Positions 1-64,000 of a stretch of DNA of 64,000 nt are shown here, in pieces (the stretch's first letter is position 1; every line of letters starts with the position of its first letter). Both the position numbers and the translations under genes were made by a program. The DNA is from Rugalucina vietnamica (taxonomy: Eukaryota; Mollusca; Bivalvia; Lucinida; Lucinidae), in contig OZ024876.1 in the NCBI GenBank assembly GCA_964017185.1, positions 33,953,278-34,017,277 on the forward strand, written 5' to 3'. The notes below the pieces were generated by a model. That model was not told the DNA's origin. It did not search any database and saw only the letters and a program-made list of their open reading frames with translations.

Positions 1-475
1 AAGCACGCATCTTGACCCAGTTCCCTTGACATATATTTCATAGTCCATTGACTATGTTAATTTTTACGTCGAAGTTTGGTTGATAGCTGCGAGTGTGAAA
101 CCTTGCATAGTAATTGTCCTTGACATGCCCTTCAAGCACGCATTTGACCCGCTGACCTTGACCTATACTTTACGGTCCATTGACTTTGTTCATTTTTACG
201 TCGAAGTTTGGTTTTCTCTGCATCAGTGATAGCTGAGAGTGTGAAACCTTGCATAGTAATTGTCCTTGTCATGCCCTTCAAGCATGTACCTTGACCCGGT
301 GACCTTGACCTATATTTCATGGTCCATTGACTTTGTTAATTTTACGTCAAAGTTTGGATATCTCTGCACCTGTGATAGCTGCAAGTGTGAAACCTTGCAT
401 AGTAAAATGTCCTTGACATACACTTTCAGAACACACATTGACCTGGTGCCCTCGACCTACATTTTACGTTTTTAA
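1..475. repeat. Tandem repeat, unit about 131-148 bp
   Basis: Three to four imperfect direct copies begin near 1, 132, 280 and 427. Each contains CAAGCACGCA, TTGACC, 'GTCCATTGACT', 'TTTACGTCGAAGTTTGG' and 'GTGTGAAACCTTGCATAGTA'. The array continues past the left window edge. It lies in an intron of the voltage-sensor gene. Small ORFs across it follow the repeat period and are not genes. Confidence 0.85.
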
Positions 476-689
476 TTATTGAAAGCAGGTACGATATCGT
501 CCTCCGCGGCGTTCTTGTAAAGAATAAACTGGGGGTGCGTGTACTGGGGGTTACAGTATGCATTGGTTTGCTTCAAAACATAGATCCTGAGTACTCGGCT
601 GACGGTAAGTCATTCAGGTTAACGTCAGTCAGTGACGGTATACATTATGAAAACATGCCCATGCAATGAACAGAGATTTTCAGGTATGG

Positions 690-942
690 TCAGGTATGAA
701 AGCTTTGACCGCGCTCCACCTGCCGTGTAGCCAATTACATTCTATCCAAGCCACAATGGAATGAAATGAACCGACAGTATTGTGACGGTCGATTGTCAGG
801 TATGAATGCTTTGACCACGCAGCGTTTTATTTCTGTTCAGTCACATGAACCACGATGAAATGGGATTACGGTCAGATTCTTTGACATTCTAGTTTATATA
901 TGCGAAGCGTAGACCAAGCTTTTTGTTAAAGCTTATACTTGT
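690..942. repeat. Dispersed repeat, copy 1 (partner at 11396-11644)
   Basis: About 250 bp is almost identical, in the same orientation, to 11396-11644. Shared landmarks include 'GAAAGCTTTGACCGCGC', 'TGTGACGGTCGATTGTCAGG' and 'GCGAAGCGTAGACCAAGCTT'. No coding potential was seen. The remainder of 476-1166 is AT-rich intron; 1030-1066 holds one end of a fold-back MITE of the GTTGTTCAAAA type seen whole at 37015-37256 (here 'TTTTTGAACAACTGGCCCC'). Confidence 0.8.
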
Positions 943-1166
943 TTATTTATTTAGTTAATTTATTTTTATTTATTTTTTCAACACAAAATATCAGTGTGTT
1001 TGCTAGACATTGAGGGCTTATTACCACAATGTTAAGCTAACGAATTTTTGAACAACTGGCCCCAGTAAATCTATAAGAATAAATATGATAAGAATAAATA
1101 TAGAAGTTATGAGCATTTTAGAGTATCATAAGCCTATGCATATTTATCTTGTAATGATATTTTCAG

Positions 1167-1369
1167 TGCCTAACCAGAACAGCAGTTCAACCTTGTCTAG
1201 TGAGCAGGGAACCACAAAAGCACCACCCTCACAGAACACTACTTCTGATGGAATATTTGACCCCGGGGGAGAGAAGTGTGACCCGACCCCCATTGAGGAT
1301 GAGCTGGTGATTACCATTCAGGTGATGAGGTATACGACGATGGCCTTATCTGCAATATTTCTAGTAGAG
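1167..1369 (+). CDS. Exon: S1-S2 extracellular loop and most of S2
   Basis: Acceptor TTTCAG at 1161-1166; the first codon is completed by the upstream exon (phase 1). Donor GAG|GTAAGG at 1370, ending on a codon boundary. It encodes an N/S/T-rich loop with NSS and NTT sequons, a short acidic stretch (GGEKCDPTPIEDE) and the start of S2 ending FLVE, whose Glu matches the conserved S2 counter-charge of Hv1. The open frame continues beyond the donor only into intron sequence and a SINE. Confidence 0.85.
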
Positions 1370-4300
1370 GTAAGGTTTGATAAGCTCGATTTCTTAATTT
1401 TTTTTTTGGTTAGTTGGGGTTTAACGTTCCACCAACAGCTAAGGTCATATGGAGACGGGACCTTGGTTTATAGTCCCATCTGACGGACTGGAGAAGCCCG
1501 GGATCGAACCTGCGACCCCTGGTTTACAAGGCGAGTGACATAACCACTGCACCACGGAGGCTTCTTTGATTTTATTAGTAAAGGTATCGCATGAGTTACT
1601 TGAAACCAGAGGACCAATGGTCCTGATATCGCTCACCTGAGATTTTGTCTTTGATGAATGACCTTTGGCCATGTTGGCAAACGTAAAATGTAAACTTGAC
1701 CTCAAATACTCACATAATTATTAACACTATAAACTGTCTGTATCTACCAACTTTCAAATCTTTCTGGCAATATTTGACCTTTCTGTTTAAATTAACAGTT
1801 TAATAGGTCAAGGTCAACCTAAAGTCATGATTTACATAAACTATAAAGGGCCAGAGCCTCCAATGCTACATACCAAGTTTCATAGAAATCGGTCCACCGA
1901 TTCCAGAGAAGTTGATTTTTAAAGGATTTTACCACAAATATGGCCATCTTGGTCATGTGACCTGGACCATTTATACAAACTTTGGTTCCCCCTTCCTAAG
2001 GATTCCACATATAAAATTTGGCTTTGATTGGTGAAGTGGTTTCTGAGAAAATTAAGTTTTAAATTTAATATGTAAATGACCTTTGGCCAATGTCAAGAGA
2101 TGACCTTGACCTTGAATATTCATAGGACTTCATTAAGTCAATAAGTTGTGTGTATGTACCAACTTTTAGGTCACAGGCCACAAAACTTCCTGAAAACAAG
2201 TAGCCCATGGGCAACGATCGCTCACCTGAGAGTCATCAAGTGCAGTCACTGGACAAAGTGGTTTTTTTTTTTGAAGATCTGATAAAAATTGAAGACGCTT
2301 AACTGGCCACAACACTAAAAATTGATTTTTTAAACATTCAAGGGCAGCTAACTCCGCAGTCCAGGGTCGAATCTGGCTCAAACTCGAACTAATCCAAGAT
2401 GTTATGGTTATCCTTGTTACTTCCAAGAATGAAGAAGATCCGATCAAAACTGAAGGCGCTAGAGTGGCCACAATACAAAATATTGATTTTTCAAACGCTA
2501 AAGGGCAGCCAACTCCGCAGTCAAAGGTCGGATCTGGCCTAAATTCGAACTCATCCGAGATATTGTAGCTATCCTTGTTTCCTGCAAGAATGAAGACGAT
2601 CCACTGAAAAACAAAGATGCTAGAGTGGCCACAACACAAAATATTGATTTTTCAAACACTAAAGGGCAGATAACTCCGCAGTCAGAGGTCGGATCTGGTC
2701 GAAATTCAAACTCATCCGAGATATTGTAGTTATCCTTGTTACCTGCAAGAATGAAGAAGGTCTACTGAAAAACAACGATGCTAGAGTGGCCACAACACAA
2801 AATATTGATTTTTCAAACACTGAAGGGCAGATAACTCCGCAGTCAGAGGTCGGATCTGGTCGAAATTCGAACTCATCCGAGATGTTATGGATGTCCTTGT
2901 TACTTCCAAGAATAAAGAAGATCCGAATAAAAATGAAGGCACTAGAGTGGCCACAACACTAAATATAGATTTTTCACACAGTCAGGGGCAGATAACTCTG
3001 CAGTCAAGGGTCGGATCTGGCTGAAATTCGAACTCATCCGAGATGTTATGGCTATCCTTGTTACATTGAAGGCGCTAGAGTGGCCACAACACAAAATAAT
3101 GATTTTTCAAACACTCAAGGGCAGCTAACCACAATCAGAGGTCGGATCTAGCTGAAATTCGAACCCATCCGAGATATTATAGTTGTCCTTGTTACCTGCA
3201 AGAATGAAGAAGATCCACTGAAAAATAATGGCGCTACAGTGGCCCAGGCATTTTTTCCCATTATAAGTCTATGGGGATTTTTCCAGACGCTCAAGGGCAG
3301 CTAACTCCGCAATCTGAGGTCGAACCTAGCTGAAATTCGAACTCATCAGAGATGTTATGGTTGTTCTTGTTATTCCCAAGAATGAAGAAGATCCAATCAA
3401 AAATGAGGTTGCTAGAGTGGCCACAACATTTTCCCCATTCTAACTCAATGGGAGCTATCTGTTGCCATGGAAACCAGAGTTCTGATCCGACCTGGCCCAA
3501 AACCTAATGCAACCTTTCCCCCTCCTCAATGATGCTTCAGATAAAATTTGATTGCGATTGGCCTTGTTGTCTTAGAGATATTCAAGATTGAAAGTGTGAA
3601 TGCATGCACAGACGCATAAATTCACCCTTACGTTGCTATAGCAACCAAAATAATTACGCAATTATGACAAAAATTGCCAAAATTGTGGAGGACTAGTCAA
3701 CAAACATTTACGTAAAAACAAAACTCAAATATTTCAAGCGAAATGGCAGAAATTGCAATTTTCCGCTATTTGTCTTATAAGTCAATGGAAACTTTAAGTT
3801 GCCATAGCAACCAAAGTAGTGGGACAAGGACAATAAAAACACAAACTTTGTAGAGTCTAATAGTATAAGCATGTATGCAAAGTTTCAGCTTCATCCGCCT
3901 TACAGCTTCTGAGAAGTCAATTTTTGAATATTTTTTCGAAAATTTACCCTTTACGTTGCTATAGCAACCAAACGAATAAAGCGATTTTGACAAAAGTTGC
4001 CTAAAACGGGGAGGACTACTCAATAAACATTTATGTAAAAACAAAATTTCAATATCCTCAATGAAACGGCAGAAATTGCAAATTTCCACTTTTTGCCTTA
4101 TAAGTCAATGGAAACTTCAAGTTACCATGGCAACCAAAGTAGTTGGACAAAGACAATAAAAAACACAAACTTTGTACAGGCTAATGTCATAAGCATGTAT
4201 GCTAAATTTCAGCTTCATCCCCCATTCGGCTTCTGAAAAGAAGATTTTTGAATATTTTTTTTTTTCGAAAATTTACCCTTTATGTTGCTATAGCAACCAA

Positions 4301-6586
4301 ACGAATGAAGTGATTTTTACAAAAGTTGCCTTAAACGTGAAGGACTACTCAATAAACATTTATGTAAAAACAAAATTCAAATATCCCCAGCCTGACAACG
4401 GAAAATGCCAATTTCCACTTTTCTCCATACAAGTTCTTATCCGATCGAAATAAAAAACACAAATATTCGTTTCCCCCACCTGTAGATGCTATATGTGAAA
4501 TATGAAAAGATTCGGCCCAGCAGCTTCAGAGGAGAAGTCGTTTGAAAATGTTGACGACGACGGACGACGACGCACGGACGCTGGCTCGACTACCATACTA
4601 TAAGCTCACCTTGTGAGCCTACGGCTCAGGTGAGCTAAAAACTCAGTGTTTTCCATTTTTCCCCATTGAGAAGCCTATATGACCAATGTTGACCTTGCCA
4701 TGAAATAGGTCAAGGTCAATCCAAGGTCATGATTTATACAAACTATGATGGGCCAGAGTCCTCGATGCTAAATACCAAGTTTTATTGAAATCAGTCCAAC
4801 AGGTCCAGAGAAGAAGATTTTTAAAAGGTTTTTACCATATATGGGCATGGCAGCCATCTTGGTCATGTGACATAGACCATTTATACAAACTTTGACCCCG
4901 CTTCCTAAGAATACCACATATAAAATTTGACTTTGATTGGTGAAGTGGTTCCTGAAAAATTAAGTTTTAAATTTAATATGTAAATGACCTTTGGACAAGG
5001 TCAAGAGATGTCCTTGACCTTGAATACTCCTATGACTTCATTGAATCAATACGTTATATGTATCTAACAACTTTCAGGTCACAGGCCACAAAACTTCCTG
5101 AAAAAAAATCAAATGTTTTCACTTTTTTGCATTGAAAAGCCTATGTGACCAAAGGTGATCTTGTCGTAAAATAGGCCAAGGTCAACCCAAGGTCATGATT
5201 TATACAAACTATGATGGACCAGAGTCCCTGATGCTTCATACCAAGTTTCATTGAAATCGGCCCACCGGTTTCTGAGAAGAAGATTTTTTAAGGTTTTTAC
5301 CATATATGGGCATGGCGGCCATCTTGTTCATGTGACCATTTATACAAACTTTAGTTCCCCCTTCCTAAGGATGCTCCACATGAAGTTTGGCATTGATTGG
5401 ACCAGGGGTTTCAGAGGAGAAGATCTTTGAAAAGTGTGAACAGCAACGACAACGACGACGACGGGCGACGGAGTATGACCATCCTATAAGCTCACCTTAT
5501 GAGCCTTCGGCTCAGGTGAGCTAAAAAGCTGTCTGTTTTTAATCTCTTCAAACTTAATTGCCCCGTACAGTTTTAGATTCGCCCACGAATCTCAATTGAT
5601 GTAGGCTCTGAGCCATCGGATGGGTCTTTTTACTAAGTAACAGTGGCCGCAAAATATAAAAGGTGAAGAAAATGCTAGCTTCTGTTTACCCCGGCCGTGC
5701 ATATTTAGAATGGACATGCATGTGCCTGTTTGCACAGTCAAGCACGTTAGTGCACGTGTGTGTTACAGGCAATCGGCGAAATCAGCCGTTTCATGAAATG
5801 GCTAAAAGTTTCAGTAGCCGTTTCGTGAAATGACTTTTTCACTTAGTCGTTACATGAAACGGCTAAATATTTCTGCCTTTTCATACATGGCTGAAATCTC
5901 CATATCAGCGTTACACAAACGGACTGACAGAAAGTTATATTTTGACAAAAACGGATTTTTTTTTTTTCAAACTAAGCTCAAGCATGATCTGTGCAAGGAA
6001 TTCTTGATTCCGCACTGCTCAAATCAGACAGAATGCAATGTAGACTGATTTTCACAGAAAAAAAAACAACAGTTTTTAAGTCAAATTTCTGTAGAATTGT
6101 AGAAAGATCACATAATTTCAGGATTTCCATGGATATGATATGACATTTTAAAACTGTTTCAAGTTGTATTCAGAGACTCAAATCCGGAGTGTTTTACACT
6201 GTGCTATATGGAAAATTATACCCTGATGCTTATCAAGTTTTGGCTAGTATACAAAGCTTCTAATTACACATAAGATGGTGTTTTTACCTTATTTTGCATT
6301 CCTTTTCTTAATTTAGCTATTTTATGAAATGACTAGTCTAAGAGCAAAATTATCGTTCAGCAATTTAACGAAAAGCTGATTTTTAGCCGTTTCATTTTAC
6401 AGCTGAACGAACCAGTCATTTCACGAAACAGCTAAATATTTTAGCAATTTCATGAAACGGCTGATGTAACACACGTTGTAAGATACATGTCATGTAACAT
6501 TTTATTAACAATATTTCAGATGATTATAAAGATGGCTTACAACAGAAAAGATTTTCTCAAAGATCCTTGGCAGGTACATATTGTTT

Positions 6587-6623
<37 letters not shown>

Positions 6624-6827
6624 CTTACAACAGAAAAGACTTTCCCAAAGATCCTTGGCAGGTACATATTGTTTGATCTCTATCTCTCTCTCTCTCTCTC
6701 TCTGTCTCTGGCTTACAACAGAAAAGATTTTCTCAAAAATCCCTGACAGGAACATATTGTTTGTATAATACAGAATTACAATTTTGACATGCTACATTTA
6801 AAACATAACAAGAAAATTGTAAATAAA

Positions 6828-6884
<57 letters not shown>

Positions 6885-9800
6885 GCCACAGAAAATAGTT
6901 TGAAGCTTAAAATTTAAAAGGCATCATACTATGACGTCGCGCACGATATAGGGCAATTTCTTAAAAATGCCACCAGATGCGTTTCAAGTGATAATAAAAC
7001 AGCTAAGTTAGTGCAAAATACACAAATTATATATCAGCTTATAGGAAATTTTTCGGAGAATTCAAAAATGTTTGATTCATCTTTTTCTGTTTCAAATATG
7101 ATAACTTTTTTGGTTTAGAGTGTATGTTAACGGAAAACGTCATGAAAAGTGTATAATATTTTTCACAATGTTTGTGAAAACTTTATATCTTGGTGAATAT
7201 GCGAGGTATTAACAAAGACGATGATCAGCTGATCTGCGTCTTTGTTTTTGCATATGCAGATTGTTGGTTTTCTAGTGCGGTGGCTTCAGATTATCTGCAT
7301 TTGCGAAAATAAAGGCGCAGATCAGCTGTGCAGTAGCTGCACAGCTGATCAGCATCTTTGTTTTTGCTACTTGGACAGTACAATTCTTCGCCTACATTTA
7401 CTTAAATCCAAAATCTTAAGCATGTATCCTGCGGCTTCTGTGACTGTACAGGCCGATTTGTGTTGGACCGGGTCGTAACCCCCAAATTGTTGTTTTTCTG
7501 ATGCGTAATATCTCCAGGTGTTCGACCTGTTGGTTGTGGTAGTTAGCCTAGGGGTGGAGATTGCCTACTACATTGAGCACGACCCCCTCGTGTGCTACAG
7601 TCCTGTCACGGAGGTGGCCGGCTATATCATCTTATTTCGGTTCTGGAGGATACCTAGAGTTTGCAATAGTAAGTGCTATTTTAAGTTCCTCTCGCAACGA
7701 TTGCAGGAAAACAGGTTTGTTTGACCTGATGCATGCATTTTTTACGTTGGAATGACAGTTCATACATGATTGACTGCTAGCGTTAGTGCTCACGAAGATC
7801 CGCATAACAACAAATCGTTTCAGTGATTCATTTTTGTCCAAAGAAAGCTGAACGTTTTTCTTCAAGTCGGCTGGAGGCGTGATTTGTTTTTTCATTTTTT
7901 TACAAGTAAACGTGATCATACAATCCATGTACAGATGTAGCAAAAACAAACTTTCAGGCACTGATAAACTGCTTCGGATGTGATAAGTGCCTTTGGTTTC
8001 ACATGGACACAATATCTCTGACGCGGCTCACTCATTGAAGAAACTCAAGGCTCATTAGATATCTGGCAACTTCAAAGACTTCATAATAACATATTTTGCT
8101 TCCGGAAAAAATATCGGTGACCTGAAAGACCCTAGTGACAGAAAAAGTCTATAAGAGCGTATGTAAAACTGATATAAACTATGTTGGCTACGATTTATGA
8201 AAACGACATTCACAGTGCGTGTGCCAGAATATCAGTCGTTGGCTGGGTGGTTAATGTTTTCTGTTTGGGGTTTGTTTGCTTCTCTATTTGTAAGCTCACC
8301 TGAGCCGAAGACTCGAGTGAGCTTATAGTTAATAGGCATGATCCGGCGTGCGTCCGTCGCCCGTCGTCGTCCACAATGTCAAACATCTTCTTTGAAATCC
8401 CTTGGCCAATGAAAGTCAAATTTAATGTGGAGCCTCCTTGGGTAGTGGCATTGAAATTTTGTTCATGATATCTTGGTGACATGACCAATATGGCCGCCAG
8501 GCCCATATATGGTAAAAAAACCTTCAAAAATCTTCTTATCCAGAACCGGTTGACCGATTTCCACGAACCATGGTATGTAACATCGGGAACTCAAGCAAAT
8601 CATAGTTGGCTCAAATAATGACCCTAGGATGACCTTGGCCTATTCTATGGCAAGGCCAACATTGGTCGCCCATGCATTTGAATGGAGAAAATTGTCAAAA
8701 TGTCATTTGAAGGGAAACTTGAAGGAAATGGGCAAATGGACTGAAGATTTTATGATTCTGAAAAAATGTACCTCTTGGGATTGGTCTGCCTCCTCCCCAG
8801 GGCAATATAAATGGATATTACCATAATATTCCAAAGATCTTCTCTGAAACCGCTTTGCCAATCAAGGCCAAATTTTATTGGAAGCATCTGGCCGTTCGTC
8901 TCTCACTATCTCACTAAGGCCAAATAAAAAAATATCTGTGTTTAGGGTTTCAGTCTGAAAATTATATATATATATATATATATAATATGAGATTTAGGTA
9001 ATATACATCAAACAATCAAACCCTGTCGGTAGCACTGGATCCAATTTGGAAGCTAAAATGATATGCGGTAAGTATATATGGAGATTTTATCATCAACAGT
9101 GCAAAATCCTATTTGTGCCTGAGCGCGCTTTCGCCTTTCGGCTTCTTCAGAGGCTTACTAAATACTACATAATAAGAGTGTGATATCTACATCTGCCTGT
9201 CATAGGCAGTCCAAAACTAGGAGAAAAATGTAATCTAAAAATTCTACATACTACTCATAACATTGTAAAACCTTATATAACTACATAAGAAATAAACACA
9301 CCGCTACAAACTTGAAAAATGTAAATACAGCAAAATGGCTACGGAATTTTGAAAATGAAGAAATTTGGAAAATTAAATAGAAATTTAACAAAATTATGAT
9401 TTTTGTGGGCTAATACATCTTGGAGAGGTTGGAAACAGTGTTAGAACTGTCAATGTTGAAAATAAAAAGTACTAAATGGCGTAAAATCGTATAACTGAAA
9501 TTGAGAGAATTTCGTGACCGTTCACCTGTAGGATTATCGGAAATCTGAAGCGTCACCTGTAAGATCCGATAATCTTACAGGTGACGCTTCAGATTTCCGA
9601 TAATCCTACAGGTGAACGGTCACGAAATTCTCTCAATTTCAGTTATACGATTTTACGCCATTTAGTACTTTTTATTTTCAACATTGACAGTTCTAACACT
9701 GTTTCCAACCTCTCCAAGATGTATTAGCCCACAAAAATCATAATTTTGTTAAATTTCTATTTAATTTTCCAAATTTCTTCATTTTCAAAATTCCGTAGCC

Positions 9801-10055
9801 ATTTTGCTGTATTTACATTTTTCAAGTTTGTAGCGGTGTGTTTATTTCTTATGTAGTTATATAAGGTTTTACAATGTTATGAGTAGTATGTAGAATTTTT
9901 AGATTACATTTTTCTCCTAGTTTTGGACTGCCTATGACAGGCAGATGTAGATATCACACTCTTATTATGTAGTATTTAGTAAGCCTCTGAAGAAGCCGAA
10001 AGGCGAAAGCGCGCTCAGGCACAAATAGGATTTTGCACTGTTGATGATAAAATCT

Positions 10056-10134
<79 letters not shown>

Positions 10135-10812
10135 TTTATTTTTTATTTTTTTTTTTTTATCACCGACTAAGCATATAAAATAATAAACATGGGTATGTTA
10201 GGATAATCAGTTATCCTTAGTAGCAAAAGCCTCCAAGAAGCAGCTTAGTGCACATTTCTTTCACCAACTGCCGAAATGTATGCTCTTCTAAACCCATCAC
10301 TTCTTGAGGTGGAACTGACTCACGTTACCTAAAGTAACCTATCATCCAATGCAAAGAGCGGACAAATGATCCAGATTTATTGCTTAGCAGAGAGGAATTC
10401 CAAAAATGCACTGCATGTAAATAACTGAGATCATACTGCTCTAAGAAGTGCCAAGCAAAAGATTGGTTGGTTCAGTATGTTGGCTGTTCTATATGTCATG
10501 TTATAGGGGAAGGGCTGTAGCTAAGGTTGGTAGAACTTGTAGCCCGACCCCATTGTACTTATTATGTACAGAGACAATTAACTATGTTTAGTTTAGAAGA
10601 TTGGCCATCTCACAAACAGCTGTCAGATTGCTGCCTAATGTGGAAGTGTGCTTGTAGATAAAATTTTAGTTCACAGACTTTTATTCACCAGAATATTTGT
10701 TGTTTGACTTTTATTCACTGGAACAGTTATTTTATTCACAAGAATGTTTTAGACTTCACCAAGACAGTGACTAACTTTGCATAGTGATAAAAAAACAACA
10801 ACTAACTTTTAT

Positions 10813-10851
<39 letters not shown>

Positions 10852-13800
10852 CCTTTTACCGGTTTTACCGAGTGCGCCGATAAGTCAACGGCGGAACTCT
10901 ACGAAACAACAACAACAACAATGCAATCGGTCATGTGTCAATTTAGCAATAAATTTTAGCATCTGAGTGCTCTGTCTGCACTGCTTTATTGTCTAATTCA
11001 TATAACTCTAACTTGGCACACCCAGGCAGTGGTGTTTTAGGCAGATTTCTGAGATATTAATCGCTGTTATGTGACTTTATTGTCTACGCGCCAGCGCGTA
11101 GACTACTCTAATGTTTGAGATTGACCTACTTACAAGACAACTCATACGCCTCTCTACAACTGCAACTGCACGGTTTGAGTCTAGTGGCTTGACCATCGTG
11201 CTAGTAGGATTCCGGGTCGTTTCGCCAAGGACCGTGTAAACACCCAAAAACACCCATGCAAACCTCCCTTTGGTTGGTAACATTTGTACCAATGGTGCAG
11301 TTGGTACCAAAAATGGGGCAAATTGTAAAATTCGTGGAATTGGTGCATGATTGCATTCTATCTAAGCAACAACGGAATGAAATGAACCGACGGGTCAGGA
11401 ATGAAAGCTTTGACCGCGCCCAACCTGTGTAGCCAATTACATTCTATCCAAGCCACAACGGAATGAAATGAACCGACAGTATTGTGACGGTCGATTGTCA
11501 GGTATGAATGCTTTGACCGCACAGCGTTTTATTTCTGTTCAGAGAAATGCACCACGATGAAATGGGAGTACGGTCAGATTCTTTGACATTCTAATTTATA
11601 TATGCGAAGCGTAGACCAAGCTTTTTGTTAAAGCTTATACTTGTCGGCAATAGGTTGAAGCCGAAAGTAGAAAACTCCCGACATCCGAGAGCTTTTCGTA
11701 TCTGATTTTTGATTGGCTGTTGGTGAGCATTGCCAGAAGACGCTTGCAACTACTGTACTGAATATTTTTATCGATTTTTTGGTGCGCCTCTTTAACAATG
11801 AAGAAAAATGTTTCCGGTCGTTTCGCCCCGAGAGCGGATCGAAAAAGAACACAATTTATTTTTTGGAATGGCTTAAAAAACTTTAGGGTCTGCGAATTTT
11901 TTTAGGTAGGGTCGGGAAACCCGAAACACAGCTATTTTTTAATAGGCCTAATCAGAAAGACCATCATTATTTCTTGAATAAGGTTCATGTGTGTTGGTGA
12001 GTTCTTTGATGGCTGACTAGGACAATTCTAGCTCTTTACTGACCGTTGCAAGTAGAGCAAGTCAGTGCCATGGAATCAGCTGGTGACCCATTGATATTGG
12101 CATTGCGTTATCCTCTGCGCTTTCTTTCAGCTTCACATATTTTCTTTTTTCATAGAGAGCCGTTCCTCCTTTGTTGATGAGACTTCTCCACTTTGATCGC
12201 TCCTGTGCAGTCTGTTCCCAAGATCCTATTGGATGTAGAAATTCAGAATAGCTTTGAAGGTGTCTTTGTAGCCCTTGAGACCGCTTTCCCTCCTGTAGTT
12301 ATCCATACTTTCTTTGGAAGTCGCTCATTAGGCATTTTTATAACATAGCCAGTCCATCTTAGCTGTGCTAGTTTTAAGACTGTATGCATGCTTTGCATCC
12401 CTGCGTTTTCTATGACCTCTGTGTCTGGAATCTTGTCTTGCCACTTGATTTTAACAGCTTAAGTGGAAATGGTTAAGTCTAGCTTTCTTGGATACTGAGC
12501 TAGTATCATCTTGACGTGCCTTGTGCAATCGGTGCTTTTCTTCAGGAAGCCTCTGAATTTCATCATCGTTCTTATCAAACCAGTCTTGATCTTTGCAAGA
12601 TGGATGTCCTAAAAGAGTAGTCTTATTCGTGTCCTCTGAACTGAGATTGTTTGCATCCACTTGGTTGCAAATGTCCGTTAAGAAAGCTTGTCTCATGCTG
12701 TCTTGGTTCAGCTTTGAGACATCCAGTCTCTTAGGAGTTTTCTTGCCTTGAGGTCGCCTGTATTTCTCAACACACAGGAAGCATCCATACAAAGGGGGAA
12801 CCAATGTGTTTATAAATAATCTAGGTCACAAGACCAAGTTGGCCGCCATGCCAATGTATGGCAAAAACCTTTCAAAAATCTTCTTCTCCAGAACCGGTGG
12901 AACGATTTCAACGAATCAAGCATTAATGATTAAAGTACTACAACGTACGTGGGTCATTTCACTTGCTATTTTGCCACATTAACAGGGCGTCACGTCTTAC
13001 AACACTTATGGTCACCAAGTACTAAATCATAGTGCGTTGCGGATAAAGTTTCGTACTGCTTTTTGCATTTGAACACTATACCCCTACTGCAGCGGAGCAG
13101 GTCCAACGACGTTGCCGTTAATAATTGTGATGTTTTCTTAGTATTTGGCATTTAGGATAAAAACACTACAAACAAGAAATCTATTTCAAAAATATATTTA
13201 TACTTAGCTTAAGCCTAGGTTACATTTTCCCTACGATTAACTTGCGATTATCGTACGATGCCATTTTTTGCATTTTCGTGCGGTCTCCGCAGGGTGACTC
13301 TACGATGCCCCTACGATTCTACGGCTTCCTACGACTTCCTACGGCTTCCTACGATCTCCGTAGCCTCTACGATTTTGTAGTAGTCTGCACTTTTACAAAT
13401 TTTAAAAATCATAAGACCGTAGCCCGTAGACACGTCGTAGGTAGCATCATCGTACGGGCGCCTTTCGGAAACCCTGCAATGATCGTGCGGTCACCGCACG
13501 GTTTTATGATAATTTGGGGACTAAAATAATAAGATAATCGTAGACCTTTAGGGTGATCGTGCGGCATCCGTACGGTTATATCACAAGTTTATTAAAATCG
13601 TACGGACACCTAACATCGTACGGCTATGGTAGGGAGACCGCAAGAAATCGTAAGGACTCCTCACGGCCATCGCACAGGCTCCGTACGATTTCAACTTAAA
13701 GTGTATGGAGACCCTTTGATTTCCCTACGATCTCCAAACAGTTCCGACTCAGGACATCGAAGAAAGCTAGAACAAGAAATCGAACGATGCCCGTATGAAT

Positions 13801-16800
13801 TGTAAACACCTACGTCGTAGCCCATGATCACATTCGATTTTTAAAAAATCGTAGGGAAATCGCGGACCGAAAAATCGTACAATGATCGGGGCAAATGTAA
13901 CCTACTAGTCATGACCCCTTGCGGCCTCCCTACGATCACTGTACGATTTTTGTTCCCAAATTATCATAAAAAATCGTGCGGTGACCGCTCGATTATCGCA
14001 GGGTGCCCGTATGATGCCCTGCGACGTGTCTACGGTCTACGGTCTTACGATTTTAAAATTTGTAATAGTGCAGACTATTACAAGATCGTAGAGGCTTCGG
14101 AGATCGTAGGGAGTCGTAGAATCGTAGGGACATCGTAAGGTCACCCTGCGGAGGCCGCACGAAAATGCAAAAAATGGCATCATCGGAAGCTAATCGTAGG
14201 CCAAATGTAACTAAGGCATCAGTCAGAAGTCCAAGGGACTCCGTACGATATCCACTAACAGTCTGCGGAGACCCTACGACTACCGTGCGGCCTCCTTGCG
14301 TTTTGTATCAAAAAATATAGGGATTCCGTACGGACAACGCACGGGATCCGTACGATATCTACGTACTATCTGCGGAGACATACGACTGCCGTACGATCGC
14401 CTTGCGTTTTTGTATGAGAACGTCGACAAATGGCAGATCAAAAAAATCGTACGATGCCCGTATGAATTGTTAACACATACGTCGTAGCCCACGATCTCCT
14501 TCGATGTCTAAAAATCGTAGAGAAAATCGCAGACCGAAAAATCGTACGATGATCGGGGCAAATGTAACCTAGGCTTAAATGATGCTGTAGCATATAATTG
14601 GAAATTTAAGTAAAATAATTATAACCAAAGATCAGGCATGCATAATAAGAATAATTAACTAGTTCTATCTACTGTTAACCACTTCCCATAGTAATATTAC
14701 TGTTAGCTGAAATCCCTTTTTAAAAATAGGTGGCATGTAATAAAAATTGAAGTCCCCAATTAAAATGAAGCAAAATAATTGCTTATTTTCCATGAAAGAA
14801 CATATTTCAGATGTTTAAATATAATGACCCTGTACTTTTGCTCCGCATGTTTTTGCCGACGTCATAATTTTGTCGTTGAAACTTTATAGGTAAACTTCTT
14901 TATCTTTCTCCCAAACTATCAAATTGTCCTCAAATTTCATAATATTATCATTAAATGATAGTAAGGCTTGTATATTTTTCTTAAAGATCACAATATATCT
15001 TTGTTGATTTAGCAGATTGCGAAAAATAGCAGTTCCGAAAACATTTTGCATAATTTGACTTGCTCCGGTCATGCCTACTCATGGTTACCAAGGTAACTGT
15101 AGCATTGAGGTCTTTGAAGTGAGTGTCATGTTGTACCGTGAGTAAAATAAATTCCAATATGGCCAATTATTTTGTATGAGAACTTTTTATTTGTTCCGGC
15201 TATGAGTTCTGGATAAAATGCGTGTGTAACGGGACTTTTGGGACAAGCCTCGTATAAGTCAACATAGGTCGCCGATGCATTTAAATGGGAAAACTGTTAA
15301 AATGTCATTTTAAAGAAACTGTCTTGCAGGAGATGGGCAGAAGGACTGAATATCAATGATTCTGAAAACAATTGGACGCCAGAGGTTCATCTGCCCCACC
15401 CCGGGGCAATATACATGTATATTACCATAATATTCAAACCTCTTCTCCTCTAAAACCGCTTGGCCATTCAAAGCCAAATTTTAAATGAAGCATCTATAGG
15501 AAGGGAGAACCAAAGTGTGTATGAAATACCCAGGTCACATGACAAAGATGGCCGCAATGCCCATATATGGTAAAAACTACAACTACTTTTCTTTTGTCCA
15601 GTGACTGTGTCTTTTGGACTCTCAGGTGAGCGATCGTTGCCCTTGGGCTACTTGTTTCCTTACCCATTTATGATGAATGGATGCCGATCATTATCAATTG
15701 AGAGGGTCCACTGTCATTGCGAGGGACATCAGGAGTGACTTTTTTTAAATTTCATTTTTTCGATTAAATCTTTTTAAGCAAACAGAATTGCAAATCCTTG
15801 TGTCGTACAAATAAGACGCCAGCCTAAATGAATTAATAGGAAGGTTGCGAAAAATATACGGGTACGGGTACGTGTAGAGCAGAATTTGTTCAAATATAAT
15901 TCTTGCAATGTTTATTGTCGTGCCAAAGGTGATTTTGGTTCGGTACACCGTTACGGTGCAAAACGATGGGGCTGGTACGTCGCGGTGCGAAACGGTACGG
16001 TAGGCACGATACGCTACGATACGGTGCGAACCGGAACGATAGGTATGGTACGGTGAGAAACGGTTCGTTTGGTGCAAAGCATTGCGAAATGGTGCGGGAG
16101 ATACGGTGCGATAGGAACGCTGTCTACGGAGCGATACGGTAAGGCGGCTACAGTGCGGTAAGTTGCGATGCTGTACGGTATTTGCAGTGCGTCTATACGA
16201 TGCAGTGTAGTAAGGCTCGATACGGTGCAGTCCGATAAAGTGTGGTACTATGCTTCGAGTGCGATGCGATATGGTAATGTGTATTCCGTTACGACGCGCA
16301 GGGTGTGGTACGTAAGAGTGATGCGAAACGGTGCGATATAGCTCCGCAAGAACGGTGTGATACGGTACAGTCAGTACGTTGCGATACGTAGCTGTTAATA
16401 CGGTACGATAGGTACGATAAGAATGACGCGGTTAGAACGGTGTGGTAAAATACGGTGCGATCAGTTGCGATACGGTACGGCAAGTAAATTGCGATACAAT
16501 ACGGTAAAGACGGTACGATACGGTACAGTAAGTTTCTATGCGATAGGTACGGCTAGTATATTGCGATTCAGTACGGTAAACACGAAGCGATGCGGTACGG
16601 TAAGTACGTGATACGGAAATATACGGTTCGGTAATTACGGTGCAATACGGAACCGTACTTTTAACAAACCTTAAAACATTACATGACTTTTCTAAAGTAT
16701 CGTATAAACCTATCGCAAAGTATTTTATCGCACCCTTTTAACCGTACCGTATCACGTCGCACTTTGCGTACCGTATCGAAGCTTACTTACCGTGTCATAT

Positions 16801-19800
16801 CGCACCGAATCATTGTGCCGTTTCACATCTGACCGTGTCGCACCCTACTCATCATACCATATCATACATGGGTATCGAAATATACCTTACCGTATCACAT
16901 CGTAAACGAAAAATATTCATCGATATGGAACTGTAAGTAGGGTGCGACACCGTAAGTATGGTACGATACGGTACCCAAAGTGCGGCGCGATACGGTACGC
17001 TGAAAATGGTGCGATCCCTTGCGATAGGTACATACGGTACTGCAGAAACGGTATATATTGTACACGAAACTGTAAGTAAGGTACGGTATACATGTAAGAA
17101 CTACCGTATCGCACCGTAATTACAATCCGTATTGAACCTTATCGCATCGTACTTATCGTATCGTTTGGTACCGTATTGCAACGTACTAACCGTACCGAGC
17201 CCTATCACACCATATTTACCGTTATATTTCGCACTATATTCGCCGTACCTCATTGTACCGTATTAATCGTGCGTATCGCCAGTTATTGCTTCGTACTGAC
17301 TGCTTCGTTCGTACATACCTTTCGCTAGGTACCATACTTACCGTACCGTATCACATCGTACTCGGCGAACTGTGTCGCACCGTTCTAATGCAGCTTTCAC
17401 ACTTATCACGATTCCACCACGATTGGTAATGTGGTCTTCATTGTGGACCAATCGGGACTATCGTATCCAATCTTATCAGATCGCATCACATCTTGATATC
17501 AATCGTGATATTCGGGCTAATCGTGGAAATTTTTTTGGCTGCCAAAAATTTTGCCACGATTACCACGATTGGTGGGACTATCGTGACCATCGCATCAGAT
17601 CGTATGACATCGTAACAAATCGCAACAAATCCTATCTCATCTTGTTCCTAAATCGCGGTGATCGGGATCGACTAAAACACCGCGCTCTGTTGAGATGAGT
17701 TGCGATCTCCTACGAATTGTTACGGTCTGTTACGATTCGAGAAAAAATGCCTGGCCCGATTAATTGCGAGGCGATGCGAATGACTCCCGATAGGATTCGT
17801 TTTGATACGAGTAAATGCGATGGGACACGACAAGCCACGCTTTTGCCACGAATGCTTACGATCTGTTACGAATTATCAATACATTAAATACATCGGGCAA
17901 GATAACTTTTATTCCTTGATCAACAACAGAAAAGTAAATATCAATACGGTCCTTTTCAGTATTAATTCGAAATCTGAAGGTTGCCAGGAAATGGCAACAG
18001 AGACAGGGATGGAAAGGGGAAGGATAAGGCATTAATAATGCAAATGTCGCATTCTCGTCATTCTCTGCTCCTCCATCATCAGTGTTGTTTCGTTTTCAGA
18101 GATTAAAAACGTAATGAGGTATATATTTGTTTTCGAAGTAAATATACCAATCGCGGTCTCATCGTGACACAATCTTTGCCACAATCGCCAAAAATCAAGC
18201 CAACAATAGTAAACTATCGCAACATATCGTATCAGTTCTTGAGACTCGTACCAGAACGCATCTAAGCGTATCAGTTCGTATCAAATCGCGGTCAAGTATC
18301 GTGAGAATCGTGTCAGATCGCATTAGAATCGGGGTTTAATCGTAATAATCTTATCGGATCGCAACAAATCGTATCTATTCGGGACCAATATCGTGTCGCC
18401 AGATTTTGACCGATCGCCAACCTATCGTATCAGATTGCAACAGATCGTATCAAAACGCAACGACTCGTATCAGAACGTCAGATTTTGGCAAAATGTCCCG
18501 ATTAGCTGCGATTTGTCAATCGTGGCATTCGTAACAGATCGTGCTCTAGTGTGAAAGCCGCATAACGTACCGCTCTGTATCATACTGTAATTGCTGTGTC
18601 TTGCCGTTCTAACGTGTCGCACCGTACTCATCGTATCGAAACGCACCTTCCGTATCGCACTGTACTCGCAGCATTATCGCTGTACCATGTCGCACCGCAC
18701 CGTATCGAACATTAGGAGCACCATTCCTCCAGCACCATTTCGCAACATACCGCACCAACTATACCTTTTCTCAACATATCGTACCGCTTCTCACCGCGCC
18801 GTACCAACCATATCGTTTCGCACCGTAACGGAGAACGGAAACAAAATCACCTTTGACACGACAATAAACATGGCAAGAATTATATTTGAACAAAAACTGA
18901 TCTACCCGTACCGAGTACCCGTACACGTACATTTTTCGCAACCACTCTAATGTTTTTCTAATTCAGTATATTACATAACTGGTCTATTTATTTGTTCCAT
19001 ACATACAAGTTTTGCAGTAACAGCTGTTCTTTTGTTCTTAAACCCGTAATGATCTTTATTTACAGTAAAGAAGAAAAGTTATGCTAGGAAGCTCGACAAT
19101 GAACTCGTGTTCCTTAGGAAAACTAAGACAGACATTGACAAAAAGTACCAAAACCTTGAAACACTTTACGAGAAGCAAATGGTAAGTCTGGATCCATATG
19201 AGTGGTGGCATCATCAGGGTATTTCATTGGGTATACTTTCTACTGGGTCCTGGCGTAGGTAGGGACAATAAACCATGTACATTACGAATACACGCCCATG
19301 TAATATATAGATTTTTCTGAAGTTGTAAAAATAGAAAATTTTCCTTGAAATTGTTTAATATTTTGCTCAAAACATAGATTGTGGGTACACGTTAGAACCG
19401 CCTCGTACTAACGAGTGCCCACAATATATGTTTTGGACAAAAAATAAAAAAAAGTATACAGACCCCATTTTTCTATATAAAAAAGTGTGTATGCATTTCA
19501 CGGACATGTTTTCCTGATGTAAAGTGAAGTATGAGAGTCAAAACAATTGAGTTTTAATTCAATTACTAGTATGCCAATGTTATGTATTGAAGGCATCCAG
19601 AATATAAACAAGTAGCCCAAGGGCAACGATCGCTCACCTGAGAAACAAAACAAGCGGTTACAGAGAAGATCTTTGAAAAGTGTGTATAGACGACAGATGG
19701 ACCAATGTCAAGAGATACCTTGACCTAAATTAATCACATACCTTCATCTACTCCATTAGTTGTTTGCATCTACCACTTTTCAGGTCTCAGGCAGCAATAG

Positions 19801-21247
19801 TTATCACTTTTTCCCATGTAAAAGCCAATGTTTCCAAACTTGGCCTTGCCATAAAATAGGACAAGGTCATTGCAGGGTCATGATTTATATAAACATTGTA
19901 ATACTGAGTCATAGATGCTTCATGCATCTATGCTCCACCGGTTCCAAAGAAGAAGATTTTGAAGGGTTCCTGCTTCCTATTGTTGCTTCATATATTATTT
20001 GGCTTTGATTGGCAAAGCGGTTTCAGAGAAGAAAAGATCTTTGAAAAGTGTGTATGGACGACAGACCGGCCAAGGTCAAGAGATGACTTTGACCTAAATT
20101 AATCATATACCTTCATCTAATCCATTAGTTGTTCGCATCTAGCACTTTTCAGTTCTCAGACTGCAAAAGTTTTCAAAAAATCCATATATAGTTTTCACTT
20201 TTTCCCATATTAAACCCAATGTGTCCAAACTTGACATTGCCGTAAAATAGGTCAAGGTCATCACAGGGTCATGATTTATATACACATTGTAGTACTTGAG
20301 TCAAAAATGTTTCATGCCAAGTTTCCTTGAAATCGGTCCACCGGTTCCAGAGAAGAAGATTTTTGAAGAGTTTTTACCATATATGGGCATGGTGGCCATC
20401 TTGGTCATGTGACCTGAATTATTTATATACACATTGGTTCCCACTTCCTATAGATCCTTCATATAAAATTTGGATTTGATTGGCCAAGCGGTTTCAGAGA
20501 AGAAGATCTTTGGAAATGTGAACGCACGCACGCACGGACGGACGCCGGCTCGAGTACCATACTATAAGCTCCCCATGAGCCTTCGGCTCAGGTGAGCTAA
20601 AATATAGGTATATTTTGTTTGTTTGTATTGTGGCTTATTGTTCCAGTCAACAAATTTTCAGTCATGTCGGGACGGAGTCACCACTTCCTGGATTTTAAAC
20701 AGTACTCTGGGGAGTTAATATGTCTTGCTCAATGACACAGCACGGTGCCGCCTTGGGTATTGAATCAAGAACATCTCGAGTCGGAGTCCTAATCCTCCGA
20801 TGCTCTACCACCATGCCACGGCGCTCCCAAGTATAGGAATCGTTTCGCTTGCATACAAGACAATTAAATTGCGTTTCTTGTTTTATTGCACGCAGGTAAA
20901 CCTATGATTGTCAGTGGTTTATGATAAATTCAAGTATATTTAAGGATGCAAATATCAAAATTTATTTCCTGTTTGCTCATTAGACACCGGAAAATCGTCA
21001 TAGAAAAATATTAAAAAAAGCATTAAATCAACTTTAAAGATTTCCATTTTTATCAACAAATGAACAAAACTAGTGAAGCTTTCTAAATCAAGATATCATT
21101 ACAGTAAAGCCTAGTAATGTATACCTGCATGTATGTATGTTTTGAGGGCATCGGGGGAGATTGGCTTAGCCAACCATGTTACCCTCTTTGAATAAAGCAA
21201 CTTACTTACCCACTTACTTACTCACTCACTCACTCACTCACTCACTC

Positions 21248-21334
<87 letters not shown>

Positions 21335-24300
21335 CACACGCCCATGTAATATACATGTACAGATTTTTCCTTAGTTGTAAAAATTTAAAATTTTTGCTCA
21401 AAACATAAGATTGTGGGTACAAGTTAGAACCGTTTCACTTCTAGCTTTATTGTGTGACCTTACAGCCTGGTTTGTGTCGGACCTAGTGGGAAACCCAAAT
21501 TGTTGCTTTTCTCATGCACAGGCTCAAATTATCATCAAGTTACATGCGTTCTAGAGTCATGTGGATCAATGATTCACCTCGTAATACGCTTAAATTTTAA
21601 CAGCTGCAGCATCAAGTTGTATTTTAAATTATTCGCAGATCGCAGGTTCGATCATATATAGTATCTGTGTTTTATTGATTCATATATAAAATGAAATTTA
21701 CAGGAAAACGTATGACAATTTTCCTCCATGCAAAGTGCCTTTTAGCCGTTAATACCACTCTCACCTATACCGAATTTCCCTTGCGAATGCCCTTTCGAAT
21801 GCAATTTTGTGCAAATTCGCATTAATCGCTAGAAATTCGGTAGCATTCAGTAGTATTTGTAAGCATTCGTAAGCATTCAGTGAAAATTTCAAGTTGTTGC
21901 GAAAATAAGGAGCATTCTTCTAAAATTCGGAGGAAAATCAGATTCGGAACATCATTCGTAAAATAATCGTAATCACTTCTGATTGATCGTAAAACATTTG
22001 TTACGATGGCATTGTATGGATTCTGTAGCATATGATTAAATTTTATTGAGTTACGTGTGTCGGTAAAGAATCGCAATATTTTCACATTTAATCCATTTTT
22101 GTCGAATAGATTTTCCCATCATTATCATTTGGGTGAGTCCACTTTCATTTTTAGGGGCGTCAGGAGTGATTTTTAAATTTTATTCAATTTTTCAATGAAA
22201 ATTTTCTAAGCAAACAGACTAGCCCCAGATGGGACGCCGCGTTCTGCGGCGTCACATCTGGGGCTATTCTGTTTGCCTATGTCCCATAAAAGGGACGCTA
22301 GGCTTAAATGAGTTAAGACTCAGTTTTTAGCATAGTTTATTTATTCGGGCGCTATTCTTCAAATAAAAACCATTATTTATGGTGTGAAGCGTTATCCATA
22401 GATGTATGACAGACAAATTAAAGCCCCGTGAAATTTTGGTTTGCACAGTAAATTGTCTCTTTGATTATGTAAATCGCAAGTGGTGTGAGTTTCAAGAGAA
22501 GACTTTGATCAGTATTGACATATATTTTCTATGCCCCTTGACATTGTTTGTGATTTCGACTTACGTTGATATTGTTTGCTAAAATGCTTGCGAATAAGTG
22601 ACAAGTGAAAACAATCGACAATCATTCGCTACATAGTCGCTTCATTCGTAAGGTGTTTGCAAGACGTTCGCATTAGTTGTAAGGGCATTTGTAAGCCGTT
22701 CTTAACATGCGTAAGGCATTTTCAAGAATTCGGCAGTGTGGATGGCAATCAAACCGGTTTTCTCATGACGCGGCTCAACTGATTTCAGATGAGCCTTGAA
22801 AAGTTGTACACCATGTGTTGGGAGCACTCAGAAATTCAAGTGGAGGTAGAGAAAATACTCAAATGCGACGAACAAGGTATGTAGACCTCACGTAAAATAC
22901 CAACAGATTCACGAATGCAAGCTAGGCTGGCAAGAATTCGTTTTTTGTTTTTTTTTTGTTTTTTTTTTTGTATATTAAGTTTAATCTGTATGAGGTAATC
23001 GAAAATATTTGAGAAGGCGTTCCTTTCCTGCAGATTGATTAAATGTTTGGTGGACACGACAGTAGTAATAAAGTGATGATTGGAATTTGCTTAACGATTA
23101 CACATGTGGATTGTTTCCGAAACGTTTCTTCCATATACATGTATCACATTTTCTCATGTTGCAGATGCTGTCAAAAATGGCAACGGTCCACGAAAATCCT
23201 TTGGCAACGCAATTAACAGTGTATTCAAACATAGTGCGGATCCTCCTATTGTGGTCATAGAAAAGCTTATCCATAACAAAAATCTAGTCAACGGATACAT
23301 CACAGGGACTGATTCTAAATACACAGTGCATGAAAGTCCTATAAAAGAAAGTCCAATTAAAACCAGTCCAATTGCGAACGGTCATACCAAGAAAGCAAGT
23401 AAAAAGGATAAAAGCAAGAAAACGAAATCCAAAATTGAATCCGACTCTGTTCATAATAGTGTGGACGAAGGTGAAAGTGATAGCATTCCAAAATTCGCCC
23501 TAGGCATTGATAAGGTTGATAGTGCAATAGACGAAGTATTCATGGACAGCGATGCGTCAGATACCCCGGTACGTCGGGCGGCGACCGTGCAGGAGGTGAC
23601 GGTCCAGATAGAGGAGGTGTCGAGACAGAAACAGTTACCGTCGGTGTCGAGAAGTATGGTAGAGGACTCGGACGGGGTAACCATGAGGCGTAAGTTTATA
23701 TTTGTAGTTAATTCTTTTAAGACTGTCATTATATTGTTATCCATTCAAAACTATTATTTCTGCAATCATTCTGTCCATGTGATCTAACGTTTATAGGAAA
23801 GGTTTCCCTCGACAAAAATAACTGGAAGAGAATAAAATATAATGGTTTGATCCTTTGGAAGCAATAAAACATTCAAAGGGAGATAGTGTGGACTATATTG
23901 CGCAACTTCAGGTAATGAACCCTCATCAGTAGCCCCTTTTTAACCCGGCAACGAAATCCAGACCATTGTGCTGCAATTTCGAGAATTTACTCGAGAAGTC
24001 TATATCAAAGACACATTCCTAAATGGGGTCAACTAATTTAAACGTTGCTTAGACGTATGCTTCTACAGCTGTAAACTTAAGTGTTTTGAACACTCTGGAG
24101 TGTTCAAAGGACCGAAAGAAAAATATGATCTGCACTAGGTGAATGATGCACGGGGAGACTTTTTAGGGCCGCCACACAGCACAATGCCAGCTGCAGAAAT
24201 CGTTTTCTGTGAGTATTTTGATACTATTTCTTTTTCAACTCACGGTGAGCTAGGTTTGTTTATATACCCCAGCGTTTATATACTAGCCCCAGGGGGTACA

Positions 24301-27102
24301 CTGAAATATTTTGGATATATAGGAGAGGCTGACTTTTTTGGTCAAAATTTTGAATGTCGGTGTTTTTTGGAGCTTGTATCTGGATGAGGGTATTTTGGGG
24401 GGTGGGGATAATGTTTTGGGTTCACTTTGACTATTTTTATGGGTTTTATTTTAACAAAGTCTGCTTTATTTGTAGTTTTTGCGAAACGTTTGTATATTTT
24501 TGTGTGCTAGAAATTACGGGTAAGTTTTGGGGTGGTCCATCAGTCCAGGTATTTTGCGGGTACGGAGCTAATGTTGGGGCCGAACCTATGTATACAAAAA
24601 AGTTCAGAGTACCCCCCCACACACACACACACCACCACCACCACCACCACCACCACCACCTGAGATACTAGTCCAAAGAGCCAACGTTACAGTGGATTCA
24701 CTCATCCCGTCCAAAGTTTCGTCGGATTATTATCAAAACTAAAAGGTTGGGTTATCCAAGCATCGCATGGAACATAAATTGTAATCACTAGTCGCTGAGG
24801 CGCCATAAATCAGTCGATTTAACAGAGACAGTATGTCTGTAGGAAACGAAATGCATGGCCTTTTGTTAGTATTCGGCATGTGACTTAAATTCGTACACTT
24901 GGAAAAAAAACTTCAAAAAACTATGAAACACCAAAATGCATTTGAGCATAAATATGTTATTCGTTGCATGTTTGATTTAAATCTTGAGGATCGCTGATCA
25001 ATATGCAATTCAGTGCATATGCAGTGATTGATTGATGGTAGGCGAAAAGTTGACTGAAACAAAAATCGAGTAATAGATTAAATACCTAAATCAGTTTAAT
25101 TTTAGGAAATGTGCTTGTTAACATTTCTAAGCAGCAGCACAAGTTTACTTATTCAGACTTTAAAGTGAATGGAAAAAGGTACAAGTAGGCAATGATCAGG
25201 AAAAGGCGCAATCAGACAGAAAATTCCCACTCCAAAAACCGAGGTGGGAAAAACTTAAATGACCATTATGTACTTATACTTAGAAAACATATCGTAAGCC
25301 GAGTGAGCACGTATGAAAACGTACATAAGGTTAAAACAGCACATTCGACTCCAAAACATATAACAAATGGAACCACAACAAAAGTATCGCCTTGGAACGA
25401 TCAGTAATATAAGATTACTGGGGTGGGGCACCTTAAACCGGTTTTACAGGCGCCTAACCTCACCCTCATCTTCTGCAGCGGATAACAACATTTAGTTAGT
25501 TATTCGGTGCTCGTGGTGAATCTCTAACTAGTCAATGAATCATCAAGGACAAACAAATAAACCATGATAACCACCCTGATGAATCAAAAACGAGGACTCA
25601 AAACCATTCTCCTAGCGATTTCGTTGCGTTTTCAATGAATGAATAGGCTTTCATGAGCGAAACACAAAAGTGACTATGTTTTGAGTTCAGATTTATCCTA
25701 TGAGAAATTGGGGTTTCCTCATGCTGAAACTTTTATCAGATTGGACAGGCGTTACAGAATGGTAAAATGCAAGGTCACGGTCGTTCAAGCGTGAAGAATA
25801 CCCGGAAAATGGGAAAATAGCGTTTTGACCAATCGAAAAACAGCTTAGTGATCCCTAATCCGTATCTAATAAATTCAATGGCTTTAAAATGTTGGCTGGA
25901 TATTATTGTCTAAATATTAATGCTGCCAGTAGAGTGTCAGGAAAACCTTTTTCTATCAAAATCAGTCATGTTTTATATTGCTTTGGGAGTTTGGACTTAG
26001 AACAGTTCTCGTTTTTACGTATTGTCCACTTGAGATCGAGGTATAATGTGTGTGGGCAAAACAGATGGCAAAAACTGCCCAAGATCCCCTTTCCTGGAAT
26101 CGCTAAGCTACTACAATCTAAAGCATCAATGGCCTATGGTCTCTTAGTCTTTTCGTAGGTCTGACACATTCCTGTAATTTACGACAAAGTTGTGTTAAAA
26201 TGATATTATTTACTTAATTTTGAAGGTGATGTAGAGAAATCCAGTGGAGTTGTGAATGAAGGTTACACTGGTGATGAAGACACCACAGAAGGCACAGAGG
26301 ACAGGGAGGACCTGGACGGCTCTAGGACTTACAAAAGTGCGGTATGTTTATTGCATTACGAAAACTTCTCCATCCAATTACATCGATTGATTTGATTTTT
26401 CTTATTTTTGATTTTTCATTTTTTGCTCATTTGATATTTGATTTTTCTTATTTTTGCTCAAAACATTAATTGTAGGTACACGTTAGAACCGCCTCGCTGA
26501 GGCGACAATCCATGTTTTGTATAAAACTAAGAAAAATATGTACCCCTCCACACCCCAGATTTACAATATATGGATGACGCGTCCATTTGATATATATCCC
26601 CTATACCCCACTTTTATATCGTAAAACCGGGGTGTAAAGGGGTATACATTCTTTTTTACGCCTAGTTTTTTCTCCACAACATAAATTGTGGGTACTCGTT
26701 AGAACCGCCTCGCAGAGTACATACAATCAATGTGTTGAACACGGAAAATATTAACAAATATCAATTGAACATTTTCTTCTAACCTCAGTGAGTTTCGGCA
26801 TGTGTGTTTTTGTAATGCTTTAACCAATGAACAGCATATTGTCAACACTGTGAGACATGGAGGTAAAATCTGAGCGTCATTATAAACGCATGGTAGGAAG
26901 TGCTAGGCATCTTCAGTCACATAATGTTGAGGTGTTTTTTTTTTCAGGTTGTAATAAATCATAGCACCAATTTGAAAACCTTGGAAGCCAAAGGTATTAT
27001 TTTCATACATGTATCATAAAAGTCCTTTGTTTTTATATTACAGGAAGGAATTCCAATGACAGACTTGTGAAGAAAAACTCTGAAAATCCATACTGTATGT
27101 GA
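1167..27102 (+). CDS. HVCN1-like: Voltage-sensor-domain protein, Hv1 proton channel / TMEM266 family (5' partial, 9 exons)
   Basis: Joined exons give about 452 residues, 5' partial; numbering below starts at the first residue. Residues 1-52 are an extracellular S1-S2 loop with NSS and NTT glycosylation sequons. S2 (about 53-73) reads RYTTMALSAIFLVEMIIK, S3 (87-105) VFDLLVVVVSLGVEIAYY, and S4 (120-136) ends FRFWRIPRVCN. E68, K72, D89 and E100 match the spacing of Hv1 E153, K157, D174 and D185. Gating arginines are R127, R130 and R133, and S4 fits RxWRxxRxxN. H107 in the S3-S4 loop could correspond to the zinc-binding His of Hv1. A coiled coil (137-204) follows, then a Ser/Lys/Glu-rich tail. 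Hv1 proteins normally end after the coil; the roughly 250-residue tail and the coil pattern LExLxxxCxExxxEI recall TMEM266 (compared from memory). Expected role: membrane voltage sensor, possibly proton-conducting. S1, with the Hv1 selectivity Asp, is upstream of the window, so conduction cannot be judged. Neighbouring exon phases all agree, which supports the model. Confidence 0.85.
1398..1566 (-). repeat. tRNA-derived SINE (intronic)
   Basis: Read on the minus strand, 1566 to about 1490 is a tRNA-like head: box A 'GTGGTGCAGTGGTTATG', anticodon-loop-like 'CTTGTAA' and box B 'GGTTCGATCCC'. A tail ending in 'GTTAAACCCCAACTAACC' and a T-run (A-run on the element strand) follows. The tail is shared with SINEs at 20622, 55915 and 56266. 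It lies in the intron after the first exon. Confidence 0.75.
2320..3500 (+). repeat. Tandem array, about 161-bp unit, 7 copies (element core)
   Basis: The landmark 'TGATTTTTCAAACACT' with 'AAGGGCAG' recurs near 2320, 2482, 2643, 2804, 2966, 3098 and 3275. Spacing is 161 bp four times, then about 132 and 177. Each unit also has ACTCCGCAGTC, GGATCTGGC, 'GAACTCATCCGAGAT' and CTAGAGTGGCC. The same unit appears in reverse orientation at 27360-27420, 28160-28270 and 29500-31290. Confidence 0.9.
3630..4560 (+). repeat. Tandem array, about 320-bp unit, about 2.7 copies
   Basis: 'ACGTTGCTATAGCAACC' recurs at about 3632 and 3953, with a variant at 4272 (spacing about 320). Further shared blocks are 'GGACTACTCAATAAACATTT' and 'AAGTCAATGGAAACTT'. 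Related sequence in reverse orientation lies at 39950-40700 in another copy of the same element class. ORFs here follow the repeat and are not genes. Confidence 0.8.
5754..6476. mobile_element. Fold-back MITE saturated with a GCCGTTTCATGAAACGGC motif
   Basis: Terminal inverted repeats are ACGTGTGTGTTACA (left) and TGTAACACACGT (right). Both subterminal regions contain several diverged copies of the palindromic motif AGCCGTTTCATGAAACGGCT (consensus; each copy differs by a few bases). The AT-rich centre (about 5930-6330) has no coding signal. The right end is 43 bp upstream of the exon at 6520. Confidence 0.75.
6520..6573 (+). CDS. Exon: end of S2 and S2-S3 linker
   Basis: Acceptor ATATTTCAG, donor CAG|GTACAT; 54 nt, phase 0 to phase 0. 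It encodes MIIKMAYNRKDFLKDPWQ. Together with the flanking exons it restores the continuous Hv1-like order E-MIIK ... VFD, with exactly 21 residues between the conserved Glu and Asp, as in Hv1. It was too short to appear as an independent ORF. Confidence 0.85.
6533..6766 (+). repeat. 88-bp tandem repeat duplicating the 3' half of the exon, its splice donor and a (CT)n tract
   Basis: Copies begin at 6533, 6621 and 6709 (period 88). Each has TGGCTTACAACAGAAAAGA, the exon end, GTACATATTGTTTG and a CT run. Copy 2 keeps the donor CAG|GTACAT; copy 3 reads CAGGAACAT and has lost it. The first copy overlaps the real exon 6520-6573. Confidence 0.9.
6830..6881. repeat. (CA)n microsatellite
   Basis: About 25 uninterrupted CA units in the intron. 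6882-7205 is AT-rich intron with nothing recognised. Confidence 0.95.
7210..7508. mobile_element. MITE, GATCAGCTG-hairpin family (two overlapping copies)
   Basis: The internal hairpin is built on GCAGATCAGCTGTGCAGTA with its inverted partner GCACAGCTGATC, flanked by TTTGTTTTTGC on one side and AAATAAAGGCGC on the other. The end reads CAAATTGTTG then TTTTTCTGATGCG. A second fragment of the same family is at 7210-7285. The terminus stops 9 bp before the exon at 7518. Other copies: 35500-35700, 47161-51408 (interrupted), 51551-51760, 53917-54146, 58189-59356 (interrupted). Confidence 0.75.
7518..7668 (+). CDS. Exon: S3 and S4 voltage sensor
   Basis: Acceptor ATCTCCAG, donor AATA|GTAAGT; 151 nt, phase 0 to 1. 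It encodes VFDLLVVVVSLGVEIAYY, a loop with EHDPLVCYSPVTE, then VAGYIILFRFWRIPRVCN. The three arginines at every third position and the following Asn fit the Hv1 S4 signature RxWRxxRxxN. The S3-S4 loop is about seven residues longer than in human Hv1 and carries a His. Confidence 0.9.
7669..8290. other. Intron, no feature recognised
   Basis: No motif, repeat family or plausible exon was identified, apart from a short GACGCGGCTCA fragment near 8019 that resembles a MITE terminus. The minus-strand open frame 7632-8012 overlaps the S4 exon and looks incidental. Confidence 0.5.
9073..10064. repeat. Near-perfect 1-kb palindrome (arms about 493 bp, 6-bp spacer)
   Basis: Arm 9073-9565 is the reverse complement of 9572-10064; every stretch I compared matched exactly. 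The spacer is CCGATA at 9566-9571. The left flank carries (TA)n at 8953-8982 and the right arm runs directly into (TA)n at 10058-10131. Each arm has the sequence GCCTCTGAAGAAGCCGAAAG near its outer end. It is either a very recent fold-back or inverted duplication, or an assembly/read fold-back artefact. Confidence 0.9.
9983..10020 (+). ncRNA. Hammerhead-ribozyme-like motif (type I order), candidate only
   Basis: In order: GCCT (stem I strand), CTGAAGA (fits CUGANGA), AGCC-GAAA-GGC (stem II with a GAAA loop, but one base short on the 3' side), GAAA, GCGCGC (self-complementary minimal stem III), TC (possible cleavage site) and AGGC (other stem I strand). The inverted copy is at 9117-9154 on the minus strand. 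Minimal type I hammerheads of this order are known from Penelope-like retroelements. The unpaired base in stem II lowers confidence. Confidence 0.3.
10058..10131. repeat. (TA)n microsatellite with T-rich tail
   Basis: About 37 TA units followed by T-runs to about 10160. From 10160 to 11080 nothing is recognised apart from the A-run at 10816-10847. Confidence 0.95.
10816..10847. repeat. Poly(A) run (about 32 A)
   Basis: A homopolymer, possibly the tail of a degraded retrosequence on the + strand, since no other element could be recognised upstream. The ORFs crossing it are low-complexity Lys runs and are not genes. Confidence 0.8.
11081..11104. repeat. Short perfect hairpin
   Basis: GTCTACGCG, loop CCAG, CGCGTAGAC. 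It stands in otherwise unassigned intronic DNA; 11105-11395 shows nothing else recognisable. Confidence 0.6.
11396..11644. repeat. Dispersed repeat, copy 2 (partner at 690-942)
   Basis: Direct copy of 690-942 with only scattered differences over about 250 bp. Both copies lie in introns of the same gene. 11645-11990 is unassigned. Confidence 0.8.
11975..12778 (-). mobile_element. RTE/BovB-like LINE fragment with internal deletion
   Basis: Minus-strand translation of 12800-12480 gives a segment with DVSKLNQDSMRQAF, 'KDQDWFDKNDDEIQRLPEEK' and TSSVSKKA, typical of the linker after the endonuclease in RTE-type LINE ORFs. 12455-11990 gives the C-terminal end: DKIPDTEVIENAGMQSMHT, LAQLRWTGYV, and a terminal C..C..H..H-like block. 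The reverse transcriptase core between them is missing (deletion junction near 12460-12480). Several stops interrupt the C-terminal part. It is inserted into, or adjacent to, the hairpin-ended element at 12779. Confidence 0.7.
13209..14578. mobile_element. Fold-back MITE saturated with CGTACGAT-type motif
   Basis: Perfect 19-bp terminal inverted repeats: TTAAGCCTAGGTTACATTT at 13209-13227 and its complement at 14560-14578. The interior is packed with CGTACGAT, CCTACGAT and CGTACGG words on both strands. Additional copies of the terminal motif (AAATGTAAC) at about 13886 and 14198 suggest two copies nested or joined head to tail. The ORFs in it follow the motif period and are not genes. Confidence 0.85.
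14579..15244. other. Intron, nothing recognised
   Basis: AT-rich DNA without repeat family, splice-flanked exon or motif that I can support. Confidence 0.5.
15672..15841. repeat. Repeat fragment shared with 22110-22320
   Basis: Shared order: GGTCCACT, GGACATCAGGAGTGA (GGGCGTCAGGAGTGA at the other site), 'TTTTTAAGCAAACAGA' and an end like GGCTTAAATGAGTTAA. The copy here lacks the CCCAGATG hairpin carried by the 22110-22320 copy and by the tandem array at 39170-39760. Confidence 0.6.
15843..18943. mobile_element. 3.1-kb fold-back element saturated with GATACGGT / ACCGTATC motif
   Basis: Terminal inverted repeats of about 95 bp: 15843-15937 against 18842-18943. They begin GGTTGCGAAAAAT and contain 'CGGGTACGTGTAGA', TTCAAATATAATTCTTGC and 'TTTATTGTCGTG'. 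Almost the whole left half reads on one strand as TACGGTGCGATACGG words, and the right half as their complement. A second fold-back element (17390-18561) sits inside. No coding signal. Confidence 0.85.
17390..18561. mobile_element. Nested fold-back element saturated with ATCGTATCAGATCGCA motif
   Basis: Ends are GCAGCTTTCACACT (left) and AGTGTGAAAGCCGC (right), inverted. The interior repeats TCGTATCAGATCGCA-like words and a CCACGATTGG word. It interrupts the 15843-18943 element. 17880-18130 is more ordinary AT-rich sequence. Confidence 0.8.
19066..19181 (+). CDS. Exon: post-S4 coiled coil, part 1
   Basis: Acceptor TTTACAG, donor ATG|GTAAGT; 116 nt, phase 1 to 0. With the split Ile codon it encodes IKKKSYARKLDNELVFLRKT, then KTDIDKKYQNLETLYEKQM: charged, with Leu/Val/Ile at heptad-like positions. 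In Hv1 a coiled coil directly after S4 mediates dimerisation, and the same position here supports that role. Confidence 0.85.
19276..19520. mobile_element. MITE of the GTGGGTAC-hairpin family
   Basis: Left end 'CATTACGAATACACGCCC', centre 'AAAACATAGATTGTGGGTAC' with GTTAGAACCGCCTCG and a shortened inverted partner, right end 'TTCACGGACATG' and TTTTCCTGATG. Other copies or pieces: 21330-21431, 26425-26740, 41621-41782, 41976-42238, 46572-46849, 51838-52104. The copy at 46572-46849 interrupts another element and shows a possible TA target duplication. Confidence 0.7.
19609..20598 (+). mobile_element. Hairpin-ended element, complete-looking short copy (990 bp)
   Basis: Left end 'CAAGTAGCCCAAGGGCAACG' then ATCGCTCACCTGAG. 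Right hairpin 20565-20598 with GAGCCTTCGGCTC and GGTGAGCT, followed by AAAA. The middle has the conserved 'ATGGGCATGGTGGCCATC' block and two AGAGATNNCTTTGACC-type units (about 19700 and 20080). It is the best single copy for defining the family. Confidence 0.85.
20622..20828 (-). repeat. tRNA-derived SINE
   Basis: Read on the minus strand, the head starts at 20828 with GGGAGCGCCGTGGCATGG (box A 'TGGCATGGTGGTAGAGC') and a box-B-like GATTCAATACC. The shared central domain CCGTCCCGACATGACTGAAA and a TTGTTGACTGGAAC tail follow. The 20829-21200 interval downstream is AT-rich and unassigned. Confidence 0.75.
21205..21333. repeat. (CTTA)n / (CTCA)n microsatellite
   Basis: About 30 tetranucleotide units, mostly CTTA with a CTCA block near 21222-21248. 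Confidence 0.95.
21754..22746. mobile_element. Fold-back element saturated with ATTCG words, with nested insertion
   Basis: Inverted ends: CCACTCTCACC...CCGAATTTC on the left, GAATTCGGCAGTGTGGATGG on the right. Both flanks carry many ATTCG/CGAAT words. The centre (about 22110-22320) is the repeat shared with 15672-15841, including a perfect 20-bp-arm hairpin at 22221-22265 (AGCCCCAGATG...CATCTGGGGCT). Confidence 0.7.
22789..22876 (+). CDS. Exon: coiled coil, part 2
   Basis: Acceptor GATTTCAG, donor CAAG|GTATGT; 88 nt, phase 0 to 1. It encodes MSLEKLYTMCWEHSEI then QVEVEKILKCDEQ. The pattern LExLxxxCxExxxEI resembles the coil of vertebrate TMEM266 as I remember it. The sequence 10-35 bp upstream of the acceptor is a MITE terminus (CCGGTTTTCTCATGACGCGG). 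Confidence 0.85.
23165..23689 (+). CDS. Exon: large cytoplasmic tail
   Basis: Acceptor TGTTGCAG, donor AGGC|GTAAGT; 525 nt, phase 1 to 1. It encodes about 175 residues. Notable parts are a short SPIKESPIKTSPI repeat of proline-directed phospho-site type, a basic KKASKKDKSKKTKSK stretch, an acidic Ser-rich segment, and RRAATVQEVTVQIEEVSRQK. No catalytic or known domain was recognised. The region is probably disordered and phospho-regulated. The open frame starts upstream of the acceptor, but the splice site and phase fix the start. Confidence 0.85.
23690..26225. other. Intron with microsatellite and repeat fragment
   Basis: Mostly unassigned. It holds a C-run with (CA)n/(CAC)n at 24611-24660 and a repeat at about 25165-25330 whose inverted partner is at 56596-56776 (shared AGTGGGAA, ACCGAGGTGGGAAAAA, GGAAAAGGCGCAATCAG and 'TACTTGTACCT'). 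The open frames 24139-24671 and 25889-26158 have no recognisable similarity or splice context. Confidence 0.5.
26226..26341 (+). CDS. Exon: acidic tail segment
   Basis: Acceptor TTTTGAAG, donor GCG|GTATGT; 116 nt, phase 1 to 0. It encodes (R)DVEKSSGVVNEGYTG then DEDTTEGTEDREDLDGSRTYKSA. The strongly acidic, low-complexity composition is consistent with the preceding tail. Confidence 0.75.
26425..26740. mobile_element. GTGGGTAC-hairpin MITE (rearranged)
   Basis: Two copies of the hairpin half (GTTAGAACCGCCTCG at about 26482 and 26700) surround the family's 'CCCCACTTTTATAT' and 'GGGGTATACATT' block. It lies between two coding exons. Confidence 0.65.
26948..26993 (+). CDS. Short tail exon
   Basis: Acceptor TTTTTTCAG after a T-rich tract, donor AAAG|GTATTA; 46 nt, phase 0 to 1. 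It encodes VVINHSTNLKTLEAK. Support is from splice sites and phase compatibility with both neighbours only. Confidence 0.6.
27044..27102 (+). CDS. Terminal coding exon (alternative donor possible)
   Basis: Acceptor ATATTACAG; completes GGA then encodes RNSNDRLVKKNSENPYCM and stops at TGA 27100-27102. The TGA lies at the start of the hairpin-ended element at 27103. However ACT|GTATGT at 27092-27100 is a strong donor, of the same GTATGT type as two other donors of this gene. Splicing there (exon 27044-27094, phase 1 to 1) would send the gene to a further, unidentified 3' exon. Confidence 0.6.
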
Positions 27103-28394
27103 TCGCTCATCTAAGCCGAAGGCTTACAATGTGAGCTTATAGGATGACACGGTGCTGGCGTCTGTACATGTGTATGTCTGTCTGTGCATCCACACTTTCA
27201 AGCATGAATATCTCGGAAACGAGCATGCCAATCGCAATGAAACTTTATCTGAATCATCATAGTGGTGGGGGATTGCCTGCATTAGGTTTTAATACAGGTA
27301 GGATCGAAACTCTGGTTTCCCTGACAAAAGATAAATCCCATAGGATAATAATTTGGAAAACCTTTACAACACTCTGGCCGCTGAATCGGATCTTCTTCAT
27401 TCTTGCAGGTAACGATAACAACCATTATACACTTAATCGCAAAAGAAACGTGAAAAAAAATAAACATAATTCGCTTATTTTTTCTTTCTATAATACCAAA
27501 ATTTAATTTGGTGATATAAATTTCGATAGTTCAGTTTTTTTGAAAATCATGACATTAAGACTTACATGTACGCGTGTCGCGTCCCCGCGAAAAAAATAGT
27601 TACCCCCATTTTCATACCTCCTTTAACTAACTTGCAAGACACATATATTTTAAAGTCATTGGGGAGACAAAACAGTAAAAATATTCCTGCGTCGACGTTT
27701 ATTTCATGTACGTGACCTTTTTTTGACGTATCAAGTGAATAGACGTACTCGAAATCTTTCAGTGGCCTCAAATAGCTGTTGACACACTGAACTGACATCT
27801 AAAGAATCGTGATATGAAAAACCATAATCTTTCTGTAGTGAACAATAGGCTGATGTCAACAGATGAACGTGACCACTGTGAGCGTTGACAAGCGGTATTT
27901 TCAACTCTTTTTTTTTTTTTTTTTTGTTTTTTTTACAATTTCTTTTGTTTAGACATCCGGTCACTTCTTCATGTCATCTGTTTTCAAATTGAATTAATCA
28001 TGAATGTTTAAGATGCAATTTTGTAAAACAGGAGCTCGTACACAAACGTCATTGCAACGTCATAATGAAACATGACAGGAAACTCTTATTTTGGTCGATT
28101 GTTACTTGCTGTAATTACTCGTGTACCATATCTCTTAAAACTCCATCAAAATGATCCTTTTCAAGACAATTGGTTTCTTTTGCGAATAAGCATATCTCGT
28201 GCGAGTTCGAATTTCGGCCTGATCCGACCAGGGACTGCGGAGTTAGCTGTCCTGAGTGTTCGAAAACTCCCCATTGGGGATGGTGGTGCCAACATATTTA
28301 TGCCCCAAACTTTGAAAAAGTTGGAAGGGCATATTGCTTTCGGCTTGTCTGTTTGTGTGTGTGTGTGGGGGGGGGGGTGCGTCTGTTAACTTTT

Positions 28395-29330
28395 GAACCA
28401 TGAATGCTAGGGTTTTGAAATTTCATATGCACATTCCTCATGAAAAAATAGTTGACCCGTATTTTTTTCATGTCCGAGTTATGCCCCTCTTCTGAGTTAT
28501 GTCCCTTTGAAAACAAAATTTGAAAATCTTGTGCGCAAGATATTTCAAGAAGTATTTAAGCTAGAGCCTTCATATTTGGTATATTGGTTGAGGCTGAGGA
28601 GTAGATCACCTGATTAACTTTTGAGAACTTTACCGCAAATTTTGACAAAATTATGGAATTTTGAAATTTTGCTTATTTTTTCAACTTTTCAGTGAAATTT
28701 GAAACTTTTAAACTGTGAATGCTAGGGCTTTGTAATTTCATATACATATTCCTCATGAAAAAATAGTTGACACATATTTTTTTCATGCCCAAGTTATGCC
28801 CCTTTTCTGAGTTATGTCCCTTTGAAAACAAAATTTGAAAATCTTGTGTGCAAGATATCTCTAAAAGTATTTTAGCTAGAGCTTTCATATTTGGTATACT
28901 GATTTTTGCTGAGGAGTAGATCACCTGATTAACTTCACCTCATATTTTGACAAAATTACGCAATTTTGAAATTTTGATTGTTTTTTTTTTTCCAATTTTC
29001 GGTGAAGTTTGAAATTTTTTTAGGGTGAATGCTAGGGTTTTGAAATTTCATTTACAGATTCCTCATGAGAAAATAGTTGCCCCGTAATTTTTTTCATGTC
29101 CAAGTTATGCCCCTTTTTTGATTTATGTCCCTTTGGAAGCAAAATTTGAAAATCTCATGTGCAAGATATCTCAAAAAGTATTTTAGCTACAGCTGTAGAG
29201 CCTTCATATTTGGTATACCGATTGGGGTGGAGAAGAGGATCACCTGATCAACTTTTGAGGACTTTAATTCAAAGTTTGACAGAATTACGGAATTGTGAAA
29301 TTTTAACTCCATTTTTAAGTGTGCATCTGT
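28395..29330. repeat. Tandem array, about 311-bp unit, three copies
   Basis: 'TGAATGCTAGGGTTTTGAAA' or close variants recur at 28400, 28711 and 29023, and 'AAGTTATGCCCCTTTT' follows each. Minus-strand ORFs (28298-28516, 28673-28924) are repeats of each other and are not genes. Confidence 0.85.
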
Positions 29331-30018
29331 TATCACTTATAGTCCTCAAGTTTGCTATTTGTGCCTGGGTCTACTCTGTTTGCTTACATGATTTTCATAA
29401 AAAAAATAATGAAATAAATGAATCACATAAACTGTGCCAGGTAAGAGGCAAGCATACAGTTGGGGCATAGTGTTTTACAAACACTTATTTCTAGTTACTC
29501 TGTTATTTTGCATCCTTGAGTTAGCTGTCCTCGAGTGTTTGAAAAATTAATATTTAGTGTTGTCAACACTCTAGCCCCTACATTGATCTGATCTTCTTCA
29601 TTCATGCAGGTAACGATAACAATCATCATATCTAGGACGAGTGCGAATTTCGGCCAGATCCGATTAGGGACTGCGGAGATACATGCACTTGAGTGTTTGA
29701 AAAATTGATATTTAGTGTTGTAAACAAATTCATGCCTTCATTATTTGGTCGGATATACATCATTCTATCCAGTTTCGTACTGCATCTTTTTCATACTTGC
29801 AGGTAACAAGGACGACCACAATATTTCGGATGAGTTCGAATCTCAACCAGATCCCAGGGACTGCGGAGTTAGCTTCCCTTAAGTATTTGAAAATTTGATA
29901 GTCTCGTCAAGGGTACATACTACTAAATATTCACGAGTACTCGTCCCGCCTTTTTCGGGGAGAGGATTTACTTTGTATTAGAGACAAAAATGACGTCATC
30001 TGTCAATATAGTTTTCTG

Positions 30019-30117
30019 TGTTCAAACATTCGATGGATCACGAGGAAGGTGTTTGAACACAAGGCCGCAGGCCGCGTGTTCAAACACCTTCCGAGTGATC
30101 CAGCGAATGTATGAACA
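30019..30117. repeat. Fold-back hairpin, about 45-bp arms
   Basis: TGTTCAAACATTCG...GATCAC...AAGGTGTTTGAACAC pairs with GTGTTCAAACACCTT...GTGATCC...CGAATGTATGAACA around a GGCCGCAGGCC centre. The following 300 bp carries more GTTTGAACA words. Confidence 0.8.
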
Positions 30118-31538
30118 CTGAAACAAACCATGGTTGATCGCTATTCTTGCATTTTCACTCTAATCCACTTGAAATCTCATGAAAATAACATTAACAACGT
30201 AAAAACTCACCGAAAACCGCGGAGCTTCTTCAACGTCGGCCATTTTGTTTCTACCCAACACATGACGTCACGTCGCATTGACCAATGACATCGGCCAAAA
30301 CCCATGTTCAAACGGCACGTGAATTTCATGATTTGAACATGGCTTTTGCTGTTTGAACACGGCTTTCGACCAATCGAAAACGGCTTCAAACAGTCATGCG
30401 CATAGATATCTATGCAAGAATAATCGTTTCAATTGATTTCCGCTGTGAAGTGTTTGCTTTAAAACTTGAAACATGCGCCGTTTCCAATGTCATATTTTAG
30501 TCGATAAATCCCGGTATTGGATGGGAACGGGACGAAATTTTCTCCATGAACCCCTCTGAAGACCCACCCGCATTACGAAACATGGTTTTTGAGGGTGCTT
30601 CCGTTTAACGGGACATAGCTTTGAATTGAGTAGGTAAGCAGCTGATAATGGAAAACCTAATGGTGAAATGCAACTGCAACACTCTGCTGACCCCTTCATT
30701 TTGATCAGATCTTCATCGTTCTTTGCAGTAACAAATACAACTATGATCTTGGATGAGTTCCAAATTTGGCCAGATCTCATTCCTGATTGCAGAGTTAGCT
30801 GCCTTTGGGTGTCTGAAAAATTGATATTAAGTGCTCTAGCGCCTTCTTTTTTGATCTGATCTTCATTTATGACAATAACAAAGACAATCGTGATATCTCG
30901 GATGAGTTCCAATTTTTACCAGGCCGCACTTCTGACTGCAGAGTAAGCTGCCCTTGCGTTTTTTTTTTCTTTTTTGAAAACATTGATATCTAGTCAGCTA
31001 GTAGTTTCAATACTGTAGCGCCTTCATTTTTGATCAGATCTCTATCATTCTAAGCAGACACAAGGACAGCCATTATATCTCAAAAGAGTTTGCATCAGCT
31101 GAAGGACTGCACAGTTAGCTGTCCTTGAATGTCTGACATTTTAGCGACTTTAGTTTTGATCAGATCTTTATTCTTGGCAGTAACAAGGACAAACATGATT
31201 CCTCGAACGAGTTCGAATTTCAACCAGATTCCATGACTGATTGCGGAGGTAGTTGCATTTGAGTGTTTGAAAAATCAATATAAAAGATGGTTCTAATAAT
31301 GTTGATTCTGAGGTGAGCGATCGTTAGCCCTTGGGCTACTTTTTACTAAAACGCAATACCATGGTTAATTTTTATTTATACATTCATAGAGTTAGCATTC
31401 TGTTCATGCTTTTCTCGGATCCAAAATTGGATCCCAGTACCATTTTAAGAAATGGCATCGTTGTATCTCTGACATGATAAAGTAATCGATCTAAGATTTC
31501 TTACTTCACCCATAAAGATGTCAATAGGGCAAAATCTT

Positions 31539-33890
31539 TAGCTCACCTAGGCGGAAGGCTCACAGTTGAGCTCATAGTATACCCATGCTCCGGTGTCCAT
31601 CATCTTTCACAATTTCAAAGATCTTCACCTCTGAAACCGCTAGGCCAATCAAAGCCAAACTTCATGTGGAAAGGTACATGTAGGCAAAGGGACATCTTTA
31701 GGAAAGGGGAACGAAAGTTTGTGTATATGGCCCAGGTCACATGACCAAGATGGTCGCCGTGGCTGTAAATAGCAAAAACCTATTAAAACCTTCTCCAGAA
31801 CCAGAAGGCCTATGATTTTAAAATTGGCATGAAGCATCAGACAAGGACATCTATGGATTAAATGGGAGTTCTCCCTAAATGATAATATGTCACTTTCAAA
31901 GACGCAAAGGCCTGCCTCTTTGTTGTTAAGTGTATTCTGGCATATTTTGAAAGTCAGTGATACTATTTATGTCGGTTTTAACATTTTTATAGAATTTGTG
32001 CTTCTAAGCATTGTGCAATACACATAGATTGAAAGCAAATTTAATTTTGAACATGTACTGTATATCTATTTATACATCTACAGAAACTAAATATACACAC
32101 CCTGACACTGGTTTGACAAGAAATACGGCCATGAATATTTACAATTCTACAGTTGATGTCTTTAAAATTGTCCATAATAACAGTGCTTTATTTTGTTCAT
32201 GGAAAATTTCAGAAAATTATACATTTTCATCTTGCTGAACCTGTTCCCCCCCTAGACCCAGGATGCCACTTTGATATGATGTGTATATGTGAAAAACACA
32301 TATACTGTCGAAAGGACATGCTGGGTCTAGGGGGGGAACGTACCTAGAAATAAACTATAAGATTGTAAATTAAAGATCTTATGCACTATGCTTACATTTC
32401 GTTCAAAATAAACTTCAAAATACAAAATAATTAACAATCAATGTGTGGACATTATTCAGTATTCATATGGCAAACAAGCCCATATTTGTTTGCTTGAAAA
32501 GTGCTGTTGACAAACAACTGCGAATCAGTCCAAAATCCTAGGGTTCATTTTGACAAAGATGGGGTGGGTTGGGAAATTAGTTAGTTGCATTATTTGGATT
32601 CTGTTAAATCAGCCAAACTGTTTTGTAAACAAAAGTGTATATATTTCTTTTCCTATAAATGCTAAATTCAGCCCCAAAATCATAACTTGAAAATTTTGTC
32701 CTCCCAAATCTGTGATTTAGGGACTTTTTACATCTTGGCCATAGATCTTCTTTGTGTTAATCATGACTCTTGGATGACCTTGACCTATTTTACGGTAAGG
32801 TCAACTTAGGTCGCCAGTGCATTTAAATAGGGAAAATTAGTAAAATGTAACTAAATGGGTGAAAAATTACGGGGAGTATGCAAATGGACAGAACATTTAT
32901 GTTTTTGAAAACTCAGGGGTTTTCCGCCCCTGCCCCGAGGCTATATACATGTATACGGCCAAAATATTCAAACATCTTCTTCTCAGAAACCGCTTGGCCA
33001 ATCAAAGCCAAACTTTGTGTGGAGCATCGTAAGGAAAATGAAATGAAAGTTAATATTAATGGTCAAAGTCATATGACCAAGATGGCCGCCATGGCTATAA
33101 ATAGCAAAAGTCTTAAGAAATCTTCTTCTTCAGAATCGGAAGGCCTAGGATTTTGAAACTTGGCATAAAGCAACAGGGAATAGAGCTCTACAAAATTTTA
33201 TTAATCATGACACTGTGATGACTTGACATATTTTACGGCAAGGTCAACATAGGTCGCCCATGCATTTGAATGGGAAAATTGTTAAAATGTTATTTGAAGG
33301 AAAACAATATGGAAATGGACATATTGACAGAAGGTTTATGATTTTGAAAAAAAATGGTCCCAAGGGGTTGGTCTGCCCCCACCTTGGGGAAATATACATG
33401 TATACTGTAATATTCAAAGATCTCTGAAACTGCAATTTTTATATGAAGCATCTATAGGAAGGGGGGAATCAGAGTGCACGTAAATAATCCAGGTCACATG
33501 TCCAAGGTGGCCGCCATGTCCATATATGGTAAAAAAACCCTCACAAAATCTTCTATGGAATCGGTGGACTGATTTCAACAAAACTTCGCATATAGCATTG
33601 GGTAATAGAGTACTACAATAAGAACTCGGTGATGACCTTGACCTATTTTACGGCAAGGTCAGCTTAGGTCGCATATGCAGTAAAGTGTTAAATTGTCATT
33701 GAAGGAAAAAAATTCAGGAAATGGGAAAATGGACAGAATATTTATGATAATGAAAAATATTGACCCAAGTAGTTCATCTGTCTCTGCCCTGGGACTATAT
33801 ACATGTATATGACAATAATAGTCTAACAAATTTATTGGTATACATCCCAGATCTCAGGTGAGCTTTCACAGGACCATTGGTCCTAAGGTT
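31539..33890 (-). mobile_element. Hairpin-ended element (reverse), interrupted
   Basis: The right-end hairpin begins TTAGCTCACCTAGGCGGAAG. The left end 'TCTCAGGTGAGCTTTCACAG' is followed by GGACCATTGGTCC, the alternative left hairpin. Family body is at 31539-31900 and 32740-33890. The intervening 31900-32740 is unassigned DNA with a small MITE at 32243-32339. Confidence 0.7.
32243..32339. mobile_element. Miniature 97-bp inverted-repeat element
   Basis: 19-bp perfect ends GTTCCCCCCCTAGACCCAG and complement, with an internal second hairpin GTATATGTG-AAAAA-CACATATAC. Confidence 0.75.
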
Positions 33891-33938
33891 ATGAAACATA
33901 TCTCAATTGGCGTGTATTCTCCATTGACTTGTACAGTT

Positions 33939-35030
33939 TTAGCTCACCTGAGCCGAAGGCTCACATGTGAGCTTATAGTATAACCATGCCCCATCGTCGT
34001 TGTCGTCGTCGTTGTCGTCCACTTTTTTTCAAACATCTTCTCCTGTGAAACCACTTCGCCAATCAAAGCCAAATTTCATGTGGAGCATCCTTAGGGAGGG
34101 AGAACGAAAGTTTGTATAAATGGTCACGGTCACATGACCAAGATGGCCGTCGGCTTGGCTATAAATAGCAAAATCCTTCAAAAATCTTCTTCTCCAGAAC
34201 CAGAAGGCCTATGATTTTGAAACTTGGCATGAAGCATCAGGTAATGGAGCTCTACAAAGTTTATATAAATCATTACCCTGGGATGACCTTGGCCTATTTT
34301 ACAGCAAGGTCAACATAGGTTGCTCATGCAGTTGAATGGGGAAAATTTTTACAATATGATTTGAAGAAGAAAAACTTGCATGAAATGGGCAAAAACTTGC
34401 AGGAAATGGGCAAATGGACATAATAATTATGTTTATGATAAAAAATTGTCCCCAGGGGTTTGTCTGCCCCTGCCCGGGGCTATATACATGTACATGACCA
34501 TAATATTCAAACATCATCTGCTCTGAAACCGCTTGGCCAATCAAAACCAAACTTTCTGTGGAGGATCGTTAGGAAGATGCAATGAAAGTTTGTATGAATG
34601 GTCAAGGTCACATGACCAAGATGGCCACCATGGCTATGAATAGCAAAAATCTTTAAAAATCTTCTCCTCCAGAACCAGAAGGCCTATGATTTTGAAACTT
34701 GGCATGAAACATCAGGCAATGGAGTTCTACAAAGGTTGTATAAATCATGACCCTTGGATGACTTTGACCTATTTTACGGCAAGGTCACCTTAGGTCGCCC
34801 ATGCATTTGAATGGGGAAAATTGTTACAATGTCATTTGAAGGGCAAAACTTGCAGTAAATTGGCAAATGGGCTGAATCTTTATGATTTAAAAAGGAAATT
34901 GACTCCAGAGGTTACTCTGACCCTGTCCTGGGGTTATATACATGCATATTACCATTCTATTCAAACAAGTTTATTGGTATATATCTCAGGTCTCAGGTGA
35001 GCGTTTACAGGACCATTTGTCCTCTGGTTA
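33939..35030 (-). mobile_element. Hairpin-ended element (reverse), about 1.1 kb
   Basis: The right end is TTAGCTCACCTGAGCCGAAG with ACATGTGAGCT. The left end is GGTCTCAGGTGAGCG followed by GGACCATTTGTCC (diverged alternative left hairpin). The body has two repeats of the CATGACCAAGATGGCC block. Confidence 0.8.
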
Positions 35031-35242
35031 TTATTTGTGTGTCCAAATACAAAAGAGAAAAAAAAAACCTACACCTTAAAACCTAAACTATTTTATAAAT
35101 GTTGTAATGTTCATTGTTAATTACATGTTTCACCTTTCGTATATACTTCACAGTGTTTTGAATGTTATATTAAATATATTTTGAATGTGTTATATTATTA
35201 TGTTAAGATTCTCTGTTTGGTTGTTTAAAATGGCATACTTAG

Positions 35243-35406
35243 GGGATAAGTGTGTTCAAATTATTCATTTGGGGCGGTATATCGTTGAATATAAGGTCGG
35301 AAATTTTGTTTTTACGGCGACGCGTCAGCGGAGCCGTAAAACATTATTTCCGAAGGTCTATGCGACGGTATACCGCCCCAAATGAAAAATTTGAATAGTT
35401 TTATCC
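35243..35406. mobile_element. Fold-back MITE, about 40-bp arms
   Basis: Inverted ends GGGATAAGTGTGTTCAAAT...CATTTGGGGCGGTATA and their complement, with a TTTACGGCGACGCGTCAGCG centre. Confidence 0.8.
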
Positions 35407-35499
35407 CCATTTTAATGCACATGTACTTTTTATCTATAAACATAAAAAATGCTTTGTTTTTCACAAAACTTGGGCGTCACAAGCGACGTTTACCAATCA

Positions 35500-35700
35500 C
35501 AATTTGGATTTCCGACCAGGTCTGACACAAACCAGGCTGTACAGCATAAAGCTAGAAGCTTGAAACTTTGCATATAAGTAGAAGAGGAATAGTACTACCC
35601 GTGTGGCGAAAGCAAAGAGGCAGATCAGCTGTGCAGTTACTGCACAGCTGATCTGCGTCTTTTTTTTCGCATATGCAAATCGTTGGTTTTCTCATGCGAA
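35500..35700. mobile_element. GATCAGCTG-hairpin MITE
   Basis: Contains CAATTTGGATTTCCGACCAG, GTACTACCCGTGTGGCGAAA, the GCAGATCAGCTGTGCAG hairpin and the end CGTTGGTTTTCTCATGCG. 35701-36360 is AT-rich and unassigned. Confidence 0.8.
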
Positions 35701-36368
35701 GTCTCTTATTATACTGTCGCAAATTTTTGACGTTATCAGACGTCGCTTACATTCTCAAGTGCATTAGAATTTTTGTTTATCTAATTTCTACAAATAGGGC
35801 CAGATATTATGAAATGCCTTAAATGTATAACTCATTTTTAGAACAATACAGGCTTGATAGCGAAAATCAATGTCGCTGAAATAAACAATATTAAAATTCC
35901 ATTAATGTTATCAGACTTCATACACTGCAGATGCAGCTTAGCAATATGATGAAATTTAATTTGTTAAAATAAGAGGCTTTGAATAAAAAAAAAAATGTGT
36001 AAGTTTGTCTTTTTTTTTGTCAAATAATACATAGATAAAAATTACATGAACCTTTTTGAATTTTTAACATGTTGCTTTGATAAAATGATTTGTAATAAAG
36101 AAAATTATTGCCTGCAGCAGGTCTGCTTTTCTGATTTTTTGTTCATATTATTACTTGTTGCTTTATTTTCATGTATGTATATGCTGCAACATGATAGTAG
36201 TGATAATGTTTGTTTGAACATGATGAAGAATAAATGACTCATTTGTGCCTTCTGTGAAATTTTCCTCTAATAAAGGATTTAGATTTTTATGTCACTAGTG
36301 CAACATCTCCATAAATTTACATTTTTATTGCAATCGCCCTAGATGAAAGTATCTTTCTTGATCTTCTT

Positions 36369-37452
36369 CATTTCCCAATGAAAAACATTAAGTCACGTGA
36401 TCTAGAGGCCACGCCTTTGGGTGGGGCGACGTCACAACCAGCCAGTGACGTTGTTTGTTTACTCTTGTGGACGTGACGTCGGTCGTGTATCGCCATGACG
36501 TTGAGCGCGAAAACTAGACGTTTTGGCTGTTCCAAACTGACGTTAAGTCGGATTTAATGACTAATAACATGAAAATTAGCGATGGTATGTGCAATTTAAA
36601 ATCTGATACTTGATTGATAAAATAAAATGTAAATATAAGTATTGAAATTCAGATTTTAGCTTTCACTGGATGATGAAAAACATTAGTTGTTTATATGTCT
36701 CCGAGAAGCCCTTCGGGCGTCACAGACATTAAAACAGCCTAATGCTTTTCATCATCCAGTGAAAACTAAAATCTGAATTTCAAGCCTTAAATGAAAAACA
36801 TTAAGTCACGTGATCTAGAAGCCACGCCTATGGACCGGGCGACGTCAAACCCAGTCAGTGACGTTTGTTTACTCTTGTTGGTGTGATGCCGATCGCTTAT
36901 CGCCATGGCGTTAAGCGCAAAAATTAGACGTTTTGGCTGTTCCAAAATTACGTTAAGTCGGATTTGATGTCAAATAACATGAAAATGAGCGACGCTATGT
37001 GAAATTAAAAATCTGGGCCCAGTTGTTCAAAACTTTGTTAGCTTAACGTCATCGTTAAGACATCAATTCGTTAAGTAAATGCCGACTACGTAAGCAAATA
37101 CGCTGTTATTTTAGTTGATAAAATGTTAGATCCTTTGCATTGCAAAGGATTCTCACATTTTATCAACAAAAAATAACAGTGTATTTGTAATAGTCATGTT
37201 TGAAATTTTAACAAATCGTTAACTAACGATGTCGTTAATTTTGAACAACTGGAACCTGATACCAAAAGTAGATGAATAGGCTTTTGCTGATACTTGATTG
37301 ATATTATAAAATGTAAACATAAGTATTGGAATTCAGATTTTAGCTTTCACTTGATGATGAAAATCATTAGTTGTTTTAATGTCTCCGGGCTTCACAGACA
37401 TTAACACAGCCTAATATTTTTCATCGTCCAGTGAAAGCTATAATCCCATTAT
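36369..37452. repeat. Tandem duplication (about 412 bp) with internal fold-back; copy 2 carries an insertion
   Basis: 'AACATTAAGTCACGTGATCT' begins both copies (about 36383 and 36795). Each copy ends with a fold-back: CACTGGATGATGAAAA...TTTTCATCATCCAGTG (36671-36763 in copy 1). Copy 2 is enlarged by a MITE at 37015-37256. Confidence 0.8.
37015..37256. mobile_element. Fold-back MITE, GGCCCAGTTGTTCAAAA type
   Basis: Left GGGCCCAGTTGTTCAAAA, right TTTTGAACAACTGGAACC, with inner GTTAACGAT words and a TTTGCATTGCAAA centre. The corresponding site in the uninterrupted copy 1 reads AAAATCTGATACTTG, which identifies it as an insertion. 37453-37960 downstream is unassigned. Confidence 0.8.
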
Positions 37453-38099
37453 GTAAACATGTCGTAGCAAAGGTCACTTTGGTTCCGTGTTCCGTTAACT
37501 TAACAGGTAAACGGGACAAAGTTAGTCACGGGGAGGTGACAATCAACAATGCAAGGATTATAATATCTGAATTTCAATCCTAAATAAAGGAAAACATCCT
37601 GGTCCTGAACTTATCAAAGGGTCAAATGGGTCCTATGTTTGGGATTGGTGTTAACTTATTGCAACGTTATCGTGAATATAATTCTAACATTTCATCTAAT
37701 AAACATTATAAGCTGTACTTATTCATATACTATCATGACTGTAGACAGTAATTCATAATAAGTCGTCTAGTCTACCGTTAAGTTTAAGGCTTTAAACGTA
37801 TATGAAGATGTATGGAGATGTTCATGTCTTGGTACGAATTTTTCAGAGTCTATGTTTATGATACTGTGTTTATGAAATTTGAAATAAAATTGACTAATTT
37901 TAGATTCTTTGAAATTGTCTCTTTTATAAACTTCCAAATGTGTTCGAAGCTGTTATGCAACGTGCTGCACCAAATTGACAGCCTTGCTGAAGCTGGATGC
38001 CGTGTGGGCTTGGGTTGGGTTCTGTGAAGCAAACACTAAAACGCTGTTCAGCTGTGCGTTTACTGCATAGCTGATCTGTGCCTTTGTTTTCGCATTGGC

Positions 38100-39041
38100 A
38101 ACAAGAGGACCAATGGCTTTGATTGGCCTAGCGGTTTTAGAGAAGATGTTCGAATATTTTGGTCATATACATGTTTATAGCCCCGGGGCAGAGGCAGACA
38201 ACCCCCAGTGCCTAAAATATTATCATAAGCATAAATGTTCTGTATATTTGCTCATTTCTAGCATGTTTTCTGCCATTAAATGACATTTTCCTATTTTTCC
38301 ATTCCCAAATGCTTCATGGCAAGTTTCAAAATCATATGCCTTCTGGTTCTGAAGAAGAAGATTTTTTAAAGGTTTTTGCTATTTATAGCCATGGTGGCCA
38401 TCTTGGTCATGTGACCTTGACCATTTATACAAACTTTCATTCCCGCTTCCTAAGGATGCTCCACATTAAGTTTGGTTTTGATTGGCCAAGCAGTTTCAGA
38501 GATGTTTGATTATTTTGGCCATATACATGTATATAGCCCTGGGGCAGGGGCAGACAACCCAATGGGCCCAAAATATTTTCATAAACATAAATCTTCTGTC
38601 CATCTGCTCATTCATAGCAAGTTTTCTGCCATTAAATGGCATTTTCCTATTTTTCCCATTCAAATGCATAGGCGACCTAAGTTGACCTTGCCATAAAAAA
38701 GGTCAAAGTCATCCCTGGGTCATGATTTATACAAACTTTGTAAAGCTCCATTGCCTGATGCTTCATGCCAAGTTTCAAAATCATAGGCCTTCTGGTTCTG
38801 GAGAAGATTTTTAAAGGTTGTTGATATTTATAGTCTTGGCGGCCATCTTGGTCATGTAAATTGGACCATTTATACAAACTTTGGTTCCCCCTTCCTAAGG
38901 ATGCTCCACATGAAATTTGAATTTGATTGGATTCAGAGAAGAAGATGATTTAAAAGTATGAACGACGATGACACCAACGACGGACGACGGAGCATGGGTA
39001 TACTATAAGCTCACCTTGTGAGCCTCACTGCGCAGGTGAGC
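38100..39041 (+). mobile_element. Hairpin-ended element inserted in a GATCAGCTG MITE
   Basis: The left end is AAGAGGACCAATGG (truncated alternative left hairpin) and the right hairpin is at 39005-39041. It is flanked by the two halves of the GATCAGCTG-family MITE: 37965-38099 ends TTGTTTTCGCATTGGCA, and CCGGTTTTCTCATGGC follows at 39042. The body has a two-fold tandem of the TGGCCATCTTGGTCATG block. Confidence 0.75.
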
Positions 39042-39169
39042 CCGGTTTTCTCATGGCAGGTCTCAATAAGCACATGAACTTTGGCAAAGAATCTTTGTGC
39101 ATGTGTATGGACCTTATGAGACAGGTTTCACTTACATGCAAGCTTAACTCATTATACGCCTGGCGTTCT

Positions 39170-39760
39170 TTTTGTGGGACGTAGGCAAACACTATAGCCC
39201 CTGATGTGACGCTGCAGAACGCAGCATCCCATCTGCGGCTATACTGTTTGCTTAGAGGAATTTCTTCGAAAAAAGGAAAAACATTCAAGATTACTCCCGA
39301 TGTCCCTAAAATGAAAATGGACTACCCCAAACGATAAGGCAAATCCATTCATCAAACTATCAGGAAAATATGTCCATGTATAGTATACCCCAGATGTGAC
39401 GCCGCAGACCGCGGCATCCCATCTGCAGCTATACTGTTTGCTTAGAGGAATTTCTTCGAAAAATGGATTAAACATTCAAGATGTCCCTAAAATGAAAATG
39501 GACTACCCCAAACGATAAGGCAAATCCATTCATAAAACTATCAGGAAAATATGTCCATGTATAGTATACCCCAGATGTGACGCCGCAGACCGCGGCATCC
39601 CATCTGCGGCTATACTGTTTGCTTAGAGGAATTTCTTCGAAAAATGGATTAAACATTCAAGATGTCCCTAAAATGAAAATGGACTACCCCAAACGATAAG
39701 GCAAATCCATTCATCAAACTATCAGGAAAATATGTCCATGTATAGTATACCCCCTCATGC
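39170..39760. repeat. Tandem repeat, about 182-191 bp unit, about three copies with hairpin
   Basis: GAGGAATTTCTTCGAAAAA recurs at about 39255, 39445 and 39627. Each unit holds a CCAGATGTGACGCCGCAG...ATCTGCGGCTATACTG imperfect hairpin and ACTATCAGGAAAATATGTCC. The minus-strand ORFs (39025-39656) are copies of one another. Confidence 0.85.
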
Positions 39761-39808
39761 CCCACTTTTATATAGCAAAACTGGGGTTTACAGGGGTATA
39801 CCTATTTT

Positions 39809-40512
39809 TAGCTCACCTGAGCCGAAGGCTCACAAGGTGGGCTTATTATATGGTAGTCGAGCCGGCGTCCGTCGTCAACATTTTCAAACGACTTCTCCTC
39901 TGAAGCTGCCAGGCCGAATCTTTTCATATTTCACATATAGCATCTACAGGTAGGGGGAACGAATATCTGTGTTTTTATTTCGATCGGATAAGAACTCTGG
40001 TTGCTATGGCAACTTATGCTTCCCATAGACTTATAATGGAGAAAAGTGAAAATTGCCATTTTTTGCTGTCTTGTTTGAGATATTTGAATTTTGTTTTTTC
40101 GGAAATGTTTATTGAGTAGTCCTCTAGGTTTCATGTGACTTTTGTCCTAATCCTTCATTTTGATTGGTTGCAGGGGCCCCATATAGGGCAAAATTTCGAA
40201 AAACATTCAAAAATCTTCTTCTCAGAAACTGTCTAGGGGATGAAGCCTATACTTTGTATACATGTTCCTGACAGTGGCCTCTACAAAATTTGTGTTCTTT
40301 ATTCAAGGCGGATTAGAACTCTGGTTGCTATGGCAACTGAAGGTTCCATAGACTTATAATGGGAAAAGTGGAAATCGGCTATTTTTCCGCTAAAATTGCA
40401 GACACTTGAATTTTGTTTTTGCAGAAATGTTTATTGAGTAGTGTTTGACGTTTCTTGCAAGTTTTGTCCTAATCCTTTATTTTGATTGGTTGCTGGGGCC
40501 CCATAAAGGGCC

Positions 40513-40556
<44 letters not shown>

Positions 40557-41620
40557 AATTCAAAAATCTTCTCCTCAGAAACTGTAAAGTGGATGAAAAC
40601 TGTACTTTGTATACATGTTCCTGACAGCAGCCTCTACATAATTTGTGTTTTTTATTCCAGTCGGATTTGCTATGGTAACTTTAAGTTTCCATAGACTTAA
40701 AATCGGAAAAGTGGAAATTAGCTTTTTTTTTTGAAAACTATCGCAGCCTGAGATCTGAAAAGAGGTAGATGCAAACAACTAATGTATTAGATAAAGGTAT
40801 GAAGGTATATGATAAATTTAGGTCAAGGTCATCTCTTGACCTTGGCCAGTCTGTCGTCCATACACACTTTTCAAAGATTTTTTTCTCTGAAACCACTTGG
40901 CCAATCAAAGCCAAATTTTATATGAAGCATCTATAGGAGGTGGGAACCAATGTGTATATAAATAATCCAGGTCACATGACCAAGATGGCCGCCAGGCCCA
41001 TATATGGTAAAAACCATTAAAATATCTTCTTCTCCAGAAACGGTGAACCGATTTCAACGAAACTTTGCATGAAGTATGGATGTCTCAAGTACTACAATGT
41101 ATATATAAAACATGACCCTGTGGTGACCTTGACCTATTTTATGGCAAGGTCAACATAGGTCGTCAATGCATTTGAATGGGAAAAACTTTTAAAATGTCAT
41201 TTTAAGTGAAAGTCTTGCAGGAAATGGGCAGTAGGACTGAAATTTAATGATTCTGAAAAACAAATGGACCCCAGGAGCCCATCTGCTTTTAAAATTTAAT
41301 TTTTTTTTTGAAAACTATTGCAGCCTGAGAACTGAAAAGTGATAGATGCAAACAACTGATAGAGTAGATGAAGGTATGTGATTAATGTAGGTAAAGGTCG
41401 ATTTTGGAAACATAGGCAAACATGGAAACATGGGAAAAAGTGACAACTAGGTCTCGGGTAAGCATTTACAGGACCAATGATCCTATGGAAACCATTGCAG
41501 CCATAGGCCTGAAACTTGACCAAGATGACCGTCATACCCATATATGAAAAAAAAAACACTTTGACCAGTGACTGTACTTGTTGACTCTCAGGTGAGCGAT
41601 CGTTGCCCTTGGGCTACTTG
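39809..41620 (-). mobile_element. Hairpin-ended element (reverse), 1.8 kb
   Basis: The right end is TTAGCTCACCTGAGCCGAAG. The left end is CTCAGGTGAGCGATCG, then GCCCTTGGGCTACTTG. The core has two to three copies of the 320-bp unit (GGTTGCTATGGCAACT at about 39999, 40323 and 40667) and a 37-nt A-run (40518-40554). Confidence 0.85.
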
Positions 41621-41975
41621 TTCTTATTTGGCTCCAAAACATAGATTGTGGGTACTCAATTTAACGTTTACCCGCAATCTATGTTTTGAATAAAAATAAA
41701 TTATCAAATTTTTCAGCTGAAAATTTTCAATTTTTAAAGCTAAAAAAAATATTGTTTATTGCATGGGCAAGTTTTCGAAATGGTGGGTTAAAGTAAAGAC
41801 AACAAGAAGTCAGAAATTGTTGGCAGAGATGTATCAATATAAATTACCTAAACAAAATAAGAACTTAATTTGTATATGCTATTTCCATAAAAACACTGAC
41901 AAATTGTATTAGACGATCTTTTTAAAATTGCGCTTATAACATCTACACCCTGAAATATCAGACATATCAAACATC

Positions 41976-42238
41976 AGGAAAACATGTCCGTGCAATGAAT
42001 ACCCCCTTAAACCCCACTTTTATATAGTAAAACTGGGGTATGCTGGGGTATACCTTTTTTCTTATTTTTGCTCAAAAACATAGATTGCGGGTATTCCGAG
42101 GCGGTTCTAACGGGTATCCACAATCTATGTTTTGAGCAAAAATAAGAAAAAAAAAATAAAAAAGAAATTCAGCTGAAAATTTTCATTTTTTAAAGCTCAA
42201 AAAATCTCCGTTTATTGCATAGGCATGTTTTCGTAATG
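41976..42238. mobile_element. GTGGGTAC-hairpin MITE
   Basis: The hairpin at about 42072-42143 is CAAAAACATAGATTGCGGGT...GAGGCGGTTCTAACGGGTA. Ends are ATCAGGAAAACATGTCC and GGCATGTTTTCG. A related piece lies at 41621-41782 directly after the preceding element. Confidence 0.75.
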
Positions 42239-42330
42239 ATAAGAAGACCAATGAGTAGTTCGCTTATTGTAAACTTTAAATAGCTGCCCACTCAGCTTAC
42301 GCTCTGTTTTCTTAGTATATGTACCTGCGT

Positions 42331-43090
42331 CCAGAATTACAATCCTCCTTAACGTTAAGGAAGACCTTATTTAAGGTGACGAATTTCAGCATCCAAAAAG
42401 ATGTATCTAAGACATACTGAAAAGTCTGAAATCAAACTCATCGGTTTTATTATGTAAATGACACTTTACAGTGAAAACCAATGTATATCAAAACTTGATA
42501 AAATTGGTACATGTATTTTCATTGATATGAAATTTCACTGATATCAAATCTCACTGATATCAAAAGTCACTAGTGACTGATATCAGCCTTTATCTTCACT
42601 GTAGACTTTGGATTACTTCTGACGTTTCCATTTACTTGATGCCATTAAATGTGTCTCACTTCAGAAATTGAAACGCCTATAACTCCGTTATTTATGAACG
42701 AAAACATAAAGTGTGGGTATTCATTTTCTTAGTTAGTACGTAAGGAACAATGTGGTACCAAAATTATTTGCTTTCAAAAATTTTTGGTTTTTGCATTTTC
42801 ACCGCCTGCCTTGTGAGTTGGAAAATGTCCTTGTATTGTATAAAACAAAAAGAAAAATTGCTTTTTTTTTTTCGGTGAATACCAAGTATATTTCATCTCG
42901 TGAGTTGAAAACTCACTCGATTGAAAACTGACTCGATGAAATATATTTGGTATTCAACTCAAAAAAGCAAATATCCTCTATATTCTACATATCTGAGCGG
43001 TAAGTAATTTTAACGGTAAAGTATTGAGTCAAAATTTATCACCTTAACTAAGGTCTTCCATGTAACTTTAAGGGAGGATTGTAATTCTGG
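42331..43090. mobile_element. Inverted-repeat MITE containing a second fold-back repeat
   Basis: Outer ends CCAGAATTACAATCCTCCTT and complement AGGAGGATTGTAATTCTGG, followed by AAGACCTTATTTAAGGTGA on the left and TCACCTTAACTAAGGTCTT on the right. Inside, 42476-42980 is the inverse of 63350-63895 (shared CACATTGTTCC, ATAACGGAGTTATAGGCG, 'TCACTAGTGACTTTTGATAT'). Confidence 0.8.
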
Positions 43091-43237
43091 GCCCTGATTG
43101 TCAATTTAGTTTTTCCCACCTCGGTCTTTGGAGCCAGAATTTCTTTCTGATTGTGCCATTTACTTTTACCCCGATACCCCGAAACCCTGTACTTTTACCC
43201 CGATACCCCGAAACCCTGTTTGTATAGATACCCGCAG

Positions 43238-46100
43238 GGGCATGATTGACAGGATTTATGGATGATTACTATGTATTGCTATACACAAAACATAAAAGCT
43301 CTAGGCCTTATGGGTTTAGAAAAAAAGAACTATTTCAATGTTGTTTTTTCCACTGTAAGAATATGGAAGCTAATGACCCCCGGGGTGGGGCCATTGTTGA
43401 CCCAGGGGCAGATTATAAATCTATGAAAGGTGATGCCCTTAAATTTGCAAAGGAGAAATATTTCAACGGTTACTCTGGCACACGGTCGGTTCAAGAAAAC
43501 TTTAATTTGATCACATCTTTTATCCAGGATTCAGTGGATAAACATATCCCATCAAAGACTAGTCGCTCAGTTTCCTCAGTCCCATGGTTAACTCCTGAAA
43601 TAAGAAGAAAGATTCGTAGAAAAAATGCAACTCATGCTAAAGCGAAGAAAACTGGGAGTGCAAAATTTAGAACAAAATTTGAAACTTTGAGAAGAGAAGT
43701 CAAAGCAGATATCAGAAAACAGCACGAGTTGTGTGTAAATAACTTGGTTGGTGATGTTAAGGCTAATCCAAGAGATTTTTATCGGTACATAAATAGTCAG
43801 AAAAAAATATGTTCAAGGTACCCCCCCCCCCCCTTTGAAAAAGCGAAATGGAAGTGGTCTTGCTGAGTCAGATTTTGAAAAGGCTGGTGAATTCAATGGT
43901 CAGTTTACGGATGTGTTCACCAAAACTGAACATAGCCAGGTCCCTCTTTTGAATAGAAAAGCCCCGTTTATGGAAGACATAGTGGTATCCAAAGAAGGTG
44001 TCACAAAACTTCTGAAAGGTTTGAACCCGTCGAAAGCTTTAGGTCCTGATGAGCTTCATCCTAGAGTCCTTAAGGAATTGGCATCTGAGCTAGGTCCTGT
44101 TTTTGCACATCTTTTTCAACAGTCAATAGACTCGGGTGAAATCCCCAAAGAATGGCCTCTAGCAAACATTTGTCCCCTGTTCAAAAAGGCTGACAGGTCT
44201 CTTGCTTGCAACTATCGTCCAGTTTCCTTGACCTGCGTACCCTGCAAACTTCTGGAACACATAGTGTGTTCTAATATCATGTTTCATTTGGATCATCATA
44301 AGCTTTTGTCAGACAGGCAACGTGCATTCAGGAAATCCCATAGTTGTGAAACCCAGTTAGCTACAGTGATTGATGACTGGGCAAAAATCTTAGACAATCA
44401 AGGTCAGGTTGATACATTTATCTTGGATTTTGAAAAAGCTTTTGACACTCCTCCGCATGAACTCCTTAAAAGCAAATTGTTCAGTTATGGAATTGGTGGA
44501 AAGACAATAAAATGGATTGATGCCTTCCTTTGCTATAGACAACAAAGAGTTGTGGTTAATGGCGTTAAATCAGACTGGGCTCCTGTTGTATCTGGTGTCC
44601 CACAGGACACCGTTCTTGGCCCCTTGTTGTTTCCGTTGCATATAAATGATATCACCTCAGATATTGAATCGGAAATCAGACTCTTTGCTGATGATTGTGT
44701 TTGTTATCGTGAAATTAAGAATGTGGAGGATACAGTAAAACTTCAGAAGGATATATTGATCGATTAGGTAGTTGGGCCAGGAAATGGGGTATGAGATTTC
44801 AACCTGTCAAGTGCAACATGATGCAGTTGACAAATTAACGTACTAGTAAAATTCAGGCTTCTTACAAGCTTGAGGGTACTGTGTTGGAAAATGTTGAGAG
44901 TATCAAATATCTTGGTGTAACAATAACTAAGGATTTAAAATGGAATACTCACATCAGCAATGTGTGCACCAAAGCCAATAGGACCCTTGGTTTTTTGAGA
45001 CGAAATCTGTTTTCTTGCCCCCAAGATGTGAGAGAAGCTGCCTATAAATGTCTGGTGAGACCTATTCTTGAATATGGTAGCTCAGTTTGGGACCCTCATT
45101 ATGAAGGTCTGATAGATGATTTGGAGAAAGTGCAAAAGCGTGCGGCTAGGTTTGTAACTAGGAACTATACATATGAAAAAGGTAGTATGACTGACATCCT
45201 TAAAAAACTAAAATGAGAATCCCTGCAGAAAAGAAGGAAGGATAATAGAATTATATTGCTTTACAAAGGTCTAAAAGGGAGAGCAAAAATACCCACGGAT
45301 GACCTTATCCCCAAAAATAGGCGTTTTAGGAATCAACACTCCTTGGCATTTCAGATACCTTCAGCAAGTACAAATGCCTATTTACACAGTTTCTTCCCCC
45401 AGACCATTAGAGATTGGAATGAACTCCCTGATTCTCTGATCTCCTCTGCTGAATTGTCAGATGATTGTGTATCTAAATTTACTTCTCTTGTGAGAGCTCG
45501 GGACTAATCCCCTCTGGTCAAGCCCCATCCCCCTGGTGTGGTATTGTCAGTTTGACGTTTCACCAGTAAACTATTCTGACTCTGATTGACAGGATTAATG
45601 TAAAGCTCCACACAACAATGCTGCATACTAAATATGGAAGCTTTTACTCTTGTGGTTTTAGAGATGTGTTTTTTTTTTTTCTTTTTTTTTTTTTTTCCTT
45701 TTTTTTTTTTCAAGTATTAATTTTCCAATTATAAGCCTATGGATCCATGGTATGGCCTGTTTGGATCCCTAGGCAATCTTTGGCAGGATTTATAACACGA
45801 ATTACCATACATTGTTAAGCCCAAAAATTTAAAGCTCTTGGCCTTGCAGCTTCAGTGAGGGAGATCTATTGTTTTTTCCAATGTAAGTCTATGGGAACTA
45901 ATGACCCCAGGGTGGTGTCATTTTTGACCCCAGAGTCATGAATGACAGGATTTATGTATACAGGATTTATGTAGAGCTCCTCATACAAAACATACAAGCT
46001 TTGGGTCTTGTGGTTTCAGAGCAGATTTTTCTTGTATTTTCTATTTTAAGTCTATGGCAGACAATCACTGTATGTACATGAATATTGCCCCAAGGTGGTA
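43238..46100 (+). repeat. Tandem repeat, about 165-bp unit, split by a LINE
   Basis: Units begin TGATTGACAGGATTTATG. Copies are at 43238-43410, 45583-45750, about 45780-45945 and 45950-46100. They share ATAAAAGCTCTAGGCCTT-like and 'TGACCCCAGGGTGG'-like blocks. The LINE at 43411-45582 lies between copies. Confidence 0.75.
43411..45582 (+). mobile_element. CR1/Jockey-group LINE, 5'-truncated and decayed
   Basis: The endonuclease is absent. Translation starts in the linker (SVSSVPWLTPEIRRKIRRKN), then the reverse transcriptase: KALGPDELHPRVLKELASE, NYRPVSLT, HSCETQL, FILDFEKAFD, GVPQDTVLGPLLF and the FADD catalytic box, then the thumb and C-terminal region (SIKYLGVTITKDLKWNTHI, LVRPILEYGSSVWDP, DWNELPDSLI). 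Decay includes a frameshift at the 12-C run near 43820-43832, a frameshift near 44755-44767, a TAA near 44836, TGA for the expected Trp at 45214, and Gly to Asp in the GVPQG motif. The 3' end CTATTCTGACTC resembles CR1-type short terminal repeats. Confidence 0.9.
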
Positions 46101-46887
46101 GCAGACCAACCCCTGAGGTCAAAATGTTTTTGGAATCTTACATTTTTGGTTCATTTGCCAATGTCCTACAAGTTTTGCCCTTCAAATGACATTTTAACAA
46201 TTTTCCTCATTTCCTCATTCAAATGCATGGGTGACATACATTTTGCCATAGAATATGCCAAGGTCATCACAAGGTCATAATTTATAATCACATTGTAGAA
46301 CTTCAGGACCAGATGCTTCATGCCAAGTTTCGATAAAGTCAATCGAAGTAATTATCTTCCCATTCCAGATGAGAAGATTTTTTAATATTTTTTTTCACCT
46401 TATATGAGCATGGCGCCACCTTGGTCATGTGACATAGATTATTTATAAACACATTGATTCCCCATTTCTATACATATTGCTTCTTGTAAAATTTGGCTTT
46501 GATTATCCAAGGGTTTTCAGAGAAGATCTTTGAAAATGGTGGATGATGACGACAACAGACAGACACCAGGTACCTCATTACGAATACATGCCCATGTACT
46601 ACACTGATTTTTCCTAAGTTTTGAAAATTTTAAATTTTTATCAGAAAAAAAAATTGATATTTTTAATATTTTTGTTCAAAACATACACTGTGGGTACACG
46701 TTAGAACCGCCTTGCCTAGGCAGTTCTAACGAGTACGCACAATGTATGTTTTGGATCAAAAATAAGATAATAAGGTATACATGTACCCCTGAAAACCCCA
46801 GTAGTGGGGTTTAAAGGGGTATACATTTCATGGACATGTTATCCTGATGTATAAGCTCACTCATGTGCCATAGGCTCAGGAGAGCTA
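46100..46887 (+). mobile_element. Hairpin-ended element, right part, interrupted by a MITE
   Basis: The family body (GCCACCTTGGTCATGTGAC, CAGAGAAGATCTTTGAAAA) runs to about 46571. The diverged right hairpin is at 46850-46887 (AAGCTCACTCATGTGCC, GGCTCAGGAGAGCTAA). Between them is the MITE 46572-46849. No left end could be placed; it may include the tandem repeat to its left. Confidence 0.6.
46572..46849. mobile_element. GTGGGTAC-hairpin MITE, best copy (278 bp)
   Basis: Left ACCTCATTACGAATACATGC, hairpin ACACTGTGGGTACACG...GAGTACGCACAATGT around GCCTAGGC, right 'TTTCATGGACATG' and TATCCTGATG. TA occurs at both junctions and may be the target duplication. 46890-47160 is unassigned. Confidence 0.75.
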
Positions 46888-47277
46888 ATAAGTTATAAGA
46901 TTGAATGTCTGAATTTGCCATGGTATGATTTTTATGCTAGAACATCCTAGTTTTTGTGCAAAATATATGTTTCAAGGCTTAAATGCAAAGCTATGAACAT
47001 AGCAGCTTTGAATGGATATAGATTTTCATAAATTTAGTTGATTCTAGCATTAACTTTATTGTGTCATTTCATTCATTATTTGTATCCAATGTATCGACAC
47101 TGTTGCATCCATCATAACAAAAAATTGACCATGAAATGTTTCCAACTTTTCAGCTATAAATGAGCTGGCTTGTGGGAAAACCAACAATCTGGGTTTCTGA
47201 CCAGGTCCAACCCAAACCAGCGTGTCACAGAAGCATGCTAGAGGCTTGAAATTTTGGTTTTAAGAAGCTTGTACTAT

Positions 47278-50200
47278 ACTTGGCCGTCCAAATCCAAAAA
47301 AGTGGCTTTGTTTTGGTTTTGTTGGCATTTTTGAGTACATTATTCTACCTATGCTCATAATATTCCTTGGCATGTGCCCAAACTCGTACGGGTGGATGCC
47401 AAGTATGTAAATGACCCTGGGCCACAGAACAAGGTCAAAGGTCAAATGAGTGCAAAATAGCAAAAATCTGTAAAAATGAAAATAAACATTATTGTTTTGG
47501 AAAATAATGGACTGATTATAGGTAACTTGTATTCATGTCATTCCTTGAAACGTGTCCAAAGACATAGAGGTGGGTGCCAAGACTGTAAATGCTCCTGGGT
47601 AACAGAATTAGGTCAAAAGTCAAATGAGTGCAAAATAACAAACACCTTTATAATAACCAAGTATTTCTTAAATCAAACATGAACTGACTAAAGGCAACAT
47701 GTGCTTATTTTATTCATTGACAAGTGCTTAAACTCATACGGGTATATTCCAAGTCTGTAACTGCCTCTGGGTCACATAATTAGGTCAAAAGTCATATGAG
47801 TGCAAAAATATCAAAACCTGTTATGGTAATTAATAGTCCTCTAGCTACCCATACCCCCTTCCCCCAGGGGGAATTTTCTACACTGTGATTTTCTAAAAGT
47901 ACATTGAAAAACCTATCAGACCCTATTTTCTGCCAGTGGAAGCGTTTGCGTTTTACGCTGTGTTCTATTAAAGTACCCTAAATATTCATTTTTTGCGTTT
48001 TTATAATGGTATACACATAGATCAATTATTTGTAATCCTGGACCATTGAACTTGGTCTCATTTTAAAGCTCAGACATAGCCCTTTCTTCCTATGATAAGT
48101 AATGGAAAATATCTAATTTGTTTATTTCATGAATTTTCGTTAACTTTAAAATGAATAAAAAGAAACAATTCAAAATCAATTACCCATAAAAACTATTGTC
48201 ATGCCTAAACTATCATTGTGGCTTATTGTTATTGTACCAATAATACTATTTGACAAATTTGTTGATGACTCATGGGCCTAATAAAAAAAAATATCTCATT
48301 TGCATTTTCATGAATATAAATGAAAATGACGAAAATCAAGATATACAAAGGGAAAATATATTGCTATTTGAAGGGTTTAGGGTAGGATATCTATAGGATG
48401 TACCTTGCACCCTTAGAACAAATGCCCAGTTTGGTCAGAGGATCACTTTATTGCCCTTGTGTGTCACGTAAAATCAAAGAGTGTTCACCCCTACCCCTAA
48501 TAAGCAGAGGAAGTAGTGTGGTACACCTATATTGCCACATGTTTCTTGGCTACTGACAGACCTTAAGAGAGCAGAAATAGGCATCAAATGATTGCTTTGA
48601 CAATGCTTAATAACCATGTAATAAGATATAAATATCAAACTGACTTCCTGGTGTTCGAATATTAATGAGAACTTTATATATTAGAAAAAATATCACAGAA
48701 AAATGGAGTATACCAGCACAATTTGATTGTATCTCGTCAACCGAAAGCCCTAGAGAGCTTAAATTGGTACCAAATGATTGCTATGACAAAGTTCTATAAC
48801 TCTGTAATAAGAAATACGGTATAAAAAACTGGCTAATAAGATATACGGTATAAAAAACTGGCTATCTTAATGCTCAATATTAATGAGAAAAATAACAGAT
48901 AAATGAAGGGGGTCTACCAACAAAATTGCTAATATCTCAGCTACTAAAAACTCTAGAGAGCTGAAATTAATATCAAATGATTGATATGATAATGGTTTAT
49001 AATAATGTGATAAGATACAGAAAAAAATTGACTTTCTTGAGGTTCAAATCTTGATGAGAACTTTCAATATTAGAGAAACATCACACAACAATGGAGGGGG
49101 TATACCTACAGAAATGTTTATAGCTCAGCAACCAAAAGCCATAGAGAGCAGAAATTGGTATCAAATATTGCTATTACAACATTCTAAAACCACGAAATAA
49201 GATATATAAATATTCAGACTTTCGTGTTGTTCAAATATTGATGAAATCTTATAATATTAGAGAAAAATCACAGCAAATGGAGGGGTGATACCTACAGAAA
49301 CGTTTATACCTCAGCAACCAAAAGCCATAGAGAGCAAAAATTGGTATCAAATGATTGCTATGACAATATTCTATAACCATGTAATACAGTATATAAACAA
49401 GCTGACTTCCTTGTTTCTCAAATATTTAAGAAAACTTAAGATTGGGAGAAAAATCACTGGCAAGCGAAGGGGTATACCAATAAAATTGCTAATATCTCAG
49501 TGACCAAAAGCTCTAGAGAGCTGAAATATGTATCAAATGATTGCTATAATAATGTTCTATTAAAGTGTAATAAGATGCATAAATAATCTGACTTTCTTGT
49601 TTCTGGATTAATGATGAGAACTTTGATTTTAGATAATCTCAGAAAAATAAAGGGAGTATACCAACGGAATCGTTTATATCTCAGCAACCAAAAGTCATAG
49701 AGAGCAGACGTTGGTATCAAATGATTGCTATCTCAATATTCCATAAACATGTAATAAGGTATATAAACAAGCTAACTTTCTTGTTTCTCAAACATTTAAG
49801 AAAACTTAAGATACAGGAGAAAAATCACTGGCAAACGAAGGGCGCATACCAATAAAATTGCTATTATCTCAGTGACCAAAAGCTCTAGAGAGCTGAAATA
49901 GGTGTCAAATGATTGCTATAATAATGTTCTATAATAGTGTTATAAGACGCATAAATAATCTGACTTTCTTGGTGTTGGAATAGTGATGAGAACTTGAAAT
50001 ATTAGATAATAATCTCAGAAAAATAGATATATCAACGGAAACGTATATATCTCAACAATCAAAAGTCACAGAGAGCTGAAATTGGTATCAAAGGGGATTG
50101 CTATGACAATATTCTATAATCATGTGATAAGATATATAAACAAGCTAACTTTCTTGTTTCTCAAATATTTAAGGAAACTTAAGATATAGGAGAAAAATCC

Positions 50201-51302
50201 TTGGCAAACGAAGGGGGTATACCAATAAAACTGCTAATATATCAGTGACAAAAAGCTCTAGAGAACTGAAATTGGTATCAAATGATTGCTAGAATAATAT
50301 TCTATAACCATGTTGTGAGACACACAAACAATCTGACTGTCTTGTTTTTCGAATATTGATAAAAACTTAAAATATTAGTGAAACACGACAGAAAAGTGGA
50401 TGGGGTATACCAACAAAATGTTTTATAACTTAGCAACCAAAAGTCATAGAGAGCTGAAATTGGTATCAAATGCTTGCTATGATAATGTTCTATAAACATG
50501 CGATAAGATAAATGAATAGTTCAACTTTCTTATTGTTTGAATATTGATGAAAACTTAAAATATTTGATAAAAATCACAGTAAAATAGAGGGGTATACCAA
50601 CGCAAACGTTAATATCTCAGCAAGCATAAGTCCTAGAGATCTGAAATTGGTTTTAAATGATTTTTATGACAATAATGTATAAACATGTAATAATATATAT
50701 GACCAAGCTGACTATCCCGTTGCAAAACATTAAAAAAACTTGAGATATAAGAGAAAAAACACAGACAGATGCAGGGGAGTGTACCAATAAAATTGCCAAT
50801 ATCTCAGCAACTAAAAGCTGCAGAGAGCTGAAATTGGTATCAAATAATTGCTACGATCATATTCTATACATAATTGATACAAAAAGTACCTAAAAGAGCT
50901 TAATCACCATCAGAATACCACTGACACTGATCTTTATACAGACAATTGTAAAAGGGCATGAAAATAAGCATTTTTTGCACTAAAGTGACCTTTGACCTAA
51001 ATCTGCATTACTTTGTTGTAACAATTGTTACTGATTACAACATACAAATGCATAAGATGTAATTTGGGTTTTTGTACCAAAACAAATGAAAATGTTACAT
51101 AAGATACTGCTATTATGTTAAACTATCTCAAATTTTGCACTTAGTTGACTTTTGGCCTATTTTTGGGACTCTGGGGCATTTTCAGACTTGGCATCCACCC
51201 TAGCATGTATTGTTACACATTAAGGTACTTATTAAGCATGGATGCCAAAATGTACTCAAACATGCCAACAGAAAAATATTTGAGGGGCTTGGGAGGCCAA
51301 CT
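47278..51302. mobile_element. 4-kb terminal-inverted-repeat element with two tandem arrays
   Basis: Ends are imperfect inverted repeats: ACTTGGCCGTCC on the left against GGGAGGCCAACT on the right, with a further shared inner block GTTGGCATNTTTGAGTACAT. ACTAT (possibly TACTAT) borders both ends and is a candidate 5-6 bp target duplication. The interior has a 168-bp tandem (47370-47830) and a longer array (48490-50880). 47831-48490 and 50881-51240 are AT-rich. No transposase was seen. Confidence 0.65.
48490..50880. repeat. Tandem array, about 186-bp unit, about 13 copies, dimeric higher order
   Basis: Variants of 'GAGAGCTGAAATTGGTATCA' recur near 48570, 48755, 48957, 49147, 49332, 49515, 49701, 49887, 50072, 50259, 50447, 50638 and 50827. 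In the middle, two types alternate: one with 'AAAAGTCATAGAGAGCAGA' and ACCATGTAATA, the other with 'AAAAGCTCTAGAGAGCTGA' and AATAGTGT. This gives a dimer of about 372 bp. Confidence 0.85.
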
Positions 51303-51550
51303 ACTATCCGTGTAGCGAAAACAAAGATGCTGATCAGCTGTGCAATTACTGCAAAGCTGATCTGCGCCTTTGGTTTCGCATATGGAGATTGTTTTCTCAT
51401 TTGGCTCATTTAATACAATACATGCATATGAAAAAGTCATTACTGGTTAAAAACACACTATATACTCAAGTTTCTCATTATGTAATAAGTGTTTCTCATT
51501 ATGTAAGTGTCGGGCAATATAGTCTGTGTTTGCTATCATATACCGGGTAA

Positions 51551-51760
51551 GCCACCGCATGGGAAAACCAACAATCTGCATATGCGAAAACAAAGATGCA
51601 TATCAGCTTCGCAGTAACTGTGAAGCTGATCAGTGCCTTTGTTTTCGCTACATGAAGAGTACAATACCTCCTTTCTAAATCCAAAATTTCCAACCTCTAG
51701 CCATGGTTTGTTTTGGACCTGGTCGGAACCCAAATTGTTGGCTTTCTCACCCACAGGCTC
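51551..51760. mobile_element. GATCAGCTG-hairpin MITE, intact-looking
   Basis: Ends GCCACCGCATGGGAAAACC and GGCTTTCTCACCCACAGGC, with the internal hairpin CAGCTTCGCAGTAACTGTGAAGCTG. Confidence 0.8.
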
Positions 51761-51837
51761 ATTTATGTACATCACATCACAGACACAGAGTTCGACCTGA
51801 ACCTGTATTGTTTTCATCATGATAACATGCTGGTGAA

Positions 51838-52104
51838 ATGTATTCCCCACTAAACCCAACTTTAATATAGAGAAAATGGGGTTTACACGGGTATACTTAT
51901 TTTTCTAATTTTAACTTCAATACATACATGTACATTGTGGGTACTCGTTAGAACTGCCTCGCCGAGGCAGTTCTAATGTGTACCCACAATGTATGTTTTG
52001 AGCAAAAATATTTAAAAAAAAAATATAAAAATATCCAATGAATTTTTCAATTTTTTTTCTTCTGAAAAAAATCTCTGTATATTGCATGGGCAAGTTTTCA
52101 TAAT
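51838..52104. mobile_element. GTGGGTAC-hairpin MITE
   Basis: The hairpin at about 51922-52000 reads TACATTGTGGGTACTCGTTA, GAACTGCCTCGCCGAGGCAG, then TTCTAATGTGTACCCACAAT. Flanks carry GGGGTTTACACGGGTATAC and ATTGCATGGGCAAGTTTTC. 52105-53085 downstream is unassigned; the ORF 52495-52791 has no recognisable similarity. Confidence 0.8.
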
Positions 52105-53085
52105 GGTTAACATTATACAGTAGAAGATCATGAGGGCCTGCGTAGACGTTTTTAAAAACAAAATTCACGTGCGTTTATTCCCAGGGACTATTTTCATTTT
52201 GAGGCTAGCAACCACGGGTCACCTTTTCATCAGCTGATTACATGAAAACACTTGAATACGTGACTCTAAACCCTCAAGAAATGAATTGCTCAAGGATGAT
52301 ATTATCCAAAAATGTCAGCAAAGACATTTGTCACCCAAAAGCCTTGCCACACGGACGCCATGAAAATGGCCGTTTTTTGACGGCACACACCAGCCTCAGG
52401 AAATCTAATTTTTTATCTATTTATCATTAAACGCACGCATCCACACCCATACCGGTAGATGCTCTAATAATTCTTCTTTTAATTAAGGTCATCCATGCCA
52501 CGATTGGTACATGACCATTTTTCTAACCCATATTTAACAATGAGCTTCCGGTTTCATCGGTCACCTTCATTGAGAAAATGTGGAATTCACGAGTCCTTGA
52601 CGACAAATTTAAACACACGAAAAATACATAAACAAAGAAACTCTTACCAAAATTCAAGCATAGTAATCCATACTGGCGTCCTAGTAGTCTTTTTAATGCA
52701 CTTCGGGAAAGTAATGATCAAGAAATGTAAATTATTTCGCAAAAAAAATCAAGACAATCTCACTAAAACACAAACGACATTTGCCAGTTGAAACTGTAAA
52801 TAATGAAACGTCATACAAAGATGGTCGCTCACAATGACGTCATGAACGAAAGAATATCAGTTGCGGATCTAGCGGTTCTCTTTTTGGGTTATAAATTAAT
52901 GGGGAAAGTAATTTGATCGGTTTTAAAGTGTGAAATACGGTACGAATGACAGGCACTTAAGCCGTAACGATACACGCACGTGGACGTGTTCGAATCCTTA
53001 ATTGGTTTTGAAAGCACCTGTTAATTTTAATGACGCCGGTCGGCCCAAACACTTGACTTAAGACGGTACTGTCCCATCTAGATCT

Positions 53086-53330
53086 AATGCACCACTGCAT
53101 CCCCCTCCTTTACAGGGATAGGCGGGGATAATGACTTTTTACTTTTCAGTGCTCCACTTTAAGCCCCACCCTGCGGGGACGAGTTTGATGTCCAAACCCT
53201 GTACTTTACTTGTACCCATGCACTCTCACAATAAAAATCCCACTGGTGTAAGAATTTAATCAGTCAGTTCCCCTGCACTACAGGGAGGAAAGGGGGGGTG
53301 GGGGCATCGGTTACAAATGACTGGTACATA
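53086..53330. mobile_element. TGCACCAGTCATTTGTAA-type MITE
   Basis: Diverged left end AATGCACCACTGCAT, right end GTTACAAATGACTGGTACAT, with G/C-rich subterminal blocks (CCCCACCCTGCGGGGA). Other copies: 54728-55073, 57495-57831, 62539-62819. Confidence 0.75.
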
Positions 53331-53639
53331 AATTCCAAGCTGCAACTTCTGAGTTTTGTGTCTCTGAGAGAAATTGATGTCTATAGATCTAAAACTAATA
53401 TGAAATGACGGCCCAACCCGTAGGCTACGCGAGAGGCTACGTGGCATGGCGATTTTAGTACCCGACAACAACACAACCCTCACACCGTGACGGGCGTCAA
53501 GGGGCATTGTTATCATTTTGTTCCGCCCGTCATAGTAGATTTTTTCCCCGTTTTTAAAGCCTGTACCGTTTTTTGGGGGGCACTGTAGGTCTATCTCCGA
53601 ATCCGAAGAATGGCCAACAATTTAAATAAATAAATATGA

Positions 53640-53815
53640 ATAAATTAATTGTTCTGTGGAAAAACGTTCCAATCAACCATTTTTCAGTCCAGATGTTCAG
53701 TCGTGTCTTGGCGGAGCGACCATTAGCGTTTCTTACTCATGAACATAGCCCGGCGGTGCCAGTAGGGGTGTAACACCCGACCCCTCAACTCCGGCTTTCA
53801 CGCTACCAGGTAAAA
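53640..53815 (-). repeat. Probable SINE fragment
   Basis: Resembles the central domain of the SINEs at 20622 and 56266 (CAACCATTTTTCAGTC, GTCGTGTCTTGGCGGAGCG). The tRNA-like head could not be confirmed. Confidence 0.4.
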
Positions 53816-53916
53816 AGTAAAAGAAAATTTAAACTTATCAATTTCGGAAGAAACATCGAAACACTTCGTCCATATGCTTAAAAATTTGAATCATACGGAC
53901 GGGGGCGGGATCAAAT

Positions 53917-54146
53917 GAGCCGCGACGCGAGAAAACCGGTATCGGGGTTTCCGACCATGTCCGACACGAACCGGTCTGTACAGTCACAGAAAAAAAGCTA
54001 AACGCTTGAAATTTTGGATTTAAGTAGAAGAGGGGTTGTACTATCCGAGTAGCGAAAACAAAGGCGCTGATCAGCTGTGCAGTTACTACACAGCTGATCT
54101 GCGCCTTTGTTTTCGCATAGGCGAAAACCCGGTTTTCTGATGGCGA
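53917..54146. mobile_element. GATCAGCTG-hairpin MITE
   Basis: Ends GAGCCGCGACGCGAGAAAAC and CCCGGTTTTCTGATGGCG. Hairpin CAGATCAGCTGTGTAGTA on the minus strand with its partner. 54147-54727 is unassigned. Confidence 0.8.
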
Positions 54147-54727
54147 CATTGTTCCTAGCCTTTAACCATTAAATGTGGAGTTAATGCGTTCGACGCTATC
54201 ACTAGTTCATCGCGCTCCTGATGTAACATATCAGAAATAATGATGACGGCCTTTCAGATGCATTGAGATGCGTGTTGCAATCTAGTTCGTGAGTGTTGTG
54301 AAAACGCGCATGGTGCAAGGGAAGCAACTCGATAAAACAACATAAGCTGGTGCACGCCACAGTATCGATTTATCTTTCGATGCTATAACTGTTACGATAT
54401 TTCTGGTTATTATTCATTTATTTTGTTAAGTTTACATTTCCTATCAGATTTTACCTCCCATTTAGCAAACTTCGTGAAAAAAACAAGCCTTGCTCGATAA
54501 TAATTATAAATTACAATATTACGTGTTTTCTCGGTAGCTAGTCTGCTTTTACCCATGTACGATCATGTAACTTAATTGCATACATTCATACGTGTTTCTT
54601 CTTCTTTTCTTTTTTTTTCCTGGGCGAGACTAGTACTATGATGATTGTTTTTGTGGGTTTTGTTTTGTGGGTATGTTGTTCCGGGAACCTCGGTAGTCTG
54701 CTTTTACCCATGTACCATTACAAAGCA

Positions 54728-55073
54728 TAATGCACCAGTCATTTAATTCCCCGATCCGCCGGGGGCCGGGGATAGCGAGGTTAGACAGTGCCGGGATTTA
54801 AAACCTCTGTCGAGTCCCGGTAGTGCCGGGGTTTTAATTTTCTGCCAATACATAGTCATGTCAATTCGATTGACATTTTCATTTAGGTGCAGAAATTCAA
54901 GCCCTCTCTTATTTTTCATTAGAACAGCTCCCAGCCGGGGAGCCGGGACTTTTAGCAAGAAATTAACCACAAATCTGACCCATTTTAGCAGAGCTTTAAA
55001 AACTGAAAAGTTAAAAGCGCCGCTATTCCAGGGCCGTTGGGGCGGGGGCATGGATACAAATGACTGGTGCATA
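54728..55073. mobile_element. TGCACCAGTCATTTGTAA-type MITE
   Basis: Left AATGCACCAGTCATTTAATT, right ATACAAATGACTGGTGCAT, with CCGGGG-rich inner segments. 55074-55740 is unassigned. Confidence 0.8.
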
Positions 55074-55789
55074 ATCATTCTTCTAAATATAATTCAGTTT
55101 GATTCATTGTGAATATGATGTGTACCTCACGACGACTTTAAAGCAGAACATCAGAATCACTTGCGATATTTTTAAACAAAAAAATCGCATTTGGCGCAAT
55201 TGCATTATAATTTTTATTTTGTAGCTTCGCCACTTCTTTACAAGACAAGAATTGCACATAGGTTACCATTTCAAATTATTCAAGTTTTCAAAAACTGGGT
55301 ACATGATTGTATATTACGTATAACGTACGTTCTGGAAATTGGCGAGAATCGTGAACATATAATGTTCTAAGTCGATATACATGTAGGCGTCTGTACACGT
55401 AACTGGAAATCATGGACTGTGCTCTGGTTACCGAGTTTCACTTTCATCTATCTGTTCGAGTAGCCTTGAATTTCAATTGACAAACACGAAAAGGTTTATC
55501 TAACAAGTTATGTCAACTAGACTAGAAACTCGATGCAGATCTCATATATGCAAAATAGCTGCAGCGATGACTTGGATTGTATTGTATGATTCTAAGTGTT
55601 AGTATATCGTTTTCGTAACACAACAGACTGGTGCTCTTTTGTTTGAGTTCATAAAGCTTAAAACGTCCCACTGATAATTTTGAATTCATGTCGGCACGAA
55701 ACCATCGCTTTCTGAGTAACACGTAACTAGCGCTTTTATGTGCGTGTGCTGGAAGGGGGGGGGGGGGGGCTGAAAGCGTCTTGCTCAGA

Positions 55790-55875
55790 GTAACACTACA
55801 TGGCTGAGGATGATGCTGAACCCAGGTCCGAGATAATGAATTCTACCACTGGGCCAGTGAGGTTATACCCTCGAT
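55790..55875 (-). repeat. tRNA-like SINE head
   Basis: On the minus strand: GGTATAACCTCACTGGCCCA, a box-A-like TGGCCCAGTGGTAGAATTC and a box-B-like GGGTTCAGCATC. A G-run (55756-55769) lies beyond it. Confidence 0.55.
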
Positions 55876-55914
55876 GTCTGACAAAGATGTTTCTTTGATC
55901 GCTGATTTGATTTT

Positions 55915-56041
55915 TGTTAGTTTAAATTGAGGTTTAACGCCCCGGGAGGCAATAATATTTCAGTCATGCTGAGACGGAGTTACCGTGTCCTGGATATTAT
56001 GGAGTTAATGTGTCTTGCTCAAAGGCACATGACACATTTAT

Positions 56042-56088
<47 letters not shown>
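55915..56088 (-). repeat. SINE 3' domain plus poly(T)
   Basis: Shares TTTCAGTCATGCTGAGACGG and GAGTTAATGTGTCTTGCTCA with the SINE at 20622. It is followed by about 47 T (56042-56088). The small ORF across it includes a poly-Phe stretch and is not a gene. Confidence 0.6.
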
Positions 56089-56095
<7 letters not shown>

Positions 56096-56265
56096 AGCTT
56101 CAATTGATGAGTGGGTTAAGGCGGATGACCAACTATTGGTATACTGCATTGTGAACCTTCATCTATCTCTGTTGCGCAAAAATACACCTATATATTCTAG
56201 GCTTGGTTACATAGACTACGGCCAACCACATCTGCTGGTGAAATATTGTCAATTATACCACTTTG

Positions 56266-56466
56266 TGGTTTGGTTTGGTTACGGCTTAATGTCCTAGTCA
56301 ACATATTTCAGTCATGTCGGAATAGAGCCAACGTTCCCTCGGAATTAGCCTGCATTACTGGAAAGTTAATGTAGATTTGCTCATTGAAACGTAATGGCAG
56401 ATGCAGGTTTTGAACCCAGGACATGTTGCTCAGGAGTCCTGAATTCTACCACTATCACACTATGCT
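56266..56466 (-). repeat. tRNA-derived SINE
   Basis: Shared central domain 'AACATATTTCAGTCATGTCG' and GGAAAGTTAATGTAGATTTG. On the minus strand there is a tRNA-like head with GGTAGAATTCAGGACTCC and GGGTTCAAAACC. Confidence 0.7.
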
Positions 56467-56595
56467 TCTTACTTCTAAATCTGATTCTGAAAAGTCAACA
56501 ATCTGTGAAATATAGGTTGATATCCAGTAGGTTTGAATGGAACATTATGTATGTTTTCATATTTTTAGTCAAGTTAAGGTAACTGAGTGGCCACC

Positions 56596-56776
56596 TATTG
56601 GGAAAATAGCTGCTCATTCGGCTTACGATATGTTTTTATGGCATAAAGTACCTGATTGTTAGTTTGTTTTTTTCCCACCTTCCCACCTCGGTTTTTGGAG
56701 TGGGAATCTTTTTCTGATTGCGCCTTTTCCTGATCTTTGTCTACTTGTACCTTTTTTTGACACCCACACAAGCTTG
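56596..56776. repeat. Dispersed repeat (inverted partner at 25165-25330)
   Basis: Contains CATTCGGCTTACGATATGTT, CCACCTCGGTTTTTGGAGTG and TGATTGCGCCTTTTCCTGAT, the complement of the intronic copy. A shorter piece is at 43110-43160. 56777-57490 is unassigned. Confidence 0.75.
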
Positions 56777-57494
56777 TAGAAACTGCAATCAATAATTGTC
56801 CTTAAAACCAATAAAAGTGCATCTTTCCGCATACAAAATAACATTACCTAATTCAGTTGATAAGAATTTAATCAAGCACCTGTCTTGTGGAACATAAATA
56901 CAAACATCACCCAAATGCCAAATATAAGAGGTAATAGACATATAACAACAATATGTGTGTTACTATTTTTATTTATACTCAATTAAATGGATTGATGCTA
57001 TTCATTTAAAATATTCAATAGGTCAAGTTATGATGTTTCCTTTTTTTAAATACAGTAGTAGCGTAAATTGTAAAGAATACAATTCATCAATAAAGCCATA
57101 CAGCTAATTTCCAAATAAATATCTTTACACAATAACAGTATCGTTTTAGGGCCAATATGAGCCAGAACTGTTGGTAACCTCAGAGACATGTCTTTTTGTG
57201 TCCATCACGATGTTGGGGATTAAAACCCCACTGGTACTAGGTTGTGTCCTTGTGCAATTTCATTCTGCATAGGAATGACAGGCCAAAAGGTTCATTAAGA
57301 CGTGACTGAATATGGTTGACTGTGACATTCAACCAAACTTGAAATGAAAAAAGCATGTCTTTATACATGCAACTCTGTTGGCCTCCTCCGCCCCTATAGC
57401 CAACCCTAACCACCGCATTTCCTACCAAATGACATTGAACTACATGTGTCTATATTTTTCATGTTTTATTTTTTAATTTTGTTTTCTATTTTGT

Positions 57495-57831
57495 TATGCA
57501 CTAGTCATTTGTAACCACGCCCCGTTCCCAGCCCCGGGGAATAGCGTGAACTTTTTGACTTTTAGTCCAGCAAATTCCTGCTAAAAGCCCAACCCTGCGG
57601 GAGGGGGGGGGGGGGGCTACTCATTGGTAAAAGTTAAAAACGACTGCTGTTTTTCCCCGAAGCCTGCTATCTTTTCATTTCAAGGCCTTTTTTGTCTATA
57701 TAAAGCAAACCCGAGGTATTTCTCCCACACTACCGTGGCAAAACTTTTGTCAAAGCCCTGCTCATTTCCACGGCTATCCCCCTTCCTCCCCCGGGGCTGG
57801 GTGGGGGCGTAGTTACAATTGACTAGTGCAT
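57495..57831. mobile_element. TGCACCAGTCATTTGTAA-type MITE
   Basis: Left ATGCACTAGTCATTTGTAAC, right GTTACAATTGACTAGTGCAT, with subterminal CCCCGTTCCCAGCCCCGGGG and CCCCCGGGGCTGGGTGGGGG. 57832-58188 is unassigned. Confidence 0.85.
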
Positions 57832-58233
57832 TGACAATACACAAACATGCACACATAAAAATCTATTGTTGAATGTGGTGCTTAAATTTCTGAAAATCAC
57901 TGAACTTTTACGTATTTAGATGCAAAAGAAATCCATGTCATAACAATAGCAAGCAGTAGTCAATTTTCTCTCTTGGATGCTCAACTGAACCTAAAAGGAC
58001 CAATATTTTGGTTTCCTCTCTTTTTATCATTGTTTCCCATGCATTAATATTGAAAACCATTGAAAATATTTCTCTTTACACAATACAACCATCCATCAGA
58101 AGAACAACAATTATCGTAAACGGTTTAAAACATTTAATTTCATTATTCTATAGGCATTTATTCTGAGTTTAATCAGCATTTATTAATTGAGCCACAGCAT
58201 GAGAAAACCAGATTTTTGCATGTGCATATGCAA

Positions 58234-59183
58234 TAAGAGCTGTCGCAGGACAGTGCAGCTCGCCTGACCTGTGCTTTGCCACTTAAGCTATTAAAATCTA
58301 TGACCCAAGACATTGACTTCAAGGTCACTCAGGTAGGTTGTAATGGTACAGCATAAAACTTCTGACCAATATCTACCAACACGCAAAGTATCAACTTGAT
58401 CCATCTACATATTAGATATTGACTTACAAAAACGTCTGTGACCTTGATCTCGGGTGAGTCAAGATGGTACAGCATAAAACTTTGGATTTAATTTAGAATA
58501 AAATCTAACAGCAAAGTATCAACTAGATCCATCCATCTGTTCCAGCAATATACAGTTCAAAACACTTTAAGCAACAGCTTTGACATAAAATTTCGAAACA
58601 CTTTAAGCAACAGCTTTGACATAAAATTTCGAAGTCTTTGACCTTGAACTCAAGGTCAATCAGGTGGGTCATGATGGTAGAGCAAAAACCTTCAGACCAA
58701 TATCTGCCAAGATGCATAGTATCAACTTGACCCATCTACATATTCAAGATTGAGGTAATGATATCATAAAAAAACAACAAACACAACTTAAAACAAAAAA
58801 TTTCTAAGTCCATGACCTTGAGCTCAATATCATCCAGGTGGGTCGTGATGATACGGCATAAAACTGCAGACCAATATCTACTAACATGCAAAGTATCAAC
58901 TTGACCCATCAACATGTTCAAGAGATGTAGATTTATAAAAACTTAAATCAAAAACTTTAACACAAAATTTCTAAGTCTGTGACCTTGACCTCAAAGTCAC
59001 CCAGGTGGGTCGTGATGGTACAGCATAAAACCTCAGACAAACATGCAAAGTATCAACTTGATTCATCAACAACTTCAAGAGATATATAGACTGATAAAAA
59101 CTTTAACCAAAAACTTTTTAAGATCTGAGCAACGCCGACGCTGACATCGGGGTGTCCTGTACTTTCGTACAGGCGAGCTAAAA
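58234..59183 (+). mobile_element. Hairpin-ended element, second family (family B)
   Basis: The left end has hairpin CTGTC-GCAG-GACAG followed by AGCTCGCCTG. The right end has hairpin CCTGTAC-TTTC-GTACAGG overlapping CAGGCGAGCT, then AAAA. The 10-bp AGCTCGCCTG inverted repeat parallels GCTCACCTGAG of the main family but the sequence is otherwise unrelated. The core is an about 170-bp tandem array. Confidence 0.75.
58300..59110 (+). repeat. Tandem array in family-B element, about 132-210 bp spacing, five copies
   Basis: TGACCTTGA-type starts with 'GGTGGGTCNTGATGGTA', 'CAGCATAAAAC', 'ACCAATATCTACCAACA' and 'AAAGTATCAACTTGACCCAT' recur from about 58310, 58440, 58640, 58815 and 58980. Confidence 0.85.
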
Positions 59184-59998
59184 ACAAAGTCACAGATCAG
59201 CTCAGCTTCTTTGATTTTGCTACTCGGAGAGTAAAATCCCCCCTCTTATTTAATACGAAATGGCAAGCTTCTAACCTTTTTCTGAGACTGTACAGACCAA
59301 ATTGTGTTGGGCATGGCTGGAAAGCCTCTAGACTGGTTTTCTCATATCGCGGCTCAATTGGGTCTATGTTCAAATAATTACATATCACCAGACCAAGAAT
59401 TTTGAATTGGACCTAATGATAATTTGTACCACTTTGCTGTTGTATTTACATTTTATCTTATCAATTACTATATAATTTATACCAGAGACATGACTAGAAA
59501 TTTTCCAAAAAAAACAATACAGATTTATGCTTTCAAAATCTACTATTAGCATAAAACATTGTTTACGTCATTGTACAGTTAAGGACCAAAAGTATCTCCA
59601 CAACGCCAGAAATCCCATAGACATAAGTGTATAATTTTCATGTTTACAAGAAAAATTAACCTGTCTCTCCTGGCCACATATTTTCATGATTTTGGTGTCA
59701 TTTGAAAGGTAATTTAATAAAGCAATAAACAAGGTTTGTTGGTAACAAGGCTACCAATTTTTAAACAACATGCGATATTTATTTTGACATTTTTGGGCAA
59801 CATCACCATTGACGTCAATCATACAATGGGAAAGTGGCTTTGTCAAAATTTCATAAAACTCCTAACTCTTGTATATAGAAAATGCAATGTTGAAACATCA
59901 TCAAACCTTTGTTTATTGCTTTATTTATTTAACTTTCAAATGACACCAAAATCATGAAAATAGACATGATAATTTTTCTTGTAAACATGAAAATAAAC

Positions 59999-61181
59999 TA
60001 GGGATGTCAACGAATATTCGAATGTTCGAATATTCGCATTTCATACGAATATTCGAATGCGATTTCTGGATTCGAATATTCGCATAATTTTCTAACCTGC
60101 AATATTGTCATGTATCAGTTTAAAGGAGGACTCAAATTTAAGGCCAAAGGTCGAAAAAATATGACCAGTAATCCTGCTTGTCTGTTGAGTAATTCAAGAT
60201 GGTCAACATTTTGACACACTTGCAAATTGAGATTGCTCAATTAACAGTTTGACACTTTGTTGATTCAAGTGACACTTTGTTGATTCAAGTTGAGAAGAAA
60301 GCATTGCTTGCTTTCAATAAATGTTTTTAAGGTGTGAAAGTCCTACAATTTGAGCTGTGTCATGTGAAAACTTAAGATGGCTGGATAGATTGACAACTCA
60401 ATCCTTTAGGAACAACACAGTCACAACAGACCTTTCACAAAGTACATGTAGGCCACACGATTACAATAGACCCTTGGTGGCGGATATCAACGACATGCAT
60501 GCAGAACTTAATCTTGGCTTGACAATGATGGTGTGTCGTTGCTTTCTCAGACAGAACCCAAGAGATTTGTCATTATTAAACACCTCCAGATTGTCTAGTT
60601 TTCTGTGCAAAATTTGTTGATTTTCTTACATGGCGCCCTTGGTATAGCCCAGATATGATACCATGCATATACATGTACCTCATATTTTCAATACATGTAC
60701 CACCGAGTAAGTCATCGTAATGGGTCTATTGGACAAAGATGTTTATTATACCTCATAAATATTCATTGGCTGAGTGTGGATTTTGATTGGTCCAGAGCAG
60801 GTCACGCGGAGGGTGCTATTCTGTCATGTCGCATGATCGTATTACCCTGTGACGTCATATCCACCTAAATGTGACGTTGCACATGTAGTAACATGGCATT
60901 GTAATGTGGCATGTCACTAATTTGTTTCAAAAATGGTTCGGTATAATAAAACAATTGTTGCCCTTGAGTGAGGGTGACATGACGATTTGTTCACCCTCGA
61001 CAGGTTATATTGCCCTCGGGCTTCGCCCTCGGGCAATATTACCTGCCTCGGGTGAACAAATCGCCATGTCACCCTCACTCAAGGGCAACAATTGTATAGT
61101 ATATCATTCGAATATTCGAATATATTCGAATATCCTATGCGAATATTCGAATACCAATTTCGGCATTCGTTGACATCCCTA
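59999..61181. mobile_element. hAT-like non-autonomous element (1183 bp)
   Basis: Terminal inverted repeats TAGGGATGTCAACGAATA (left) and CGTTGACATCCCTA (right). Subterminal runs of GAATATTCGAA words lie at both ends. An 8-bp target duplication AAATAAAC is at 59991-59998 and 61182-61189, as expected for hAT elements. No transposase ORF; the open frame 60357-60620 is not recognisable. Confidence 0.85.
60951..61095. repeat. Fold-back repeat nested in the hAT-like element
   Basis: Arms of about 68 bp from ACAATTGTTGCCCTTGAG to its complement, with centre GCCCTCGGGCTTCGCCCTCGGGC split across the loop. Confidence 0.85.
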
Positions 61182-61467
61182 AAATAAACGCAAGTCAATG
61201 GAAATTCCGACGTTGTGGAATTACTTTTGGTCCTTGACTTTAGGAGTTCCTTGGTATCACTGTACAAAACAAGTACAAGAAAACACAACAGTATTAACAC
61301 TGAGTAGTGTAAATATTAATTGGAAAAGTTGAAAATTACATGTACATTCAATACGGTACATCATAACAAGATGACAGTTTTGTTATTAATTTGTTGCGAC
61401 TTTTTTCATTTATAAGCTGCTAAAATGGAACAAAAATATTTATATTCGTAGCACTCATGGTCAAGTT

Positions 61468-62434
61468 AACCAGAGGACCAATGGTCCTGTAAACGCTCAC
61501 CTGAGTCTGCTGCATATACCAATAAACATGTTTGAATATTATGGTATTTAACCCCAATGCAGGGGCAGATGAAGCCCTTTGGCCGTTTTCTTTTTTCAGA
61601 ATAATCAATATTCTGTCCATTTGCCAATTTCTTGCTGGCTTTTTTCTTCAAATGACATTTTAACAGTTTTTCCCATTCAAATGCATGGGCAACCCATGTT
61701 GACCATGCCATAAGCTTGGTCAAGGTCATCACAGGGTCATGATTTATATATACATTGTAGTACTTTAGCCATGGATGCTTCACGCCAAGTTTCATTGAAA
61801 TCAATCTATTGGTTTCAGAGAAGAAGATATTTGAAGGGTTTTTACCATATATGGGCATGGTTGCCATCTTGGTCATGTGACCTAGATTATTAATATACTT
61901 ATTGGTTCCCCCATCCTATAGATGCTTCACATGAAATTTGGCTTCAATTGGCCAAGTGGTTTCAGAGGAGAAGATGTTTGAATATTATGGTAATATACAT
62001 GTATATTGCCCCGGGGTGTGGGCCCTTAGGTCCATTTTTTCAGAATCAATAATATTTAGTCCTACTGCGACCTATGTTGACCTTGCCGTAAAATAGGTCA
62101 AGGTCATCACAGGGTCATGATGTATATACACATTGTAGTGCTTGAGCCATCGATGCTTCATGCCAAGTTTCGTTGAAATCAGTCCACCAGTTCTGGAGAA
62201 GAAGATTTTTGAAGGGTTTTTACCATGTATGGGCATAGCGGCCATCTTGGTCATGTGACCTGGATTTCTTATATATACATTGGTTCCCCCTTCATATAAT
62301 TGCTTCATATAAAATTTAGCTTTGGTTGGCCGAGCGGTTTCAGAGAAGAAGATCTTTGAAATTGTGAACGGACAGACGAAGGATCATGGCCATCCTAAAA
62401 GCTCACCTTGTGAGCCTAACAGCTCAGGTGAGCT
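61468..62434 (+). mobile_element. Hairpin-ended element, alternative-left-end type (967 bp)
   Basis: Left AACCAGAGGACCAATGGTCC then TGTAAACGCTCACCTGAG. Right hairpin 62398-62434 with TGAGCCTAACAGCTCA, then AAAA. Two copies of the CATCTTGGTCATGTGACC block are inside. This is the best copy with this left end. Confidence 0.85.
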
Positions 62435-62538
62435 AAAAATACTGAATTATAGCCATTTTCATTTGACCATGCCATTCCAGCATTTAGATCTTGTGCTTTT
62501 TTCAAAAATACTTTGCAGAATATATATAAAATGCTTAT

Positions 62539-62819
62539 TATGCACCAGTCAATTATATCCACTACCCCTACCTACCGGGAAGGGTGAGAGATAGCTGTGT
62601 GGGGCAATTACTTATTGTCCCTGCAGTACAGCAGCAGGCAAAATGACATTTGTGACATTAGGATCTTTACCCAAGGGAGATTTTCCATTGCAAACTTTTG
62701 ACCTCCAGTTTGTCCCCTGGGGGTGGCGTGTATATATAGCAGGGCACTGAAAGATGGAAGTCATATTCCCCACCCTTCCCTGTATGTTTGGAGTCAGTGG
62801 TTACAAATGACTGGTGCAT
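62539..62819. mobile_element. TGCACCAGTCATTTGTAA-type MITE
   Basis: Left ATGCACCAGTCAATTATA, right GGTTACAAATGACTGGTGCA. 62820-63340 is unassigned AT-rich DNA. Confidence 0.85.
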
Positions 62820-63349
62820 CAAGAACACACATATTTGAAAGATATTTTTTTACATCTTTAAACATGTACATTGTGAAAATTCTACATGGTTAGATAAAAA
62901 TTTCATATGAGTATGCAATTTAAAAGGGCGTGCTCAAATGAAATCGGCCATATAAAACCACCATTAGGACAAGAACCAAGAGTCCCAGATCAAATTTTAA
63001 AGAGGCAAAGAGCCTTTTGGTTTCTACATAGATAGTACCATGATTGCTCTATTGTTAATAAAAGTGAGCCTCAAAATACACCCTTGGTGGTGGCACAATT
63101 TTGTTTGTGTTCAATATGGTCAATCTTTTAAATTAAATGCTTAAAATAATAATTTTAAGACTGCATCTAGTAGTAACAACAAAAACTTAAAAAAGTTGGC
63201 TTAATTGTAAAGTTTTGTATTTATGAAAAACCCACATTTTGTATACACTCAGGAGCACTTCTAACGCAACACTTACATTTTCCATCATATCTAAAAAATT
63301 AAACCACCAAATTTATTTAAATTTTCCGCAAATATATAGAGGATATTTG

Positions 63350-63900
63350 CTTTTTTGAGGTGAATACCAAATATATTTCATCGAGTGAGTTGAAAACATC
63401 AGAATTTTCACGAGTGCGCAGCACGAGTGAAAATTATTATGTTTTCAACTCACGAGATGAAATATATTTGGTATTCACCGAAAAAAAGCAAATTTTCTTT
63501 TTATTTTATACAATGCACAGGCATTTTCCAATGCACAAGGTAGGCGGTGAAAATGCAAAAACAAAAATTTTTTGAAAACATTAATAATTTTGGTACCACA
63601 TTGTTCCTTACGTTCTAACTAAGAAAATGAATACCCACACTTTATGTTTTCGTTCATAAATAACGGAGTTATAGGCGTTTGAATTTCTGAAGTGAGACAC
63701 ATTTAATGACGTCAAGTAAATGGAAACGTCAGAAGTAATCCAAAAAATCTGACGTCATTACAGTGACGATATAGGCTGATATCAGTCACTAGTGACTTTT
63801 GATATCAGTGAGATTTGATATCAGTGAAATTTCATATCAATGAAAATACCAATTTTATCAAGTTTTGATATACATTGGGTTTCACTGTAAAGTATAAAAT
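63350..63900. mobile_element. Fold-back repeat (inverse copy of 42476-42980)
   Basis: Starts with a hairpin: GGTGAATACCAAATATATTT...CGAGTGAGTTGAAAAC and its complement around GAGTGCGCAGCACGAGTG (63357-63481). It continues with GTGAAAATGCAAAAACAAAA, ATAACGGAGTTATAGGCG and 'TCACTAGTGACTTTTGATAT'. Confidence 0.8.
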
Positions 63901-64000
63901 AAAAATCAATTATGCTTGCGTGTTGTGTGTATTTTTCATTGCAATTGATTGTCCACAACATATAAAATATTTAGTTTATCTAACAAGACTCAAAAATGAA

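Follow-up and report, generated by a model that had tools for sequence, protein, structure and literature searches.

The window analysed here is a 64,000-nucleotide stretch of the Rugalucina vietnamica genome (contig OZ024876.1, positions 33,953,278 to 34,017,277), and it contains eleven copies, E1 to E11, of a repeat with a shared plan. Both ends are found in nine of them (E1–E7, E9 and E11), while the left end of E8 is decayed and that of E10 was not found. An earlier note on this DNA had described an abundant class built to one plan, which our count bears out. It laid the elements out from left to right; the ends are real, but the polarity has to be reversed, because of the sense of the RepHel frame in the related autonomous elements described below and the published order of HINE parts, so that the right end, with the large hairpin and CTAAAA, is the 5′ end, and the left end, whose small outer hairpin is the 3′ palindrome, the 3′ end. 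The 3′ hairpin is of two types, A (GCCCTTGGGC) and B (AGGACCATTGGTCCT). We refer to the copies as HINEs, a HINE being a deletion derivative of a Helentron (PMC4067079), for reasons given below. The copies, followed by one example of each type of end, are:

1606..5523, minus strand: E1, HINE with B-type 3′ end (1606–1641) and 5′ end at 5490–5523; contains E2
2197..4637, minus strand: E2, HINE nested in E1, with A-type 3′ end (2197–2230) and 5′ end at 4604–4637
8292..15654, plus strand: E3, long copy filled with other repeats, A-type 3′ end (15621–15654)
19609..20599, minus strand: E4, HINE with A-type 3′ end and leader of the ~459-bp type
27103..31342, plus strand: E5, HINE with A-type 3′ end (31308–31342), decayed 5′ end and a 315-bp array at 28388–29194
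31539..33888, plus strand: E6, HINE with B-type 3′ end (33853–33888)
33940..35027, plus strand: E7, HINE of B type
38101..39041, minus strand: E8, HINE lying within a MITE-like repeat, with decayed 3′ end and 5′ TA(AAA) lost
39809..41620, plus strand: E9, HINE lying within another MITE-like repeat, with A-type 3′ end (41587–41620)
46064..46887, minus strand: E10, HINE 5′ end and core, subTIR at 46875–46885, 3′ end not found; a MITE-like repeat lies inside it at ~46576–46848
61470..62435, minus strand: E11, HINE with B-type 3′ end (61470–61505)
5490..5523, minus strand: example of a 5′ end, TA and subTIR GCTCACCTGAG with a nested inverted repeat, giving the two-step hairpin
2197..2230, minus strand: example of an A-type 3′ end, subTIR CTCAGGTGAGC, palindrome GCCCATGGGC, terminus CTACTTG
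61470..61505, minus strand: example of a B-type 3′ end, subTIR CTCAGGTGAGC, palindrome AGGACCATTGGTCCT, terminus CTCTGG

The 11-bp inverted repeat reported earlier (CTCAGGTGAGC/GCTCACCTGAG) is far from a chance feature, occurring 18 times in the window at 0–1 mismatch (15 of these exact) against 0.38 expected from shuffles, and 67,212 times in the 1.09 Gb genome against 54 for the reversed control. We count 11 ends of the right type and 10 of the left type, one of the latter being an extra end inside E9, with the 11-mer perfect in seven and eight of them respectively. HINEs have subTIRs of ~11–15 bp near both ends, and here the subTIR is 11 bp. At the 5′ end it is accompanied by an inverted repeat complementary to it (AGGTGAGC), which is perfect in four of the eleven ends, has one mismatch in four and two in three, and is often followed by a GTC microsatellite (4–8 per 90 nt in six of eleven, 1–3 in the other five; window mean 0.97). 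The TAAAA of this end is changed or missing at E3, E5, E6, E8 and E10. All ten 3′ ends have a palindrome after the subTIR with arms of 4–7 bp, several of which, at 4 bp, could alone be due to chance; 85.7% of cells pair, but the pair counts, with a single two-sided change, yield no real covariation. E9 is apparently chimeric, with an additional, internal B-type 3′ end from 41453 besides its terminal A-type end.

The insertion sites provide further insight into the class of element. The nesting of E2 (2197–4637) within E1 (1606–5523) is as first described, but the ends of E8 are decayed, and its junction with its host repeat, which has other copies at 54044, 51307, 35601 and 51652, is inexact. 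Exact empty sites were found for E2, in an internal duplication of E1 (5055–5165), and for E9, whose host repeat is uninterrupted at 41966, 46848, 51816 and 19518, and there is no fixed-length duplication at either; relative to one of the empty copies the filled E9 site carries two extra T's, and a TT duplication there is indistinguishable from a variable T run. The A|A (T-T) insertion suggested earlier, which is T|T on the element strand, is upheld at these two sites. Among window copies with both ends a T precedes eight of nine and follows nine of nine, and one A-type 3′ end pattern is followed by T in 1878 cases genome-wide, T being the only class counted. That these are cut-and-paste elements or MITEs might be argued from the 11-bp inverted repeats near both ends, the many copies, and E3 and E5, in each of which a search of six frames found no Helitron protein domain and, between them, three weak hits below the cut-off. 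However, the 11-bp repeats lie subterminally and apart from them the two ends differ, the two empty sites lack a fixed-length duplication, and elements with the same ends contain RepHel frames, so that we consider this reading extremely improbable.

Of the 18 frames of at least 120 aa in the window, ten were searched, likewise without finding a Helitron domain; one reverse transcriptase was seen among them. The genome itself does contain elements that combine Rep and helicase with both of these ends, the partner that the earlier note had suggested looking for. In a Helitron-Rep search 150 Helitron_like_N loci were scored of 409 candidates, with all of the matches listed scoring over the cut-off and many lying in frames of 2500–3500 codons. 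From a large group scoring 101.4–102.1 bits we sampled 13 loci, namely L039/L040, ten further loci (one extended) and two A-type loci; within the stretch read, HINE ends lie on both sides of Rep in nine, with only the 5′ end in two and only the 3′ end in two. Two autonomous copies are:

L039/L040, 13.9 kb: autonomous copy read through its whole length, with both ends and a 2621-codon frame
C7:14396171-14414668, 18.5 kb: A-type autonomous copy, middle unread

The single L039/L040 frame has Herpes_teg_N, DUF6570, Helitron_like_N and PIF1 domains, the Rep match (PF14214) scoring 101.5 bits, above the cut-off, and the PIF1-type helicase (PF05970) having E=2.5e-18. There is also a weak match to an AP-type endonuclease, Exo_endo_phos (PF03372; E=0.0011, 19.2 bits against a curated cut-off of 24.5). 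The deubiquitinase-like part matches the zebrafish Helentron deubiquitinase 8add (E=2e-25), and the frame also matches PIF1 and Helraiser chains. The predicted VTD-type domain lies N-terminally in the RepHel frame and resembles that of Helentrons with a herpesvirus-tegument-like deubiquitinase, for which PMC9741609 includes molluscs among the hosts.

It could be objected that HINEs are dense in this genome and merely adjoin RepHel genes; beyond the frame of the control locus C2, for example, lie two HINEs, separate and complete, and C12 has a truncated one. Such chance adjacency is very unlikely given that nine of the 13 loci have both ends around the frame, and that in eight autonomous copies compared the identity is 98.1–100% inside the proposed ends and 20–40% outside them. 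Four Rep loci from other clusters, used as a control, lack the ends around their frames. Locus C12 was rejected as a further partner, its 3′ end being that of the truncated HINE (90% to E11). In three sister loci of C12 this 3′ end is lacking in the 201 bp read at equal distance.

HINEs and autonomous copies have in common a 5′ end consisting of TAGCTCACCTGAG, the nested inverted repeat and often a GTC-rich microsatellite, and a 3′ end consisting of CTCAGGTGAGC, an A or B palindrome and the terminus CTACTTG or CTCTGG. The orientation of the HINEs agrees with the RepHel frame and a T flanks both sides, as it does in the autonomous copies (all 11 of the 5′ ends found are preceded, and all 11 of the 3′ ends followed, by T). 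The Helentron-associated class (HINE/pearl/DINE-1-like) proposed in the earlier note is therefore supported by Rep-helicase elements that share both ends, and we conclude that the repeats are very probably HINEs, non-autonomous elements derived by internal deletion from autonomous Helentrons of this genome. Canonical Helitrons, with 5′ TC, 3′ CTRR and an A|T target, are rolling-circle relatives and the CTAAAA motif resembles CTRR; among Helitron-like sequences of the Pacific oyster bounded by TC/CTAG, moreover, subTIRs are reported for 257 of 751 in PMC7992393. CTAAAA, however, sits at the 5′ end, read backwards. With 3′ ends of CTACTTG or CTCTGG, a T|T target, subTIRs, and a partner in which a deubiquitinase domain of Helentron type is accompanied by a weak match to an endonuclease, an origin from canonical Helitrons is highly improbable.

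Although the ends had been thought to differ from any known, they do not define a new class. Each substructure described for Cg_HINE of the Pacific oyster in the available text of PMC7492417 is found here, though the microsatellite clearly in only six of eleven copies: the 5′ subTIR of 11–12 bp, the nearby complementary inverted repeat, the GTC-type microsatellite, the satellite-like array, the 3′ subTIR followed by a palindrome, the high copy number and the T-rich or TT target without duplication. This likeness is one of described structure, and the two systems differ in that the HINEs here can be tied to autonomous elements sharing their ends, whereas the oyster authors could relate none. 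SubTIRs, a 3′ palindrome and a variable number of terminal Ts are likewise outlined for HINE/DINE-1 elements and Helentrons in PMC4067079, as is, for DINE-1, the nesting of the 5′ inverted repeat within the subTIR; the distances from 3′ subTIR and palindrome to the terminus are shorter here (23–25 and 4–6 nt) than in the mite elements of that source (38–60 and 8–35 nt). By description (PMC7492417, PMC11136912), the bivalve pearl elements CvA, CvE and CvG also carry conserved ends that enclose a short array of ~160-bp repeats. Other searches gave no relatives: the end strings had 0 matches in viral_contigs and genome_contigs, one 57-bp end had none in phages, and the Rfam (at gathering score) and tRNA searches were negative. 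In literature text no transposon paper was among the matches listed for the end strings, and no published partner for bivalve HINEs was evident by title among the matches listed, subscription papers and Repbase lying outside that search.

The cores had been described as satellite-like arrays of 161-bp or 320-bp units. Such arrays are real, both being in E2 (161 bp at 2273–3064 and 323 bp at 3618–4422), but they are not the general core; the match of nine copies (E1, E3, E4 and E6–E11) is to a leader array of ~454 bp. Autonomous copies begin with a noncoding leader, with arrays of 454–471, 325 and 146–461 bp, and because nine of the eleven window cores match such a leader array, most HINEs appear to have arisen by internal deletion. 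The first ~1028 nt of E7 align to nt 1–1022 of an autonomous Helentron at 79.8% over 1048 columns, the core of E8 matches an autonomous leader at 80.8% over 782 columns, and the best match of the E1 leader is the autonomous copy C10. Alternatively, the satellite cores would be captured host sequence, or filler DNA, a model that PMC7492417 considers alongside one other. In E2 the 161-bp array has no counterpart in the autonomous stretches read and is seen only in HINE loci L001–L003, as expected if it were captured. The E2 leader nevertheless matches best the copy C1*, which has a 325-bp array (69.6% over 1097 columns), and taken together with the nine cores of the 454-bp type this makes capture an unlikely source.

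The 3′ ends of E3 and E4 are of A type, yet among 11 compared their leaders are closest to copies C2 and C10, which have B-type palindromes at their termini, so that a strand begun at the 5′ end of one subfamily might terminate at the 3′ palindrome of another. By analogy with known Helitrons, Rep would nick at the T|T junction of the 5′ end, one strand would then be peeled off by the helicase, the 3′ palindrome would act as the termination signal and the freed strand would join a T|T target, with HINEs mobilised in trans. Retaining the leader and the last ~40–80 nt, HINEs would spread copies of the leader array around the genome in the form of satellite-like DNA. From these sequence comparisons we tentatively suggest, at somewhat less than even confidence, that the leaders of recently active Helentrons may be the birthplace of much of the dispersed satellite DNA in this genome, as subfamily-specific arrays scattered by deleted copies, and that 5′ leaders and 3′ palindromes may be exchanged among subfamilies sharing the 11-bp subTIR.

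In oysters, a large part of the genome consists of Helitrons, satellite-carrying HINEs among them, as outlined in PMC11136912, and in the oyster study (PMC7492417) the element mobilising its HINEs was not found, and whether the satellites were captured or intrinsic was left open. In the present genome near-identical full-length copies share the HINE ends and keep long open frames, and most cores match their leaders, so that both the mover of the HINEs and the origin of the satellites become directly testable here.

Within the window the 11-mer CTCAGGTGAGC has 18 matches at 0-1 mismatch, 15 of them exact, against 0.38 expected, and the listing of ends yields 11 elements (E1-E11), nine of which have both ends. 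The left end of E8 is decayed, E10 has no left end among the window ends listed, and an additional left-type end lies inside E9. The earlier note's count of at least ten copies on one plan therefore holds, and the nesting of E2 within E1 is real, the empty site being an internal duplication of E1. E5, E6 and E7 stand in tandem in the same orientation (27103-35027), separated by about 196 and 51 bp. Genome-wide (1.09 Gb, 47 contigs) we counted 67,212 of the 11-mer subterminal inverted repeats (subTIRs) and 1878 exact A-type 3' ends (see below) followed by T; the window has about four times the genome average in exact 11-mer density.

The two-hairpin end plan proposed earlier stands, but its left-to-right direction does not, as the published HINE order fits the reverse reading. 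From 5' to 3' the elements consist of a T-run, the 5' subTIR TAGCTCACCTGAG, a complementary inverted repeat able to fold back on it, in many copies a GTC-rich microsatellite, the core, the 3' subTIR CTCAGGTGAGC, a palindrome and the terminus, which is the order given for HINEs in excerpts of PMC4067079 and PMC7492417. Of 11 copies, 7 carry a perfect 5' subTIR and 4 a perfect local 5' inverted repeat; among the 3' subTIRs 8 of 10 are perfect. Two types of 3' palindrome are seen: A, GCCCTTGGGC with terminus CTACTTG, and B, AGGACCATTGGTCCT with terminus CTCTGG. Over the last ~60 nt A copies are 58-92% identical and B copies 58-87%, whereas A and B share 32-49%; pair counts over 20 3' ends gave no real covariation in the palindrome.

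With borders taken as TAGC...CTTG or TAGC...CTGG, T precedes 8 of the nine two-ended window copies and succeeds all nine. The flanks of E9 match uninterrupted copies of a MITE-like repeat, within a T run, and compared with the closest empty copy the filled site carries two additional T's; the flanks of E2 match an empty site with an equal number of A's. No fixed-length duplication is present at these two sites, in agreement with the suggested A-A (T-T) insertion without duplication. The ends of E8 are decayed, although its flanks support insertion into a repeat. The repeat families concerned are:

41966-42238, 46576-46848, 51816-52107, 19280-19518 and 26354-26776: MITE-like family, several copies
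35601-35705, 51307-51400, 51558-51652 and 54044-54144: second family, host of E8

One copy of the MITE-like family hosts E9 and another lies inside E10. The window also holds, inside E3, a perfect 493-bp inverted repeat (9073-10064; 6-nt spacer, 100% complementary), which is either a foldback insertion of very recent origin or an artefact of assembly; a set of frames from a non-LTR retrotransposon-like element (43246-45216), the middle one (43793-44767) matching RVT_1 (E=1e-20); and a tandem array of ~188/373-bp units (48566-50868, ~12 copies of the shorter unit) with no subTIR-like match nearby in the window subTIR listing.

An autonomous Rep/helicase partner with the same ends, for which the earlier note advised a search, exists in this genome. 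In a search with PF14214 (Helitron Rep domain), 150 of 409 candidates were scored, all those listed being above the cut-off, and many lie in frames of 2500-3500 codons. Thirty Rep loci (L009-L038) form 11 nucleotide clusters, some with frames exceeding 3500 codons and some with copies more than 99% identical. Loci were sampled from a large group at 101.4-102.1 bits:

C7, 11862313-11876241 (G000): L039/L040, 13.9 kb, read whole, 2621-codon frame
C7, 14396171-14414668 (G000): A-type partner, 18.5 kb, A-type 3' end, 2596-codon frame from the Rep search, read outside the middle

In L039/L040 a HINE 5' end and a B-type 3' end enclose the frame, which has the same sense as the HINEs. Six loci (L033-L038) share 84-95% identity with its Rep region, which matches none of the others of the 30 at E 1e-20. 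Beyond it we read ten loci at both ends, extending one, and two for the A type; a second A-type locus, on C9, likewise has both ends. Both ends are found in 9 of these 13 loci, only the 5' end in two and only the 3' end in two, within the stretches read; T precedes 11/11 of the 5' ends found and succeeds 11/11 of the 3' ends.

Such ends around the frame are absent from four loci of other Rep clusters (20 kb read in each), of which control C2 has two separate complete HINEs outside the Rep frame and C12 a truncated one. Because HINEs occur near these genes, an isolated end beside one of them says little, and the weight lies on where the ends sit and where identity stops. Eight of the 13 copies were compared inside and outside. 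Four B copies are 99.1-99.8% identical over the first 1270 nt within the 5' end and 26-40% over 100 nt outside; for five copies at the 3' end the corresponding values are 98.1-100% and 23-33%, and for two to three A copies 99.0-99.7% and 20-33%. The autonomous copies compared are recent.

The 2621-codon frame, searched as two pieces, gave matches to Herpes_teg_N, DUF6570, Helitron_like_N and PIF1, with an endonuclease family below the cut-off. Its N-terminal part matches 8add, a zebrafish Helentron deubiquitinase structure (E=2e-25), of the herpes-tegument-like class described in PMC9741609; matches to PIF1 chains cover the helicase part, and Helraiser is matched over a short stretch.

The satellite cores of most copies derive from the leader, the noncoding tandem-array front part of the autonomous element, which is matched by 9 of 11 window copies (E1, E3, E4, E6-E11), at 79.8% over 1048 columns for E7 and 80.8% over 782 for E8. 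E11 additionally matches the last ~55 nt of the autonomous copy, and A-ended copies have 40-78 nt in common with the A-type 3' end. The leader arrays repeat every 454-471 bp, 325 bp or 146-461 bp. Compared from the 5' end with 11 leaders, E1, E3, E4, E6, E7, E8 and E11 are closest to the 454-471 kind, E2 (with its own 323-bp array) to the 325-bp kind (69.6% over 1097 columns), and E5 and E9 to the A kind, over ~260 nt; E10 gave no best leader. The 161-bp array is absent from the autonomous stretches compared, and since it was found only in HINE loci it could be captured sequence.

HINEs and autonomous copies thus share ends, polarity and T-T sites, with near-identical full-length copies and, for most HINEs, leader-derived cores. 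By analogy with Helitrons, Rep would nick at the 5' end, the helicase would displace a strand, the 3' palindrome would signal termination and HINEs would be moved in trans. The 3' ends of E3 and E4 are of type A, yet among the 11 leaders sampled those nearest to theirs belong to B-ended copies, which suggests that ends may have been exchanged between subfamilies.

The element class itself is already known, and no bivalve paper linking HINEs to an autonomous partner was found by title in a search mainly of literature outside subscription. For the oyster, excerpts of PMC7492417 mention ten autonomous Helentrons in Repbase, none relatable to oyster HINEs, and those of a later assembly paper (PMC7992393) report no autonomous copies detected. 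The link to an autonomous partner described here may, by inference, extend to oysters.
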